From an uncultured Flavobacteriales bacterium (GTDB taxonomy: Bacteria > Bacteroidota > Bacteroidia > Flavobacteriales > BACL11), in NCBI GenBank assembly GCA_905478765.1, contig CAJQJY010000003.1, positions 157,008 through 221,007 on the forward strand: DNA of 64,000 nucleotides, read 5' to 3'. Made by a program: the position numbers and the translations under genes. Shown one piece after another: positions 1-64,000 of the stretch; position 1 is the first letter of the stretch; every line of letters begins with the position of its first letter. The notes beneath the pieces were generated by a model, which worked only from the letters and a program-made list of their open reading frames with translations, had not been told where the DNA came from and did no database searches.

Positions 1-3000
1 TTGTTGCAAGAGAAAAAAGCTACACACATAAAAATATTTGCAGGTGGTGGTGGAACTATTTTACCAGAAGAGATAAAAGAATTAGAGGCATATGGTATCA
101 CACGAATCTATCACCCAGATGATGGTAGATCAATGGGATTGCAAGGAATGATAAACGACCTAATTAAGCGTTCGGACTTTTTAGTAGGAGAAAAACTTGA
201 AGGTGGTATAGCTGAGATAAAAGAACAAAATGTTAATGCTATTGCTCGTATGATATCAGCTGCAGAGAATTGCCCAGAAAAACATGCTACTACCCTATCC
301 AAAATTAAAAAGATTGCTGCAAAATCAGAAGCTCCAGTTCTAGGGATTACTGGAACAGGTGGTGCAGGAAAATCATCGTTAGTAGATGAATTGGTAAGAA
401 GGTTTATAGCTGATTTACCAGATAAAAATATTGCTATTGTATCGGTAGATCCTTCTAAACGAAAAACGGGAGGAGCTTTATTAGGAGATAGAATAAGAAT
501 GAATGCCATAAAATCCGATCAGGTATATATGCGTTCATTGGCAACTAGGCAAGCAAACCTTGCCTTATCTGCACATGTACAAGATGCTATTAATGTACTA
601 AAAGTTGCAAACTATGATTTAATCATTTTGGAAACTTCTGGTATTGGTCAGTCTGACACTGAAATATTAGATCATTCGGATGTTTCCCTTTATGTAATGA
701 CACCAGAATATGGTGCTGCTACTCAGTTGGAAAAAATTGATATGCTGGATTTTGCTGACCTTATCTCCATCAATAAATTTGATAAAAAAGGAGGATTGGA
801 CGCCATAAGAGATGTGAAAAAGCAATACCAAAGAAACAATACTCTTTTTGATAAAGATGTAAATAGCATGCCCGTTTATGGTACTATCGCTTCACAGTTT
901 AACGACCCAGGAGCCAATTCGCTTTACAAAGCAATAATGGATAAGTTCTCCGAAAAAGGATTAGGAAACTTCAATTCCTCTTTTGAAATAACGGATGAAA
1001 TGAGTGAGAAGATATTTGTAATTCCACCCAACAGAGTGCGTTACTTATCAGAAATATCAGAAAATAACAGAGCATACGATAAATGGGCAATTGACCAAAA
1101 GGACATTGCACACAAACTGTACGCATTACAAAAATCATTAGAAATATTAACAGGTGCTAGTGAGGAAGTAATCGCACAAATAAAAAAGGAATACGAAACG
1201 ATTTCTTTGGATTTACATCCTAAAAACAAAATACTAATCGACACTTGGGAAGAAGTACAAAAAAAGTACCAAGAAAAGATTTTCAAATTTAAAGTTAGGG
1301 ATAGAGAAATTTCTATTCAAACAGATTCCACTTCCCTTTCTGGTAATTCTATTCCTAAAATTTCTTTACCAAAATATGAAGCTTGGGGAGACCTTTTAAA
1401 ATGGCAATTACAGGAAAATGTTCCAGGTGAATTCCCCTTTACTGCCGGATTATTTCCTTTTAAAAGAGAAGGAGAAGACCCAACAAGAATGTTTGCTGGT
1501 GAAGGAGGGCCCGAAAGAACAAACAAGCGTTTTCACCTTGTAAGTTTAGGTATGCCTGCAAAACGACTTTCTACTGCTTTTGATTCCGTAACTCTTTACG
1601 GAAATGATCCAGGAAAAAGACCTGACATCTATGGTAAAATTGGAAATGCAGGAGTTTCTATCTGCTGCTTGGATGATTTGAAAAAACTCTATTCAGGTTT
1701 TGAATTGGCCAATCCAATGACATCTGTAAGTATGACCATAAATGGGCCTGCTCCTATGTTATTGGCTTATTTTATGAATGCTGCTATTGACCAAGAATGT
1801 GAAAAATACATAAAGCAAAACGGATTAGAAAAAGAGGTAGATAAAAAGATAGAAAAAATATACAAAAACAAAGGAGTAACTAGACCAATATACCAAGGAA
1901 AACTTCCAGAAGGAAATAATGGATTAGGACTTTATCTACTAGGAGTTACTGGAGATGAAGTTTTAGAAGATATCATCTACCAAAAAATAAAAACTGAAAC
2001 TTTAACTAAAGTTAGAGGAACGGTACAAGCAGATATTTTAAAAGAAGACCAAGCACAAAATACTTGTATTTTCTCTACTGAATTTGCACTCAGAATGATG
2101 GGTGATGTTCAGGAATATTTTATTGATAATGGAGTGAGGAACTTCTACTCTGTTTCTATTTCTGGCTACCATATTGCTGAGGCAGGTGCTAATCCAATAT
2201 CTCAATTAGCATTTACACTAGCTAACGGTTTTACTTATGTTGAATACTACTTAAGTAGAGGAATGGACATCAATGAATTCGGACCCAATCTTTCGTTCTT
2301 CTTCAGTAATGGTGTTGATCCTGAATATGCAGTAATTGGGCGTGTTGCTAGAAGGATTTGGGCAAAAGCCATGAAGAATAAATATGGAGCCAACAAAAGA
2401 GCTCAGATGTTGAAATATCACATACAAACTTCTGGTAGATCTTTACACGCACAGGAAATTGACTTTAACGATATTCGTACTACTTTGCAAGCACTATATG
2501 CTATTTATGATAACTGTAATTCTTTACACACTAATGCCTATGATGAAGCCATTACTACTCCTACTGAAGAGTCAGTAAGAAGAGCTATGGCAATTCAATT
2601 AATTATAAATAAAGAATTAGGACTTGCCAGAAACGAAAACCCAATCCAAGGATCATTTATCATTGAAGAATTAACTGATTTAGTAGAGGAAGCAGTACTT
2701 ACTGAATTCGATAGAATAACAGAAAGAGGTGGTGTGTTAGGTGCTATGGAAACTATGTACCAAAGAAGTAAGATACAGGAGGAAAGTCTGCATTATGAAC
2801 ATTTAAAACACTCAGGTGAATTCCCAATTATTGGAGTGAATACCTTCTTAAATAAAAAAGGTTCTCCTACTGTAATTCCTGAGGAAGTAATTAGAGCAAC
2901 AGAAGAAGAAAAACAATACCAAATTAAAATGTTAGATGAATTACATAAAGGCAGTAAAGATAAATCTGCAGCACTATTATGTAATTTGCAAAATGCAGCA

Positions 3001-3114
3001 ATCCAGAACAATAATATATTTGGATTATTAATGGATGCAGGGAAAGTTTGTTCATTAGGAGAAATTACAAATGCACTATTTGAAGTAGGCGGGCAGTACA
3101 GAAGGAATATGTAG
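1..3114 (+). CDS. icmF: Fused isobutyryl-CoA mutase IcmF (5' end outside window)
   Basis: Adenosylcobalamin-dependent acyl-CoA mutase fused to its G-protein chaperone; it interconverts isobutyryl-CoA and n-butyryl-CoA in the cytoplasm. The fragment opens inside the B12-binding domain (the GGGGTI loop is at residues 15-20), so the DxHxxG cobalamin motif and about 80-100 residues lie upstream and the TTG at base 1 is not the real start. Next comes a MeaB-like GTPase with P-loop GTGGAGKSS near residue 117, the [10 protein letters not shown] segment and NKFD near 258. The mutase half follows from about residue 455. F485 in AGLFPFKR and Q686 in EDQAQNT fall where IcmF enzymes carry Phe and Gln, whereas methylmalonyl-CoA mutase has Tyr and Arg. 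That supports IcmF over methylmalonyl-CoA mutase, although exact alignment was done by eye. A hairpin terminator lies 12 bases downstream. Confidence 0.93.
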
Positions 3115-3126
3115 AAAAAATATATA

Positions 3127-3151
3127 AAAAGCTCCTAAAAAGGAGCTTTTT
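3127..3151. terminator. Bidirectional hairpin terminator between icmF and tRNA-Met
   Basis: A perfect 10-bp stem (AAAAGCTCCT / AGGAGCTTTT) with an AAAA loop is flanked by A-rich and T-rich tracts. It sits between the convergent icmF and tRNA genes and can serve both. Confidence 0.85.
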
Positions 3152-3158
3152 AAACTAG

Positions 3159-3232
3159 TAGCGTGAGGGAGATTTGAACTCCCGACCTCAGGGTTATGAA
3201 TCCTGCGCTCTAACCAACTGAGCTACCACGCC
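3159..3232 (-). tRNA. tRNA-Met (CAT)
   Basis: The minus strand folds into a full cloverleaf of 74 nt. Acceptor GGCGTGG pairs with TCACGCT using two G-U pairs, the D-arm is GCTC/GAGC, the anticodon loop is TTCATAA, and the T-arm is GGGAG TTCAAAT CTCCC. The discriminator is A and CCA is not encoded. The C1-A72 mismatch expected of a bacterial initiator tRNA is absent, so this is probably the elongator; tRNA-Ile2 with lysidine at C34 cannot be excluded by sequence alone. Confidence 0.93.
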
Positions 3233-3331
3233 AAAACGGCTGCAAATATATCGTTTTCAATAATTCTGTAATAGAAAATCGAATAATTTTAAAAATAATT
3301 TGTAACTCTATTTAATTCAAGTAAATAAGCA

Positions 3332-3339
3332 TACATTTG
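3332..3339 (+). promoter_or_regulatory. -7 element upstream of the START-like gene
   Basis: TACATTTG matches the Bacteroidota primary-sigma -7 consensus TAnnTTTG and lies 16 bases before the start codon at 3356. Confidence 0.6.
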
Positions 3340-3355
3340 CGAAAATCGAATTTCT

Positions 3356-3742
3356 ATGGCAGAATTAATTAAATATAGTTTAGAATTCCCTATTTGTTCA
3401 TCAGTATCAATTCTTTATAAAAGATTAAGTTCTCCTGAAGGATTAGCAGAGTGGTTTGCTGATGATGTAGTTGTTAAAGATAAAATGTATAAGTTTTTTT
3501 GGAATGGAGTTGAGCAGTCTGCGAAACTGCAAAAGAAAGAAATGAATGGGCTTATTAGATACAAATGGATTGAAGATGATTCTAGTGAAGGGTATTTTGA
3601 ATTCTTAATACAGATTGATGAAATGACCCAAGATGTAGCTCTTATAGTAACTGATTTTGCTGAAGATGAAGATGAAAAAGAAGAGCAAACAAATCTTTGG
3701 ACAAAACAGATTGATCAACTTAAAAGAGCAATTGGCTCTTAA
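3356..3742 (+). CDS. START-like (SRPBCC/AHSA1-type) domain protein
   Basis: A 128-residue soluble protein with no signal peptide. Its pattern is that of the small START-like family common in Bacteroidota: an N-terminal beta strand and helix, the segment SPEGLAEWFADDV near residues 26-38, a run of antiparallel strands rich in aromatic residues (FFWNG, YKWIEDD), an acidic stretch (DFAEDEDEKEE) and a C-terminal helix. SRPBCC folds form a hydrophobic cavity and bind lipids or other hydrophobic ligands, but the ligand here is unknown. The gene has its own -7 element and lies 19 bases upstream of the LptF/LptG-type permease gene, so the two are probably co-transcribed. The permease neighbour hints at an envelope-related role, which is inference only. 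Confidence 0.8.
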   Translation: MAELIKYSLEFPICSSVSILYKRLSSPEGLAEWFADDVVVKDKMYKFFWNGVEQSAKLQKKEMNGLIRYKWIEDDSSEGYFEFLIQIDEMTQDVALIVTDFAEDEDEKEEQTNLWTKQIDQLKRAIGS

Positions 3743-3761
3743 GCTTTAGAATTTTACTTTA

Positions 3762-5144
3762 ATGAAACGGCTACACCTTTTTCTTGTTAAATCATTTTTA
3801 GGGCCATTTATTGCAACTTTTTTTATTGCAATATTTTTACTTTTAATGCAATTCCTATGGAAATATATTGATGATTTAGTTGGAAAGGGATTAGATTTTA
3901 ATCAAATAGCCTTACTTCTTTTTTACGCATCAGCAAGATTTGTGCCAATAGCATTACCTATTGCGATGCTTTTAGCTTCAGTTATGGTTTTTGGGAAACT
4001 AGCAGAACAATATGAATTAGTAGCTCTCAAATCAGCAGGAATATCATTAACTAGGATATTATTTCCTATAACTTTAGTTGTAATAACGTTAAGTTATGGT
4101 TCATTTCTATTTTCAAATTATGTAATGCCAATTGCAAATTTAAAGAATGGATCTATGATATATGACATTCAAAAAAAGAAACCCTCTTTAAATATAAAGG
4201 AAGGGATTTTTTATAAAGATATTGAGGGGTTTAGTATTAAAATTAATGACAAGAACACTTCTGACAATACACTTAAAGATATCATTATATATGACCATAC
4301 ATCAAAAAATGGTAATGATAAAGTAATTATTGCAGAGAAAGGGATTATGCAGTTAACTTCAGATGAAAAATTTCTTGAATTAATACTTTATAATGGTCAT
4401 TCTTATATTGATTTGCCAAATAAAAAGAAGAAAAAACCTTATAGAACAACTCATTTTAAGGAAGATTTAATAATGTTTAATTTAGCAAGTTTTAGCAAAT
4501 CAACTAATAGTGAAAAACTTTACAAAGGACATTATGCAATGCTTAATAATAAGCAATTAAATCTAGCAATTGATTCGTTAGAGATTAATTATATAGATAA
4601 GTTAAAACTCTTTTCTAAAAACATTATAAATAAGTATAAAACTTCAACTGAAGTTGATAGTTCAATTAATTTTAACACCTTACCTGCTAATGAAAAAAAG
4701 CAACAATATGATATAGCTATTAACAAGCTAAGTTCGCTAAAGTCAGTTGCAAATTCAAATAAAGATGAATTAGAATACAGAAGGGTAATCATTACAAAAC
4801 ATAAAATAGAATGGCATAGAAAATTAAGCCTTGCGGTAGCTTGTTTACTTCTCTTCTTAATTGGAGCCCCACTTGGGTCTATTATCAGAAAAGGTGGCTT
4901 TGGTATTCCAGTACTTATATCAGTTTTATTCTTTATCCTTTTTCATGTAATAAATATGATAGGAGAAAAATCAGCAAAAGACTTAAGTATGCAAGCTTTA
5001 GAAGGAATGTGGTTGGCTAATTTAGTATTTCTACCATTAGCAATATTTTTAATTTTTAAAGCAATGAATGATACTAAAATATTTGATTTTTCAAATTTGA
5101 CTATACTTTTTAAAAGACCAATAAAATTGAAACAATTTCAGTAA
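3762..5144 (+). CDS. LptF/LptG family permease (YjgP/YjgQ)
   Basis: Inner-membrane permease of the LptB2FG-type lipopolysaccharide exporter, which extracts LPS from the inner membrane and feeds the periplasmic bridge. The 460-residue length is slightly above the usual 350-400. Three hydrophobic segments occupy about residues 11-120, with the coupling-helix-like stretch EQYELVALKSAGIS between the second and third. A long periplasmic portion covers about 130-350, and three more segments lie at about 357-445. A lysine-rich loop (KKKKKP near residue 222) lengthens the periplasmic domain. LptF and LptG cannot be told apart by eye, and no second copy or LptB is seen in this window. ribBA follows after 33 bases but has its own promoter element. 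Confidence 0.87.
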   Translation: MKRLHLFLVKSFLGPFIATFFIAIFLLLMQFLWKYIDDLVGKGLDFNQIALLLFYASARFVPIALPIAMLLASVMVFGKLAEQYELVALKSAGISLTRILFPITLVVITLSYGSFLFSNYVMPIANLKNGSMIYDIQKKKPSLNIKEGIFYKDIEGFSIKINDKNTSDNTLKDIIIYDHTSKNGNDKVIIAEKGIMQLTSDEKFLELILYNGHSYIDLPNKKKKKPYRTTHFKEDLIMFNLASFSKSTNSEKLYKGHYAMLNNKQLNLAIDSLEINYIDKLKLFSKNIINKYKTSTEVDSSINFNTLPANEKKQQYDIAINKLSSLKSVANSNKDELEYRRVIITKHKIEWHRKLSLAVACLLLFLIGAPLGSIIRKGGFGIPVLISVLFFILFHVINMIGEKSAKDLSMQALEGMWLANLVFLPLAIFLIFKAMNDTKIFDFSNLTILFKRPIKLKQFQ

Positions 5145-5151
5145 AATCTAC

Positions 5152-5159
5152 TATTTTTG
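5152..5159 (+). promoter_or_regulatory. -7 element of ribBA
   Basis: TATTTTTG fits TAnnTTTG. Its last bases contain the TTG at 5157 that could be mistaken for a start codon; the promoter argues that translation begins at the ATG at 5178. Confidence 0.65.
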
Positions 5160-5177
5160 CACCATCAAAAATACAAT

Positions 5178-6389
5178 ATGAAATTTAACACTATAGACGA
5201 AGCAATTGCTGATATTAAAGAAGGAAAAGTAGTAATTGTTATTGATGATGAGAACAGAGAGAATGAAGGAGATTTTGTTGCTGCTGCTGAGCTTGCTACT
5301 CCAGAAATGATTAACTTTATGGCTACTCATGGAAGAGGTTTAATTTGCACCCCATTATTAGAAAGTAGATGTGATGAATTAGGATTGGATTTGATGATTG
5401 GTAAAAATTCTGCTGCTTTTGAAACACCATTCACTATTTCAATTGATTTAGTTGGAAATGGTTGTACAACAGGAATTTCAGTACAAGATAGAGCTAAAAC
5501 TGTACAAGCTCTTGTTGATCCAAACATTAGACCTGAAGAACTAGGTAAGCCTGGTCATATATTTCCATTAAAAGCAAGAAATGGTGGTGTATTAAGAAGA
5601 GCAGGACATACTGAAGCAGCTGTTGATCTAGCAAGATTAGCAGGATTACAACCTGCTGGAGTTATTGTTGAGATTTTAAATGAAGACGGTACAATGGCTA
5701 GAACAAATGATTTATTTAAAATAGCTGCGAAGTTTGATTTAAAGTTCATCACAATTAAAGATCTAATTGAATATAGAATTAAAAACGAAACTTTAATATC
5801 AGAAGAAGCAGAAGTAGCGTTGCCAACTGAATATGGTGATTTTAAAATGAAAGCTTACAAGCAAACAACTAATGATCAATTGCATTTAGCAATTTACAAG
5901 GGAGAATGGGAGGAAAATGATGAAGTTTTAGTGAGAGTTCATTCATCATGTATGACTGGCGATATATTTGGGAGTTGCAGATGTGATTGCGGACCTCAAT
6001 TAGAACAAGCTTTAACACAAATTGAAAAAGAAGGAAAAGGAGTGTTAGTTTATATGAACCAAGAAGGAAGAGGAATAGGTCTTCTTAATAAACTTAAAGC
6101 ATACGAACTACAAGAAAAAGGAAGAGATACTGTTGAGGCAAATACAGAATTAGGTTTTAATGCTGACGATAGAGATTATGGTGTGGGAGCTCAAATTTTA
6201 AGAGCAATGAATGTAAGTAAAGTAAAATTACTTAGTAATAATCCAAAGAAAAGAGTTGGACTTGTGGGTTACGGAATTGAGATAGTTGAGTCAGTAGCCA
6301 TTGAAATAGCTTCTAACAAACATAATAAACTTTATCTTAAAGCTAAAAGAGATAAAATGGGACATTCATTAAAAAACCTAGATGAGTAA
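5178..6389 (+). CDS. ribBA: RibBA: 3,4-dihydroxy-2-butanone-4-phosphate synthase / GTP cyclohydrolase II
   Basis: Bifunctional first-step enzyme of riboflavin synthesis. The N-terminal half makes 3,4-dihydroxy-2-butanone 4-phosphate from ribulose 5-phosphate, with [19 protein letters not shown] and the [14 protein letters not shown] segment. The C-terminal half opens GTP to the pyrimidine precursor, with [10 protein letters not shown] and GSCRCDCG supplying the zinc cysteines and NQEGRGIGL the phosphate-handling loop. Length from the ATG at 5178 is 403 residues, normal for RibBA. I rejected the upstream TTG at 5157 because it lies inside the -7 element and encodes a non-homologous MHHQKYN. 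The gene overlaps tsaD by 8 bases. Confidence 0.97.
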
Positions 6390-7398
6390 GGAGCCTATTA
6401 TATTAGGAATAGAATCCTCATGTGATGATACTTCAGCAGCAATAATTCAGGGGCAGAAAATCCTTTCAAATGAGATAGCTAACCAAGAAATACATTCTCT
6501 TTACGGTGGAGTAGTTCCTGAATTAGCATCTAGAGCACATCAGCAAAACATAATACCAGTAGTAGATACAGCAATAAAAAAAGCAAATATTAATAAAGAA
6601 GATATAGATGCAATCGCATTTACTAATGGCCCTGGACTTTTAGGATCATTATTAGTAGGAAGTTCATTTTCAAAATCGTTTGCATTAGGAATGAATATTC
6701 CATTAATTAATGTAAATCATATGCAAGCGCACATTCTCTCCCACTTTATTGATGAAGGGAAACCAATGCCTGAATTTCCATTTTTATGTCTAACAGTTTC
6801 AGGAGGACACACACAAATTGTTAGAGTTGATAGCCCTTCTAACATGGAAGTAATTGGTACTACTCTTGATGATGCTGCTGGTGAAGCTTTTGATAAATCA
6901 GCTAAGATTCTTGGGCTACCCTACCCTGGTGGGCCATTAATTGATAATCATGCAAAAAATGGAAATATACTTGCCTTTGAGTTTGGTAAACCAAATATTA
7001 AAAACTTAGATTTTAGTTTTAGTGGACTAAAAACTTCAATCTTGTATAAAATACAGAATAATACTCAAAAGAATCCTAACTTTATTAAGGATAACCTTCA
7101 AGATTTATGTGCATCAATACAATATAGCATCGTTACTATCTTATTAAAAAAAATAGAAAAAGCAATTAAGCAAACAGGAATTAAACAATTGGCAATTGCT
7201 GGAGGCGTGTCAGCTAACTCTTACTTAAGAAGTGAATTACAGCAATTATCAAATGAAAAGCATTATAAGCTATATGTACCTAAGTTTGAATATTGCACTG
7301 ATAATGCAGCTATGGTTGCAATATCAGGTTATTTTAAATTTTTAGTAAAGGATTTTGCTGAACAAAACATATCTCCTTCTGCTCGCCAACTCTTTTAA
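6382..7398 (+). CDS. tsaD: tRNA N6-adenosine threonylcarbamoyltransferase TsaD
   Basis: Catalytic subunit that transfers threonylcarbamoyl from TC-AMP to A37 of ANN-decoding tRNAs, working with TsaB and TsaE. The Kae1/Qri7 hallmarks are visible: GIESSCDDT at the N-terminus, metal-binding H113 and H117 in [11 protein letters not shown], the glycine-rich [17 protein letters not shown], and the late CTDNAAMVA with the last metal Asp. Length 338 is standard. The start ATG lies within the end of ribBA, indicating translational coupling. No clear terminator follows; the next 467 bases are a decayed region. Confidence 0.97.
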
Positions 7399-7865
7399 GC
7401 ATGATTAAAAGTTAGATACAGATATTACTTTCTCTATTTATGAAAAAGACTAGCGTAATATAACAATTTAATAGCAAAGAAGAAACATAAAAAGTAGCTA
7501 GAAAAAGGATCTTTAACTTTCACACTTGAAGATAACACAAAATTTGTAGATTATGTTTTGGATAGTATTTTAGGATCTTAACTGCAAACAAAAAAACATT
7601 AAATTATTTTAGTGATAGCTATTATACATGAATTCACATATAATTGCTATTAAAAAAACAATAAATACTATGTGAGAATATGCAATAAATAATTGAATAA
7701 TTAGATTAGAATTAGAAGTTTTTAAAAGTAATAATGTGGTTATTTCTTTCTATCAAAAAACAGATTTTGAAGAAGAAGGAATTAAAAAGAATGCTTTTTT
7801 TTAATGAAAATATGTGGAAGAAATGAAATATCAAAAATTATTTAGTGATTTACTAAAATTTGCAT
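7399..7865. other. Gene-poor 467-base gap with decayed coding fragments
   Basis: Between tsaD and the minus-strand hydrolase there is no intact gene. The stretch is very AT-rich and carries a recognisable GNAT relic at 7628-7843 and a weaker reading fragment at 7498-7581. No hairpin terminator or promoter of good quality was seen for tsaD. Confidence 0.6.
7628..7843 (+). pseudogene. GNAT-family N-acetyltransferase relic (C-terminal half)
   Basis: One frame keeps a typical GNAT C-terminal half: EYAINN, then IIRLELEVFKSNN, VISFYQKTDFEEEGIKKNAFF and KYVEEMKYQKLF. This follows the family pattern of a helix, strand LELEV, the N-x-x-A-I-x-x-Y acetyl-CoA-side helix, a GF-like turn and the final strand. 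Four in-frame stops interrupt it, at 7673, 7694, 7802 and 7805, but no frameshift is needed. The two last stops follow a run of eight T. The N-terminal half with the Q/RxxGxG/A loop is absent or unrecognisable. GNAT identity is my reading of the pattern, not a database result. Confidence 0.7.
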
Positions 7866-8708
7866 CTAATTATCCTTTAAAAAAGCAATAGTAACATCTA
7901 TAGCTTTTTGCAAATCAGCTGGAAATTTACTTAAATTATAAGGATGACAACTATCAAATACATGATTAGCATCTTTAATAATATGTAGTATAGTGTTTTT
8001 ATTCCAACTTTTCATATTATGTGCTTCTTCAATGGATACAGTAGGGTCAGCATCACCATGAATATGCAGGTGAGGAACTTTTAAGTTTGAAACAGCTTTT
8101 TCAATATTAAACCTTTCAGCATTTGCTATACAATTTTCATAAAACTGATAATACATAGGCATATTCTGTTTTGTTCTTCCATTGTAAATGTAAGCTACAT
8201 TAGTTTGTTTCCATTTAGCAACTTTTTCATCTTTTGGCAGTATATCAATAAAATTTGATGGAGATGCCCAGCTCACAACATTGGCAATTCTATCATCTTC
8301 ATCTGACTTTAATAATGAGATAGCCCCACCTCTACTATGCCCAAATAATGTAATCTCATTACTTTTAAACTCCTTATAAAATTCGTTATTAGTTGTTAAA
8401 TAATCAATCACTAAGCCCAAATCATCTAACTCTTTACTAAAGTTGTTGTTGCCGAATGCATCTAAGTCGTCAAAAACCATTGGATTAACAATTGTAGTTC
8501 CGTTATAGGAAAAATTAAATTTTACAAATACAAAATTATTTTCAGCAAAGTGCTTAGCTATATTTGGGAATGGTCCCCAATCCTTAAATCCTTTAAAGCC
8601 ATGTGAAAAAAGAACTATATTTTTTGGGTATTTAGTTTTCTTAAAAGTAATATCGATAAGAATAGGCTTTCCTGCACTTCCTTCAATTATATAAGATTTT
8701 TTTTGCAT
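7866..8708 (-). CDS. Alpha/beta hydrolase (dienelactone-hydrolase-like)
   Basis: A 280-residue cytoplasmic alpha/beta hydrolase. It shows the oxyanion strand region ILFSHGFKGFKDWG-like (VLFSHGFKGFKDWG near residues 32-45), the nucleophile elbow GHSRGGA with Ser near residue 124, an Asp in HGDADPTVS near 219, and the catalytic His in ANHVFD near 248. Family members hydrolyse esters or related bonds; the substrate is unknown. The gene is monocistronic: its promoter element is 4 bases before the ATG and overlaps the T-tract of the sucC terminator. Confidence 0.85.
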   Translation of the reverse strand: MQKKSYIIEGSAGKPILIDITFKKTKYPKNIVLFSHGFKGFKDWGPFPNIAKHFAENNFVFVKFNFSYNGTTIVNPMVFDDLDAFGNNNFSKELDDLGLVIDYLTTNNEFYKEFKSNEITLFGHSRGGAISLLKSDEDDRIANVVSWASPSNFIDILPKDEKVAKWKQTNVAYIYNGRTKQNMPMYYQFYENCIANAERFNIEKAVSNLKVPHLHIHGDADPTVSIEEAHNMKSWNKNTILHIIKDANHVFDSCHPYNLSKFPADLQKAIDVTIAFLKDN

Positions 8709-8712
8709 AAGG

Positions 8713-8720
8713 CAAATATA
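8713..8720 (-). promoter_or_regulatory. -7 element of the alpha/beta hydrolase gene
   Basis: On the minus strand TATATTTG lies just 4 bases before the ATG, predicting a leaderless or nearly leaderless transcript. Confidence 0.65.
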
Positions 8721-8746
8721 AAAAACCCACCAAATTGGTGGGCTTT
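8720..8746 (-). terminator. sucC terminator
   Basis: On the minus strand CCCACC and GGTGGG form a stem, extended by A-T pairs, followed by six T residues. It lies 24 bases past the sucC stop and its tail runs into the hydrolase promoter. Confidence 0.8.
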
Positions 8747-8769
8747 ATAATAACTATAAAATCATTTAT

Positions 8770-9960
8770 CTAAACCAATACTTCTGTAACTTTATCAGCA
8801 GCTTCTTGCAATAAAATAACTGATTCAACTTTTAGTCCACTTTCATCAATTAGTTTTTTTGCTTCAACAGCGTTTGTACCTTCTAGGCGAACAATTAAAG
8901 GAATATTAATATCACCTATATTATTATAAGCATCTATGATACCTTGTGCTACTCTATCACACCTTACAATACCTCCAAAAATATTTACCAATAAGGCTTT
9001 TACATTTACATCTTTTAAGATAATACGGAAAGCTTGCTCCACTCTTTTAGCGTCAGCTGTACCGCCAACATCTAAGAAGTTAGCCGGGCTACCACCTGCC
9101 ATTTTGATGATATCCATAGTAGCCATTGCCAAACCTGCACCATTCACCATACAACCTACATTACCATCCAATTTTACAAAGTTAAGACCAAATTTACCAG
9201 CTTCTACCTCAGTTGCATCCTCCTCTCTAGTATCTCTTAATTCCAAGAAATCTTTATGACGGAATAATGCATTTTCATCTAAAGATACTTTTGCATCAAC
9301 TGCCATTATTTTATCATCAGAAGTTTTAAGTACAGGATTAATTTCAAACAAAGAAGAATCTGTCTTATCATAAGCAGTGTAAAGTGCATGAACAAATTTA
9401 GACATATCCTTAAAAGCAGCACCAGAAAGCCCTAAATTAAAAGCAATTTTACGGCACTGGAATGCTGTCAAACCAACTTTAGGATCAATCTCTTCATGAA
9501 ATATTAAGTGTGGAGTTTCTTCAGCAACCGCTTCAATATCCATTCCTCCTTCAGTTGAGTACATTAACATATTTCTTCCAGTAGATCTGTTTAATAAAAC
9601 GGACATATAAAACTCTGAAGTTTCACTATCACCTGGGTAATATACATCTTCACAAATAAGTACTTGGTGTACTACTTTACCTTCAGCTGAAGTTTGAGGG
9701 GTAATTAAGTGCATGCCTAAAATATCATTTGAAATGGACTTTACTTCATCTAATGATTTAGCTAATTTTACTCCTCCACCTTTGCCTCTACCACCTGCAT
9801 GAACTTGTGCTTTAACTACCCACCAGCTCGTACCAGTATCAGTATTTAATCTCTCAGCAGCAGCTACAGCCTCTTCAGATGTTGTTGCAACTATTCCTCT
9901 TTGTATTCTTACACCAAAGCTATTTAGTAATTCTTTTCCTTGATATTCGTGTAAATTCAT
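8770..9960 (-). CDS. sucC: Succinate-CoA ligase (ADP-forming) beta subunit
   Basis: Beta subunit of succinyl-CoA synthetase, which couples succinyl-CoA to succinate conversion with nucleotide triphosphate synthesis in the TCA cycle. The protein begins MNLHEYQGKELL, the standard ATP-grasp N-terminus, and shows VKAQVHAGGRGKGGGVK, SLFEINP for metal binding, GNVGCMVNGAGLAM, NFLDVGG and NIFGGIVRCD. Length is 396 residues. I placed the start at 9960 rather than an upstream TTG because homologues begin there and the -7 element covers the upstream region. The alpha subunit gene sucD is not adjacent, as is common in Bacteroidota. Confidence 0.96.
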   Translation of the reverse strand: MNLHEYQGKELLNSFGVRIQRGIVATTSEEAVAAAERLNTDTGTSWWVVKAQVHAGGRGKGGGVKLAKSLDEVKSISNDILGMHLITPQTSAEGKVVHQVLICEDVYYPGDSETSEFYMSVLLNRSTGRNMLMYSTEGGMDIEAVAEETPHLIFHEEIDPKVGLTAFQCRKIAFNLGLSGAAFKDMSKFVHALYTAYDKTDSSLFEINPVLKTSDDKIMAVDAKVSLDENALFRHKDFLELRDTREEDATEVEAGKFGLNFVKLDGNVGCMVNGAGLAMATMDIIKMAGGSPANFLDVGGTADAKRVEQAFRIILKDVNVKALLVNIFGGIVRCDRVAQGIIDAYNNIGDINIPLIVRLEGTNAVEAKKLIDESGLKVESVILLQEAADKVTEVLV

Positions 9961-9978
9961 GATCTTTTTTAATTTCTG

Positions 9979-9986
9979 CAAAAATA
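9979..9986 (-). promoter_or_regulatory. -7 element of sucC
   Basis: TATTTTTG on the minus strand, 18 bases before the sucC ATG. Confidence 0.55.
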
Positions 9987-10028
9987 TACGATTGAATTGA
10001 ATAACAATCTTCTATTGCGATAAAATTA

Positions 10029-10036
10029 TATATTTG
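10029..10036 (+). promoter_or_regulatory. -7 element of the DUF5916 gene
   Basis: TATATTTG, 20 bases before the ATG at 10057. Confidence 0.55.
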
Positions 10037-10056
10037 CGCTTCAAATTTTGAACCTA

Positions 10057-12375
10057 ATGAATTTTAAAGGTCTTTTACTCTTATTTACTCTTGCACCTCT
10101 TCTTTCTTTTAGTCAATTTTCAGAAAAGAAAGTATATAATATAGAAAATGTACAGAATGCACCAAAAATAGATGGTGATCTTAATGATAATGTTTGGACT
10201 AAGTTGGATATTGCAAACAATTTTTCTCAAATTTCTCCAAATAACGGAACAACTGAAAGAATTCATCAAAGAACTGAAGTAAAAATCTGCTATGATAGTA
10301 AGAATATCTATTTTGGTATAATGATGTATGACAATGCACCTGACAGTATATTAAAAGAGCTATCAATAAGAGATAATAATAATGCAAATTCAGACCACTT
10401 CGGTATCTATATTGATCCATTCAATAACGGTCAAATTGAATATGAATTCATGATTTCAGCTTCAGGGGTACAGACAGATGCCAAGATTACTACATCTTCT
10501 TATGATAATTCATGGGATGCAGTGTGGAAGTCATCTGTTAAAATAAATAAAAAAGGCTGGGTAGTAGAATTTGCATTACCCTTCTCTCAATTAAGATTTC
10601 CAGACAATAATAAATCATGGTCAATAAATATGGCTAGAAGTATAAGAAGATACCGAGAAGAATATAGCTGGAATCCAATAAAGGTTGAATATTCTAATTT
10701 TGCATTACAAGCTGGACTTCTTGATGGCATAAAAGATATTGATTCACCCACTCGTCTTTCATTAATGCCATATGCATCAATTTATGCAGATATGTATGAT
10801 GGAGAAACTAACTTCCCAAACAATTATGGAGCAGATCTTAAATACGGAATAAATGAAAGTTTTACCCTTGATATGACCCTTATACCTGATTTTGGACAAG
10901 TTTCTGCTGATGCAAGGGTATTAAACCTCTCTCCTTTTGAGGTTAAATATGAAGAAAAGAGACAGTTTTTTAATGAAGGAACAGAGCTATTTGAAAAAGG
11001 AGATGATATGTTTTATAGTAGAAGGCTTCAAAATGATTTATTAAATGCTTCAAAAGTTACAGGTAGAACCAAAAAAGGACTAGGAATTGCAGTACTTAAT
11101 GCTGTAACTGATAAAACAGAACAAGATCCCCTAACCAATTATAATGCAATGATATTTGATCAGGCATTTGGGAATAGTTCATCAGTAAGTTTAATGAATA
11201 CGCATATGGTTCAAAATGGCGCAGGCAAAGATGCAAATGTAACTGGTCTCTTCACTCGAGTTAATAATCAAAAAAATACACGTACTTATGTTGGAAAAAT
11301 AAAAATGAGTCAGGAATTTGATGGTGAAGACTTAATAAAAGGATTTGCAGGCATGTTGGCTGTTGGAAAAACAAATGGAAATTACCAATATGACTTATAT
11401 TCTATTTTTGAGGATGATAAGTATAACCCAAATGATTTAGGTTTCTTGTACTCTAATAATGAAATAACTAATGGAGTAATTCTAAGTTATTATCAATTTA
11501 ATGAAAGTAAACGATTTATTGATCTTAGTACCGCCATAGAAATAGAGCATCAAAGCTTATTTACAGATCAGAAATTTGTAGACTTTCATTACCAGTTAGA
11601 GTTTAAAGCAACATTAAAAAACTATACTACTGTTTTTATGCGGGCTAATTTAAATCCTTATGAAAAGAATGATTTCTTTGAAGCAAGAACAGGAGATTTA
11701 AGACATCCGCTTAAAAGATCAAAATCAATAAATTGTGGTGGATGGATTTCAACAGATTACAGAAAAAAACTTGCCATTGATATTGGTGGTGGTGCAGCTT
11801 TTAATCCATTATATAATGGCTATGGATATAATTGGAGAATATCACCTAGATTTAGAGTGAATGATAAGATATCAGTAAGTTATGTACTTTCTATTCGCAA
11901 TAAATATAATAATATAGGATTTGTTAATAATGATACTTTGGTATTATTTATAGATCCATTTCAAGTTGATTATATATTTGGTAAAAGAAATACAAATATG
12001 ATTACTAATGTATTTCGTGCAAATTATATTGTAAATAATAAAATAGATTTATCTATAAAACTAAGATATCATATGGATCAGGTTAAAAATATAGAATTTA
12101 AAGAGTTAGGTCATGACGGTTATTTATACAAAAGTGATTACATTGGAGAACACAATATAAATTATACCACCTGGACATCTGATATGTCCCTTAACTGGTG
12201 GTTTGCTCCAGGAAGTCAAATGAGCTTGGTTTGGAAAAATGGTATTGATAACGCAAGTAATATCTTAATAAATCATTTGTTTGATAATGTGGAAGAATCA
12301 TTTAACTTAGCACAGCAAAATAGTATTTCATTAAAAGTAATTTATTATTTAGATTATCTTTACGTCAAAAAATGA
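10057..12375 (+). CDS. DUF5916 / carbohydrate-binding family 9-like outer-membrane protein
   Basis: Surface protein with a signal peptide (MNFKGLLLLFTLAPLLSFS). A CBM9-like beta-sandwich begins at about residue 28 with APKIDGDLNDNVW and continues through SKNIYFGIMMYD and FGIYIDPF. The rest, from about residue 215, fits the DUF5916 region: alternating amphipathic strands ending in a barrel-like C-terminus, with the conserved LIPDFGQVSAD and EEKRQFFNEG. Members are thought to sit in the outer membrane; binding substrates are not established. The start is the ATG at 10057, giving a clean signal peptide. The stop overlaps the LolD-like gene by 4 bases (ATGA), implying translational coupling to an ABC ATPase that has no obvious functional link. 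Confidence 0.85.
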   Translation: MNFKGLLLLFTLAPLLSFSQFSEKKVYNIENVQNAPKIDGDLNDNVWTKLDIANNFSQISPNNGTTERIHQRTEVKICYDSKNIYFGIMMYDNAPDSILKELSIRDNNNANSDHFGIYIDPFNNGQIEYEFMISASGVQTDAKITTSSYDNSWDAVWKSSVKINKKGWVVEFALPFSQLRFPDNNKSWSINMARSIRRYREEYSWNPIKVEYSNFALQAGLLDGIKDIDSPTRLSLMPYASIYADMYDGETNFPNNYGADLKYGINESFTLDMTLIPDFGQVSADARVLNLSPFEVKYEEKRQFFNEGTELFEKGDDMFYSRRLQNDLLNASKVTGRTKKGLGIAVLNAVTDKTEQDPLTNYNAMIFDQAFGNSSSVSLMNTHMVQNGAGKDANVTGLFTRVNNQKNTRTYVGKIKMSQEFDGEDLIKGFAGMLAVGKTNGNYQYDLYSIFEDDKYNPNDLGFLYSNNEITNGVILSYYQFNESKRFIDLSTAIEIEHQSLFTDQKFVDFHYQLEFKATLKNYTTVFMRANLNPYEKNDFFEARTGDLRHPLKRSKSINCGGWISTDYRKKLAIDIGGGAAFNPLYNGYGYNWRISPRFRVNDKISVSYVLSIRNKYNNIGFVNNDTLVLFIDPFQVDYIFGKRNTNMITNVFRANYIVNNKIDLSIKLRYHMDQVKNIEFKELGHDGYLYKSDYIGEHNINYTTWTSDMSLNWWFAPGSQMSLVWKNGIDNASNILINHLFDNVEESFNLAQQNSISLKVIYYLDYLYVKK

Positions 12376-13022
12376 TACAATCAAAAAACATACATTATTC
12401 CTATGATAGTATAAAAGTCCTTAAAGGGGTAGATTTAAATATAGAAAAAGGTGAATTTGTTAGTATTGTTGGAGCCTCAGGTGCAGGTAAAACTACTTTA
12501 CTACAATTAATAGGTACTCTTGATAACTTGCAAGTTGGTTCGCTAATGATTAATAACATGCAAGTAGATAAACTAAATCAAAAGGAATTAGCAAAATTCA
12601 GAAATAAAGAAATTGGTTTTGTTTTTCAGTTTCATAATTTATTAAACGAGTTTACAGCACTTGAAAATATTTGTTTGCCCGCATATATAAATGGTACACA
12701 AAAGAAAAAAACAGAACAGAAAGGTATGGAGCTTTTGGAACTTTTAGGACTTAAAGATAGATCTGAACACAAGCCAGATGAACTATCAGGTGGTGAACAA
12801 CAAAGGGTAGCTGTTGCTAGAGCCTTAATCAACTCCCCTTCTATCCTATTAGCAGATGAGCCTTCAGGTAATTTAGACTCAAAAAATGCTGATGAATTAC
12901 ACCAACTTTTCTTAAAATTAAATAAAGAACAAGGACAAACAATTGTTGTTATTACGCATAATGATGTTCTTGCGGATTTAGCTGATAGAAAGCTAGAAAT
13001 GAAGGATGGAAAAATAATTTAG
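12372..13022 (+). CDS. LolD-like ABC transporter ATP-binding protein
   Basis: ATPase of the MacB/LolD/FtsE group, 216 residues. Walker A is GASGAGKTT (34-42), the signature LSGGEQQRVAVARA is near 138-151, Walker B is ILLADEPSGNLD near 158-169, and the switch His is in VITHND. In the Lol system LolD powers release of lipoproteins from the inner membrane for transfer to the outer membrane. No LolC/LolE permease is encoded nearby, so lipoprotein export is likely but unproven. The ATG overlaps the preceding DUF5916 stop. Confidence 0.85.
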   Translation: MIQSKNIHYSYDSIKVLKGVDLNIEKGEFVSIVGASGAGKTTLLQLIGTLDNLQVGSLMINNMQVDKLNQKELAKFRNKEIGFVFQFHNLLNEFTALENICLPAYINGTQKKKTEQKGMELLELLGLKDRSEHKPDELSGGEQQRVAVARALINSPSILLADEPSGNLDSKNADELHQLFLKLNKEQGQTIVVITHNDVLADLADRKLEMKDGKII

Positions 13023-13054
13023 ATTAAAAGAAGCCATAAATAATGTAAATAGTT

Positions 13055-13062
13055 TAATTTTG
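13055..13062 (+). promoter_or_regulatory. -7 element of the BatA-like gene
   Basis: TAATTTTG, 7 bases before the ATG at 13070. The short distance predicts a very short leader and fixes the start downstream of the TTG at 13067. Confidence 0.65.
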
Positions 13063-13069
13063 CACTTTG

Positions 13070-15085
13070 ATGAGATGTCAAAACCCACAACTGCTTTACT
13101 TTCTCTTTGCGATAGCAATTCCGATTCTCATTCACCTTTTTAATTTTAGAAAACATAAAACAATCTACTTTAGTAGTATACGTTTTTTAAAAGAAATTAA
13201 AGAAGAAAATAAAAAGATATCAAATCTTAAAAACATCTTAATTCTATTGTGTAGGATTTTAGCAATTGCCTTTTTAGTTTTAGCATTTTCAAAACCTTAT
13301 ATTCCAATTAAAAATCAACAAAAAACAGAGAATATCTTCATATATATTGATAACTCTTTAAGTATGGATGCTAATTTTGGTGAAGGAAATTTAATAGAAA
13401 TAGCCAAAGAAAAGGCTAGAAAGATTATTCAATCCTATCCTGCTGAGAGTAATTTTTATCTGATTACAAATGATTTTAGAGTTCAACATAACAGCAATTA
13501 TACAGCTGAAGTTGTTCTAGACTATATTGATGTTATCATCCCTTCTGCTTTTAATAAAAGCATAAATCAAATTATAGGTAAACAACAATCAATTATAAAT
13601 GAAGATAGCCATCTTTACTATATAAGTGATTTACAAGAAAGTACAACTTTATTAAGTAACTTAAAAAATATTAACAGTAGTACTCAGCTATTTATTATTC
13701 CTGTAAAAACCCAGGAGGTTAGGAATGTTTGTATTGATAGCTGCTATATCAATAGCCCTGTTTTTACATCAAATAATGAAATTTCTTTACATGTAATAGT
13801 CAGCAATAAAGGCAACGAAAATATTACTGATGAAGTTATTTTCTTGAATATTAATGAACAGCAAAAGTCTCAACAATATATTAGTTTATTACCTAATGAA
13901 AAGAGAACAATTACTTTTAACTTTTCAACTAATAATACAAAAATAATTAGTGGAGAAATACGCACTAATGACTCCCCTATATCTTTTGATAACTCTTTGT
14001 TTTTTAGTTTTTTAAGAACTGATAAAGTGAATGTGTATTGCATCAATCAATCAAAAGAAAACAAAGCAATAAATACCCTTTTTAATACTGATACTTCACT
14101 TTTTAATTTTTATAGTTCACAAGTAAATAATATCAATTTCAACACTTTAATGAATCAAGATTTAATAATAATAAATGAAGTGGAAAAAATCAATTCTGGT
14201 TTAATTAGTAGTATGATAGATTTTGCAAAAAATGGAGGAAGTATTGCTATTATTCCCCCATTAAATAAAGCATTAATTAACTATAATAAATCTTTAAATT
14301 CATTAGGTCTGAATTCTTTATCAGAAAAAGAAAACTCATTATTGGGATTAAAAATTAGCAACTTAAACTTAGATCATCCTTTATTTAATAATGTGTTTAA
14401 AGGTAAAGCAGAAAAATTAAACTTTCCTTTGGTAAAACAATACTACTACATGCAAAATAATCACAAAAGAAATAGGATTCTTTCTTTAGAAAATAACAAA
14501 GATTTCTTAGTATCCTTTAGTAAAGGAAAAGGTGTTATTTATCAGTTTGCAAGTCCGCTTCAAAGTGAGTTCACCACCCTCACTTCTCATGCTTTATTCG
14601 TGCCAATTTTCATAAATATTGCAACTAGTTCAATTCAAGTTAATTCACTTTACAATATTCTAGGAAAAACTAATGACTTTAAAAGTAATTACACAAATTC
14701 TAGCAATGATCTTCCTCATTTAACAACAGCTAATATTGATATTATCCCAACCTTAAGAACAATAAATTCTGAGCAATTATACAATACTAATAATCAGATT
14801 CATACAAATGGAATTTATGATCTTAAATACTCAAATTTACTTGTTGATAAAATTGCATTTAATTATAATACCATTGAGAGTGAAAATAGTCCATTAAGCA
14901 CTAATCAAATAAAAGAATTTTTTATAAGAAATAGCATTGCAAATGCTAGTATTATTGATAATAGTACAGCTACTTTATCAAGCAAAATAAAGGAACAACA
15001 AAACGATAAGGAATTTTGGAAAATTTCTCTACTAATATCATTACTCTTTTTCGCAATTGAAATACTACTAATTAAACTGATATAA
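13070..15085 (+). CDS. BatA-type membrane protein with von Willebrand A domain
   Basis: The N-terminus matches the BatA leader family of Bacteroidota: MRCQNPQLLYFLFAIAIPIL, a membrane segment, then HLFNFRKHKTIYFSS. A second membrane helix lies at about 55-75. A VWA-like domain starts near residue 90 with a partial MIDAS DNSLSM (D94, S96, S98). A long, mostly beta extracytoplasmic region follows, with a glutamine-amidotransferase-like stretch around 360-480, and a final membrane helix lies at 650-670. The protein is 671 residues. The role is unknown; Bat proteins were first linked to aerotolerance. It is 2 bases upstream of the dihydroorotase homologue, an apparent operon. Confidence 0.8.
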   Translation: MRCQNPQLLYFLFAIAIPILIHLFNFRKHKTIYFSSIRFLKEIKEENKKISNLKNILILLCRILAIAFLVLAFSKPYIPIKNQQKTENIFIYIDNSLSMDANFGEGNLIEIAKEKARKIIQSYPAESNFYLITNDFRVQHNSNYTAEVVLDYIDVIIPSAFNKSINQIIGKQQSIINEDSHLYYISDLQESTTLLSNLKNINSSTQLFIIPVKTQEVRNVCIDSCYINSPVFTSNNEISLHVIVSNKGNENITDEVIFLNINEQQKSQQYISLLPNEKRTITFNFSTNNTKIISGEIRTNDSPISFDNSLFFSFLRTDKVNVYCINQSKENKAINTLFNTDTSLFNFYSSQVNNINFNTLMNQDLIIINEVEKINSGLISSMIDFAKNGGSIAIIPPLNKALINYNKSLNSLGLNSLSEKENSLLGLKISNLNLDHPLFNNVFKGKAEKLNFPLVKQYYYMQNNHKRNRILSLENNKDFLVSFSKGKGVIYQFASPLQSEFTTLTSHALFVPIFINIATSSIQVNSLYNILGKTNDFKSNYTNSSNDLPHLTTANIDIIPTLRTINSEQLYNTNNQIHTNGIYDLKYSNLLVDKIAFNYNTIESENSPLSTNQIKEFFIRNSIANASIIDNSTATLSSKIKEQQNDKEFWKISLLISLLFFAIEILLIKLI

Positions 15086-15087
15086 CT

Positions 15088-16377
15088 ATGAATGTATTAA
15101 TCAAATCTGCAAGAATAATTGACTCTAACAGTAAACACCATAATACTATTTGCGATGTTTTTGTCAAAAACGGTAAAATTGATAAGATTTCAAAGAACAT
15201 TAGTTCATGTCAAGAATCAATTGCAAACGGAACTGAAATGGAATATTCTGCTGAAAACTTACACCTATCACCAGGCTGGTTTGATTTACATGCTAATTTT
15301 GGAGAGCCAGGATATGAACAGAAAGAAACTCTTCAAAGCGGGAGTAATGCAGCTTTGAAAGGAGGGTTTACTGGTGTAATGCTAATGCCAAATACCAATC
15401 CAGCAATTGACAATAAGAGTATGATTAAATTCATACAGAATTCTACAAAAGGAAACATTATTGACATTTACCCTGCTGCAAACCTTACTAAAAATGGAGA
15501 AGGTAATGATATAGTTGAAATGCATGACATGTGTAGTGCTGGATGCCTGGCTTTTACTGATGATAAAAATTCAGTTAGTAGAAATGAAGTACTTAAAATT
15601 GCCATGCTTTACTCTAATGATTGTAATGCGTTAATAATGAATTACCCAAATGACAATTCAATTGCAAATGGTGGATGTATGCATGAGGGGTTTACATCAA
15701 CAAAATTAGGACTAAAAGGAATTCCTTCATTAGCTGAAGAAATGATGGTTGACCGTGATCTAAATTTATTAGAATATACTAATAGCAGGTTTCATTTAAG
15801 TTATTTAAGCACTGCAAAAAGTACAAAAAAAGTAAAGGAAGCAAAAGCAAAAGGATTGAAAATAACTGCAGATGTTGCTTTACATAACCTCTTTTTAACT
15901 GAAGATGCAATAAATAATTTTGATACTAGGTACAAGGTAATGCCATCACTAAGAACTAAAGATGACAATACAGCACTAATCAATGCTTTAATTGATGGCA
16001 CAATAGATGTGATTTCAACAGACCATACTCCACAAAATGAAGAAAACAAAAAGATAGAATTTGATAATGCTGCAAATGGAATAATTGGACTTGAAACTGC
16101 TTTTGGGTTACTTGGAAAACACATACTTCCTAAATTAAAACTTGATATCTTAATTGAGAAAATAGCTATAAATCCTAGGAGGACATTAAATCTTCCTAAA
16201 GTTAAAATACAAGAAGGAGAATCTGCAAATATTACCTTATTTAACCCAGATTTAGAATGGAAATTTAAAGCAACTGATATCAAATCAAAATCATTAAATA
16301 CTCCATTTATTGAAGAAATACTAAAGGGAAAAGCCCTTGCAGTGTATAACAATGGGCAGTTCAAAAAGTGTGTATAA
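15088..16377 (+). CDS. Dihydroorotase homologue, probably non-catalytic
   Basis: Amidohydrolase-fold protein of 429 residues, full length for class I dihydroorotase, which closes carbamoyl-aspartate to dihydroorotate. The framework is intact: PGWFDLHANFGEPG, GGFTGVMLMPNTNP, AFTDDKNSV, ISTDHTPQ with the catalytic-type Asp at 312, and NPRRTLNLP. But the metal-binding HxH is HAN (H68, N70), the HVST histidine is Tyr at 239 (HLSYLST), and PHH is LHN (N267). These are zinc-ligand or neighbouring positions in class I enzymes. Non-catalytic PyrC-like partners of aspartate carbamoyltransferase are known in other bacteria, so a structural role is one possibility. I leave the symbol blank for this reason. 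Confidence 0.82.
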   Translation: MNVLIKSARIIDSNSKHHNTICDVFVKNGKIDKISKNISSCQESIANGTEMEYSAENLHLSPGWFDLHANFGEPGYEQKETLQSGSNAALKGGFTGVMLMPNTNPAIDNKSMIKFIQNSTKGNIIDIYPAANLTKNGEGNDIVEMHDMCSAGCLAFTDDKNSVSRNEVLKIAMLYSNDCNALIMNYPNDNSIANGGCMHEGFTSTKLGLKGIPSLAEEMMVDRDLNLLEYTNSRFHLSYLSTAKSTKKVKEAKAKGLKITADVALHNLFLTEDAINNFDTRYKVMPSLRTKDDNTALINALIDGTIDVISTDHTPQNEENKKIEFDNAANGIIGLETAFGLLGKHILPKLKLDILIEKIAINPRRTLNLPKVKIQEGESANITLFNPDLEWKFKATDIKSKSLNTPFIEEILKGKALAVYNNGQFKKCV

Positions 16378-16569
16378 GTCTTTTTAAAACTAATTGTTCT
16401 TCATCTAAGGACATCATTTAGTTAAAATATCTAATTTCTGTTGATGGTATATAAACTTCCAATTATCTAAATCTGTCCATTTTTCTTTAAAATTTCTTAA
16501 TAAATGTTTAAAATTTATACAATATTTTTAAACCAAATCCATTATAATTGCCACCATTAAAATAAACGT

Positions 16570-18918
16570 ATGTTAAAACACTTTACTCTTCTAGTTATTA
16601 CACTTTTTAGCTTTAATATTTTGGCGCAAAATAACTATACTATTAGTGGATATGTTCAGGATGAATCTTCAGGAGAGAATCTAATTGGAGTATCTGTTTA
16701 TGATAAGCAGACATATAAAGGAACTGCAAGTAATCAATACGGATTCTATTCTTTAACACTTCCTCAAGGAGATTATGTAATTATATATTCATTTATTGGA
16801 TATACATCAATTACTAAAAACATTACTTTAGATAAGAATACTAGGTTAAACGTGTCATTAACTAGTGATGCAATAATTAAAGAAGAGGTGATTATTACTG
16901 GTGAAAGGTTAGATGAAAATGTGAGTAGTTCCAATATGAGTCAAGCCAAGATTGAAGTTAATAATATTAAACAGTTACCCGTAATACTAGGAGAGGTTGA
17001 TATTATGAAAGCTGCACAACTATTACCAGGAATACAGTCTGGTGGAGAAGGTAACTCAGGACTTTATGTAAGAGGTGGTGGTCCTGATCAAAACTTAATA
17101 TTACTTGATGAAGCAGTGGTCTATAATGCTGCACATCTTTTTGGATTTTTCTCAGTATTTAATGCAGATGCTATAAAAGATATTAATATTATTAAAGGAG
17201 GCATGCCTGCAGAATATGGTGGGAGGCTATCTTCTGTATTAGATATTAGTATGAAAGATGGTAACAATAAAAAATATGAAATAGCCGGTGGTATTGGCTT
17301 ATTATCATCACGTTTAACAATTGAAGGACCTATTCAGAAAGATAAGAGTTCATTTATTGTTTCAGGCAGAAGAACTTATATTGATGTATTGTCAAAGCCA
17401 TTTATGTCCAAGGACAGTCCATTTAACGGTTCAGGTTATTATTTTTATGATCTAACAACAAAAATTAATTATAGGATATCAGATAAAGACCGTTTATATC
17501 TAAGTGGTTATTTTGGAAGAGATGTTTTTAATTTTGGCAATACAGATAATGGTATTGGAATTGAAATACCTTGGGGAAATGCTACTACTTCATTAAGATG
17601 GAATCATTTATTTAATGATAAACTTTTTATGAATACATCATTAATCTTTTCAGATTATCGATTTGAATTTAATATTGCACAAAGTGAATTTGAACTAAAA
17701 ATATTCTCAGGAATTAATGATTGGAATACTAAAGTTGATTTTTTATATCAACCAAATCAAAGACATACTATTAAGTTTGGAAGCAACTATACTTATCACG
17801 AGTTTACCCCTGGTAATGCAAGTGGGAGATCTGGTGAGGTAGTATTTGAACCTGATGAAATATTCAAACAGTACTCTAATGAAGGTGCTTTGTACTTGTC
17901 AGATGATTTTGAGGTTTCTGAGGCACTAAAAATACATGCAGGATTTCGTTATTCTTCTTTTCAACATAGTGGTTATATAAGTTTTCGTGATTATGTGAAA
18001 AATGATTTTACTGCAAACAAAGATAATTACAGACATATTGAGCCTAGACTTTCATTTAGGTATAGGTTAAACACTTCAAGTTCTATTAAAGGTGCATATA
18101 CTCAGAACTATCAATATATTCACTTAGCTTCAACTTCAAGTGTAAGTTTACCAACAGATCTTTGGGTTCCAAGCTCTGAAGTTATAGAACCAAAGTTTGC
18201 TGATCAGTATGCCTTAGGTTATTTTAAGAATTTAAAAGATAATATGTATGAGGCCTCAGTTGAAGCTTATTATAAAGAGATGACTAATCTACTTGAATAT
18301 AAGGAAGGTGTGTTGCCTGAAGATAATACTAATTCAAGTAGTGATGATGCATTTGCTTTTGGTGATGGAGATTCCTATGGAATAGAATTGTTAATAAAAA
18401 AGAATAAAGGTAAAACAACGGGATGGATAGGCTATACCCTATCAAAAACAACAAGATATTTTGATGAAGTTAATGATGGTATTGCATTTCCTGCTAAATA
18501 CGACAGAAGACATGATTTATCTATTACAGCTACTCATAAATTATCTGATAAATGGTTACTAAGTAGTGTTTTTGTGTATGCTACCGGAAATGCCATAACA
18601 CTTCCTAATGAACGATATGTAATAGGTGAAAATGTTTATACAGAGTTTACTTCTAGAAATGGCTTTAGAATGAATCCTTATCACAGGCTTGATATAGGAG
18701 CAACATATACTCCTAAGAAAAAGAAGAAATTCCAATCTTCATGGAATTTCTCAATATATAATCTATATAGTCGAAAAAATCCTTATTTTATTTATTTCGC
18801 ATTAGAAGCAAATGATGGTGAAGATGGAAGTTTTGAAGAAGGCAATGTAACTCCAAAAGCCTATCAGGTTTCTATTTTCCCAATTTTACCATCTGTTACT
18901 TGGAATTTTAACTTTTAA
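16570..18918 (+). CDS. TonB-dependent receptor with carboxypeptidase-regulatory-like N-domain
   Basis: Outer-membrane importer of 782 residues. A signal peptide (to about residue 19) is followed by a CarboxypepD_reg-like sandwich (TISGYVQDESSGENLIGVSV at 23-42, a classic start), then the plug with LPGIQSGGEGNSGLYVRGGG and LDEAVVYNAAHLFGFFS, and the 22-strand barrel ending in VTWNFNF with a terminal Phe. No obvious TonB box can be named. The DUF4249 lipoprotein gene begins 3 bases later, a pairing frequent in Bacteroidota and analogous to SusC/SusD. The transported ligand is unknown. Confidence 0.92.
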   Translation: MLKHFTLLVITLFSFNILAQNNYTISGYVQDESSGENLIGVSVYDKQTYKGTASNQYGFYSLTLPQGDYVIIYSFIGYTSITKNITLDKNTRLNVSLTSDAIIKEEVIITGERLDENVSSSNMSQAKIEVNNIKQLPVILGEVDIMKAAQLLPGIQSGGEGNSGLYVRGGGPDQNLILLDEAVVYNAAHLFGFFSVFNADAIKDINIIKGGMPAEYGGRLSSVLDISMKDGNNKKYEIAGGIGLLSSRLTIEGPIQKDKSSFIVSGRRTYIDVLSKPFMSKDSPFNGSGYYFYDLTTKINYRISDKDRLYLSGYFGRDVFNFGNTDNGIGIEIPWGNATTSLRWNHLFNDKLFMNTSLIFSDYRFEFNIAQSEFELKIFSGINDWNTKVDFLYQPNQRHTIKFGSNYTYHEFTPGNASGRSGEVVFEPDEIFKQYSNEGALYLSDDFEVSEALKIHAGFRYSSFQHSGYISFRDYVKNDFTANKDNYRHIEPRLSFRYRLNTSSSIKGAYTQNYQYIHLASTSSVSLPTDLWVPSSEVIEPKFADQYALGYFKNLKDNMYEASVEAYYKEMTNLLEYKEGVLPEDNTNSSSDDAFAFGDGDSYGIELLIKKNKGKTTGWIGYTLSKTTRYFDEVNDGIAFPAKYDRRHDLSITATHKLSDKWLLSSVFVYATGNAITLPNERYVIGENVYTEFTSRNGFRMNPYHRLDIGATYTPKKKKKFQSSWNFSIYNLYSRKNPYFIYFALEANDGEDGSFEEGNVTPKAYQVSIFPILPSVTWNFNF

Positions 18919-18921
18919 ATT

Positions 18922-19971
18922 ATGAAAAGATACTTATATTTTATTTCATTTATACTTTTTTCTTGTCAAGATGAGATTACATTAGATTTACCACAAGCTG
19001 AAATTAAATTAGTAGTAGAAGCTACCATTGAACAGGGATATCCTCCATATGTTATTTTAACAACGAATCAAGGTTATTTTGATCCAATAAACAGTGGAAC
19101 ATTTTCTAATATATTTGTAACTGATGTAGAATCTATTAAAGTATTTTATAAAGATGATAACGATTTTGTAGTAGAAAGTAAGGATCTAGAACTTATTCCT
19201 GCTGATTTAACTGAAGAAATCACAGGAGAGTCTTTTCCAATTTATACGGTACTTAATGATATCGGAGAATTTTTAGATACAACAACTAATAATTATAATT
19301 TTAGCCAGGCTGGTAGAACCTATTACTTAGAAATAGTTTGGAATAATCAGATAATCACTTCAGAAACCACAATACCTAATCCAACTCCACTTGACTGTCT
19401 TTGGGTAGAGCAAAGTGAAACCGCTGAAAAAGACTTTAAATGTGATATAAGAGCATTATATTCTGATCCAGCAGAAGTTCAAAATAATATTTTGATTAAA
19501 AGTAAAAGGATTCAGCATTATGAAAGAAATAAAGAAGATACCACTTCTTGTTTTGTTGAGAATAATAAAGATCCCATATTGAAATTAGTTGATGCAGGTT
19601 CAGACATCTTAATTAATGGCCAATCTTTTGAAACCTATTTTCCACGACCAAGTGACAATGGTTTTCCTACTGGAAGTTACAATACATTCCATACTAAAGT
19701 TTGTGATGATGATACGATAGAATTTAAAAAGGATATAGTTTTAATCAAGTTTTGTCAGATAGATGAACCTTCATTGAAATTCTGGAGAGGATTAGTAAGG
19801 CAAGCAGGTACAAATGGTAATCCATTTGCAGAACCTTTAAATCTACAAAGTAATATTAATGGAGGATTAGGTGTATTTACTGGTTATGGAGCTGTTTATT
19901 ATAAAGTTCCTATTATTAAAGGTACTACAATTGACTCTGTATATTCACCAAACATAATAGATATATTTTAA
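18922..19971 (+). CDS. DUF4249 family lipoprotein
   Basis: A 349-residue predicted lipoprotein: a short n-region with MKRYLY, a hydrophobic core and a lipobox-like LFSC with Cys at 15. The start of the mature part (EITLDLPQAEIKLVVEATIEQG) and the segment FSQAGRTYYLEIVWN are typical of DUF4249, a family of surface lipoproteins encoded next to TonB receptors. It presumably caps or assists the receptor 3 bases upstream. Function within the pair is inferred from context; no enzymatic motif is seen. trxB follows after 18 bases, possibly on the same transcript. Confidence 0.85.
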   Translation: MKRYLYFISFILFSCQDEITLDLPQAEIKLVVEATIEQGYPPYVILTTNQGYFDPINSGTFSNIFVTDVESIKVFYKDDNDFVVESKDLELIPADLTEEITGESFPIYTVLNDIGEFLDTTTNNYNFSQAGRTYYLEIVWNNQIITSETTIPNPTPLDCLWVEQSETAEKDFKCDIRALYSDPAEVQNNILIKSKRIQHYERNKEDTTSCFVENNKDPILKLVDAGSDILINGQSFETYFPRPSDNGFPTGSYNTFHTKVCDDDTIEFKKDIVLIKFCQIDEPSLKFWRGLVRQAGTNGNPFAEPLNLQSNINGGLGVFTGYGAVYYKVPIIKGTTIDSVYSPNIIDIF

Positions 19972-19989
19972 TTTTACAAAAAAAAGAAA

Positions 19990-20937
19990 ATGAAAGAAGA
20001 TTTAGAAAAAGTAGATGTTTTAATTATTGGATCAGGACCTGCAGGCTATACTGCTGCAATTTATGCAGCTCGTGCTGATATGAAACCTGTTGTTATTCAA
20101 GGCTTGCAGCCTGGGGGACAATTAACTACTACTACTGATGTAGATAATTACCCAGGATATAAAGACGGAATTACAGGTCCAGAGATGATGGAAGACTTTA
20201 AAGCGCAAGCAGAACGTTTTGGTACTGATACAAGGTGGGGAATGGTAACTAAAGTTGATTTTTCTGAGCGTCCATTTAAAGTAGAAATAGATGAAAAAGA
20301 TCATATTTTAGCTGAAACAGTAATTATTGCAACAGGAGCATCAGCAAAGTGGTTAGGAATGGAAGATGAAAAAAGATTGAATGGCTATGGTGTATCAGCT
20401 TGCGCAACATGTGATGGGTTTTTCTACAAAGGAAAAGAAGTTGTAGTAGTGGGTGCTGGAGATACAGCTGCTGAAGAAGCAACTTATTTGGCTAAAATGT
20501 GTACTAAAGTAACTATGCTTGTGCGAAAGGATAAAATGCGTGCATCAAAAGCAATGCAGCACAGGGTTTTTAACACAGCAAACTTAGAAGTGCTTTTCAA
20601 TCATAATACAAAAAGTATTAATGGTGAACCAGGTCCTGTTGGAGTAGAAAGTATAACAGCTGTAAATAATATTTCAAATGAAGAAATAGTTATTCCTGCT
20701 TCAGGGTTTTTTGTTGCTATTGGTCACAAACCAAATAGTGATTTATTTAAAGGTCAGTTGGAAATGGATGATTCAGGTTATTTAATCATTGAGCCTGGAA
20801 CTTCAAAGACAAAAATACCAGGAGTGTTTGCTGCAGGTGATATTGCTGATCATGTTTACCGTCAAGCAGTTACATCAGCAGGAACTGGCTGTATGGCAGC
20901 CTTAGATGCTGAGCGATTTTTAGCTGATCAAGAATAA
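19990..20937 (+). CDS. trxB: Thioredoxin-disulfide reductase
   Basis: Flavoenzyme that passes electrons from NADPH to thioredoxin. It has the N-terminal FAD motif GSGPAGYTAAIYAAR, the redox CATC pair (C138, C141), an NADPH-binding GAGDTAAEEATYLA and the late FAD-contact GVFAAGDIADHVYRQAVTSAGTG. Length 315 is standard for low-molecular-weight reductases. It lies 18 bases after the DUF4249 gene and ends at a strong hairpin terminator. Confidence 0.97.
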   Translation: MKEDLEKVDVLIIGSGPAGYTAAIYAARADMKPVVIQGLQPGGQLTTTTDVDNYPGYKDGITGPEMMEDFKAQAERFGTDTRWGMVTKVDFSERPFKVEIDEKDHILAETVIIATGASAKWLGMEDEKRLNGYGVSACATCDGFFYKGKEVVVVGAGDTAAEEATYLAKMCTKVTMLVRKDKMRASKAMQHRVFNTANLEVLFNHNTKSINGEPGPVGVESITAVNNISNEEIVIPASGFFVAIGHKPNSDLFKGQLEMDDSGYLIIEPGTSKTKIPGVFAAGDIADHVYRQAVTSAGTGCMAALDAERFLADQE

Positions 20938-20957
20938 CAAATCATATTTAATCTGTT

Positions 20958-20987
20958 AAAGCCTCTGTGTATACAGGGGCTTTTTTT
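20958..20987 (+). terminator. trxB terminator
   Basis: AAAGCCTCTGT and ACAGGGGCTTT form an 11-bp stem (one T-G pair) with a GTAT loop, followed by a T-tract. The recQ -7 element begins immediately after it. Confidence 0.85.
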
Positions 20988-20988
20988 A

Positions 20989-20996
20989 TATCTTTG
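20989..20996 (+). promoter_or_regulatory. -7 element of recQ
   Basis: TATCTTTG abuts the trxB terminator and ends 6 bases before the recQ ATG. The -33 region would lie inside the terminator stem. Confidence 0.6.
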
Positions 20997-21002
20997 AATT
21001 TC

Positions 21003-22904
21003 ATGAATGCAGTTGAAGTACTTATAAAATATTGGGGTCACACTAGTTTCCGTTTAAAACAAGAGGAAATTATTAATTCCGTAATTGCTAAAAAAGATAC
21101 TTTAGCTTTACTTCCTACAGGAGGTGGAAAATCAATATGCTACCAAGTACCTGCTTTGTTGAATGACGGAATTTGTATTGTTATCTCACCTTTAATTGCC
21201 TTAATGAACGATCAAGTTCGGTTTTTAAAATCTAAAGGAATAAAATCAGTTGCTATCACTAGTAATATGCATTTTACTGAAATAGATACTGCCCTGACAA
21301 ATTGCATATATGGAGGTATTAAATTCCTTTATCTATCTCCAGAAAAATTACAAAACGAATTAGTTCGGACTCGAATTAATGAAATGAATGTGAACCTTAT
21401 AACTGTTGATGAAGCACATTGTATTTCAGAATGGGGACACAATTTTAGACCCGCTTTTAGGCATATTAATGAAATAAGAGAAATAATTCCTAACATTCCT
21501 GTTTTAGCACTTACTGCCACTGCCACAGCTTCTGTTATCTATGATATACAGGAAAGTTTAAATTTTAAAGAGCAAAACTTGATTCAATCCTCTTTCTATA
21601 GAAGTAACCTGAGTTATGTAGTTGATAATGTAGAGGATAAAAAATCAAGACTTATAAAGCTTTTAGATAAAATTAAAAGTTCAGTTATCATTTATGTTGG
21701 AAGTAGAAAAGCTGCCAAAGAAACCACTCAATTCTTAGTTGAAAACAAATTTTCTGCCAATTTCTATCATGGAGGGCTTTCTGCAAAAATTAGAGACGAT
21801 AGGCAAGAAAGTTGGACAAAGAACCAAACCAGAATAATGGTTGCTACCAATGCCTTTGGAATGGGAATTGATAAAACAGACGTGAAACTTGTTGTACATA
21901 TTGATCTTCCATCCACAATTGAAGCTTACTTTCAAGAGGCGGGTAGAGCTGGTAGAAATGGCGAAACTGCATATGCATTTCTACTGGCAAATAGTAATGA
22001 TATTAGAAAACAAGAGGAATTATTAAGCCTTAGATATTCTAGTATTAATGATATAATAAAGTGTTATCAAGATATTGCAAATTTCTTACAAATAGCAGAG
22101 GGAGTTTTACCTATTGAACCAATACCTTTTAATATTGTAAAATTTAGCGAAAGGTATAAGACAACTTATTTAAAAACTTTTAACATATTAAAATATTTAG
22201 AAAAAGAAGAGCTCTTTAAAATCTCAGATACAATGCATACTCCTTCTAAATTAATAATGAATGTAAATAATTCCGAGCTTTATAAGTTTCAGATTTCTAA
22301 TAAATATTATGATAGATTTATAAAGATACTTTTAAGGTCTTATAGAAATTTATTCCATAATTATGTATTTATAAATGAACTACAACTAGCTGAAAGATAT
22401 AATTCAGATGTTACAGAAGTAAAGCGTTTATTAATAAAACTTCAACAGTTAGAAATTGTAAAATATCAAGAGCAAAACAGTAATCCACATCTTACTTTTA
22501 TTAAAGCCAGAAAAGATGTTGAATCCTTACAGTTAAATGAGTTAAAATTGGAAAAGAGAAAAGAGTATGAAAAGAATAAACTTAATAGAATATCTGACTA
22601 CATAAATACTAAGAAAACATGTAGAAGTAAAATATTACTTCATTATTTTGGTGAAGAAAATTCAGAAACATGTGGAGTTTGTGATGTTTGTGTTATTTAT
22701 AAAAGAAAAAATATTAAGGATAAAGAATTTTTAAGAATCTCAAATAAGATTAAGGAATATCTACAAGTGAAAGAACATTCTTTAGAAGAAATATGCACTT
22801 TATTTCCAAATACAAACGAGCAAGAAATTACAAATATTCTTAATTTTTTATTTGGTAATGATAAGATTGGAAAGTACGGAAACAAATACCAATGGATAGG
22901 ATAA
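21003..22904 (+). CDS. recQ: RecQ family ATP-dependent DNA helicase, short form
   Basis: Superfamily 2 3'-5' DNA helicase for recombination and repair. From the ATG at 21003 it is 633 residues. Motif I is PTGGGKS (38-44), motif II is DEAH (136) followed by the RecQ aromatic-rich loop CISEWGHNFRPAF, motif III is ALTATA and motif VI lies in EAGRAGRNGE. A zinc-binding region (CRSKILLHYFGE, CGVCDVC) follows at about 540-565, then a degenerate winged-helix end. I see no clear HRDC domain. An upstream start would have to read through the trxB terminator, so the ATG at 21003 is preferred. Confidence 0.93.
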   Translation: MNAVEVLIKYWGHTSFRLKQEEIINSVIAKKDTLALLPTGGGKSICYQVPALLNDGICIVISPLIALMNDQVRFLKSKGIKSVAITSNMHFTEIDTALTNCIYGGIKFLYLSPEKLQNELVRTRINEMNVNLITVDEAHCISEWGHNFRPAFRHINEIREIIPNIPVLALTATATASVIYDIQESLNFKEQNLIQSSFYRSNLSYVVDNVEDKKSRLIKLLDKIKSSVIIYVGSRKAAKETTQFLVENKFSANFYHGGLSAKIRDDRQESWTKNQTRIMVATNAFGMGIDKTDVKLVVHIDLPSTIEAYFQEAGRAGRNGETAYAFLLANSNDIRKQEELLSLRYSSINDIIKCYQDIANFLQIAEGVLPIEPIPFNIVKFSERYKTTYLKTFNILKYLEKEELFKISDTMHTPSKLIMNVNNSELYKFQISNKYYDRFIKILLRSYRNLFHNYVFINELQLAERYNSDVTEVKRLLIKLQQLEIVKYQEQNSNPHLTFIKARKDVESLQLNELKLEKRKEYEKNKLNRISDYINTKKTCRSKILLHYFGEENSETCGVCDVCVIYKRKNIKDKEFLRISNKIKEYLQVKEHSLEEICTLFPNTNEQEITNILNFLFGNDKIGKYGNKYQWIG

Positions 22905-22921
22905 GGATTAATTAACATTTA

Positions 22922-22929
22922 TAAATTTG
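22922..22929 (+). promoter_or_regulatory. -7 element of fmt
   Basis: TAAATTTG, 4 bases before the fmt ATG, predicting a leaderless mRNA. Confidence 0.6.
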
Positions 22930-22933
22930 TAAT

Positions 22934-23914
22934 ATGAAAATTATATTTTTTGGAACTCCAAATTTTGCTGCAACTAACCTAAAATACTTGTTAGAAAAAG
23001 AGTTCGAATTTGTTGCTATTGTAACCCCTCCTGATAGTAGAAAAGGAAGAGGAAAACAACTTAAACCTTGTGCAGTAAAAGAGGTAGGAATAGAAAATAA
23101 TATTCCTGTTTTACAGCCTTTAAAATTAAGAGATGAAGAATTTATTGAAGAGTTAAAATACTATAATGCTGATTTATTTGTTGTAGTAGCTTTTAGAATG
23201 TTACCAGAAAAAGTGTGGAGTATACCAAAACTAGGGACAATAAATTTACACACTTCCCTCCTTCCTAATTACAGAGGTGCAGCACCAATAAATTGGGTGC
23301 TAATTAATGGTGAAAACCAAACAGGAATAACCACTTTTTTTATTGACAATAATATTGATTCTGGAGAAATTATACTTCAAGAAAAAATAGAGTTAACTAA
23401 TAATACCACTGCTGCAGAACTTCATAATACATTAATGATTAATGGAAGTAAACTATTAACTAATACTTTAGAGATCATCAGAGATGGAGATGTTACAATA
23501 AATGCTCAAATTCTTACTTCAGAAATGAGGGAAGCACCAAAAATAACCAAAGAAATGCTTAAAATTGATTGGGGAAGATCTGCTAATGATATACACAATT
23601 TAATTAGAGGACTCTCCCCTTTTTTAGATAGCCAAACAAAACTAAAAGATGTTGCTACTTGTCCTTCTGCCTTTTTTATTCTCCAAGATGAGAAAGGAGT
23701 CCAAAAGAGAATTAAAATACATTTAAGCTCGGTTATTAAGTCAGATTCAAAAAAACTTACAAGCATTAAAACAGATAATAAATCTTATTTAAATATTGTA
23801 ACTTCAAATAATGAAATCTCTATTTTAAATTTACAAGTTGAAGGAAAGAATTCTATGTCTATTCAGCAATTTTTACAAGGGAATAAAATCACTAATAACC
23901 ATAGAGTATTATGA
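22934..23914 (+). CDS. fmt: Methionyl-tRNA formyltransferase
   Basis: Transfers a formyl group from 10-formyl-THF to initiator Met-tRNA. It shows MKIIFFGTPNFA, the N-H-D catalytic set with NLHTSLLPNYRGAAP (N104, H106), the Asp in FFIDNNIDSGEI near 142, and a C-terminal tRNA-binding sandwich from about 205. Length 326 is slightly longer than the usual 310-315. The stop overlaps the TrmH-type gene by 4 bases, coupling two tRNA-related genes. Confidence 0.96.
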   Translation: MKIIFFGTPNFAATNLKYLLEKEFEFVAIVTPPDSRKGRGKQLKPCAVKEVGIENNIPVLQPLKLRDEEFIEELKYYNADLFVVVAFRMLPEKVWSIPKLGTINLHTSLLPNYRGAAPINWVLINGENQTGITTFFIDNNIDSGEIILQEKIELTNNTTAAELHNTLMINGSKLLTNTLEIIRDGDVTINAQILTSEMREAPKITKEMLKIDWGRSANDIHNLIRGLSPFLDSQTKLKDVATCPSAFFILQDEKGVQKRIKIHLSSVIKSDSKKLTSIKTDNKSYLNIVTSNNEISILNLQVEGKNSMSIQQFLQGNKITNNHRVL

Positions 23915-24609
23915 GTAAATTAACTCATGATTTAGTTGAATATCTTAAAGGTTTTGTAGTTGATGAAAGAAGAATTCTATTTGAAGAAAAAATTCAACAA
24001 AGAACAAAACACATTACTGTTGTTTTAGAGAATATCTTTCAAGGCAGAAACATCTCTGCATCAATAAGGTCAGCTGATTGCTTTGGAATACAAGATGTTA
24101 ATATTATTGAAAATGACAATATTTTTAATGATGATTCAGAAGTATCAATGGGTGCTGAAAAATGGATTACTACCAAAAGGTTCAATAAACTGAAGCGTAA
24201 CAGTATTGAAGCCATCAAAAAGTTAAAAGCTGAAGGCTACCAAATTATTGCAACCACACCACATAATACTAACTGCACACTTTATGACTTAGATGTTATA
24301 AGTCAGAAAACTGCAATAATCTTTGGTGCGGAAGTGAATGGGTGTAGCCAAGAAACCCTGGAATTAGCCGATATAAGAATGAAGATTCCAATGTATGGTT
24401 TTACAGAAAGTTTTAATATTTCAGTATCAGTTTCACTATGTTTACAGCACCTTACTTATAAGATGAGAAACAGTAATATTGATTGGAGATTATCAGAAAT
24501 AGAGAAAGATGAAGTTCTATTGCAATGGCTTAGAAATAGTATAAAATCCTCTACACAAATAGAAGAAGATTATTTAAAGAAATTGAAAAAAAATAATTCA
24601 TATATTTAA
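23911..24609 (+). CDS. TrmH-type (SpoU) tRNA/rRNA 2'-O-methyltransferase
   Basis: SPOUT-fold methyltransferase of 232 residues. The three knotted motifs are visible: motif 1 NISASIRSADCFGIQDV, motif 2 AIIFGAEVNGCSQETLELAD, motif 3 IPMYGFTESFNISVSVSLCL. Motif 2 has AEVNGCS where GNE/GxS is usual, so the Glu is retained. Length and the short N- and C-terminal extensions suit tRNA (guanosine(18)-2'-O)-methyltransferase TrmH, but the exact target is not proven. The gene overlaps fmt by 4 bases; THX follows after 17 bases. Confidence 0.88.
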   Translation: MSKLTHDLVEYLKGFVVDERRILFEEKIQQRTKHITVVLENIFQGRNISASIRSADCFGIQDVNIIENDNIFNDDSEVSMGAEKWITTKRFNKLKRNSIEAIKKLKAEGYQIIATTPHNTNCTLYDLDVISQKTAIIFGAEVNGCSQETLELADIRMKIPMYGFTESFNISVSVSLCLQHLTYKMRNSNIDWRLSEIEKDEVLLQWLRNSIKSSTQIEEDYLKKLKKNNSYI

Positions 24610-24626
24610 AGAAAATAAAATAGAGT

Positions 24627-24731
24627 ATGGGAAAAGGAGATAGAAAATCAAGAAAGGGTAAGATTTTTATGGGAACTTATGGCGTTAAAAGGCCTAGGAA
24701 AACTGCTAAAGTGAGAGTTATTATTAAGTAA
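24627..24731 (+). CDS. Ribosomal protein THX (bTHX), truncated tail
   Basis: A 34-residue very basic peptide: MGKGDRKSRKGKIF, then MGTYGVKRPRK. This is the pattern of the small 30S-bound THX protein, MGKGDxKTRKGKI...GxYGxxRPRK, first seen in Thermus and found in Bacteroidota. In flavobacterial homologues a lysine-rich tail usually follows. Here TAA at 24729 ends the gene, but the same frame stays open for 30 more codons, 13 of them Lys, to a TAA at 24822 (see the neighbouring entry). The core that contacts 16S rRNA is intact. It lies 17 bases after the methyltransferase gene. Confidence 0.85.
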   Translation: MGKGDRKSRKGKIFMGTYGVKRPRKTAKVRVIIK

Positions 24732-24824
24732 AAGAAAACGGTACTTAAAAAAAAGGAAGTAGTAACAAAAGTTGCAACTAAAAAGAAAATGGAAACTAAA
24801 AAAACAGATGCAAAAAATCAATAA
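24732..24824 (+). pseudogene. Lysine-rich tail of THX cut off by an in-frame stop
   Basis: In frame with THX, 30 codons after the TAA read KKTVLKKKEVV, TKVATKKKMETKK and TDAKNQ before a second TAA. The lysine bias and the position match the tails of flavobacterial THX. Either a recent nonsense change removed the tail, or the stop is read through. Base composition alone (A-rich) could produce some lysines, so the interpretation is moderate. Confidence 0.55.
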
Positions 24825-24857
24825 TTTATTTCAAATAATAAACATAAATATTAAGAT

Positions 24858-25493
24858 TTAAGGTGCTAACCTTTCTTTATTCCAAATATTTTTATCAAAC
24901 TCATAAAGCAACCTATCATGTAACCTTGATGGTCTGCCCTGCCAAAACTCAATTTTAGAGGGTATAACACAATAACCACCCCAATGTAATGGTCTATCAA
25001 TATTCTTACCTTTAAATGTACTTTCTAGCTTATTTAAATTATCCATAAAATCATAATATAAACCAATTGATGTACTTTGATGACTTAACCATGCTCCCAT
25101 CTGGCTTTCTCTAGGCCTATTTTTAAAATACTCATCAGAATCTTTTGGAGATATCTGTACTGCAATTCCCGTAATTCTAACTTGCCTTTCTAATTCTGGC
25201 CAATAAAAATTTAATGAAACATTAGGGTTGCTTTTTATATCTAATGATTTTTTACTCTTGTAATTTGTAAAAAATGTAAATCCTTTTTTATTTACTGATT
25301 TTAATAAAACTACCCTAGAAGAGGGTTTATTTTCTACAGACACTGTTGAAAGTATACAAGCATTTGCTTCATCTTTATTTAACTTTAATGCATCATCAAA
25401 CCATTTTAAAAAGAAAGAAATAGGATTGTCTTCTAAATTCTTAAAATCAATTGATGATTTTTTATAATTAAGCCGTAAATTCTTTAAATCCAT
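24858..25493 (-). CDS. pdxH: Pyridoxamine 5'-phosphate oxidase
   Basis: FMN enzyme that oxidises pyridoxamine or pyridoxine 5'-phosphate to pyridoxal 5'-phosphate. The N-terminal LRLNYKK helix, SSRVVLLKSVNKKGFTFFTNYKSKK FMN-binding region (split here at residues 57-81), the LERQVRITG strand, RPRESQMGAW and the C-terminal WQGRPSRLHDRLLYE segment are all in place. Length 211 is typical. It is convergent with the THX gene and divergent from yqgE. Confidence 0.95.
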   Translation of the reverse strand: MDLKNLRLNYKKSSIDFKNLEDNPISFFLKWFDDALKLNKDEANACILSTVSVENKPSSRVVLLKSVNKKGFTFFTNYKSKKSLDIKSNPNVSLNFYWPELERQVRITGIAVQISPKDSDEYFKNRPRESQMGAWLSHQSTSIGLYYDFMDNLNKLESTFKGKNIDRPLHWGGYCVIPSKIEFWQGRPSRLHDRLLYEFDKNIWNKERLAP

Positions 25494-25550
25494 AAGTACT
25501 ATTAAATTTCAAAATGTATATTTACAAAAGTTTTACAAATGTATTGAATT

Positions 25551-26102
25551 ATGCTTAAAGCCAAAAAAGGAAGATTATTAATTTCTGAACCAACTTTAAT
25601 TGACCCTGTTTTTTTTAAAAGTGTTGTTCTTCTTACTCATCATACATCTGACGAGAGTATTGGCCTTATCTTAAATCATCCAACTAAAATACATCTTAAT
25701 GAAATTTTAAATAATATTCCATTAAGTGATTTTCCTGTTTATATTGGAGGGCCAGTTGAAAAAAACTCTATTCATTTTATTCATACATTAGGAGATTTAA
25801 TTCCAAATACAGAAAAAATAACAGATGGGCTTTATTGGGGGGGAGATTTTGACACTGTACTTTCTTTAATGACAAAGAATGAAATCACAAAAGATAATAT
25901 TCGTTTTTTTGCAGGTTATTCTGGTTGGGGAGAAAATCAACTAATTGAAGAAATTAGTGAAGATGGATGGATTATTAACAATGCAAATAAAGACATTTGC
26001 ATGCAATACTCTAAACCTACACTTTGGACTGAATTAATTAAAACACAAAACAGAAAATATGCTATCTGGGCTAATATGCCTAAAAATCCAAATTTAAATT
26101 AA
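25551..26102 (+). CDS. YqgE/AlgH family protein
   Basis: A 183-residue cytoplasmic protein of the UPF0301/AlgH family. It has GRLLISEPTLIDPVFFKSVV at its N-terminus, SIGLILNHPT, the VYIGGPVE strand, and RFFAGYSGWGENQL. Some AlgH homologues were linked to alginate regulation, but the biochemical role is unknown. The gene is convergent with comB and divergent from pdxH. Confidence 0.9.
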   Translation: MLKAKKGRLLISEPTLIDPVFFKSVVLLTHHTSDESIGLILNHPTKIHLNEILNNIPLSDFPVYIGGPVEKNSIHFIHTLGDLIPNTEKITDGLYWGGDFDTVLSLMTKNEITKDNIRFFAGYSGWGENQLIEEISEDGWIINNANKDICMQYSKPTLWTELIKTQNRKYAIWANMPKNPNLN

Positions 26103-26169
26103 TGCTGAAATCCACTAGCTTCAACTGTTATGATCTGTTTTTTTTCTCTAAAAATTAGTATCACTTTGA

Positions 26170-26892
26170 TTATAAAATTACTAATTTGCTTCCCTCCAGT
26201 ATTGGTATAATAGTTGATTTTACTGGAGGTGCTAAGCAAAAACGAGTATCATTTTCCATGTTTAAAGATTTCAATCTTTTTCTATGAGAAGATTCACTTA
26301 AGAACTTAAATATATTTCCATTTGAATTGTTCATCAGTTGCCTTGAAGCAAATAAGGAATCACAATTAGAATCATATTTACCTGAAGAAAGTAATAAAGT
26401 AGCCAAACTACCTGCAAAAATGGGATCTTCCAAATTAAACACTCCTTTCCATCCTGAGCATAAAATAATGATATTATTATGCTCATCAAGTAAATGATTG
26501 GCAACAGCATCAATATTAATGTAAGATGCCGTAATAACTTTATGATCTTTAGCATTATAGATTGCCTTAGTTCCATTTGTCGTAGTAAGTACTAAGGTTT
26601 TACCAATTACATCAGCATTTATATAATGAAAAGGAGAATTCCCATAATCAAAACCCTCAATTGGTTTGGCATTCCTTTCTGCCGCAATAATATAACCTTC
26701 TTTTCCTTTGAAGCTAAGTGCTTCATCCAAATTTTGTACTGGTATAATAGCCTTTACTCCTTCCATAAAAGCAGTGGAAATTACGGATGTTGCTCTTAGT
26801 ACATCAACCACAACAACAGTTGATTTTCCATCAGAATATTTACTAAACTGATCAGCAGTAAAACAAACTTGAATGTTCTTTTTATCGCTCAT
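26170..26892 (-). CDS. comB: 2-phosphosulfolactate phosphatase family protein (ComB)
   Basis: The ComB fold is recognised by VVVDVLRATSVISTAFMEG near 21-39, KGYIIAAERN-like GYIIAAERNAKPIEGFDYGNSP near 67-88, TLVLTTTNGTKAI and ILCSGWKG. Length 240 is normal. In methanogens ComB dephosphorylates phosphosulfolactate on the way to coenzyme M; bacteria lacking coenzyme M also carry it, and its substrate there may be a sulfonate or another phosphate ester. It shares one base with gcvT (TAATG), so the two are translationally coupled. Confidence 0.85.
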   Translation of the reverse strand: MSDKKNIQVCFTADQFSKYSDGKSTVVVVDVLRATSVISTAFMEGVKAIIPVQNLDEALSFKGKEGYIIAAERNAKPIEGFDYGNSPFHYINADVIGKTLVLTTTNGTKAIYNAKDHKVITASYINIDAVANHLLDEHNNIIILCSGWKGVFNLEDPIFAGSLATLLLSSGKYDSNCDSLFASRQLMNNSNGNIFKFLSESSHRKRLKSLNMENDTRFCLAPPVKSTIIPILEGSKLVIL

Positions 26893-27968
26893 TAATTTAG
26901 AAATGGCATTTTAACAACTTTTGCTCTTATTAGTTTTTTACGAACTTTAATTAAAATTTCAGAATCTAATTTTGAAAATTCTTTTGGTACATAGGCCATA
27001 GCAATAGCTTTATTTAAAGTTGGGGACATAGTGCCAGAAGTAATAATACCAATTTTATTACCTTCAGCATTAACAATAGGATATCCATTTCTAGCAATTC
27101 CTTTATCAATAAGTTCTAAGCCAACAAGTTTTTTTGTAGCGCCCGCCTCCTTTTGAGCTTTTAAGTTATCATGATTTACAAACTCTTTTGTGAATTTTGT
27201 AATCCAACCTAATCCAGCTTCAATAGGAGATGTTGTATCATTTATATCATTTCCGTAAAGACAATATCCTTTCTCTAAACGCAAAGTATCACGAGCTGCA
27301 AGCCCAATGGCTTTCATCTCAATTGATGTAGCAAACAAAGCATCCCAAAGTTGTTTTACTGATTCGTTTTTAACATAAATCTCAAAACCAATTTCACCTG
27401 TATAACCAGTTCTTGAAAGTATCACTTCATCAATATCAGCTATACTTCCTATTCTAAAGTTATAGTACTTTATCTCTGATAAATCGACAGAAGTAAGCTC
27501 CTGTAAAAGTTCAATTGATTTAGGACCTTGCACAGCCAACAAAGAAAAATTATCAGATTGATTATCAACCCTACATCCAAAAGTATTGTGCTTATTTATC
27601 CAAGCTAAATCTTTTTCCATATTTGATGCATTAACTACAAGTAAATAGTTGTTTTTAGCAATCATATAAAGTAAAAAGTCATCAACTATACCTCCATTAG
27701 CATTTGGCAGGCAAGTGTATTGCACCTTACCAGGGATAAGTTTACTTACATCATTAGAAGTAATATATTGAAGGAAATCAAGTGCTTTATCACCACTTAT
27801 AAAAAGCTCACCCATATGCGATACATCAAAAACTCCAACTGACTCACGAACAGTTTGATGTTCTATTTTTACTCCTTCAGCATATTGAATGGGCATTTTA
27901 TAACCTGCATACTCAACCATCTTCCCTCCTAAAGTTTCGTGTAAATCAGATAAAACTAACTTTTTCAT
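26892..27968 (-). CDS. gcvT: Glycine cleavage system T protein (aminomethyltransferase)
   Basis: Transfers the methylene unit from the aminomethyl-lipoyl H protein to tetrahydrofolate and releases ammonia. It shows GGKMVEYAGYKMPIQY near the N-terminus, FDVSHMGE with its conserved Asp at about 48, SRTGYTGEIGFEIY and RDTLRLEKGYCLYG. Length 358 is standard. The other glycine cleavage genes are not adjacent. Transcription starts at a good -7 element and continues into comB. Confidence 0.96.
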   Translation of the reverse strand: MKKLVLSDLHETLGGKMVEYAGYKMPIQYAEGVKIEHQTVRESVGVFDVSHMGELFISGDKALDFLQYITSNDVSKLIPGKVQYTCLPNANGGIVDDFLLYMIAKNNYLLVVNASNMEKDLAWINKHNTFGCRVDNQSDNFSLLAVQGPKSIELLQELTSVDLSEIKYYNFRIGSIADIDEVILSRTGYTGEIGFEIYVKNESVKQLWDALFATSIEMKAIGLAARDTLRLEKGYCLYGNDINDTTSPIEAGLGWITKFTKEFVNHDNLKAQKEAGATKKLVGLELIDKGIARNGYPIVNAEGNKIGIITSGTMSPTLNKAIAMAYVPKEFSKLDSEILIKVRKKLIRAKVVKMPFLN

Positions 27969-27985
27969 TACATTTATTTTTTTTG

Positions 27986-27993
27986 CAAATTTA
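27986..27993 (-). promoter_or_regulatory. -7 element of gcvT
   Basis: TAAATTTG on the minus strand, 17 bases before the gcvT ATG. Confidence 0.6.
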
Positions 27994-28040
27994 ACAATTC
28001 AATTTTTTTATTGCTTGTTATTATTTGTATAATTAAAAAC

Positions 28041-28048
28041 TATATTTG
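28041..28048 (+). promoter_or_regulatory. -7 element of the APC permease gene
   Basis: TATATTTG, 6 bases before the ATG at 28055; the TTG inside it at 28046 is not a start. Confidence 0.65.
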
Positions 28049-28054
28049 CATAGT

Positions 28055-30244
28055 ATGAAAAAACTTAACAGAACGCTAACCCTACCAGCAATTATTGCTA
28101 TTAGTATAGCTGGTATGCTTGGTGGAGTTTTTGTTATACCTGGAATAGCTACTGCTTATACTGGAACATCTTTATGGCTAGCATTTCTTATTGCTGCACT
28201 CTCAATTTTGCCTGCAGTATTATCTAAATCTGAACTTGCAACTGCTATGCCTAAATCTGGTGGAGCATATGTATTTATTGAAAGAGCACTTGGCCCTTTA
28301 ATGGGTACAATATCAGGAATTGGGCTTTGGATTTCATTACTTTTAAAGAGTTCATTTGCTCTGGTTGGACTAAGTGCCTATTTATTAGTAGTTGTAAATA
28401 TACCATCAATAGATTTAAAATATGTTTCCATTCTTTTTCTAGTGTTAATTATGTGTCTTAATATTATTGGTGTGAAAAAAGTTGGAAAGGCTCAGCTTAT
28501 AATTGTAATAGCAAGTATTATAAGTTTAATTGCACTTATATTTATTGGGTTACCTCAAATTGACAGGAATACATTAAGACCTTTCTTATATGATGGAAAT
28601 ATGGGTCTTGTTAGCGCAATCGCTTTTGTTTATGTTGCTTTTGCTGGAGTAACAAAAATTGCTGCTATTGCTGAAGAAGTAAAAAATCCCGATAAGAATT
28701 TACCAAAAGCAATGATAATGTCTTTAGCAATAATGACAGCTATTTATATTATAATCTCTTTTGTTTTATCAGGAAATATTCCTTTTAATGAGCTATCAAA
28801 CGACATAAAGCCAATTTATACTTTAGCTTATAAATTAGGAGGAGAAACTATTGCATCCATTATTGGAATTATTGGAGTTGTAACATTAATATCATTGGCA
28901 AACTCTGGGGTTTTAGCCTCTTCAAGATTTCCTTTTGCAATGTCAAGAGATAAACTTTTACCTACATCATTATCAAAAGTACATCCTAAATACCTGACAC
29001 CAGTAAATACTATCTTACTAACTTCTTTAATAATGGTCTTAGTTATTATCTTTCTAGATGTAGAAAAGATGGCAAAATTAGTTAGCGCATTTAAAGTAAG
29101 TATGTTTATTTTAGTAAACTTAAGTGTTATTATTTTAAGAGAAACCTCTGTGCAATGGTATAATCCTAGCTATAAATCCCCTTTCTACCCTTATATGCAA
29201 ATCTTTGGTATTCTTAGTGGAGTTGTATTATTATTCTATTTAGGTCTGATGCCAGTTTTAACACTTTTAGGAATTTCTATCTTAGGAACTATTATTTATT
29301 TTAATTATGGAGTAAAAGCTTCTAGAATTGGGGTTTTAAAAAGATACGGTCATATTCCTGCTTTATATCTATTGGGTAGAGATAAAGAGTCGTCAAGCCT
29401 TAATAAAATACAAGATAAACTTGTTAATGAAATGATAAATGCATCCATCAATAAAGATGCTGGAGTAATTATTCCATTACTTGGAAACGAAACTTCACCA
29501 TCAATATTAATAGAATTAGGAGCATCATTAAATAAAAAAAAGAACATACAAGTAGTAAATATTACTGAAGTTCCTGATCAAACTTCACTAAATGCTTTTG
29601 AGAAAAATACTCCTAAGAATAATGCGTTAAAAAGAATAACTTTTAAGCTTGCAAATGTTTTAGATAAGCATATTGAATTTGAGCCTATTGCTACGCACAA
29701 ACTTACTGAAACCATACAAGCTATTAGTGATCAAACATCTATTGATTGGTTAGTTCTTGGTTGGAATGGTAGAGCGCAAAATGGTATATTCTTCAATAAT
29801 CCTTTAGGTTGGATTGTAAGTCATATTAACTCCAATTTTGGATTATTTAAATGTAGCGGAATCCAAAAGTTTGAGAACCTACTTTTAGCAATTAGACCTG
29901 ATAGTCCAGATGCTGATAAACTTGTTAGTACTACTAGTATTATAGCAAATCATTATAAAACTAAGTTTGTAATGTTGCATGTAGTAAGGGATGATTTATC
30001 AAAAGTTGAAATTGAGAAAATTAAGCTTAATGCTGAGAATAAACTAATAGGTACTAAAGGAATAGTTAGAATTATAGTTTCTAACGAGCCAATTGACACG
30101 GTATCAGAACTAACTGCCGAGTATGATTTACTAATACTAGGTACTCCAAGAAAAGATACGCTAAGGACTATGCTTTTCGGAACAGGAAAAGATAAGTTTG
30201 CTGTAAAAGCAACTTGCTCTGTTCTTAGGTTAACTCTCAAGTAA
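28055..30244 (+). CDS. APC-family amino acid permease with universal-stress-protein domains
   Basis: Inner-membrane transporter of 729 residues. About twelve hydrophobic segments fill residues 10-430, starting with the APC-type LPAIIAISIAGMLGG and with PKSGGAYVFIERALGP in the next part. A cytoplasmic portion of about 290 residues follows and looks like two universal-stress-protein domains, the first with LVLGWNGRAQNG and the second ending DLLILGTPRK. Such fusions are known among archaeal and bacterial APC permeases, where the stress domains may sense nucleotides. The substrate is unknown. The stop is 3 bases from the stop of the convergent SGNH gene. Confidence 0.85.
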   Translation: MKKLNRTLTLPAIIAISIAGMLGGVFVIPGIATAYTGTSLWLAFLIAALSILPAVLSKSELATAMPKSGGAYVFIERALGPLMGTISGIGLWISLLLKSSFALVGLSAYLLVVVNIPSIDLKYVSILFLVLIMCLNIIGVKKVGKAQLIIVIASIISLIALIFIGLPQIDRNTLRPFLYDGNMGLVSAIAFVYVAFAGVTKIAAIAEEVKNPDKNLPKAMIMSLAIMTAIYIIISFVLSGNIPFNELSNDIKPIYTLAYKLGGETIASIIGIIGVVTLISLANSGVLASSRFPFAMSRDKLLPTSLSKVHPKYLTPVNTILLTSLIMVLVIIFLDVEKMAKLVSAFKVSMFILVNLSVIILRETSVQWYNPSYKSPFYPYMQIFGILSGVVLLFYLGLMPVLTLLGISILGTIIYFNYGVKASRIGVLKRYGHIPALYLLGRDKESSSLNKIQDKLVNEMINASINKDAGVIIPLLGNETSPSILIELGASLNKKKNIQVVNITEVPDQTSLNAFEKNTPKNNALKRITFKLANVLDKHIEFEPIATHKLTETIQAISDQTSIDWLVLGWNGRAQNGIFFNNPLGWIVSHINSNFGLFKCSGIQKFENLLLAIRPDSPDADKLVSTTSIIANHYKTKFVMLHVVRDDLSKVEIEKIKLNAENKLIGTKGIVRIIVSNEPIDTVSELTAEYDLLILGTPRKDTLRTMLFGTGKDKFAVKATCSVLRLTLK

Positions 30245-30247
30245 TAG

Positions 30248-31396
30248 TTACTCTACAACTATTTTTTTCTCAGTAGTTCCATCATTAAACTGATAAAATA
30301 AGGTTTGATTGGAGTTAGGAACTACCTCCCTACCTAATATATCAGTAATCTTAATCAGTTTCTTAGTTGCACTATTATCTTCTTCAACAGTAGTTGTTGA
30401 AGCGACAGTTACAATAGAAAAAATTGAATCTAATAAGCACCCATCATTTGTTAAAGCTGATAATGTAATTGTATAATTTCCTGGTGCGGTGTAAGTATGA
30501 ACGGCATTCTCATCAAAGGAGAAATATCCATCCCCAAAATCCCACATTACACTTTCATAGTTAGTTGATAAATTTGTACAACTAATACTATCATTATATT
30601 GGGTAAAGGAAAAATCAGCATGAAAAATATTCCAAGCAGATAAACTATCTAGAACTGTATTAGTAGCAATAGTCTGCAAACTTATTGCTGTAATGCTATC
30701 AATTCCATTTGGCAAGTATGTACTGCTAATACAACTCTTTTTAAATATTGTACTATAAAAAGTACAAGCCGATAAATAACTTCCATAAATACTTGGATGA
30801 CTGTTGTCAGAAGCATATAAATTAAGTGTACTATCCATAGCAATTGATGCTTTCCAAGCCATACCAACTGGAGCGCAACTTGCATTGTTATCAATTGTCA
30901 TTTCCAAATAGCTTTCTTTTAACCTTTGCTGCATTCCACTATAAGTACATATGGGTGGGTAAAACTGACAATTCTGCTGATCCCCATACTTTCTACCCCA
31001 AGTCATAAAAAACAATGGCTCAGTGCACGAGAAATGACTTTCAATTGAATCTACTAAAATTGCTGCATATGGGTAAGTATCATTAGCTACTTGTGATGGA
31101 GGAAAAGATGGCTCTTGACTTTGTGCCTGAAGAACCACATAATCCCATTGTTGTTGATTTATTTTTGAAAGTGTTTGTGCACTAGTAGAATGCACATTAA
31201 AAGTTGCCCCTCCAGGAGTGCTACTATCATATATTAAAGTATCTCCAAATGACAATGCAATTTGTTTTACTAAATCTGGTAAGCTGTTTCCATAAGTATA
31301 AGAATTACCTATAAAAAGAACTTCTTTAGTTTGCTGAGAGAAAGCAGGTGATATACAAAATATACCAGCTATTATTAATGTTAGTATTTTATTCAA
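30248..31396 (-). CDS. Secreted SGNH/GDSL-like hydrolase with PKD domain and short C-terminal tail
   Basis: A 382-residue secreted protein. A signal peptide covers 1-20. An SGNH-type domain follows with VLFIGNSYT (Ser 32) and the paired Asp-His in DNSHPS near 199-204, as in DUF4886-type hydrolases. A PKD domain lies at about 250-325 (WDFGDGYFSFDENAVHTY). The end, LIKITDILGREV then FNDGTTEKKIVVE, is the short tail shared with two other proteins here. The start codon must be TTG at 31396: a stop lies two codons upstream, the next ATG would remove the signal peptide, and the N-terminus resembles that of its upstream neighbour. It overlaps that gene by 8 bases. The substrate is unknown. Confidence 0.82.
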   Translation of the reverse strand: MNKILTLIIAGIFCISPAFSQQTKEVLFIGNSYTYGNSLPDLVKQIALSFGDTLIYDSSTPGGATFNVHSTSAQTLSKINQQQWDYVVLQAQSQEPSFPPSQVANDTYPYAAILVDSIESHFSCTEPLFFMTWGRKYGDQQNCQFYPPICTYSGMQQRLKESYLEMTIDNNASCAPVGMAWKASIAMDSTLNLYASDNSHPSIYGSYLSACTFYSTIFKKSCISSTYLPNGIDSITAISLQTIATNTVLDSLSAWNIFHADFSFTQYNDSISCTNLSTNYESVMWDFGDGYFSFDENAVHTYTAPGNYTITLSALTNDGCLLDSIFSIVTVASTTTVEEDNSATKKLIKITDILGREVVPNSNQTLFYQFNDGTTEKKIVVE

Positions 31397-33380
31397 TATT
31401 TATTTGTTTATGCACAGAGCCATCATCATAAATATAAAATTGTGTTTGATTGGGATTAGGAACTACTTCCCTACCTAATACATCCAATATTTTTACTAAT
31501 TCTTTAGATAATTCTTTTAAATCATCAATACTTGAAACGGTATTTTCACAAGGTACCTCAACCTCAATATCATAATAGAAATAATAGTAACCTGGAGAAC
31601 CTGCACTAGTACCCGTTATACTCATTATTGATCCAATATTATAAGGATAAACAGCTCCAGCATCATTTCTATATAAATCTGAATTTCCATTAGAGATACC
31701 AAGTTGCATATTATTTCCAATAGGGACTTCAAAATTTAAAATAAGTTGCTGCTGCCCTTGAACTAAAGAATGAGTAGTATCATCTAGTACTGCCCCATTT
31801 GATGCCCGTAACTCAAAAGTTACAGTTGTAGGATTATCAGCATAAAATACTGCTGTCTTTATTAATAAATCAGTTGTAGCATCAAAAATTAAATGTTGGT
31901 TTCCATTAAAAAATCCACCTGAAGCAAATGTATTATCAGCCTCTCCTCCGTACTCTAATGAAGTATTTGCATTTGGATTATAATTATTTGCTGATGGATC
32001 CATACATCCTAAAATTGGCGCATTAGGGTCTATATTTAATACTGCGTTTAATATTACAACTTGTCCATTTATTAAAGTTGCTTGCAAAGTATCGTTTATA
32101 AATCCTGGCATTGAAAAAACTACATCAAATATTCCTCCATCAGCATTTCCACATGAATAATTACCACTTAAGTTAGTAGTAGATGAATTTGGTATTATAG
32201 TATTTAAAATAATAATATTTGCACCAATAATAGCTGCTCCTGTACCACCATTAGTTACATTTCCTTCCAAATAGCATGCTTCTGAAAATTCTCTTTCAAA
32301 AACTAAAAGTTTAGCATTTCCATTAGTACTACTATTAATATCGGAAGAAATAATAATACCAGAGGGAAAGTAAGGATATGTACCCCAACAGCCATCAAAA
32401 CCATCACCACTTCCTGAGTAAGAATCGTAATAAGCAACTTGAACCATATTGTTAGGTTGTGAGATGTCATGCACAGTAGTTCCATCTCTATAGTAAGATG
32501 TAATTAAAAAATTACCATCAACATGTGTATTATGAGGTATAGAATTGCTACCTGGATTAGATTGGATCCTGTCTACCTCTTGGATATTATTACAATCCGT
32601 GATATCGTAAGCAGCTAAGTAAGCATCTGAAGTTTCATCAGTAGTAAATACAAAGTCACCATCATCACTAATCCAAGCATTATGAGTAAAATTATTAGGA
32701 GTACTATGTGTTCCTAGGGTGTTAGGATTGTTTTTATCACTTATATCAACAACATATAATTCACCTGCATAAATACATCCTGCATATAAAGTATCACCTC
32801 TTACCATCCCATCATGAATATACTGCTCATTCCATTCTCCTAAATAATGAGGAGCAGTTGCATTTGCTGCAACGTCTAAGAATATAGCACCATCGGGTGG
32901 ACTACTTCCTGTAGCTGATGATGCACCAAATATGTAACAAATTCCATTTTCATCAATATAAAGATTATGTGCTGCTGTAAATTCTACAGAAGCTCCAGTA
33001 TTTGGATTTGTAAAATTACTTACATGCCAATTAGTACTACCAGTCATATCTGTTAAATCTACAATTAATAATCCTGCATCGGCTTCCGTGGTTACATAGG
33101 CATAATTACCCCAAGTCTTTACATCTCTCCAAGTAGAATTAATATCAGCTATTTGAAATTCTAAAATAGGATTAGAAGGATTGCTTACATTAACACAAGC
33201 AAAACCATCATTTAATCCAACTAAAGCATATTCACCACCATCATTAGGTTCAACCCAACCCCATATGTCGTTTCCTTCAGTTGAGTTCCATTCGAATGAA
33301 CCAATTAAGTCCATATTATAATTGTTTTGTGAAAAAGTTAAAAATGGTAATAATAGTAATGTAAAAAGTATTTTATTCAT
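31389..33380 (-). CDS. Secreted choice-of-anchor B family protein with short C-terminal tail
   Basis: A 663-residue modular surface or secreted protein. A signal peptide (1-17) is followed by an LVIVD-type propeller of the choice-of-anchor B family at about 20-365 (STWRDVKTWGNYAYVTTEA, HNAWISDDGDFVFTTDE). Next come a CarboxypepD_reg-like domain near 368-450, a GCMDPSANNYNPNA motif near 455, a beta-rich module at about 477-610 also present in the 1627-residue protein, and the short tail LVKILDVLGREV with YDDGSVHK. Function is probably adhesion or surface binding; no catalytic motif is evident. A -7 element precedes it, and the SGNH gene is coupled to it by an 8-base overlap. Confidence 0.83.
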   Translation of the reverse strand: MNKILFTLLLLPFLTFSQNNYNMDLIGSFEWNSTEGNDIWGWVEPNDGGEYALVGLNDGFACVNVSNPSNPILEFQIADINSTWRDVKTWGNYAYVTTEADAGLLIVDLTDMTGSTNWHVSNFTNPNTGASVEFTAAHNLYIDENGICYIFGASSATGSSPPDGAIFLDVAANATAPHYLGEWNEQYIHDGMVRGDTLYAGCIYAGELYVVDISDKNNPNTLGTHSTPNNFTHNAWISDDGDFVFTTDETSDAYLAAYDITDCNNIQEVDRIQSNPGSNSIPHNTHVDGNFLITSYYRDGTTVHDISQPNNMVQVAYYDSYSGSGDGFDGCWGTYPYFPSGIIISSDINSSTNGNAKLLVFEREFSEACYLEGNVTNGGTGAAIIGANIIILNTIIPNSSTTNLSGNYSCGNADGGIFDVVFSMPGFINDTLQATLINGQVVILNAVLNIDPNAPILGCMDPSANNYNPNANTSLEYGGEADNTFASGGFFNGNQHLIFDATTDLLIKTAVFYADNPTTVTFELRASNGAVLDDTTHSLVQGQQQLILNFEVPIGNNMQLGISNGNSDLYRNDAGAVYPYNIGSIMSITGTSAGSPGYYYFYYDIEVEVPCENTVSSIDDLKELSKELVKILDVLGREVVPNPNQTQFYIYDDGSVHKQINIE

Positions 33381-33396
33381 GTTGTTTTATTTTTTG

Positions 33397-33404
33397 CAAA
33401 TTTA
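33397..33404 (-). promoter_or_regulatory. -7 element of the choice-of-anchor B / SGNH operon
   Basis: TAAATTTG on the minus strand, 16 bases before the ATG at 33380. Confidence 0.6.
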
Positions 33405-33458
33405 ATAAAAATTCATACTAAATTGTTATCAGGAATTTTGCTATCTTATGTCTTTAGT

Positions 33459-36128
33459 TTATAATTCTAGAGTAATTTGTCCGCCACCATACTCATCATC
33501 TTCAGGTTTCACCTCTTTTGATGATTCTTTAACTTCAGGCTCATTAGTAATCTCTAACTCAATTTCAGTTTTTACTTCAATTGGTTTTTCCGCTACCTCA
33601 ATAATTTCCTCAATTATCTCTAATTCTTGCTCTATTATTTCTTTATAAGGTAAAGAGTCAATCAAGTTGATTTCTTTTACTTTTTTAGATGTTAGTTTAT
33701 TCCCTAGCGCCTTCTCTCCTTTTACAGAAATAAACTCTTCAATGTTAATGATTTGAGTTTGCCTGTCTTTTCCTTTTTCTTTTACAAATACTATCTCTAC
33801 TTGAGGTCTCCAATCAGTACTTACAACTTCTAATTGACTATTTTCATTATCGGTAATAAAACTAAAACGAGACATAGTATTCTCTACTAAAAATCGTTTC
33901 ACATAGTAAGCCTGTTTGTTGCCATCAAAATAAACTGCAGAAATAGGCTTATTAGGATTGTTCTGCTCAATTAAAATCATATCCTCATCAAAATGATTAG
34001 AGATATCAAATGATTTTAATTCAATTTCACCAGATTGCTGAATCGTTAAAATTTTATCCTCAGCTTTAAAAGCACCAAGTAATTCTCCTCTTTCATCAAC
34101 ATTTAACCTCTGTACTGTATCATCAAACCAAATTTTACGAGCCGATAAAGTTGAAATTCCTGCTGATTTTAACTCCACTTTTCTTACTGCTTTTTTAGTA
34201 ACAATATTTCCACCAGAACCTTTTCCTTTTATTGCAAGTTCAGCAAAATCAACATCAATTTTAAGCGTTTTAAGTTTTGCTAATTTTTTCAAATGCACAG
34301 TTACTGTTTCTGCCTCACCATTTGGGTTAGCAGTAAAATATAGTACTTTACTTCCTTTTTCTGATTTTGTTAATCCGTAATCTCTACCCCTAGTAATTGA
34401 CTTAACAGGGAAGCGTTTCATCATAGAAGTACCAGACTTCCCATCCTTATAAATCATATTATAAATAGTTCGCTCATCTTTCTTTTTAAAGACCGCACAA
34501 TGAATTATTTCTTTACCAACAAAGACCTTGCTACCCACTTTTACAACTTGCATACTACCATCTTTTTTAAAAACAATAATATCATCAATATCTGAGCAAT
34601 CACAAACATATTCATCCTTTCGCATAGATGTACCAATAAAACCTTCTTCTTTATTTATATAAAGTTTTTTATTAGCCACAACTACTTTAGTTGCATCTAT
34701 ACTTTCAAAAGTTTTAATTTCAGTTTTACGCTCCTTCCCTTTTCCGTATTTCGTTTTTAAGTTTTTGAAATAATCAATAGCGTAATCAGTCAGATTGGCT
34801 AAATAACCTTTTATCTCTTCAATTTTTGCTTCAAGTTTTAAGAGTTCTTCATTTGCTTTATTCAAGTCAAACTTAGTTATTTTCTTAATCTTAATTTCGG
34901 TTAATCTTTCAACATCCTCATCCGTAACATCTCTTAATAAATTCTTAGCATGAGGTTTTAATTCTTTATGAATAGTCGCAATAATCTCTTTCCAATTATC
35001 AAGCTCTTCAATTTTATGGTAAATCCTATTTTCAATAAATATCCTTTCCAATGATGCGAAATGCCATTTTTCTTGAAGTTCAGAAAGGTTAACTTCTAAT
35101 TCTTGTTTTAATAAATTTAGCGTATGTTCAGTTGATTGTTTTAATATCTCAGAAACTCCAAGGAATTTTGGCCTATCATCTTCAATAATACATGATAAAG
35201 GAGAAATAGAAACTTCACAATCAGTAAACCTATATAAAGCATCTATAGTTTTATCAGGAGAAATTCCTGCTGGAATTGTAATTGAAATTTCAACATGTTC
35301 TGCCGTATTATCCTCTACCTTTTTAACCTTAATTTTTCCTTTATCATTAGCTCTAAGGATAGAATTAATTAAAGATGTAGTAGTTGTAGAAAAAGGCAAT
35401 TCTGAAACAATAAGTGTATGCTTATCTTCTTGATGAATTTTAGCTCTTACCCTTATTTTACCTCCTCTTAGTCCATCATTATAATTACTAAAATCAGCAC
35501 TTCCTCCACTATAAAAATCAGGATAAATTTTTGGCTTAACTCCTTTCAATACTTTTATAGATGCATCAATAAGTTCATTGAAGTTATGAGGTAATATTTT
35601 TGTTGATAGTCCAACTGCAATACCTTCAACTCCATGTACTAATAATAAAGGAAACTTTACTGGCAATGTTACTGGCTCTCTACCCCTACCATCATAAGAA
35701 GCTGACCAGTTTGTAATCTTCTTATTATAAACAACATCTAGTGCAAAGGGAGTTAATCTCACCTCAATATACCTTGAAGCAGCTGCTCTATCACCAGTCG
35801 CAACATTACCCCAGTTTCCCTGCATATCAAGCAATAAATCCTTTTGTCCAACTTGCACCATAGCATCACCAATTGATGCATCACCATGAGGATGATATTT
35901 CATAGTATGTCCAATAACATTAGCTACTTTATGATACCTCCCATCATCTAGCTCCTTTAATGAATGAAGTATCCTTCTTTGTACAGGTTTTAATCCGTCA
36001 TTAATATGAGGGACAGCACGCTCCAAAATAACATAAGAAGAATAATCCAAAAACCAGTTTTGATACATGCCTGAAACATGTATAACTGACTCTTGATTAT
36101 TTTTGTTTTGTTCCAAATCTTCCTCCAT
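33459..36128 (-). CDS. parC: DNA topoisomerase IV subunit A
   Basis: DNA-cleaving subunit of the type IIA enzyme that unlinks replicated chromosomes. It has the winged-helix start DGLKPVQRRILHSL, HPHGDASIGDAM, and the catalytic Tyr120 in RAAASRYIE. A long coiled-coil-like stretch lies near 420-450. The C-terminal region is basic and then turns acidic (EIIEEIIEVAEKPIE, EITNEPEV). I see no GyrA box, which together with the ParE-type partner supports ParC over GyrA. Length is 889. It directly abuts the PH-domain gene (no spacer), as the last gene of parE-PH-parC. Confidence 0.92.
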   Translation of the reverse strand: MEEDLEQNKNNQESVIHVSGMYQNWFLDYSSYVILERAVPHINDGLKPVQRRILHSLKELDDGRYHKVANVIGHTMKYHPHGDASIGDAMVQVGQKDLLLDMQGNWGNVATGDRAAASRYIEVRLTPFALDVVYNKKITNWSASYDGRGREPVTLPVKFPLLLVHGVEGIAVGLSTKILPHNFNELIDASIKVLKGVKPKIYPDFYSGGSADFSNYNDGLRGGKIRVRAKIHQEDKHTLIVSELPFSTTTTSLINSILRANDKGKIKVKKVEDNTAEHVEISITIPAGISPDKTIDALYRFTDCEVSISPLSCIIEDDRPKFLGVSEILKQSTEHTLNLLKQELEVNLSELQEKWHFASLERIFIENRIYHKIEELDNWKEIIATIHKELKPHAKNLLRDVTDEDVERLTEIKIKKITKFDLNKANEELLKLEAKIEEIKGYLANLTDYAIDYFKNLKTKYGKGKERKTEIKTFESIDATKVVVANKKLYINKEEGFIGTSMRKDEYVCDCSDIDDIIVFKKDGSMQVVKVGSKVFVGKEIIHCAVFKKKDERTIYNMIYKDGKSGTSMMKRFPVKSITRGRDYGLTKSEKGSKVLYFTANPNGEAETVTVHLKKLAKLKTLKIDVDFAELAIKGKGSGGNIVTKKAVRKVELKSAGISTLSARKIWFDDTVQRLNVDERGELLGAFKAEDKILTIQQSGEIELKSFDISNHFDEDMILIEQNNPNKPISAVYFDGNKQAYYVKRFLVENTMSRFSFITDNENSQLEVVSTDWRPQVEIVFVKEKGKDRQTQIINIEEFISVKGEKALGNKLTSKKVKEINLIDSLPYKEIIEQELEIIEEIIEVAEKPIEVKTEIELEITNEPEVKESSKEVKPEDDEYGGGQITLEL

Positions 36129-36626
36129 CTAATTGTTTTTTACAATTATTCTATCAAAAAATTTACTAATTCTCTCAATTTCATTTTCTGACATAAAAGT
36201 AATATTAAATCGTTTTGCCACTTTCTTACCACTCTGTGTTTCTATCTTCAACATTAATGTTTTATTGAAACTAAAAGGCCTGTTAAAAAAAGAATAATCT
36301 CTTAACATAGCGTGAGGAATATCAACATAATCCTTTGTCTTAAAAAAATCCAGCAACACTCTGTGTGAGGTAATCTGTATAACATAAGGATCAAGATTTA
36401 CTGTATATTTAAAAATTCCAACAATTAAAAAGTATATGATGACAACAGTACTAACTATACTGTAAATAATATTCTCAGCAAAAAAAATACTAAGACCAGA
36501 AAATGGTAAATAAATAATAAACCATTCTGGAATTATTATTGTTGTAACAAACAATATAAACAAACCTCCAACTAAGAATGTTATTTTTGTTTTATTATTA
36601 CATTTTAAATTTATATTATGCATCAA
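36129..36626 (-). CDS. Bacterial PH-domain-like membrane protein
   Basis: A 165-residue protein with two hydrophobic segments (about 13-35 and 48-70) followed by a soluble beta-rich domain with a C-terminal helix, the organisation of small bacterial PH-domain (YdbS/DUF304-like) proteins. Family identity is suggested by [16 protein letters not shown] and the final [15 protein letters not shown] helix. It overlaps parE by 11 bases and abuts parC, so it is translated with both topoisomerase IV subunits. No functional link between membrane PH proteins and topoisomerase is established. Confidence 0.65.
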
Positions 36627-38463
36627 TTATATCCTCTTCTACCCTCAAATTATTAATAATGAAATCTTGTCTTTCTTTTGTGTTCTTGCCCATATAATAC
36701 TTTAATAAATCTTGTATTTTATCTTCTTTAGCTAAAATTACAGGGTCTAATCTCATCTCAGGACCAATAAAGTGTTTAAACTCATTAGGAGAAATCTCTC
36801 CTAAACCTTTAAATCGTGTAATCTCTGCTGATTTTCCTATGACTTCTAATGCACTTATTCTTTCTTCCTCAGAATAACAATAGATTGTTTTCTTTTTATT
36901 TCTAACTCTAAATAGTGGTGTTTCTAAAATATAAACATGACCTTCCTTTACTAGTTCAGGGAAAAATTGCAAAAAGAAAGTCAATAACAATAATCTAATA
37001 TGCATACCATCAACGTCAGCATCTGTAGCAATAACAATTTTATTGTAACGCAAATCATCAATCCCAGTTTCAATATTTAAGGCTGCTTGCAATAAATTAA
37101 ATTCCTCATTCTCATACACTACCTTTTTAGTTAATCCATAAGAATTTAATGGTTTACCCCTAAGACTAAAAACAGCTTGCGTTTTAATATCCCTAGTTTT
37201 AGTAATTGATCCAGATGCAGAATCTCCCTCGGTAATAAAAATAGTAGAATCTACTCTAGTATCTTTCTTTTGATCATTATAATGTACTCTACAATCTCTT
37301 AACTTCTTATTATGAAGATTGGCTTTCTTAGCTCTTTCTCTAGCTAATTTTTTAACTCCAGCCATGGCTTTACGCTCATGTTCAGCCATTTTTATTTTTC
37401 CTTCAATAGTATCAGCAGTACTAGAGTTTTTATGCAAATAATTATCTAAATGTTTCTTTAAGAAATCTTGAATAAAAGTCAAGACAGTAACTCCATCAGG
37501 TTCAATTTCGGTTGAACCTAATTTAGTTTTGGTTTGCGACTCAAATATGGGCTCAATAACTTTAATACTTACAGCAGCATTTATTGCTTGCCTAATATCA
37601 GTAGAATCATAATTTTTACCAAAAAACTCTCTTATTGTTTTTACTAATCCTTGCCTAAAAGCACCTTGATGCGTACCACCCTGTACAGTATGTTGCCCAT
37701 TAACAAAAGAATAATACTGCTCAGAATATTGGTTTTTACAATGAGTTATTGCTACCTCAATATCATCTGCTTTAAGATGAATAATTGGGTATAACATTTC
37801 AGCATCAGTTCTTTGTTCTAATAGATCAAAAAGTCCGTTTTCAGAGTAGAATTTTTCACCATTGAAAATTATTGTTAATCCTGGATTAAGGTAACAATAA
37901 TTCCACATCATTTTCTCTACATATTCATTAATGAATCTGTATTTTCCAAATAGTTCTTCATCAGCAATAAAGGAAACTTTAGTTCCTCTCCTACTTGTGT
38001 TTTCTTGTATACTTTCCTCATTAGTAATTACACCTTGTGAGAATTCTACTAATTTACTTTTACCCTCACGAATAGATCTGATTTTGAAGTAAGATGACAA
38101 TGCATTTGCCGCTTTTGTTCCAACTCCATTAAGTCCTACTGATTTTTTAAAAACCTTGGAATCGTATTTTGCTCCTGTATTAATTTTAGATACACAATCA
38201 ACAACTTTTCCAAGTGGAATACCCCTTCCAAAATCACGAACAGTGACTTTATTATTACGAACAGTAACTTCAATAGTCTTTCCATTTCCCATCACATACT
38301 CATCAATTGAATTGTCAAGCACTTCTTTTAAAAGAATATAAACGCCATCATCAGGAGATGATCCATTACCCATTTTCCCAATGTACATTCCAGGTCGTAA
38401 TCTGATATGTTCTTTCCAATCTAACGATCGGATACTATCTTCATTATAGTTAGCTTCAGCCAT
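36616..38463 (-). CDS. parE: DNA topoisomerase IV subunit B
   Basis: ATPase and Toprim subunit of topoisomerase IV. The GHKL ATPase shows [22 protein letters not shown] and [14 protein letters not shown]; the Toprim domain shows EGDSASG and [10 protein letters not shown]. Length 615 fits ParE, shorter than the usual GyrB of about 645 or more. It is the first gene of a parE, PH-domain, parC operon and has its own -7 element. Confidence 0.93.
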
Positions 38464-38500
38464 TATTTTCCTAATTTACTTCCTTCATTTTGATAGAATG

Positions 38501-38508
38501 CAAATATA
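38501..38508 (-). promoter_or_regulatory. -7 element of parE
   Basis: TATATTTG on the minus strand, 37 bases before the parE ATG. Confidence 0.55.
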
Positions 38509-38606
38509 AAATACTCTTTATTTTATTTTAAGAAACTAGAAACGCGTTATTAACAGGCTTTTCAACTTCTTATAAGCTTATAATTTTTTAGTTTTTAGAT
38601 TTTGTC

Positions 38607-39704
38607 TTAAACATTAAAACGAAAATGCATAATATCACCATCTTTAACTACATAATCTTTACCCTCAACTGATAGTTTTCCATTATCCTTACAAGCTTGC
38701 TCAGAACCTAAATTTACATAATCATTGTAGGCCATAACTTCAGCTCGAATAAATCCTTTTTCAAAATCAGTATGAATAACAGCTGCAGCTTGTGGTGCTT
38801 TTGTACCTTCAGTAATTGTCCAAGCTCTTACCTCTTTTACTCCAGCAGTAAAATAAGTTTGTAAATTTAATAACTTATAAGTTGATTGTATTAAATAATG
38901 AACTCCAGGTTTTTCTAAACCTAATTCCTCAAGAAACATTTCTTGTTCTTCAATCTCTTCTAATTCTGCAATTTCTGCTTCAATTGCAGTTGCAATAAGT
39001 AATACCTCAGCATCTTCACCTTTTACAGCTTCTTTTACTGCCATTACATGTTTATTTCCTTCTTTTACTGATGCCTCATCAACATTACACATATACAAAA
39101 CTGGCTTAGCAGTTATTAAATGCAAATCATTTATAACTTCTAGTTCATCATCAGTGGCATCTATACTTCTTGCTGAATTTCCAGCCTCCAAATGAGCAAT
39201 ATATTTATCGCAAATAGCTAGTATTTTTTGTCCAGCTTTATCACCTGACTTAGCAGTACGAGCATTCTTTTCTCGCAATTTTTCTAAAGTTTCTAAATCC
39301 TTTAATTGCAACTCCATATCAATTGTCTCTTTATCCCTTACTGGATCAACCGAACCATCTACATGAATAATATTGTCATCATCAAAACACCTTAACACAT
39401 GAATAATAGCGTTTGTTTCACGAATATTTCCTAAAAACTTATTTCCAAGACCCTCTCCATTACTTGCCCCTTTGACTAAACCTGCAATATCAACTATCTC
39501 TACAGTAGTTGGCATTACTCTTTCAGGATTTACAATTTTTGACAATGCCTCTAATCTATCATCAGGCACTGAAATAATACCAACATTAGGTTCAATTGTA
39601 CAAAAAGGGAAATTAGCTGATTGTGCCTTAGCTTTTGATAAACAGTTAAAAAGAGTTGACTTACCTACATTTGGTAATCCTACAATTCCACATTTTAATG
39701 CCAT
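38607..39704 (-). CDS. ychF: Redox-regulated ATPase YchF
   Basis: Universally conserved Obg-family P-loop NTPase that prefers ATP and associates with ribosomes. P-loop GLPNVGKST is at 8-16, DIAGLVKGASNGEGLGN at 71-87, and the TGS domain lies at the C-terminus (LQTYFTAGVKEVRAWTI and ending MHFRFNV). The G4 motif is CNVDE rather than NKxD, consistent with ATP preference. Length 365 is standard. It is monocistronic with a -7 element 22 bases before the ATG. Confidence 0.97.
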   Translation of the reverse strand: MALKCGIVGLPNVGKSTLFNCLSKAKAQSANFPFCTIEPNVGIISVPDDRLEALSKIVNPERVMPTTVEIVDIAGLVKGASNGEGLGNKFLGNIRETNAIIHVLRCFDDDNIIHVDGSVDPVRDKETIDMELQLKDLETLEKLREKNARTAKSGDKAGQKILAICDKYIAHLEAGNSARSIDATDDELEVINDLHLITAKPVLYMCNVDEASVKEGNKHVMAVKEAVKGEDAEVLLIATAIEAEIAELEEIEEQEMFLEELGLEKPGVHYLIQSTYKLLNLQTYFTAGVKEVRAWTITEGTKAPQAAAVIHTDFEKGFIRAEVMAYNDYVNLGSEQACKDNGKLSVEGKDYVVKDGDIMHFRFNV

Positions 39705-39726
39705 AATTCTATTATTTAAAGGTCGG

Positions 39727-39734
39727 CAAAGATA
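39727..39734 (-). promoter_or_regulatory. -7 element of ychF
   Basis: TATCTTTG on the minus strand, 22 bases before the ychF ATG. Confidence 0.5.
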
Positions 39735-39859
39735 TCATTTTAGATAATAGATAATATACATTATATATAAGATTCTATACATATTATTTTTGTCAACAAT
39801 CCGTTAATAAGTACACATATATAAAAGTAATAAATTTATCAATCAGAAATGGCTATTCT

Positions 39860-39867
39860 TAAATTTG
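39860..39867 (+). promoter_or_regulatory. -7 element of the transketolase operon
   Basis: TAAATTTG, 25 bases before the ATG at 39893. Confidence 0.55.
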
Positions 39868-39892
39868 CGGTTAAATCAATCAAGCTATAAAA

Positions 39893-40738
39893 ATGCCAAA
39901 CATTACAGAATTAAATAATACAGTTACACAAATAAGAAGGGATATAGTAAGAATGGTACATGCCAATAGCTCAGGTCACCCAGGAGGATCATTAGGATGT
40001 ACTGAGTTTTTAACAGTACTCTATTTTGATGTAATGAATCATAACACCAATTTTATTATGGATGCAAAAGGAGAAGATGTATTCTTTTTATCAAACGGAC
40101 ATATATCTCCTGTATTCTACTCAGTTTTAGCAAGATGTGGTTATTTTGATGTAGCTGAATTGGCAACTTTCCGTAAGCTTAACAGTAGATTGCAAGGGCA
40201 TCCAACAACTCATGAAGGCTTAGAAGGAATTCGTATGGCTTCAGGATCATTAGGGCAAGGATTATCCAATGCTATTGGTGCGGCACTTACCAAAAAACTA
40301 ATTAACGATGATTCAATTGTCTATACTTTACATGGTGATGGTGAATTGCAAGAAGGTCAATGTTGGGAAGCGTTTATGTACGCAAGTGCTAAAAAAGTAG
40401 ATAACCTTATAGCAACTATTGATTACAACCAAAAACAAATTGATGGATCTTTGGATGAGGTATTGCCTATGGGAAATCTTACAGCTAAACTTGAGGCTTT
40501 TGATTGGCTAGTGCTTGAAGAAAAAAAAGGAAACAATTTAGAAGCAATAATCAAAACCTTAAATAAAGCAAAAGAGCTTAGTGGGAAGGGTAAACCTGTT
40601 GCTATCATTTTACACACAGAAATGGGTAATGGAGTTGATTATATGATGGGAACTCACAAATGGCATGGCTCTGCTCCTAATGATGACCAATTAGCAAATG
40701 CACTTTCACAAAACTCTGAAACTTTAGGTGATTACTAA
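39893..40738 (+). CDS. Transketolase, N-terminal subunit
   Basis: Thiamine-diphosphate-binding half of a two-subunit transketolase; it moves two-carbon units between sugar phosphates in the pentose phosphate pathway. Residues 1-281 hold the PP domain: SSGHPGGSLG, LSNGHISPVFYS, GSLGQGLSNAIGAAL, and the metal/cofactor motif GDGELQEGQCWEA with IDYNQKQIDG. It ends where fused transketolases continue into the Pyr domain. The Pyr half is encoded at 42104, after a von Willebrand gene whose GTG start lies 11 bases inside this gene. Confidence 0.94.
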   Translation: MPNITELNNTVTQIRRDIVRMVHANSSGHPGGSLGCTEFLTVLYFDVMNHNTNFIMDAKGEDVFFLSNGHISPVFYSVLARCGYFDVAELATFRKLNSRLQGHPTTHEGLEGIRMASGSLGQGLSNAIGAALTKKLINDDSIVYTLHGDGELQEGQCWEAFMYASAKKVDNLIATIDYNQKQIDGSLDEVLPMGNLTAKLEAFDWLVLEEKKGNNLEAIIKTLNKAKELSGKGKPVAIILHTEMGNGVDYMMGTHKWHGSAPNDDQLANALSQNSETLGDY

Positions 40739-42101
40739 GAATATTAAGATATTATTAATGGCTACTCTCTTGTTTATGGGGAGCTTTTCTGCTATGGCTC
40801 AAAAAAAGAAAGATCCAGTTAATCGTATCTTATTTATATTTGATGCATCACAATCAATGTTAGGAAGGTGGCAAAGTGGTCGTAAGATTGACATTGCCAA
40901 AAAGCTACTAAGTAATATGGTTGATTCTTTACAAAATATTGAAAACCTAGAAATTGGACTAAGAGTTTACGGACATAAAAGTGGTTATCCTCCACAAGAT
41001 TGTGATGATACTCATTTGGAAGTAAATTTCTTAAAAGCAGAATTTGCAGTAGATATAATAAAAAAGAAATTAAAAGTAATAAGAGCTAGAGGAACAACCC
41101 CAATAGCCCGATCATTAGAAGAGGGAGCAAAAGATTTTCCTAGTGGTGATGCAAGAAATATAGTAATACTTATTACCGATGGAAAAGAAGAATGCGGAAT
41201 GGATCCTTGTGCGGTTTCTCGACTTTATCAAAGAAAAGGGATTATTTTAAAACCTTTCGTTATTGGTGTTGGGCTTGATGAAAGTTGGAAAAATTCATTT
41301 GATTGTGTTGGTAGATTTTTTGATGCAAGTAAAGAAGCTGATTTCACAAATATTTTAAATATTGTAATCTCACATGTTATTGACAATACAACAGCTCAAG
41401 TAAACTTGTTAGATGAAAATGGAGAGACAATTGAAACTAATGTAAACCTTACTTTTTACAATGATTTTACAGGAACTTCAAAATACAATTACATCCATAC
41501 AATGAATGCTTATGGCAATCCTGATACTATGGTAATTGATCCTGTTTTGTCTTATAAAGTTGTAGCACATACAATTCCACCTGTAAGTATTAGTAATATT
41601 ACTCTTACTCCAGGAAAACACACTATAATTCCGATAAACACTCCTCAGGGCGAATTAGAAATAAAAATGAATTCTAAAATTAAGTACCAGTATATTGTTC
41701 GCCTTGCTGGAGTCGACACTACTTTAAATGTTCAAGAAATTAATGAAATTGAGAAATATTTAATTGGAAGATACGATATTGAACTTTTAACTTTACCAAG
41801 AAAAAAGTTTTATGATGTAGAAGTAAATCAAAGCAGTAAAACTACCTATTCGATTCCAACTCCTGGTTTGGCTAACATTTTACTGCCATCAAAAGGATAT
41901 GGAGGTTTGTATGTTAAAAATGGTGATGAACTGGAGCAGATATATCATTTTAAAGGAGAAAAAACACAACACAGATTAACGTTATTGCCCGGAAATTACA
42001 AAGTAGTTTTTAGGGCAATATCAGCTAAAAATCATATTTATACTACAGAAGAAAGTTTTAAACTTAGATCAGGACAATCAGAACTTATAAAAATCTATTA
42101 A
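40728..42101 (+). CDS. Secreted von Willebrand factor A domain protein
   Basis: A 457-residue exported protein. A signal peptide covers 1-25 (ending SAMAQ) and a VWA domain runs from about 31 to 225 with MIDAS DASQSM at 39-44, a TPIARSLEEGA segment supplying the Thr and ITDGKEECG the Asp. Beta-rich repeats of unknown type follow to the end. I chose the GTG at 40728: a TAG lies immediately upstream and the ATG at 40758 would remove the charged n-region. The function is unknown; VWA domains bind proteins through a metal. It overlaps the transketolase N gene by 11 bases and precedes the C gene by 2, an odd place for a secreted protein. Confidence 0.8.
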   Translation: MITKNIKILLMATLLFMGSFSAMAQKKKDPVNRILFIFDASQSMLGRWQSGRKIDIAKKLLSNMVDSLQNIENLEIGLRVYGHKSGYPPQDCDDTHLEVNFLKAEFAVDIIKKKLKVIRARGTTPIARSLEEGAKDFPSGDARNIVILITDGKEECGMDPCAVSRLYQRKGIILKPFVIGVGLDESWKNSFDCVGRFFDASKEADFTNILNIVISHVIDNTTAQVNLLDENGETIETNVNLTFYNDFTGTSKYNYIHTMNAYGNPDTMVIDPVLSYKVVAHTIPPVSISNITLTPGKHTIIPINTPQGELEIKMNSKIKYQYIVRLAGVDTTLNVQEINEIEKYLIGRYDIELLTLPRKKFYDVEVNQSSKTTYSIPTPGLANILLPSKGYGGLYVKNGDELEQIYHFKGEKTQHRLTLLPGNYKVVFRAISAKNHIYTTEESFKLRSGQSELIKIY

Positions 42102-42103
42102 AA

Positions 42104-43039
42104 ATGGAAATGAAAGATACACGCTCAGGATTTGGAGCAGGATTAACAGAATTAGGAAGAAAAAACCCAGATGTAGTTGCACTTTGTGCTGACCTTACAG
42201 GATCATTAAAAATGAATGATTTTCAAGATGAAAATCCTGAACGATTTTTCCAGATTGGTATAGCTGAGGCAAATATGATTGGCATTGCTGCAGGTATGAC
42301 TATTGGAGGTAAAATTCCTTTTACAGGAACTTTTGCTAACTTTTCTACTTCTCGTGTTTACGATCAAATTCGTCAGTCAGTAGCTTATTCTGGTAAAAAT
42401 GTAAAAATTTGCGCTTCACATGCTGGGATTACTTTAGGTGAAGATGGGGCTACTCATCAAGTACTGGAAGATATTGGCATGATGAAAATGCTACCTCACA
42501 TGGTTGTTATCAATCCTTGTGATTACAATCAAACAAAAGCGGCTACTATTGCTATTGCTGATTATGTAGGCCCAGTTTATTTAAGATTTGGAAGACCAAA
42601 AGTTCCTAACTTCACTCCTACTGATCAAAAATTTGAAATAGGTAAAGCATTGCATTTAAAACAAGGAAATGATGTAACTATATTTGCTACTGGGCATTTA
42701 GTATGGGAAGCTTTAGAAGCTGCAAAAACTTTAGATTCAGAAGGAATTTCTGCAGAAGTAATAAATATACATACCATTAAACCTTTAGATAATGATGCAA
42801 TCTTAAAAGCTGTAGCAAACACTAAATGTATAGTTACAGCTGAGGAACATATGCTGAATGGCGGACTTGGAGATAGCATTGCTCAACTTCTATCAAGAAA
42901 AAACCCTACTCCTATTGAAATGGTAGGAATGGATGATAGCTTTGGGGAAAGCGGACCTCCTATGAAATTGATGGAGAAATACGGAATTGATAGAAATGCT
43001 ATTGTTGAATCTGCTAAAAAAGTGATTACTAGAAAATAA
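42104..43039 (+). CDS. Transketolase, C-terminal subunit
   Basis: Pyrimidine-binding and C-terminal half (311 residues) of the split transketolase. It shows ALCADLTGSLKMNDF, the conserved Glu in QIGIAEANMIGIAAG that activates the thiamine ring, HAGITLGEDGATHQ and the C-terminal VTAEEHMLNGGLGDSIAQLL. Split forms like this are common in several bacteria and archaea; homologues include transketolase and 1-deoxyxylulose-type enzymes, but the pairing with the N subunit favours transketolase. The class III aminotransferase gene follows after one base. Confidence 0.94.
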   Translation: MEMKDTRSGFGAGLTELGRKNPDVVALCADLTGSLKMNDFQDENPERFFQIGIAEANMIGIAAGMTIGGKIPFTGTFANFSTSRVYDQIRQSVAYSGKNVKICASHAGITLGEDGATHQVLEDIGMMKMLPHMVVINPCDYNQTKAATIAIADYVGPVYLRFGRPKVPNFTPTDQKFEIGKALHLKQGNDVTIFATGHLVWEALEAAKTLDSEGISAEVINIHTIKPLDNDAILKAVANTKCIVTAEEHMLNGGLGDSIAQLLSRKNPTPIEMVGMDDSFGESGPPMKLMEKYGIDRNAIVESAKKVITRK

Positions 43040-43040
43040 A

Positions 43041-44222
43041 ATGGATGAAGCAAAAGATATCTTTAAAAAACACCAAGCACAAACTTTTCCTTTTCCATCT
43101 TGTATAGAAATTGAAAGTGCAAAGGGTAGTTATATTACAGATGTTAATGGAAAACAATATTTAGATTTTGTAGCAGGTGTTTCCGCTTGTACTTTAGGTC
43201 ACTCCAACCCTATAATCAATAATGCAGTAAAGCAGCAGTTAGATAAATATTCCCATGTAATGGTTTATGGGGAATATGTTCAGTCGCCACAATACAAATT
43301 AGCACAGCTTTTAGCAGATAATTTGCCTGAAAATTTAAGTACAACTTATTTTGTAAATTCTGGAGCAGAAGCAATTGAAGGAGCTATGAAATTAGCCAAA
43401 AGAGCTACTGGTCGCTCTGAAATTATTTCTTGTAAAGGCTCTTATCATGGCTCTACACAAGGAGCACTTTCTATTATAGGAAATGAAGAATATAAAGCTA
43501 AATACCGTCCTCTTTTACCAAATTGTAATACGATTGTTTACAATAATGAAAACTCCCTAAAAAACATAACAAATCAAACAGCAGCTGTTGTAATTGAACC
43601 TATACAGGGTGGAACTGGTTTTGTTACACCAACTAATAACTTCTTACAGAAAGTAAGAGAAAGATGTTCTGAAACAGGAACATACCTAATTTTTGATGAA
43701 ATACAAACTTGTTACGGCCGATTAGGGACACTTTTCGGATTTGAAAAATACAATGTAACACCTGATATACTCTGTATTGCAAAAGGAATGGGTGGTGGAA
43801 TGCCTATTGGTGCTTTTATATCTTCTTGGGAGTTAATGAAATTATTGACCTTTGAACCCAAACTAGGGCATATTACTACATTTGGTGGTCATCCTATAAA
43901 CTGTACTGCATCACTTGCAACTTTAGAACATTTACTTTCTGCTAATACTATGAAAGAAGTAGAACAAAAAGCTGAAATTTTTAGAAAATATTTAAAAACC
44001 CCAAAGATCAAAGAAATTAGAGGTGAAGGTTTGATGATATCTTTAGAATTTGAAAGTGAAGAATTAGCTCGAAAGGTAGTTGAAGAATCATTAGAGTGTG
44101 GACTTATTCTTTTTTATTTTCTATTTACCAAAACTGCAATACGTATAACTCCCCCACTTACCATAAGTAAAAAAGAAATAATCAAAGGTTGTAATATTAT
44201 AAAAGGAATATTAGATGCATAA
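43041..44222 (+). CDS. Class III pyridoxal-phosphate aminotransferase
   Basis: Aminotransferase of the ornithine/acetylornithine/4-aminobutyrate group, 393 residues. Visible parts: YLDFVAGVSACTLGHSNP, the phosphate-binding FVNSGAEAIEGAMKLAKRAT, GSYHGSTQGALS, the Asp in LIFDEIQTCYGRLG, and the Schiff-base Lys in IAKGMGGGMPIGAF. The amino donor cannot be told from sequence; annotations in related genomes are generally aspartate aminotransferase family. It is the last gene in the run starting with the transketolase N subunit, with a 24-base perfect palindrome acting as terminator after it. Confidence 0.88.
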   Translation: MDEAKDIFKKHQAQTFPFPSCIEIESAKGSYITDVNGKQYLDFVAGVSACTLGHSNPIINNAVKQQLDKYSHVMVYGEYVQSPQYKLAQLLADNLPENLSTTYFVNSGAEAIEGAMKLAKRATGRSEIISCKGSYHGSTQGALSIIGNEEYKAKYRPLLPNCNTIVYNNENSLKNITNQTAAVVIEPIQGGTGFVTPTNNFLQKVRERCSETGTYLIFDEIQTCYGRLGTLFGFEKYNVTPDILCIAKGMGGGMPIGAFISSWELMKLLTFEPKLGHITTFGGHPINCTASLATLEHLLSANTMKEVEQKAEIFRKYLKTPKIKEIRGEGLMISLEFESEELARKVVEESLECGLILFYFLFTKTAIRITPPLTISKKEIIKGCNIIKGILDA

Positions 44223-44223
44223 A

Positions 44224-44247
44224 AAAAGGAACCAATTGGTTCCTTTT
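44224..44247. terminator. Bidirectional terminator (24-base perfect palindrome)
   Basis: AAAAGGAACC, then AATT, then GGTTCCTTTT, self-complementary along its full length. It lies between the convergent aminotransferase and outer-membrane-protein genes. Confidence 0.85.
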
Positions 44248-44267
44248 AATAATTTTTCTTCTTTTGT

Positions 44268-45050
44268 TTAAAAGTACATTCTTAATACTAGAGATCCTGT
44301 AGCATTGTCATTCATAAATCCTATCTCTGAATCATTAGCATTGTCAGTTGTATTCTCATTTGAAGTAGTGCCATCCCAAGATAAGTTTGTCGTACTACCA
44401 CCTCCCATAGATTTGTAAGAAAAGCCCCATCCATACTCACCACCTATCGACATTCTTGGCATCATAAAATACTCAAATCCAATAAAACCCCTTAGCATAA
44501 CACCTAGGTTCATACCTGATTTATCTTCAATTATACCAGTTCCTCCATACTCAGCAGAATTTCCATAATCATTTTTTTCTGTAGCAGAAGATATACCAAG
44601 ACCAGCTTCTGCTCCATAAACACCTTGTAATCTAGTATTACCTTTTCTATATTCTTTTCCAAACCATAAATTAATATTAGTATTACCTATGCTATTTTTG
44701 TTAGTAACCATAGCATCAGGATCAGAAGATGAATTGTCTTGAACATCTTCATTATCTACTGCTTTATGCATATTTAGTCCTGCTCGTACTCTCCAAGCTT
44801 CAACATTGCTTGTCATTAGTTTACCATAAATAGTTTGCTCAAATCCCTCTACATAACCAGCTGTTGGAGCTGTTGCGCTAGAGTTAAATAAATTACCAAA
44901 GTAATTCAGTGAGGAAGTTGCATCAAATCCAATTGACCAATTACCATCTTCAGGAAGATATGAATCATCTGTCCATCTATCTGTCCATGATTGTGCTGAA
45001 ACACTAATTGCTAGAAGAAAAGCACACATAATTGTAAATATTTTTTTCAT
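44268..45050 (-). CDS. Outer-membrane beta-barrel protein
   Basis: A 260-residue protein with a signal peptide (MKKIFTIMCAFLLAISVSAQ). The mature part alternates hydrophobic and polar residues as in small barrels (WSIGFDATSSLNYFGNLF, TRLQGVYGAEAGLGIS, LGVMLRGFIGFEYFMMPRMSIGGEYGWGFSY) and ends with a strand GSLVLRMYF with terminal Phe. This fits outer-membrane insertion, with no family I can name. It is preceded by a 333-base gap shared with the divergent GAPDH gene. Confidence 0.75.
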   Translation of the reverse strand: MKKIFTIMCAFLLAISVSAQSWTDRWTDDSYLPEDGNWSIGFDATSSLNYFGNLFNSSATAPTAGYVEGFEQTIYGKLMTSNVEAWRVRAGLNMHKAVDNEDVQDNSSSDPDAMVTNKNSIGNTNINLWFGKEYRKGNTRLQGVYGAEAGLGISSATEKNDYGNSAEYGGTGIIEDKSGMNLGVMLRGFIGFEYFMMPRMSIGGEYGWGFSYKSMGGGSTTNLSWDGTTSNENTTDNANDSEIGFMNDNATGSLVLRMYF

Positions 45051-45383
45051 ATTATTTTTTTTTAAATGCCTACTCTAAAATGGTTTTCGGCTTACCCAAT
45101 AATTTTTACAATATTAGATAAAATATTCTAAACTTCACACAGTATATTTAATACTAAAGCAAAACTCTAGAATAAACATATAAATAAATTAAAAATCAAC
45201 ATATTATATATAAATATCATGATTTTAAATTGAATATTTGTTATTATTCATATTTTATTACAGCGTTTTATATTAATAATTAGAAGAGTACATTAACTTC
45301 TCAGTATCTTTTATAAGCATCATTAAGTTTTATTTACTAAGATTATCTATTATTGCATGAAAATTAAAACTTAAAAAAACACA
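45051..45383. other. 333-base AT-rich divergent intergenic region
   Basis: Between the barrel-protein gene (minus) and the GAPDH gene (plus). It is AT-rich and presumably holds two promoters. Near the GAPDH gene TATTATTG at 45348-45355 is a one-mismatch -7 element 28 bases before the ATG. No coding pattern or structured RNA was recognised. Confidence 0.5.
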
Positions 45384-46823
45384 ATGGGTGAATCTTATGA
45401 AAACCAACTAAATAATTGGGTAAACAAAGAGAAATCAGGAGTTAACCTACTTAATTCTGTAGGAACTTTAATGTACGATAAAGGAATTGAATTAATTCTC
45501 TTTAGAAATCAACTTCTAGAAATTGGTGTTTCTGAGTTAATGAACAATATTTCTTACGCTAATAAAGTTGTAGGAAGAGAAAACAATGTTGAAGTTGCTG
45601 CTCTGTTAGCAAGTGAAATGCTTAATATGGATTTAGCTCCATCTAAAATTGATATTGGTCTATTAACTGCAGAGTATATTGAAAATAATGAATCAGATGC
45701 AAATACTTTTTTATCAGATAAATTAAGCCATATAATTGGTAAATCAGCTTCAACTAACCAAGCAAAAGATGTTATCCTTTATGGTTTTGGAAGAATAGGA
45801 AGATTAGCTGCAAGAGAATTAATAAAACAAGCAGGAAAAGGACAACAATTAAGGTTAAAAGCTATTGTTGTAAGAAAATTAACTGATACTCAAATTTCAA
45901 AAAGAGCTGACTTATTAAGAACAGATTCAGTACACGGCTCATTTAAAGGTGTGGTTGATATCGATTTACCTAATCAATCTATAATTGTAAATGGTCAAGT
46001 AATTAAATTTATTGATGGAGGAACTCCTGAAGATATTGATTATACACAACATGGGATTAATAATGCATTATTAATTGACAATACTGGTGCTTTTACTGAC
46101 AAAGTAGCTTTAGCTCGTCATCTACAGGCAAAAGGAGTTAGTAAAGTTTTACTAACAGCTCCTGGAAAGGGAATTCCAAATATTGTATATGGAATTAACT
46201 CATCAGAAATTAATGTTGATAATACTGATATTTTCTCAGCAGCATCTTGTACAACTAACTGTATTGCTCCTATATTACATATAGTTGAAAATAAATATAA
46301 AGTACTAAAAGGTCACTTAGAAACTGTTCATTCATATACAAATGATCAGAATCTTTTGGATAACATGCATAAGAAGCCAAGAAGAGGTCGTTCTGCTGCA
46401 ATCAATATGGTAATTACTTCAACAGGTGCTGGAAAAGCAGTTACTAAAGTTATTCCATCTTTAAAAGGAAAATTATCTGCAAATGCAGTGCGTGTACCTA
46501 CACCAAATGTTTCACTTGCTATTTTAAAGTTAACACTTGATAAAGTGACGTCTGTTGCTGATATCAATGCAACTATCAGAGATTCAGCTTTGAGAGGAAA
46601 CTTAGTGAACCAAATTAACTATCAAGTAGATCCAGATTTAGTTTCTTCTGATATTATAGGAAATACTTGTTGTTCAATTTATGATAGTAATGCAACTATT
46701 TGTACTGAAGAAGGAAAAGATGTAGTCCTTTACATTTGGTATGACAATGAGTTTGGATACACTAAACAAGTTATCAGATTAGCAAAACTGATTGCTAAAG
46801 TTAGAAGATTAACTTATTACTAA
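45384..46823 (+). CDS. Glyceraldehyde-3-phosphate dehydrogenase, long form
   Basis: NAD(P)-dependent phosphorylating GAPDH of glycolysis or gluconeogenesis. The catalytic domain begins at about residue 126 with VILYGFGRIGRLAARELI; active-site Cys289 lies in SAASCTTNC, followed by HSYTNDQN and the RPRRGRSAAINM-like phosphate loop (KKPRRGRSAAINMV). The 125-residue N-terminal extension before the Rossmann fold is unusual for GAPDH in general but found in a flavobacterial 480-residue form. Residue length here is 479. The role of the extension is unknown. An unknown membrane protein gene follows after 13 bases. Confidence 0.94.
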   Translation: MGESYENQLNNWVNKEKSGVNLLNSVGTLMYDKGIELILFRNQLLEIGVSELMNNISYANKVVGRENNVEVAALLASEMLNMDLAPSKIDIGLLTAEYIENNESDANTFLSDKLSHIIGKSASTNQAKDVILYGFGRIGRLAARELIKQAGKGQQLRLKAIVVRKLTDTQISKRADLLRTDSVHGSFKGVVDIDLPNQSIIVNGQVIKFIDGGTPEDIDYTQHGINNALLIDNTGAFTDKVALARHLQAKGVSKVLLTAPGKGIPNIVYGINSSEINVDNTDIFSAASCTTNCIAPILHIVENKYKVLKGHLETVHSYTNDQNLLDNMHKKPRRGRSAAINMVITSTGAGKAVTKVIPSLKGKLSANAVRVPTPNVSLAILKLTLDKVTSVADINATIRDSALRGNLVNQINYQVDPDLVSSDIIGNTCCSIYDSNATICTEEGKDVVLYIWYDNEFGYTKQVIRLAKLIAKVRRLTYY

Positions 46824-46836
46824 ATAGAAAAAAGTT

Positions 46837-47403
46837 ATGAAGTTAAACAACAAATCATATTTAGCTTATAAACTTTTTAACTCTTCATTTACAGGATTAT
46901 CAGTTGGTATTTTAATTACAATTTATCAACCTTTAGATCTATCAATTTACTCTATAGGTGGAATGCTTTTAGCTGGTGGAATGCTAGTAATTGCAAAATT
47001 CTATGACAAACTCCTAAATATTAAAAGTTTCTTTCGGATTTCCTTGCTGGTTGAAGTTGTGATGCTTTTAACAATTATTACTTTTTTACTGTTACAATAT
47101 TCACTAACCTCTGCCCTTTTAATATATATGGGATATCAACTGACTTTTATTTTTGGTGGGTATTTAGTAAGAGCAGAAACTTTAGTTGCTAAAGATAAAG
47201 ATTTAATTGGAAAGATTGATGTAAATAAACAGATTGGTTATTTAGTAGGTTTAGGAGCTTCATTTTTATTCTACAAAGCATTAGAATATGGCTTTGAAAT
47301 TAATGATTCACAAACGCAAGTACTTATACTTCACTACTTTTTAATACCATTGCAAACTTTGATTATACTATTGTTTTTGAGAAGTTTTTCTAAAGAAAAT
47401 TGA
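46837..47403 (+). CDS. Membrane protein of unknown function
   Basis: I do not recognise a family. The 188-residue protein has about six hydrophobic segments (roughly 13-31, 34-52, 64-86, 88-107, 127-146 and 161-182) and no catalytic motif. A short cytoplasmic loop near 110-125 (RAETLVAKDKDLIGKID) is charged. The arrangement could be half of a transporter. Its stop overlaps the trmN6 start by one base (TGATG), so it is co-translated with the tRNA methyltransferase, and GAPDH lies 13 bases upstream. Confidence 0.7.
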   Translation: MKLNNKSYLAYKLFNSSFTGLSVGILITIYQPLDLSIYSIGGMLLAGGMLVIAKFYDKLLNIKSFFRISLLVEVVMLLTIITFLLLQYSLTSALLIYMGYQLTFIFGGYLVRAETLVAKDKDLIGKIDVNKQIGYLVGLGASFLFYKALEYGFEINDSQTQVLILHYFLIPLQTLIILLFLRSFSKEN

Positions 47404-48104
47404 TGTCCAATTTTAAGTTTAAACAATTTGAAGTTGCACAAGATAAAACTGCAATGCAAATTGGAACTGATGGTGTTTTACTTGGTGCATGGTCAGATTT
47501 AGTGGATTCAAGAAATATACTTGATATAGGATGCGGTACTGGATTAATTTGTTTAATGGCTGCTCAAAGAAACCCATCATCACTTATAACAGGAATTGAA
47601 CTTGAATTTAATGCTTTTAAGCAATCAACTGAAAACTGCAAAAAATCCAAATGGAATAATAGAATTTCTATAATTCATTCTTCATTACAATCTTTTAATT
47701 CAAGTTCTAAATTTGATTTAATTATTAGTAATCCTCCATTTTTTAGTGGCTCTACCGAATCTCAAAATTATGAAAGAAATCTTGCAAGAAATACTCACAC
47801 GCTACCAATTAATTATTTAATTAAAAAATCAAAGGCACTATTGGATAAAAATGGTAAGTTTATTGTAATCATACCTTTTGACAGCAAAACTAATTTCTGT
47901 GATTTAGCAAATAACAATAATTTATTTTTGAATAAAATTTGCTTTATAAAAGGAAATATTTCTTCACCAATAAAAAGAATAATGATGGAGTTTTCTTTTG
48001 CAAAATCAGAACTAATTAAGCAAGAACTAACTATTGAAATTTACAGACATCAATACACAAAGGAGTACATCAGTCTTTGTAAGGATTTCTATTTAAAGAT
48101 GTAA
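47403..48104 (+). CDS. trmN6: tRNA1(Val) (adenine(37)-N6)-methyltransferase
   Basis: Class I AdoMet-dependent methyltransferase of the TrmN6/YfiC type. The N-terminal FKFKQFEVAQDKTAMQIGTDGVLLGAW is a hallmark stretch (residues 4-30), motif I is LDIGCGTGLICLMAA, and the N6-adenine motif is ISNPPFFSG. Length is 233 residues from the ATG at 47403; the earlier TTG at 47400 lies in the stop region of the preceding gene. The gene runs 12 bases into the convergent DUF4294 gene. Confidence 0.9.
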   Translation: MSNFKFKQFEVAQDKTAMQIGTDGVLLGAWSDLVDSRNILDIGCGTGLICLMAAQRNPSSLITGIELEFNAFKQSTENCKKSKWNNRISIIHSSLQSFNSSSKFDLIISNPPFFSGSTESQNYERNLARNTHTLPINYLIKKSKALLDKNGKFIVIIPFDSKTNFCDLANNNNLFLNKICFIKGNISSPIKRIMMEFSFAKSELIKQELTIEIYRHQYTKEYISLCKDFYLKM

Positions 48105-48680
48105 ATCTAAATCAATACAGCCCTCTAATTTAGCTTGAATAATAATATGTTCTATTAGCATATCCTCTCTGATATTTACAGGATTATATTCTGTTTTTAA
48201 ATTGTTATCCCACAATTTAGCCATAGTTTGCCAAAAGAATACATTAAACCTTCCTCTATAGGATTTAACTATTTCATATGAAGTTGTTCTAGTTTCTCTA
48301 TAAATTAGTTTTACTAAAATTTTGCCCTCAGTCATTGTTAGATTTTTAAGCCTATCCGTATATTCTTCTTTCACCCATTTAGCAACCTCTTTAGTATATC
48401 GTTTTTTATGTCTCCTTTTTTGAATTGTATCTAATCCTCTTTGTATAGAGTTTAATTTTTCTTTAGCTAAAACCGCATAAGGATACACTTTTAAAACTCT
48501 TCTTTTAAGATTGAGATATTGACTCTTTTCCTTTGTGTTTTTAAATTCTAAAATTTTAACTTCAGATATTTCAGAAATGAATATGGTGTCGTCATTGATA
48601 ATTTCAATATCTGCAACTATTACTTTTTCCTGAGCAAGCACAGCTAACGAAAGAAATGGCAAAATAAATAAAAATCTCAT
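48093..48680 (-). CDS. DUF4294 family exported protein
   Basis: A 195-residue protein with a signal peptide (to about residue 16, ALA-type end VLAQ). The mature part is mostly charged and helical: YLNLKRRVLKVYPYAVLAKEKL, RRHKKRYTKEVAKWVKEEY, LIYRETRTTSYEIVKSYRGRFNVFFWQTMAKLW, the conserved DUF4294 core. Its function is unknown; it is restricted to Bacteroidota as far as I know. Its last 12 bases overlap the end of trmN6. Confidence 0.85.
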   Translation of the reverse strand: MRFLFILPFLSLAVLAQEKVIVADIEIINDDTIFISEISEVKILEFKNTKEKSQYLNLKRRVLKVYPYAVLAKEKLNSIQRGLDTIQKRRHKKRYTKEVAKWVKEEYTDRLKNLTMTEGKILVKLIYRETRTTSYEIVKSYRGRFNVFFWQTMAKLWDNNLKTEYNPVNIREDMLIEHIIIQAKLEGCIDLDLHL

Positions 48681-48723
48681 GGAACAAATATATACAGAAA
48701 AGCCATTTATTATAACTAATATG

Positions 48724-48731
48724 TAATTTTG
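48724..48731 (+). promoter_or_regulatory. -7 element of the FAD-dependent protein gene
   Basis: TAATTTTG ends 2 bases before the first ATG (48734) and 5 before the second (48737). The transcript should begin near 48735, which favours the second ATG. Confidence 0.6.
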
Positions 48732-48736
48732 TCATG

Positions 48737-50278
48737 ATGATTACAAATATTCAACTTCAAGTGCTTCCAGAAGTGGTGGCAAATCCAGAATTACTTTTAA
48801 AAGTAGTTTCTGAAAAAACAAATTTTAAAAAAATAAATATCAAGCATATTGAGATTATAAAAAGGTCAATAGATGCAAGACAAAGGATTACAAAAATAAA
48901 TTTGATACTAGATGTTTATACTGATGAAAAATTTATAAAAAAGCAAGAAGATATTCCTAATTATAAATATGTAAGTAATTCAGAAGAAATAATAATTATT
49001 GGGTCTGGTCCTGCAGGATTATTTGCTGCTTTACAACTTATTGTTGATGGAAAAAGACCAATAATTTTAGAAAGAGGTAAAGACGTACGAAGTAGGAGGC
49101 TTGACCTGGCAAAACTCACAAAAGAACATATTGTAAATGAAGATTCGAACTACTGCTTTGGAGAGGGTGGTGCAGGTACTTATTCTGATGGAAAACTATA
49201 TACTCGCTCCAAAAAAAGAGGTGATGTAAATAAAATACTTGATATATTGGTACAGCATGGTGCAACTGAAGATATAAGAATTGAAGCTCATCCTCATATT
49301 GGTACAAATAAACTTCCTAAGATCATTAAATCCATAAGAGAAACAATTATTGAATATGGTGGAAAACTAATGTTTAATAGTAGAGTCATAGACATCAATA
49401 TTAAAAATAATGCAGTAACAGGAGTTGAATTACAAGATGGAACAAGAATAGAAGCTCCTAAAATAATATTAGCAACAGGCCATTCAGCAAGAGATATTTT
49501 TAAGTTACTGCATAAAAAGGAAATTGAAATGGAGGCTAAGGCATTTGCTTTGGGTATCAGAGTTGAACATACTCAGAAATTAATAGACAAAATACAATAC
49601 AAATGTGAGTCAAGGGGAGAGTATTTACCTCCCGCCCCATACTCTATTGTAAAACAGGTAAACGGAAGAGGAGTATATTCATTCTGTATGTGTCCTGGTG
49701 GTATAATTGCGCCTTGTGCAACCAAACCTGGTGAAGTAGTCACAAATGGATGGTCACCATCAAGGAGGGATTATGAAACTTCAAACTCAGGAATTGTAGT
49801 AGAGTTAAAAGTACAGGATTTTGCAAAGTTTGCTGATAAAGGACCACTTGCTGGAATGTATTATCAAAAAGAAATAGAACAAACTGCTTGTGAAATAGCA
49901 GGTGGCACTCAAAAAGTACCAGCTCAAAGATTAGTCGATTTTATAAATAATAAACAGTCATCCAATATTCCTGATACATCTTATTTTCCTGGTACAACTT
50001 CAACTAAAATAAGTGATATCCTACCGGATTTTGTAAATACTAATCTTCAAGAAGGATTTATACAGTTTGGTAAACAAATGAATGGCTACTTAACTAATGA
50101 AGCGGTAGTTCATACACCTGAAAGTAGAAGTTCGTCACCTGTCAGAATTCTAAGAGATAGTGAAACATATCAGCACCCACAAATAGAAGGATTATTTCCT
50201 TGTGGTGAAGGCGCAGGTTATGCTGGAGGAATTATCTCTGCTGCTATTGATGGAATTAAATGTGCAGAGAAATGTTAA
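48737..50278 (+). CDS. FAD-dependent dehydrogenase of unknown substrate (COG2509-like)
   Basis: Flavoprotein of about 513 residues. A roughly 80-residue N-terminal domain of ferredoxin-like size precedes the dinucleotide motif IIGSGPAGLFAALQL near residue 92. Conserved parts follow: NYCFGEGGAGTYSDGKLYTR, EAHPHIGTNKLPKII, ILATGHSARDIF, GVYSFCMCPGGIIAPC and the C-terminal PCGEGAGYAGGIISAAIDGI. The set is typical of an uncharacterised FAD-dependent dehydrogenase family; there is no known reaction. The second of two adjacent ATGs is preferred because of the promoter position. Confidence 0.85.
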   Translation: MITNIQLQVLPEVVANPELLLKVVSEKTNFKKINIKHIEIIKRSIDARQRITKINLILDVYTDEKFIKKQEDIPNYKYVSNSEEIIIIGSGPAGLFAALQLIVDGKRPIILERGKDVRSRRLDLAKLTKEHIVNEDSNYCFGEGGAGTYSDGKLYTRSKKRGDVNKILDILVQHGATEDIRIEAHPHIGTNKLPKIIKSIRETIIEYGGKLMFNSRVIDINIKNNAVTGVELQDGTRIEAPKIILATGHSARDIFKLLHKKEIEMEAKAFALGIRVEHTQKLIDKIQYKCESRGEYLPPAPYSIVKQVNGRGVYSFCMCPGGIIAPCATKPGEVVTNGWSPSRRDYETSNSGIVVELKVQDFAKFADKGPLAGMYYQKEIEQTACEIAGGTQKVPAQRLVDFINNKQSSNIPDTSYFPGTTSTKISDILPDFVNTNLQEGFIQFGKQMNGYLTNEAVVHTPESRSSSPVRILRDSETYQHPQIEGLFPCGEGAGYAGGIISAAIDGIKCAEKC

Positions 50279-50402
50279 ATTAATGATGATAAATGTACTT
50301 AAGTACGTAGAATCGATTAAAAAACGTTAATTATTAGCGTAATAATAATGTTGAAGCTTTTATTTACAATTTTCAAAAAACAATAGACATAGTTTACATA
50401 TT

Positions 50403-51080
50403 TTAATTAGAAATGATAAACTTATTAATTAGATAAACATGCCCAGCAACTATTAAGTTAATTATAATTACGTAGAACGGCCACTCCCCTATTAAAAAAA
50501 TATGATTTACAATTGGTTTTTTCATTAAAAACATGTAATTCGCTCCTGTACAAGAATTGAAAATTAATAAAAATAAAATAGGAATCTGAATTCTTAGTAA
50601 AGATTTCCACCAAGAATTAAATCGGCACCGCATATTATGTATAATATGCAGATATAATGGTATAAAGACTATACCTGCATGCAAAAAGTAGAATTCAAAA
50701 TAGAACCATGGTGAATTACCAATTGTTAAAACTGGAGTTATAATAGCATACCCTCCTGCTAGAGACGCAATAAATACCATCCATTCAAACATCCATTTTT
50801 TTTTATTTATTAAAACAATTATTCCAATGATTAAGGAAATATAACAAATTTGAAAAGGTAAATTTTCTAATAAATTCCAAGTATTATTTTTAATTGTAAT
50901 TACATTAGTAATTACATACATTAAAGAAAATAATAATGCAAATATATAAGAAGAGTAAGATTTCACTTGATTACTCTTGCCATTTAAAGACACTAAAATA
51001 ACAGTAATAGTAATTACTGAAAAAAGTAATCCAATCCACCAAACTGTTGTAAATATTTCAATAGGTATATCTTTTGTCAA
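50403..51080 (-). CDS. YwaF/TMEM164-family (TIGR02206) integral membrane protein
   Basis: A 225-residue membrane protein with seven hydrophobic segments. The pattern LPFQICYISLIIGIIVL, then MVFIASLAGGYAIITPVL and the His in FYFLHAGIVFIPLYLH match the YwaF family of unknown function. Here the gene is one base downstream of the 1627-residue secreted protein gene, probably the end of that operon. The neighbourhood suggests nothing definite about its role. Confidence 0.78.
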   Translation of the reverse strand: MTKDIPIEIFTTVWWIGLLFSVITITVILVSLNGKSNQVKSYSSYIFALLFSLMYVITNVITIKNNTWNLLENLPFQICYISLIIGIIVLINKKKWMFEWMVFIASLAGGYAIITPVLTIGNSPWFYFEFYFLHAGIVFIPLYLHIIHNMRCRFNSWWKSLLRIQIPILFLLIFNSCTGANYMFLMKKPIVNHIFLIGEWPFYVIIINLIVAGHVYLINKFIISN

Positions 51081-51081
51081 T

Positions 51082-54000
51082 TTATCTTAGAATCAACTTA
51101 TGATTAATAATACTCTTTTCTGATTGTAGTTCAACAAAATATATTCCTTTAGCAAAAGAAGATATATCGATTTTCAATGTAGTTTTACTATTAGTTTTTA
51201 TTATTATCTTTTCATCTACAATATCACCAAGCACATTGTATAATTTCATATTTATATTTTCAGAAATATTTGACAATTCGATGTTTACAATTCCTGTTGT
51301 AGGATTAGGATAGATATTAAAACTATTAGCAAACAAATTATCTATTTGAGAATGAATTACAGTGTAAAAAACAGTATCACTTTCACAATCATTATCGTCA
51401 GTTGCAATCATCCAGTAATCTCCAGCTCCACTAATTTGAATAGAAGAGGTAGTTTCTCCAGTATTCCACATGTAAGAAGTTGGATTTCCTAAAAGAGTAT
51501 TTGATTGTAATACATTATTGTTTGAACTGATTGCAACGTCAAGATACAATAAACTAACTTCTGTTGAAACGATACTGTCACAACTATTAGTAGAACTTAA
51601 AGTATCTATAAAATTTCCTGATGAATTATAAGTATTCCCTCCAACTGAAATTGACTCCCCATCACATAAACTAACATAATTGTAATAAAAAGTTGGAGGT
51701 AATACAGTAAGTAAGGTATTTATTACACTATCGCATCCAAGTGAAGTTTGCAATACATCAAAATAGGAACCAGGAGTATAATAAGTGTTTGAACCTATAT
51801 CATAAAATTCACCTTCGCAAATAGTTTGATTATTAGTATTCGTTAAAGGATTTGAAATAATTAAATCAGTAATTATAATACTATCACAACCAGTCAAACC
51901 TATAGTATCAATATATATGCCTGTAGAAGTGTAATAATTACTCCCAACTTGAATTCCTTGTCCACTGCAAATATTAAAATTTTGAAAATACTGTATTCCT
52001 GCTCCAACATTTAAATTAGTAGTTTGTATACTATCACATCCATTAGATGTAATAAATGAATCAACATAAGTTCCTTGATTAGTATAAGTATTATTTCCAA
52101 TAATAATACTATCACCATTACAGATCGAAATATTTTGTGTTAAATTTGAAGCATTATTAATTATTGCTTTAACTTCAGACACACTAGAATAACAAGATTT
52201 TCTTTTAACTTCTAAATCATAAAAAAAGTAATAATACCCATATGGATCAGTACTTGCACTAGATTGCGTGATAGATAATAAATTGTTAAAATTATATGGA
52301 TAATTTGCTCCACTATTATTTCTATACAAACCACTGTTTTGAAGTGCACCAGCAGCAACACCTAGCTGCATATCATTTCCAATTGGAACGTCAAAATTTA
52401 GGATTACTTGTTGTTGTCCAGCAATAATATTTAATGTTGTATCATCAATAACTAAACCATTACTATTTCTTAATTCAAAAATAATAGTGTTGGAGGACTC
52501 AGCATAAATAATAGCTGACTTAATTTCACATTCTTTAGAAGCATTAAATACTAGATGCTGATCATTATTAAAATAACTTCCACTTCCAATTAAATTGTTT
52601 ATTGCACCACCATTTATAGAATTAAATTGATATTCTGATTGCACATAATAGGATGTTGTAGTATTAATGACAGGAGTTGTAAAATAATTACCAGTATCTA
52701 ATATATTTTGTAAACTTAGATCATCATACCATTGTACAATTCCAGAATTTGAATTAACAAACAAATCAAAGCTTGAAGCCCCACATGATGTGTCATTAAC
52801 AGTTTCCAAAGACAAGTCAAGTATAGTAATTGCATTATTTATAACCAAACTATCTGAACCATATGCATTAGTAACTTTTAATTTTACAGTATATGTTCCT
52901 GGATTAGAATATGTATGTATAGGGCTTTGACTAACAGAAGTATAACCATCACCGAAATCCCAAAGCCAAGATACAGGCCCATTGCTAGATAGGTCAGTAA
53001 ATGATATAGTAGAATTACAACTCAAACTATCACTAAAATTAAAAGCACTAACAGGAGGAGAATTTGGAAATGCACAACTCCAATCAACTGCAAAACCGGC
53101 TTCCTCTAAACCCCCATCTGTATCTAATAAAACGGTAACTGAACCACCACTCGAAATTATAACACCTGGACTACCTGTTAACACATTACAGTATTGACCT
53201 AATGAAGGTGCTGTTGCATCTGGACCATCAAATATTTCAAGATAATCATAATCACATGTTGAAGAACCATTACTTGGTTCTTCAACATCAAAAAATGAAA
53301 AATTTAAAGTTATTTGGTTACTTCCTGGAGGTGAAATAGTCATTGAAGAACTACTTGATGGATAATAAGCACCACTTGGTCCTCCAACGTCATATAATGT
53401 TCCATTACACATGTTAAGTGTTCCATTACCTGAATTTGGCAACGTAATAATACAAGGGTTACTAGCATCAATGCTAATAATATGTTGCTTAATTATACTA
53501 TCAGTACCTAATGGTCCATATGCAATTAATGATACTGTAAAGGTTCCATAATTAGTGTAAGTATGTGTAGGGTTAGCCAATATACTTGTATTGCCATCTC
53601 CAAAGTCCCAGTAATATGAATTTGAGTAATATGAATTATTTATAAAACTTACGTTTGCTGGTAAAAAACAAAAAATTGAATCAGTATAAGAAAAGTCTGC
53701 ACTCGGAGGGGATGTGATATCAAGACCGATACTCCATAAACCTCTGCCATAAGTTGCTGCAAATAATGTATTAGACTGATGTTGCATTTCAAGTTCATTA
53801 ACTATTACATTAGGAAGTGAATTTTGGTTAAAAGGATTCCAATTACTAATTGTTGAGTCAATAGTCCAAACACCCAAATCTGTTCCAATATAAACTGACT
53901 CAACCGTACTACCTTTATCTATTTCAATACAATTTACAGGAACATTTGGCAGTGAATAAGATATATTATTCCAACTATTACCTCCATCTAAACTTTTATA

Positions 54001-55965
54001 CACTTTTTCCCCAGATGTATATCCAGAAAGCGTTACCCAAACTATATCTTCATCATTTGGATTTACAAGTATATATGTAATTGTTTTATTTGGCAAACCA
54101 TTATTATCAATTTGACTCCAACTCCCCCCTCCATTAATGGTCCTAAACATATCTGAACCATCACTAATATAAATTCTATCAGCATCCGATTTTGAGATAC
54201 CTATCTCATCAATTCTGTTACCATTAGTTTGGTTATTAGTTATTTGATTCCATGAATTTCCTCCGTCAGTACTTTTAACTAACTCATCATAGCCAATATA
54301 AATAATATTTGGATTATTTTTATCTAACTCATATGGTGTTTCCCAGGCACCATTACCTGTACTAATAGTAGAAAAACCATTACCACCGTTAGTAGATTTC
54401 CTAATATCACCATAATAAAGTGCACCATACATTATATTAGAGTTTGTATAATCAATAATACATTCCATGCCATCACCACCAATTACAGCGTCCCAAGTTG
54501 TATTCGTTTTTAAAAATGTACCATTATCTTGTGATCCTGTAATTACCTTATCTTGAACAGTTTGTGACACTCCTAAACTATAAAACTGAGTAATATGGAG
54601 GCCATCAGATATATCAGTCCAATTAATACCATTATTAACTGAAAAATAAAGTCCTCCGTCATTACCAGAATAAATATAGTTGTTTAAGGGATTATATTTT
54701 AACATATGCTCATCAGCATGCATGTAAGTTGTACCACTAGCACCATACCAATGTGTATTAATATTCCAACTTTGTCCACCATCAGTAGATTTCCAGCAAT
54801 TCACACCTCCAACAAAAATAATATCTTCATCAATAGGGGATACTGCAAAGGCTAGATCATACCACGCTTGCCCTCCATTATCTGATCCATCAAAATCCCA
54901 ACCTAGTAAATTTGGACTATTAGATTGTAGTGTCCATGTCTGACCTTCATTAGTAGATTTATAAACTCCATAGAATCCATTATCATTACCTCCAAACATT
55001 GCATAAACAACCTGAGGATTATCTATTGTAACTGCAACACAGGCCCTTACAACATCACCAGTAGATGGTAAACCAGAACCTGACTGACTCCAATTAACTC
55101 CATTATCAATAGATTTATATATCGACGTATTTCCGTTTGAAGCACCATAAATAATACTAGTATTTGTAGTGTGAAATTCAATATCAGTCATATTAATACC
55201 AGAATACGTATGAATAAATGAGTTACCAGCATCAATTGATCTATAAATACCATTACTAGTAGCTACAATTATTATATCAGTATTTGCTGGGTTTATTAAC
55301 ACTCTATTTCCTTTATACTGATTTACTACATCAAATGATAAACCAGTAGAATTAAATGTATTTCCACCATCTAAAGACTTCATTAGACCATAAGAATAAG
55401 TATCTCCACCATCCCTATCTCCTGTTATAATATAAATTTGATCTGGATTGTTTGGGTTAATAGCTATATCAGAAACGCCTAAATTCGTTAAAAAATCTGT
55501 GCTTGTTTGCCAATTTAAACCTCCATCAACTGACTTCCATAACCCACCTGCAGGTGCTCCAATGTACAATGTGTTAGCGTCCGTTGGATGAAACGCCACC
55601 GTGTTAACTCTTCCAATACCTCTCTTGTTACCATTTGACTGTAGAGGGACGTCATTAGGGCCTACTTGTGTCCAGTTACTGTTTGGTAACATATTTGAAT
55701 TATTATAATCTTCTAGCTTATTGTATTCTTCTAATAAAACCTTAGGACGAAGGATTCCATCTGGATATACGCGTGGAGCAATAAAATTCTCCCATCTTTT
55801 AAACTGCTTCCAACCCTTTCCTTTTTCAATAGTTTTATTCTCCCAAAATTCTTCAAATTCTTGTTGAGTTTCATAAAAATTCTCATTTGAATCTTGCATT
55901 TTATCTATCCAACTCTGTGAATAAACAAGAGATGGTATAAGTAGTAAAAGAAGTAACTTTTTCAT
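51082..55965 (-). CDS. Giant secreted sortilin/PKD/CUB protein with T9SS type A tail
   Basis: A 1627-residue surface or secreted protein. A signal peptide covers 1-16. A BNR/sortilin-type propeller region fills about 95-750, with many Asp-box-like elements (STDGGQSWN, SLDGGNSWN). PKD domain 1 is near 755-833 (WDFGDGNTS), CUB near 842-958 (CDYDYLEIFDGPDA), PKD 2 near 968-1052 (WDFGDGYTS), and the beta-rich module shared with the 31.4-33.4 kb gene at about 1118-1262. Four roughly 45-residue tandem repeats follow (1272-1478), then a classical type A tail (INIYPNPTTG-like NIYPNPTTG, KLYNVLG, FAKGIYFVEL) at 1547-1627. It would be secreted through T9SS. The gene is 10 bases downstream of the M36-like peptidase gene. 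Confidence 0.87.
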   Translation of the reverse strand: MKKLLLLLLIPSLVYSQSWIDKMQDSNENFYETQQEFEEFWENKTIEKGKGWKQFKRWENFIAPRVYPDGILRPKVLLEEYNKLEDYNNSNMLPNSNWTQVGPNDVPLQSNGNKRGIGRVNTVAFHPTDANTLYIGAPAGGLWKSVDGGLNWQTSTDFLTNLGVSDIAINPNNPDQIYIITGDRDGGDTYSYGLMKSLDGGNTFNSTGLSFDVVNQYKGNRVLINPANTDIIIVATSNGIYRSIDAGNSFIHTYSGINMTDIEFHTTNTSIIYGASNGNTSIYKSIDNGVNWSQSGSGLPSTGDVVRACVAVTIDNPQVVYAMFGGNDNGFYGVYKSTNEGQTWTLQSNSPNLLGWDFDGSDNGGQAWYDLAFAVSPIDEDIIFVGGVNCWKSTDGGQSWNINTHWYGASGTTYMHADEHMLKYNPLNNYIYSGNDGGLYFSVNNGINWTDISDGLHITQFYSLGVSQTVQDKVITGSQDNGTFLKTNTTWDAVIGGDGMECIIDYTNSNIMYGALYYGDIRKSTNGGNGFSTISTGNGAWETPYELDKNNPNIIYIGYDELVKSTDGGNSWNQITNNQTNGNRIDEIGISKSDADRIYISDGSDMFRTINGGGSWSQIDNNGLPNKTITYILVNPNDEDIVWVTLSGYTSGEKVYKSLDGGNSWNNISYSLPNVPVNCIEIDKGSTVESVYIGTDLGVWTIDSTISNWNPFNQNSLPNVIVNELEMQHQSNTLFAATYGRGLWSIGLDITSPPSADFSYTDSIFCFLPANVSFINNSYYSNSYYWDFGDGNTSILANPTHTYTNYGTFTVSLIAYGPLGTDSIIKQHIISIDASNPCIITLPNSGNGTLNMCNGTLYDVGGPSGAYYPSSSSSMTISPPGSNQITLNFSFFDVEEPSNGSSTCDYDYLEIFDGPDATAPSLGQYCNVLTGSPGVIISSGGSVTVLLDTDGGLEEAGFAVDWSCAFPNSPPVSAFNFSDSLSCNSTISFTDLSSNGPVSWLWDFGDGYTSVSQSPIHTYSNPGTYTVKLKVTNAYGSDSLVINNAITILDLSLETVNDTSCGASSFDLFVNSNSGIVQWYDDLSLQNILDTGNYFTTPVINTTTSYYVQSEYQFNSINGGAINNLIGSGSYFNNDQHLVFNASKECEIKSAIIYAESSNTIIFELRNSNGLVIDDTTLNIIAGQQQVILNFDVPIGNDMQLGVAAGALQNSGLYRNNSGANYPYNFNNLLSITQSSASTDPYGYYYFFYDLEVKRKSCYSSVSEVKAIINNASNLTQNISICNGDSIIIGNNTYTNQGTYVDSFITSNGCDSIQTTNLNVGAGIQYFQNFNICSGQGIQVGSNYYTSTGIYIDTIGLTGCDSIIITDLIISNPLTNTNNQTICEGEFYDIGSNTYYTPGSYFDVLQTSLGCDSVINTLLTVLPPTFYYNYVSLCDGESISVGGNTYNSSGNFIDTLSSTNSCDSIVSTEVSLLYLDVAISSNNNVLQSNTLLGNPTSYMWNTGETTSSIQISGAGDYWMIATDDNDCESDTVFYTVIHSQIDNLFANSFNIYPNPTTGIVNIELSNISENINMKLYNVLGDIVDEKIIIKTNSKTTLKIDISSFAKGIYFVELQSEKSIINHKLILR
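51530..52150 (-). repeat. Four tandem about 45-residue repeats inside the giant secreted protein
   Basis: On the minus strand four units share the pattern C-x-G-x-S/x...G-x-N/x-x-Y...G-x-Y/F-x-D...GCDSI...T-x-L/V. Examples are SICNGDSIIIGNNTYTNQG, NICSGQGIQVGSNYYTSTG, TICEGEFYDIGSNTYYTPG and SLCDGESISVGGNTYNSSG. The first Cys and the Cys of CDS recur in every unit and may pair. Sequence divergence between units is large, so they are old. Confidence 0.8.
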
Positions 55966-55975
55966 TTCCTAGGAT

Positions 55976-58780
55976 TTATTTAGTAGCAACTATTTTTTTT
56001 ATCGTACCATCACTATAAATATAAAGCAATGTAGTTTTATCTACAACCTCATCAACATTAACCAATCTACCCAACAAATCAGTTATTTTTACTAACTCAG
56101 GTTCTATTGCATTTGCATTATTAATTGATGTTGTGCTAGTAGAAACTTCATAAAGCATTAAATCATCAACTGCTGCTTCAACCAAGCTTCCCCCATCTAA
56201 ATTTTGGCCCAAACGCAAACTATCTGAAGCAATAAACTTAAGTTGGATATTATTTGTTAAATTTACATAATCAGTTATACGAAAAACAAATTTTCTCCAG
56301 CTAATATCCGAACTTTGATTGTTTTCAACATAATGCCAATTTACTCCATCATCTGTAATAAGTACTTGCCACCAATCTGCTCCAGGATTAGCACCACTTG
56401 CTGGGCTATTTGTGTACCATCTGTAATAAGAAAAAGCAGGGTTAGTATATGAAGTTAAATCATAATAAGGCGATAGCAAAGTTGTATGCCCACCATCAAC
56501 ATCATTTGTTCCTAGCCCATCATTAATTGAAGCAGCATTTCCAGTAAAAGCACATTGAACCCCCCCTATTGTGTGCTGAGCATCAGTCTGGCAAATTGTT
56601 GAAGGATCTGTTGGATCTGCAAACGAACCTATTGGCGAACCTATCTCCCAAACTCCAGTAGTTGCATTATCATTAGTTGCACCGGTTTGCCAAAAACCAA
56701 AATTAAAGTCAAAATCTTCTTCTTCAGACAGTTCATATCCTACTAATATAAAGTAAGGTAAATTTGCGTTATTAATTGGTGTTAAATTTGAAGCAACTGG
56801 TGTAACTCCTGACTCATTTCCATAATTATCAGTTAATGAAATGTAGTAAGCAATTACAGTCCCATTTGGCTGTGCTGGAATAGTTGTTGTAAATGAAGAT
56901 GTACCGCTCATTGACATATTAGTCCATGAAATAGCATCATTTAATTTGTAATAACAATTAGCAGAACCAAGAGCCCATGGATAAGTAAGCCCTATACTTG
57001 CATTTATAACAACTCCAGAATTTCCATTTGCGACACTTACAGGATTATGAGCTATCACAGCATTAGATAATAATGTGATTCCATGTAATGCGAATGCACT
57101 TATAATTTCAGTATCATTTGGTGTTCCATTTGTTAAATTAGCATCATTATCATCTGCATAAAGAACTTCAAGTAACAGGTCTGTATAAATAGAACCCTCG
57201 TCACCATCTGGACCATCAACCCCGCTATCATATGTATACTTAAATAAATCAAGCATTTGGGTCATATCAGCAAGATTAAGGTATAAATCCCAGAATGCAC
57301 CAGCAATAATTTCTCCATCAGCATGAACTTCACCAACTAAATCCTGTGGATAAACTTTTCTATCTTGATCATATCTTCTAACAGAAATATTGGGATCAAC
57401 TAAGTCCCATCCATAGCCAAGAACTGGAGATACTGTTAATGATAGTGCCCATACATCAGCAAATCCTTCATTTAAACCACCGTTTTGCATGCCACCACCC
57501 CAGCCATTTCCGTTATAATGATCAGCATTTATCGCATGTCCATATTCATGATAAACAACATCAGGAATTTTAGCTGTTGCGTGACACCCACCGCCTTCAG
57601 CATAGAAATTAATTGAATTGCCATCAAAATAAGCATTACAACTTCCAGCTTCATCGATATTAGTTTCCATAGGCTCGTTTAGTATTCCATTAATAGGGTA
57701 GCTTGGAAATACGTCTAAGAAATGATCATGAATATTATTAACAGCTTGATATGCAGTTCTTTCTTGAATTGTAGAGTTAGAATTATCAAAAACTATACTA
57801 TTGTTAGCTGTTAAGGGTTCAAAAATATCAGGTGTAGATCCACTAGTTTCAACATCAGCATAACGTCCTTCAAGCTTATATTGTACTTGGGTTCCAATAT
57901 TCATAGGCAGCACTACATCACCATTATCATCAGTGTAGTAATTTATATTAGTGCTTTGGTCTGTAGCTTTTAAATATTTAAAATTCTGAATAACTGTAGG
58001 ATTATTGGGATTAATTGGATAAACTTCTCCAGAAACTGTAGCTGTACCTGTTGGGAGAACTTCATACATTACTTTATTTTTACGCATCAAAAGATCTCCA
58101 TTATTTGCGTCAACATAACAAATATAATTTGCTGGCCCTGCTCCTATTATTGTAGAAAAAGAAATTTCATAAACTAAATGATATTGATATTTTCTGTACT
58201 TGGGATTTGCTAAAACTTTTAAATCATCATTAACAATAATATTAGAAATAGTATTTGAGATATTAGAAGTAGCACTAGCAATAGCACTTTGCAAATTTAA
58301 TGTAGGTGAAGTACTAATACTTATATCGTTGAACACATCCAATCCAAAAGCAAGCAATTCATTATTAAGACTAAATTTAGCATACAGCTTACTACCAATA
58401 ACTTCTAAATTATTATAATATTGAACATATGTATTATTTATATACTTATCATTCTTAACAGATGAGAATTCTCTTAAATCACTTGGTAATACAAAATCTT
58501 GCAAGGCTAGAAAGGACTTTATATCATTTACAGGAATTGGAGTTCCAAAAGCTCTATGAGGCATTTGATTTCGTTCATTAAAGATAACAAACCAGTTAGG
58601 GTTATTGTAAATAAAATTTTGCCACAATTGAGCACTCCTTAATTGCTCCTGATATTGTTTATTAAGTTCAGATTTAACTTTAAAATATCTTACTTCATAT
58701 TCATCTGTATGATTATGTTTTGTTGCAAATAGTCCAATAGATATTATTGAAAATAACATTAGTGAAATTACTGTCTTCAT
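55976..58780 (-). CDS. Secreted M36-like (fungalysin-type) metallopeptidase with short C-terminal tail
   Basis: A 934-residue secreted zinc protease. Signal peptide 1-19; an N-terminal FTP/PepSY-like propeptide to about 230 (YHLVYEISFSTI, YICYVDANNGDLLMRKN). The catalytic centre has HEYGH near 411 and NEGFADVW near 438, with downstream GEIIAGAFWDLYL. The region from about 570 is beta-rich, with a possible carbohydrate- or protein-binding domain near 690-880. The end, LVKITDLLGRLV and YIYSDGTIKK, resembles the short tails of the two 30-33 kb proteins, not the type A tail. Fungalysin-type enzymes are processed on export. It heads the cluster with the giant protein and YwaF. Confidence 0.85.
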   Translation of the reverse strand: MKTVISLMLFSIISIGLFATKHNHTDEYEVRYFKVKSELNKQYQEQLRSAQLWQNFIYNNPNWFVIFNERNQMPHRAFGTPIPVNDIKSFLALQDFVLPSDLREFSSVKNDKYINNTYVQYYNNLEVIGSKLYAKFSLNNELLAFGLDVFNDISISTSPTLNLQSAIASATSNISNTISNIIVNDDLKVLANPKYRKYQYHLVYEISFSTIIGAGPANYICYVDANNGDLLMRKNKVMYEVLPTGTATVSGEVYPINPNNPTVIQNFKYLKATDQSTNINYYTDDNGDVVLPMNIGTQVQYKLEGRYADVETSGSTPDIFEPLTANNSIVFDNSNSTIQERTAYQAVNNIHDHFLDVFPSYPINGILNEPMETNIDEAGSCNAYFDGNSINFYAEGGGCHATAKIPDVVYHEYGHAINADHYNGNGWGGGMQNGGLNEGFADVWALSLTVSPVLGYGWDLVDPNISVRRYDQDRKVYPQDLVGEVHADGEIIAGAFWDLYLNLADMTQMLDLFKYTYDSGVDGPDGDEGSIYTDLLLEVLYADDNDANLTNGTPNDTEIISAFALHGITLLSNAVIAHNPVSVANGNSGVVINASIGLTYPWALGSANCYYKLNDAISWTNMSMSGTSSFTTTIPAQPNGTVIAYYISLTDNYGNESGVTPVASNLTPINNANLPYFILVGYELSEEEDFDFNFGFWQTGATNDNATTGVWEIGSPIGSFADPTDPSTICQTDAQHTIGGVQCAFTGNAASINDGLGTNDVDGGHTTLLSPYYDLTSYTNPAFSYYRWYTNSPASGANPGADWWQVLITDDGVNWHYVENNQSSDISWRKFVFRITDYVNLTNNIQLKFIASDSLRLGQNLDGGSLVEAAVDDLMLYEVSTSTTSINNANAIEPELVKITDLLGRLVNVDEVVDKTTLLYIYSDGTIKKIVATK

Positions 58781-58807
58781 ATATTTATTTTTTTTGTAAA
58801 AATAAGA

Positions 58808-59620
58808 TTAATTCATTAGAGTATCAAAATTATTATTAATATTTGAATTCAATATAATTTTTTGCTTATCATACGCTAATTGAATATTTTTAGGTAATTC
58901 TTTATTTACATCATCATGCAATCCCATAAAATGAGATATATGTGTTAAAATTGCTTTTTTAGGTTTTAATTCTTGTATCAAATCAACTGCCTCATAAAGA
59001 GTTAAATGTGACAAATGTTTATTTTTTCTAAGAGCATCTAAAACTATTAAATCTGCCCCTTTCATTTTTTCTTTTTCTTTTTCAGGAACTTCACTTACAT
59101 CAGTTAAATAGACAAAATTATTTATTCTAAAACCGAATACTTGCAATTTATAATGCAATACATCTATTGGAATAATAGTTGTGTCATTAATTTTAAAAGG
59201 ACTGTTTTCTATTAAGTTAATATTCACTTTAGGAACGCCTGGATAATGATTATTAGAAAAAATATATGGGAACTCCATGTGCAAAGCATGCTCAGTAATT
59301 TTTGTGCAATATATTTGCATGTCCTTTTTCCACTTATAATTAAAAGCACGAATATCATCCATACCTGCAACATGATCTTTATGATGATGTGTAAATAATA
59401 CGGCATCAATATTTTGTACATTTTCTCTTAACATTTGTTGCCTAAAATCTGCACCTGTATCAATTACAATGGTCTGACCATCCACTTCAATTAAAACAGA
59501 AGAACGCAACCTATTATCCTTTGGATTATTAGATTTACACACTTCACAATCACAGGCAATTACCGGAATTCCTTGCGACGTACCAGTTCCTAATAAAGTT
59601 ATCTTCATTTTATTTTTCAT
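58808..59620 (-). CDS. MBL-fold metallo-hydrolase (PhnP-like)
   Basis: Metallo-beta-lactamase fold phosphodiesterase-like protein, 270 residues. It shows LLGTGTSQGIPVIACDCEVC, a Cys set like that of PhnP-type enzymes, the metal motif THHHKDH (H78, H80, D82, H83), the later YLTDVSEVP and LTHISHFMG. The substrate is unknown; PhnP cleaves cyclic phosphodiesters. Two in-frame ATGs are possible (59620 and 59608); a -7 element 9 bases before 59620 fits either. Divergent from the gene at 59707. Confidence 0.88.
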   Translation of the reverse strand: MKNKMKITLLGTGTSQGIPVIACDCEVCKSNNPKDNRLRSSVLIEVDGQTIVIDTGADFRQQMLRENVQNIDAVLFTHHHKDHVAGMDDIRAFNYKWKKDMQIYCTKITEHALHMEFPYIFSNNHYPGVPKVNINLIENSPFKINDTTIIPIDVLHYKLQVFGFRINNFVYLTDVSEVPEKEKEKMKGADLIVLDALRKNKHLSHLTLYEAVDLIQELKPKKAILTHISHFMGLHDDVNKELPKNIQLAYDKQKIILNSNINNNFDTLMN

Positions 59621-59629
59621 CTAAGCCTA

Positions 59630-59637
59630 CAAAATTA
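59630..59637 (-). promoter_or_regulatory. -7 element of the MBL-fold gene
   Basis: TAATTTTG on the minus strand, 9 bases before the ATG at 59620. Confidence 0.6.
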
Positions 59638-59671
59638 TAGATAAATACGCTTATTTTAAAGATTATCTGCA

Positions 59672-59679
59672 TAAATTTG
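59672..59679 (+). promoter_or_regulatory. -7 element of the conserved unknown protein gene
   Basis: TAAATTTG, 27 bases before the ATG at 59707. A TTG-start extension at 59677 would begin inside this element and is rejected. Confidence 0.6.
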
Positions 59680-59706
59680 CATCTTAATCTTTCAAGGATC
59701 AAAAAA

Positions 59707-61122
59707 ATGACATCTAATGTAACTTTAACTGCAGGGCAAAAAGCATTACAAATTAATCTTAATGATACCATTTATGGTTCATTTGTAGAGATAGGTGCCG
59801 GACAAGAAGTAGCTCGAAACTTTTTTAAAGTTGGATCAGCTTCTGGTACAATTGCTAAAACAATGTCAGCTTACGATAAAGATTTCTCTGATGCAATTTA
59901 CGGTAAAGAAGCTAACGGAAGGTATGTATCCAAGCTTAGATTAGAGAAAATGTTGGATCACGAATATCAACTATTAGACCAGAGATTAAATAGAGATAAT
60001 TACAAAGAAACTCGTTTTTTTATTTTTGCTGATACAGTTTCCACAATTAACTATTCTAAAACCTTAAAAGGACATGGTTGGATTGGTTTAAGATTCCAAA
60101 GAACTCCTGATGAAAAACCTTCTGACTTTATTTTGCATGTAAAACTGAATGATCAAGATGCAAAATTACAACAAGAAACAGTAGGAATTATTGGAACCAA
60201 CTTGCTTCATGCTTGCTTTACTCAGAACGACCCTAAAATTATCTTAAAAAGTATTTATGATAATTTAAGTAAAGATCAATTTGAGATAAATATGGTAGAA
60301 GTTGTGGGGCCTGCATTTGAAGATATTGATAATAGATTATTGAGTTTAACGCTAGTAAAAGAACGAATGACTAATGCGGTGATTTTCACTCCAGATGGGG
60401 TTAATCAACAACCTTCAGATATACTTTATAAGAAAAATATCCTTACAATGAGAGGGAGTTTTAGGCCTGTTACTAAGGTTAATATTGACATGCTTGAAAA
60501 AGGGCTTGCTAGTTTTAAAGAAAATAAAAAAGTAGATGAAAAAGACATACAGATTCTTTTTGAAATCACTTTAAGTAATTTAAAAGCGAATGGTAAGGTT
60601 AATGAACAAGATTTTTTAGACAGAGTTGATATTCTTTGCTCATTAGGTTATACTGTAATGATTTCTAACTATAGAAAGTTTTATAAAATTATTGAATATT
60701 TATCTCAGTTTACTAAATCGAGGATGGGATTAATATTAGGAGTAGATAATTTAGTCGATATGTTTGAAGAGCAATATTACCGGAACTTAAATGGTGGAAT
60801 TATGGAGGCATTTGGTATTATCTTTACAAGAGACATTAGATTTTACCTTTACCCATTCAAGCCTAAAGAAAATACTGAGTTATTAAATAGCAAAAATATT
60901 CCAATTCACCCTAGAGTTAAGGGTTTATACAACTATCTTCACAGCAATGGTCGTATTGAAGATTTAGATTTTAACCCTAATGTTTTAGGAATATTCTCTA
61001 GGGAAATTCTAAAAAGAATTAGAGCTTGTGAAGTTGGCACTTGGGAAGATTCTGTACCAAATGGTGTAGCTGAAATAATTAAAGAAAAGAATCTATTTGA
61101 TTCATCAACTTGCAATCTTTAA
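59707..61122 (+). CDS. Conserved cytoplasmic protein of unknown function
   Basis: From the ATG at 59707 it has 471 residues, no signal peptide and no membrane segment. The N-terminus TLTAGQKALQINLNDTIYG and FVEIGAGQEVARNFFKVG belong to a conserved family that I recall from Bacteroidota and other phyla. Database labels for it vary and I trust none of them. Other distinctive parts are KTMSAYDKDFSDAIYG, LKGHGWIGLRFQRTPDEKP and GRIEDLDFNPNVLGIFS. No nucleotide-binding or catalytic motif stands out. It has its own promoter and is followed after 31 bases by a TonB-type receptor gene, so any link to transport is contextual only. Confidence 0.72.
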   Translation: MTSNVTLTAGQKALQINLNDTIYGSFVEIGAGQEVARNFFKVGSASGTIAKTMSAYDKDFSDAIYGKEANGRYVSKLRLEKMLDHEYQLLDQRLNRDNYKETRFFIFADTVSTINYSKTLKGHGWIGLRFQRTPDEKPSDFILHVKLNDQDAKLQQETVGIIGTNLLHACFTQNDPKIILKSIYDNLSKDQFEINMVEVVGPAFEDIDNRLLSLTLVKERMTNAVIFTPDGVNQQPSDILYKKNILTMRGSFRPVTKVNIDMLEKGLASFKENKKVDEKDIQILFEITLSNLKANGKVNEQDFLDRVDILCSLGYTVMISNYRKFYKIIEYLSQFTKSRMGLILGVDNLVDMFEEQYYRNLNGGIMEAFGIIFTRDIRFYLYPFKPKENTELLNSKNIPIHPRVKGLYNYLHSNGRIEDLDFNPNVLGIFSREILKRIRACEVGTWEDSVPNGVAEIIKEKNLFDSSTCNL

Positions 61123-61153
61123 TAAATACTAAAAAATACAATTAAACTATATA

Positions 61154-63631
61154 ATGAAGAGACTACTAATTGCACTTTTAATCATTCCTACATTATTACT
61201 TGGACAAGATAAACAAAAAAAAACGACTGTTAAAACAAAAGTTGATGCTTGGAAAGGAGCAACTAAAAATGAAGTAAAATTTACAGGTTATATTTCTGGT
61301 AAAGTTAAAGATACTGATAATAATAAAGCATTAGAATATGCAACAATAAGTTTAATTCACAAGAAAAATAATAAACTGATTGAAGGTACTATTACAGATA
61401 ATAAAGGAAGATTCCATTTTAAGGAAATTAATGTTGGAGAATATATTATTGGAATCAGTTTTATTGGTTTTGAAAATAAACAAATTGAAGCAACAACTTC
61501 AAAATCAAAACCAGACTTTAAAGATAATAATATTACACTAAATCGAAATTCAAAATTACTTAGTGAAATTAATATTGATGAAGAAAAAGCAATTTATGAA
61601 AGTAGAATTGATAAGATTATTTACAATGCAGAAAATGATTTAAACGACTCAGAAAATGATGCCACTGATGTTTTAAGAAAAGCTCCTCTTTTATCGGTTG
61701 ATTTAGATGGTAATGTAAGCTTAAGAGGTAGTAAAAATATCAAGTTTTTAGTAAATGGAAAACAATCATCATTCTTTTCTTCAGACGTAGCAACCGCTTT
61801 ACAAATGATTCCTGCTGATCAAATTAAAAGTGTTGAAGTGATTACTAGCCCTGGCGCAAAATATGATGGTGAAGGAGATGCAGGGATTGTAAATATAATC
61901 ACTAAAAAAACTAAAATTAACGGTTATCAACTAAGCAGTAGTGGCTCTATTGGAAGTAAAGTTAATAAGTTAGGTGCAAATTTAAAATTAGGGAAAGGTA
62001 GATTTGGACTTTCTGCAAGAGGACGTACTTATTTTAGCTGGCCAGGTAGAATTGGCACCAACACTTATGAAAGGTATGATTGGGATGCAATAGTAAATGG
62101 CAATCGATTAAAAGAAAACTATCTTTATCAAGAAGGCTCTTCAGAAAATTATTACAATGGATACAGAGGAAATATTAGCGCTTTTTATGATTTAAATGCA
62201 TATAATTCTATAAATTCATCTTTTAGTTTTGGAGGGAGAGTTATGCCTTTTAACGATACTATGAAAGTAGTTTATGTAAGTAATGACTCTACTCTTTCAT
62301 ACTCTTCAGAAAATTATACTAACAAAACAGACAACACTCTAAATATGGAGTGGACAACAGATTACACTAAAACTTTTGCTGAAAATGAAGATAGAAAGTT
62401 AAGTTTTGCATTTCAGGTTGGTGGTGATTTAAATGACGGAATGACAATAATAAATGAGAATGGAGATATTTCTTCAAATGCTAATGATGAAAAGGTAATA
62501 GAGCACACTTCTCAAATTGACTATGTACATCCTTTAGGAGATCATAAGCTAGAGATTGGAACAAAACTTATTATTAGAAATAAAGAGATGGTTTACTCCA
62601 ACCTCTCGTTAGGAGTTTATTCAAATGCAGATGTATTTAATTATTCTCAAAATGTACCCTCAACTTATATATCAACTGAAATAAGTTTACCTTACGGATT
62701 GGGACTAAAAACTGGATTAAGATATGAGCAAACAATCCTAAATGGATCATGGGATAATAACTCAACTGATAATTTTAAAGAATCATATTTTAACTTTTTA
62801 CCCAATCTCGTTTTATCTAAATCATTTAGTCCAATGCGATCTATTAAATTTAGTTATAATAACAGAATAACAAGACCTGGTGTTAGACAGATTAATCCAA
62901 ACTTAAATAGTGTTGACAGTAGAAATATAACAATTGGTAATCCTAGTTTAAGCCCTACACTTACAGAACAATTTGAAATTGGAATAAATAGATTTGGTAA
63001 AATAACTCAAGGAAGTTATCAATTTTATTACAAACACTCTACTGACGTAATTGAAAAACTGTTAAATATTTCAGATGATATTTCCACATTTACTTACAGG
63101 AATATTGGTGAAACAAAGCAATATGGAGCTTCTTATTTTGGATCAATTCGATTTAATAAATTTTCTTTTAGGGGGTCACTAAATCTTTATCAATACACTG
63201 GTAGAGATGCTAGTTTAGGATTTAATGACTGGACAGATCCAGTATTACTTTATAGCTATAGTATGGGAGGAAATGTTGATTTAGGAAATAACTGGAAAGC
63301 TGAAACTTTTGGTTTTTTCCGTTCCCCATCTCAAAGCTTACAAGGCTCTACTACTACTTTTAGTATGATGAGTTTTGGAATTAAAAAAACATTTAAAAAC
63401 AAAAGGGGTTCATTAGGCATTAGAGTTATTGAGCCATTTAAAGCTAACAAAGAGTTTACAACTGATCTTAATGGAGAGAACTTCTCCCAAAAATCTATTA
63501 GATCTATTCCATTCCGTTCATTTGGAATTAGTTTTAAATATACTATTGGAAAATTAAACTTTAAATCTACTAATAAGAAAACATCAATTAAAAATGATGA
63601 TGTAGAAGAAGAAAGTAGTGGGGAGTATTAA
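61154..63631 (+). CDS. TonB-dependent receptor-type outer-membrane protein
   Basis: An 825-residue outer-membrane protein. A signal peptide ends near residue 17. A CarboxypepD_reg-like domain starts near 45 (TGYISGKVKDTDNNKALEYA) and has the Gly-rich turns of the family. The plug (DVLRKAPLLSVDLDGNVSLRG, PADQIKSVEVITSPGAKYDG) is followed by a barrel of the outer-membrane beta-barrel family typical of Bacteroidota, with the RPGVRQINPNL-type loop near 575. The C-terminal strand ends in a polar tail of about 25 residues. The ligand is unknown. It is preceded after 31 bases by the conserved unknown gene, with which it may be co-transcribed. Confidence 0.88.
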   Translation: MKRLLIALLIIPTLLLGQDKQKKTTVKTKVDAWKGATKNEVKFTGYISGKVKDTDNNKALEYATISLIHKKNNKLIEGTITDNKGRFHFKEINVGEYIIGISFIGFENKQIEATTSKSKPDFKDNNITLNRNSKLLSEINIDEEKAIYESRIDKIIYNAENDLNDSENDATDVLRKAPLLSVDLDGNVSLRGSKNIKFLVNGKQSSFFSSDVATALQMIPADQIKSVEVITSPGAKYDGEGDAGIVNIITKKTKINGYQLSSSGSIGSKVNKLGANLKLGKGRFGLSARGRTYFSWPGRIGTNTYERYDWDAIVNGNRLKENYLYQEGSSENYYNGYRGNISAFYDLNAYNSINSSFSFGGRVMPFNDTMKVVYVSNDSTLSYSSENYTNKTDNTLNMEWTTDYTKTFAENEDRKLSFAFQVGGDLNDGMTIINENGDISSNANDEKVIEHTSQIDYVHPLGDHKLEIGTKLIIRNKEMVYSNLSLGVYSNADVFNYSQNVPSTYISTEISLPYGLGLKTGLRYEQTILNGSWDNNSTDNFKESYFNFLPNLVLSKSFSPMRSIKFSYNNRITRPGVRQINPNLNSVDSRNITIGNPSLSPTLTEQFEIGINRFGKITQGSYQFYYKHSTDVIEKLLNISDDISTFTYRNIGETKQYGASYFGSIRFNKFSFRGSLNLYQYTGRDASLGFNDWTDPVLLYSYSMGGNVDLGNNWKAETFGFFRSPSQSLQGSTTTFSMMSFGIKKTFKNKRGSLGIRVIEPFKANKEFTTDLNGENFSQKSIRSIPFRSFGISFKYTIGKLNFKSTNKKTSIKNDDVEEESSGEY

Positions 63632-63720
63632 TCATTAATTAATAAAATTTGGTGTATTTTTACTAGACCCTATTAGACATGACAACACAAAAGGAAACCT
63701 AAAAGGTCTCTCACTATTTT

Positions 63721-63750
63721 ATATATTAAATAAAAAATTATTTAATATAT
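63721..63750. repeat. 13-bp AT-only inverted repeat between convergent genes
   Basis: The arms ATATATTAAATAA and TTATTTAATATAT are perfect complements around AAAA. It lies between the receptor gene and the convergent T9SS cargo gene, and may act as a terminator or be a cruciform-prone site. No G-C pair supports it, so its RNA hairpin would be weak. Confidence 0.5.
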
Positions 63751-63802
63751 TTAAATTTGAGAACTGAGATATGCAATAAAAATGTTTAAAGTAGTTGTTT
63801 CA

Positions 63803-64000
63803 TTAATGTAGTATCTGTTTCTTGTTAACCACTCCATCATCAACTTCTATTTCTAAGAAGTAAACTCCTTTACTGTAAGACTCTAAATCAATTGATTTAG
63901 TGTACTCACCAACAAATTGTTGTAAGTTTTCAGTATAAACAACTTCACCAACTACATTGATTACTCTAACTTCAAGATCCTGTACATCTTCAGATGTGAA
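63803..64000 (-). CDS. C-terminal end of a T9SS cargo protein (5' end outside window)
   Basis: The minus strand carries 65 codons and a TAA ending at 63803. They read a classical type A sorting domain: DLEVRVINVVGEVVYTENL, SIDLESYSKGVYFLEIEV and a final VVNKKQILH. These are the KLYNxxGxxV, LxxGxYF and positively charged end typical of T9SS proteins. The reading frame continues to the window edge, so the functional domain of this protein is not visible. Confidence 0.88.
   Translation of the reverse strand, partial: FTSEDVQDLEVRVINVVGEVVYTENLQQFVGEYTKSIDLESYSKGVYFLEIEVDDGVVNKKQILH

Follow-up and report, generated by a model that had tools for sequence, protein, structure and literature searches.

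Tail-bearing genes in the window

The window, which denotes the whole 64,000-nucleotide stretch of DNA that was analyzed, encodes three proteins, designated here as P0001–P0003, that end in a common short tail, as well as two genes that end in the ordinary type A sorting domain of T9SS substrates. The genes and their tails, all on the minus strand, are as follows.

30248..31396, minus strand: P0001, 382 aa, TTG start; signal-peptide-like N-terminus, DUF4886-like body, PKD domain, short tail
30251..30370, minus strand: short tail of P0001, residues 343–382
31389..33380, minus strand: P0002, 663 aa; choice-of-anchor B family body (LVIVD repeats), carboxypeptidase-regulatory-like domain, short tail
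31392..31511, minus strand: short tail of P0002, residues 624–663 (start 31532 if counted from the site-like S↓S-I step)
51082..55965, minus strand: P0004, 1627 aa; sortilin-like, PKD and CUB domains, ordinary type A tail (contrast case)
51091..51315, minus strand: type A sorting domain of P0004, residues 1551–1625; PF18962 55.7 bits (cut-off 27)
55976..58780, minus strand: P0003, 934 aa; metallopeptidase-like body (HEYGH), short tail
55979..56107, minus strand: short tail of P0003, residues 892–934 (start 56128 if counted from the site-like T↓S-I step)
63803..64000, minus strand: partial gene cut by the window edge, type A tail; PF18962 38.7 bits (cut-off 27)

The bodies preceding the short tails are dissimilar in their domain content: P0001 matches PF16227 (51.2 bits) and PF18911 (45.4 bits) in Pfam, P0002 matches TIGR04312 (196.4 bits, cut-off 100), PF08309 and PF13620, and the body of P0003 reaches 16.8 bits for Peptidase_M4, which is under the cut-off of 22.4. 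P0001 shares 8 bases with the end of P0002, and P0004 begins 10 bases downstream of P0003.

A preliminary description of this DNA had proposed that P0001–P0003 share a C-terminal tail, and a three-row alignment with 15 invariant columns confirmed this. The tails are 40, 40 and 43 residues long, respectively, and not 36–40 as given there. The same description was right in assigning type A tails to P0004 and to the partial gene, and an AlphaFold2 model of the former had the seven strands of that domain (pLDDT 95.2). A step resembling a cleavage site lies 15 residues before the D of DxLGR in each of these proteins (T↓T-V in P0001, S↓S-I in P0002 and T↓S-I in P0003, with the arrow at the presumed cut); counted from this step, the tail of P0001 would start at 30391 and have 47 residues.

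Distribution and position of the short tail

A profile built from the three window tails retrieved 27 copies in the same 1.6-Mb genome (E values of 2.9e-27 to 9.5e-5), which rules out a chance resemblance. The genome also has 42 type A tails that exceed the cut-off and are located elsewhere, so that one cell carries two tail types, as had been suggested. All 52 family genomes examined carry the tail, with 3–51 copies each; these genomes are 0.8–2.1 Mb in size, and the bacteria are mostly marine. Four further Flavobacteriales families carry some tails, and an even sample of the phylum yielded almost none, with three marginal matches (E 4e-4 to 7e-4).

The position of the tail is strictly C-terminal. 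It ends 0–4 residues before the stop in 27 of the 27 own-genome proteins and likewise in all 208 distinct copies, none of which lies mid-protein. A search of 5.8 billion proteins recovered the tail in 120 of the 120 matches listed, among which it ends at the last residue in 117, one residue off in two and five residues off in one. By a rule of our own, 148 of 172 tail proteins have a signal-peptide-like start (vs. 47 of 186 control frames). The tail thus sits, as first described, at the C-terminus of signal-peptide proteins, and the bodies that bear it are diverse, including LRR, M14, M43-like, arylsulfotransferase, plastocyanin, thioredoxin, PKD and SprB repeat proteins. The median lengths of short-tail and type A proteins in the own genome, 406.5 (n = 26) and 598 (n = 39), were not significantly different (p = 0.084); one contig-cut short-tail frame and three cut or broken type A frames were dropped from this comparison.

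Mid-protein or cytoplasmic use of the tail was considered and rejected. The sole mid-protein matches of the profile (L060 and L062, E 5e-4) fall on motif B within complete type A domains from other Bacteroidota, and they rather support the kinship of the tail with type A.

The tail-bearing genomes appear to be T9SS-encoding: in the sample of the order, SprA was detected in 77 of 86, and the remaining nine all have PorV-family proteins over the cut-off. The own genome has T9SS machine genes and three PorV-family proteins over the cut-off.

Relationship to the type A domain

None of 70 tails exceeded any cut-off in NCBIfam or Pfam, in agreement with the initial view that the tail is distinct from the catalogued type A domain. 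The best type A scores, from one tail each, were 15.4 bits for TIGR04183 (cut-off 23) and 13.5 bits for PF18962 (cut-off 27), and the NCBIfam models of types B and C matched neither the three window proteins nor the 70 tails. The 27 aligned tails contain neither PNP nor GxY; a basic residue near the tail end is kept, with K35 nearly invariant.

A comparison of profiles revealed a match to motif B of type A, with an hhalign score of 19.7; none of 300 column shuffles reached this score, the highest giving 15.1. The alignment covers the motif B strand and loop only. Consistent with this, the first half of the tail scored 4.56 vs. −2.14 for shuffled type A tails; the second half scored no better than shuffled, and its homology to type A is unsupported. 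The tail was predicted by AlphaFold2 (45 aa, 70-row alignment) to form one three-stranded sheet (strands 10–14, 27–33 and 38–43) with a pLDDT of 81.8 and a pTM of 0.55. The best VIA-align row for this model was the P. gingivalis HBP35 chain (residues 279–323), and searching solved structures by sequence gave nothing at E < 0.9.

The tail shares with type A its C-terminal place on signal-peptide proteins, motif B, the basic residue near the C-terminus and, in the linker, a step similar to [ST]-[IV]-x-[ED], but it differs in length (about 40–47 vs. 70–80 residues), in the number of predicted strands (three vs. seven), in lacking NxxPNP and GxY, and in scoring under curated cut-offs. Types B (TIGR04131) and C are likewise C-terminal signals of T9SS substrates but are longer: type B has 150–235 aa (PMC12618676), and the type C signal of ChiA comprises its C-terminal 100 aa (PMC10202324). 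The best reading of the tail is the one proposed in the preliminary description, namely a type A domain in compressed form from which the NxxPNP strand and the GxY step are missing.

Homologous bodies bear either tail, indicating that the two tails swap. Thirty of 208 bodies, taken without their tails, align to the body of a type A protein up to 30 residues or fewer from both tails. Examples are a full-length metalloprotease-like pair in the own genome (L011 with the short tail and L033 with type A; 32% over 356 aa) and a pair with swapped tails whose bodies are 45% identical over 488 aa (L088 and L056). No such swap was found for the body of P0002, whose 121 close relatives are all short-tailed and none type A; the tail is near the end in 119 of them, with longer extensions in P0011 (8 residues from the end) and P0046 (26 residues). 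In the remainder of the phylum, 30 loci of the choice-of-anchor B family were found to include four with a type A tail and none with the short tail; the others have neither.

A PorU-like step upstream of the tail

Of 153 cellular tails, 102 show a site-like step 14–17 residues upstream of the D, whereas 1000 shuffles gave a mean of 12.7 and a maximum of 23. In these 102 tails, the distance from the predicted site to the protein end is 37–52 residues (median 47). In 126 of the 153, the D is preceded by T or V. This step and the phage copies described below are absent from the preliminary account.

Comparison with the short CTDs of Prevotella intermedia

The nearest relatives of the tail in the literature come from P. 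intermedia. According to PMC11969387, T9SS cargo of this species has short CTDs of 43–55 aa with three predicted strands that correspond to strands 3, 6 and 7, and this species is called there the only one in the phylum reported with both CTD lengths. With these CTDs, as they are described in that paper, the Flavobacteriales tail shares its half length (median 47), motif B, a putative D/E region with a basic residue close to the C-terminus, the prediction of a single sheet of three strands, a predicted cleavage step of the T↓[GS]-I type (PT↓GI kind), and the coexistence of long and short tails in one genome. The differences are that the P. intermedia CTDs are described as conserving GxY (or GxN, motif D) and the motif B Tyr, and that type A profiles found most of them, whereas these profiles miss the Flavobacteriales tail, in which LFYIYDDG replaces GxY and T or V mostly stands in place of the motif B Tyr. 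The tail also differs in its lineage, Flavobacteriales, in being a family-wide trait and in having phage copies.

Thus, the suggestion that the tail is a separate T9SS sorting signal holds insofar as it is distinct from type A, but not as a new kind of signal, since a short CTD of the same architecture was already described in PMC11969387. What is new relative to that CTD is another lineage, the lack of the GxY step and the viral copies. Tail strings were absent from the openly licensed PMC papers that were searched.

Phage-encoded copies

Forty-three IMG/VR viral contigs encode a signal-peptide protein that ends in the tail and lacks the cleavage-like site; a site-like step at that place was found in 0 of 39 viral tails. 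LGRP, a viral signature, is present in 36 of these 39. When 40 of the 43 contigs were examined for viral markers, phrog_6681 matched 30, whereas phrog_2, a terminase, matched none and was uninformative. A search of 50,697 phage records found no tailed relatives of the viral protein. A single record matches its repeats, and only these, and the 8.1 kb of that record are without the tail; the tail alone gave five chance-level matches. The phages with the tail likely infect these bacteria. The missing step leads us to propose that the host machine would export the phage protein, which would stay uncut.

Proposed function and alternative explanations

Given the strict C-terminal place, the signal-peptide-like starts, the swapping with type A, the motif B match and the PorU-like step at a fixed distance, the tail is likely a half-size T9SS sorting domain (short CTD), namely a three-stranded remnant of type A that would target Sec-exported proteins to the T9SS translocon in these Flavobacteriales. 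Its dependence on T9SS is what we infer from these features. In the proposed pathway, the Sec system would export the tail-bearing protein, and the tail is predicted to adopt a single three-stranded sheet, whose counterparts in the type A sandwich are strands 3, 6 and 7. The tail would be bound by the SprA translocon and probably also by PorV as the shuttle. PorU may then cut at T/S↓G/A/S-I/V about 47 residues from the end, after which the protein would be released or joined to surface glycan. By this route, cargo would reach the cell surface or beyond via T9SS.

Alternatively, the tail could be a sorting or anchoring signal of a separate class that is recognized by a dedicated non-PorV receptor, possibly a lineage-specific outer-membrane protein, in the way that SprF-like shuttles serve type B tails. 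This is unlikely, even though the tail is outside Pfam and NCBIfam, has no GxY and is unlike type A in its second half, and even though one of the three PorV-family proteins in the own genome could serve it. We saw no clear extra shuttle among these, because two of the three genes adjoin known neighbors of PorV and PorQ; the motif B match, the swapping of bodies with type A and the PorU-like step also favor the type A route. Type B tails of F. johnsoniae are described as using their own shuttles (PMC12618676), which is in line with a dedicated receptor, but both CTD lengths of P. intermedia were modelled on the same PorV sites (PMC11969387).

A role unrelated to sorting, in which the tail would cap beta-rich secreted proteins during folding or assembly, for instance as a strand donor or a dimerisation hairpin, is highly improbable: the tail is short, beta-rich and predicted with moderate confidence to fold alone, but its bodies are of many unrelated kinds and it occupies the same position as the type A tails that it replaces. 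Functionless decay of type A is extremely unlikely, despite the small genomes and the loss of half the domain, in view of the strong conservation across hundreds of copies on unrelated bodies, the fixed site distance and the distinct signature of the phage copies.

Implications

If the tail is a half-size sorting domain, surveys of secretomes with TIGR04183 and PF18962 would overlook 27 of the 69 tails of this genome, or about 40% of its tailed cargo, and, likewise, hundreds of proteins of related marine lineages. The truncation data reviewed in PMC10202324 raise the question of what a T9SS signal minimally requires. The tail would represent a natural, family-wide minimal signal, from which it would follow that T9SS needs the loop of motif B together with the two final strands and can spare the other four.

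The viral copies would further suggest phages that use T9SS, of which our search of openly licensed PMC full text found no report. We tentatively raise the possibility that marine phages carry T9SS cargo of their own, in the form of a large Cys-repeat protein that is exported by Sec and has the host-type tail but not the PorU step, and that the T9SS of the infected cell displays this protein uncut on the surface. If so, the half-size tail would be a second sorting code of a whole marine lineage, copied by its phages, and the displayed protein might block further phages or alter cell sticking and grazing.

The short tail in the window and in its own genome

As the preliminary description had claimed, related tails terminate P0001, P0002 and P0003, three gene products of the window; all three genes are on the minus strand, and by alignment the tails measure 40, 40 and 43 residues, respectively. 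A further protein, P0004, ends in an ordinary type A tail, the type IX secretion system (T9SS) sorting domain TIGR04183/PF18962.

P0001, minus strand, overlapping P0002 by 8 bases: DUF4886-like protein with PKD, short tail
P0002, 31389-33380, minus strand: choice-of-anchor B family protein, short tail
P0003, minus strand, 10 bases from P0004: metallopeptidase-like protein, short tail
P0004, 51082-55965: protein with type A tail

Given this overlap and this gap, short-tailed and type A proteins neighbour each other. A three-row profile search detected 27 short tails in the 1.6 Mb own genome (E 2.9e-27 to 9.5e-5), on bodies of many kinds and each followed by a stop codon after 0-4 residues. A PF18962 search of the same genome gave 42 type A tails above the cut-off, including one with two in-frame stops and some truncated by contig ends; none overlapped a short tail. 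Short-tail genes also cluster: L007, L021 and L024 share the 5.9 kb contig C20, and L009 and L016 lie about 1 kb apart on contig C18.

Terminal position and export

Strict C-terminal position had been suggested as a check, and all 208 distinct tails, which came from stop-bearing frames of the best-matching fetched loci and not from a random draw, lay within 4 residues of the stop (0 residues, 150; 1, 18; 2, 30; 3, 8; 4, 2). Two further profile matches were rejected as short tails, being motif B (the type A strand and loop) inside full type A domains. Among frames with a visible start, a signal-peptide-like start, called by a rule of our own, was present in 148 of 172 short-tail frames (viral ones, 35/35) versus 47 of 186 control frames. 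When one tail was searched against 5.8 billion proteins, 307 of the 324 candidates matched, and the tail was at or near the end in all 120 matches listed. The bodies of these 120 included LRR, M14, M43-like, arylsulfotransferase, plastocyanin, redoxin, PKD, SprB-repeat and other types. None carried a PF18962 annotation; a type A profile of our own matched two, in the motif B region of the short tail itself.

A cleavage-like site before cellular tails

A [TSNDEP]|[GAST]-[IV] step whose I/V lies 14-17 residues upstream of the DxLGR aspartate was present in 102 of the 153 cellular tails, against a mean of 12.7 and at most 23 in 1000 shuffles, although the shuffles overstate the independence of these counts because the sequences are related. 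The count left out 13 of the 208 tails that lack the DxLGR pattern and three that were too short. All three window proteins have the site, 15 residues before D, and the length from site to end in the 102 tails was 37-52 residues (median 47). The step was found in 0/39 viral tails (shuffled mean, 1.9), and the same loose pattern was not enriched before type A tails (28/51 versus 22.9). A [ST]-[IV]-x-[EDN] linker was enriched before type A tails (22/51 versus 9.3) and occurred before 89 of 208 short tails (versus 27.3). In Prevotella intermedia, according to PMC11969387, PT|GI is the preferred cleavage site and its Ile is the most conserved residue.

Exchange of tails and modules

After tail removal, 30 of the 208 short-tail bodies could be aligned with one of 54 type A bodies for 80 residues or more, with the alignment ending no more than 30 residues from both tails; none of the 30 was viral. 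The cleanest pairs were L011 with L033, both from the own genome, at 32% over 356 aa and thus almost their whole length, and L088 with L056, at 45% over 488 aa. No swap was seen for P0002, whose close relatives all have the short tail; elsewhere in the phylum, 4 of 30 choice-of-anchor B loci bear a type A tail. Sequence comparison revealed a homologous module common to P0002 and P0004, just before or near their tails, and therefore modules are shuffled as well as tails.

Distribution and T9SS machinery

Scans of the family, order and phylum used a 27-row tail alignment. All 52 available genomes of the own family carried 3-51 copies. Of 394 genomes sampled evenly across the order, 86 matched at E <= 1e-6 (41 from the own family and 9, 8, 6 and 22 from the Flavobacteriales families f60, f68, f62 and f61, the last with one or two copies each), and of 394 sampled evenly across the phylum, 5 matched at E <= 0.001, namely the own genome, G064 and three marginal cases; since only 19 candidates were scored per genome in both samples, these counts denote presence, not copy number. 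G064, a 5.2 Mb genome from another family of the class, has one strong copy on a 423-aa glycosidase-like protein (L059), possibly acquired by horizontal transfer. Named records bearing the tail (453 places confirmed, 79 loci kept) were mostly marine Flavobacteriales MAGs, including BACL11. A few are titled Chryseobacterium (gleum), Polaribacter or Saprospiraceae (L107, L109, L116, L130, L135, L163, L171, L151), titles that may be wrong.

The own genome encodes the translocon SprA and three proteins of the PorV (shuttle) family, all above the cut-off.

L230, contig C19: PorV-family protein
L231, contig C1: PorV-family protein, located after a 1420-aa protein whose end weakly resembles type A
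L232, contig C11: PorV-family protein

The neighbours of L230 and L232 are presumably those of PorV and PorQ. In the order sample, SprA was detected in 77 of 86 tail-bearing versus 238 of 308 other genomes (odds ratio 2.5, p 0.014), an association that is consistent with T9SS but not decisive because most of the order has the system. SprA was not found in the other nine tail-bearing genomes, eight of which are <90% complete, and all nine have a PorV-family protein above the cut-off.

Copies in phages

Of 66 pattern matches in IMG/VR, 43 contigs were confirmed to encode a tail protein, and the tail was the protein end in 43/43. The phrog_6681 terminase family was present in 30 of the 40 contigs examined, and one contig (G749), read in pieces, encodes terminase, portal, virion proteins and GroEL. 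This chaperonin (L235:133-1725; phrog_5725, E 2.6e-135) is close to the terminase and portal genes. Two scanned tail proteins matched no PHROG or Pfam family and contain Cys-containing GCxDxxAxNYxxxANxxDGSC repeats. Their genes sit among small phage genes, the L203 copy close to an M15 endolysin (phrog_894). LGRP occurs in 36 of 39 distinct viral tails versus 0 of 162 cellular ones, and the viral tails therefore form a separate line. The viral proteins (L185-L227) combine signal peptide, Cys-containing repeats and short tail, without a cleavage-like site. Judging from the tail, the hosts of these phages would be these Flavobacteriales. Terminase matches in three viral records contain in-frame stops (G788, three TAG; G775, one TAG and one TAA; G786, one TAA), possibly reflecting stop recoding, introns or assembly errors.

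Nature of the tail

Neither Pfam nor NCBIfam recognises the short tail, and by TIGR04183's own criteria it falls outside that family. Its closest published relatives are the short C-terminal sorting domains (CTDs) of P. intermedia, for which PMC11969387 shows cleavage sites in five, reports that cargo of either kind is glycosylated and presents AlphaFold models of the CTDs on PorV. The two are alike in size, strands and motifs and differ in lineage, signature and the phage-borne copies. According to a review (PMC10202324), GFP is secreted when it carries just the final 22 residues of HBP35, and type A CTDs have a near-invariant, functionally important Lys close to the end, according to PMC10994853; the short tail keeps a basic residue there. 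On account of the P. intermedia CTDs, the HBP35 residues and this basic residue, we file the tail as a half-size T9SS sorting tail, of a kind already published, with a new lineage and signature. Proteins bearing it would depend on T9SS, bind PorV through the tail and be cut by PorU.
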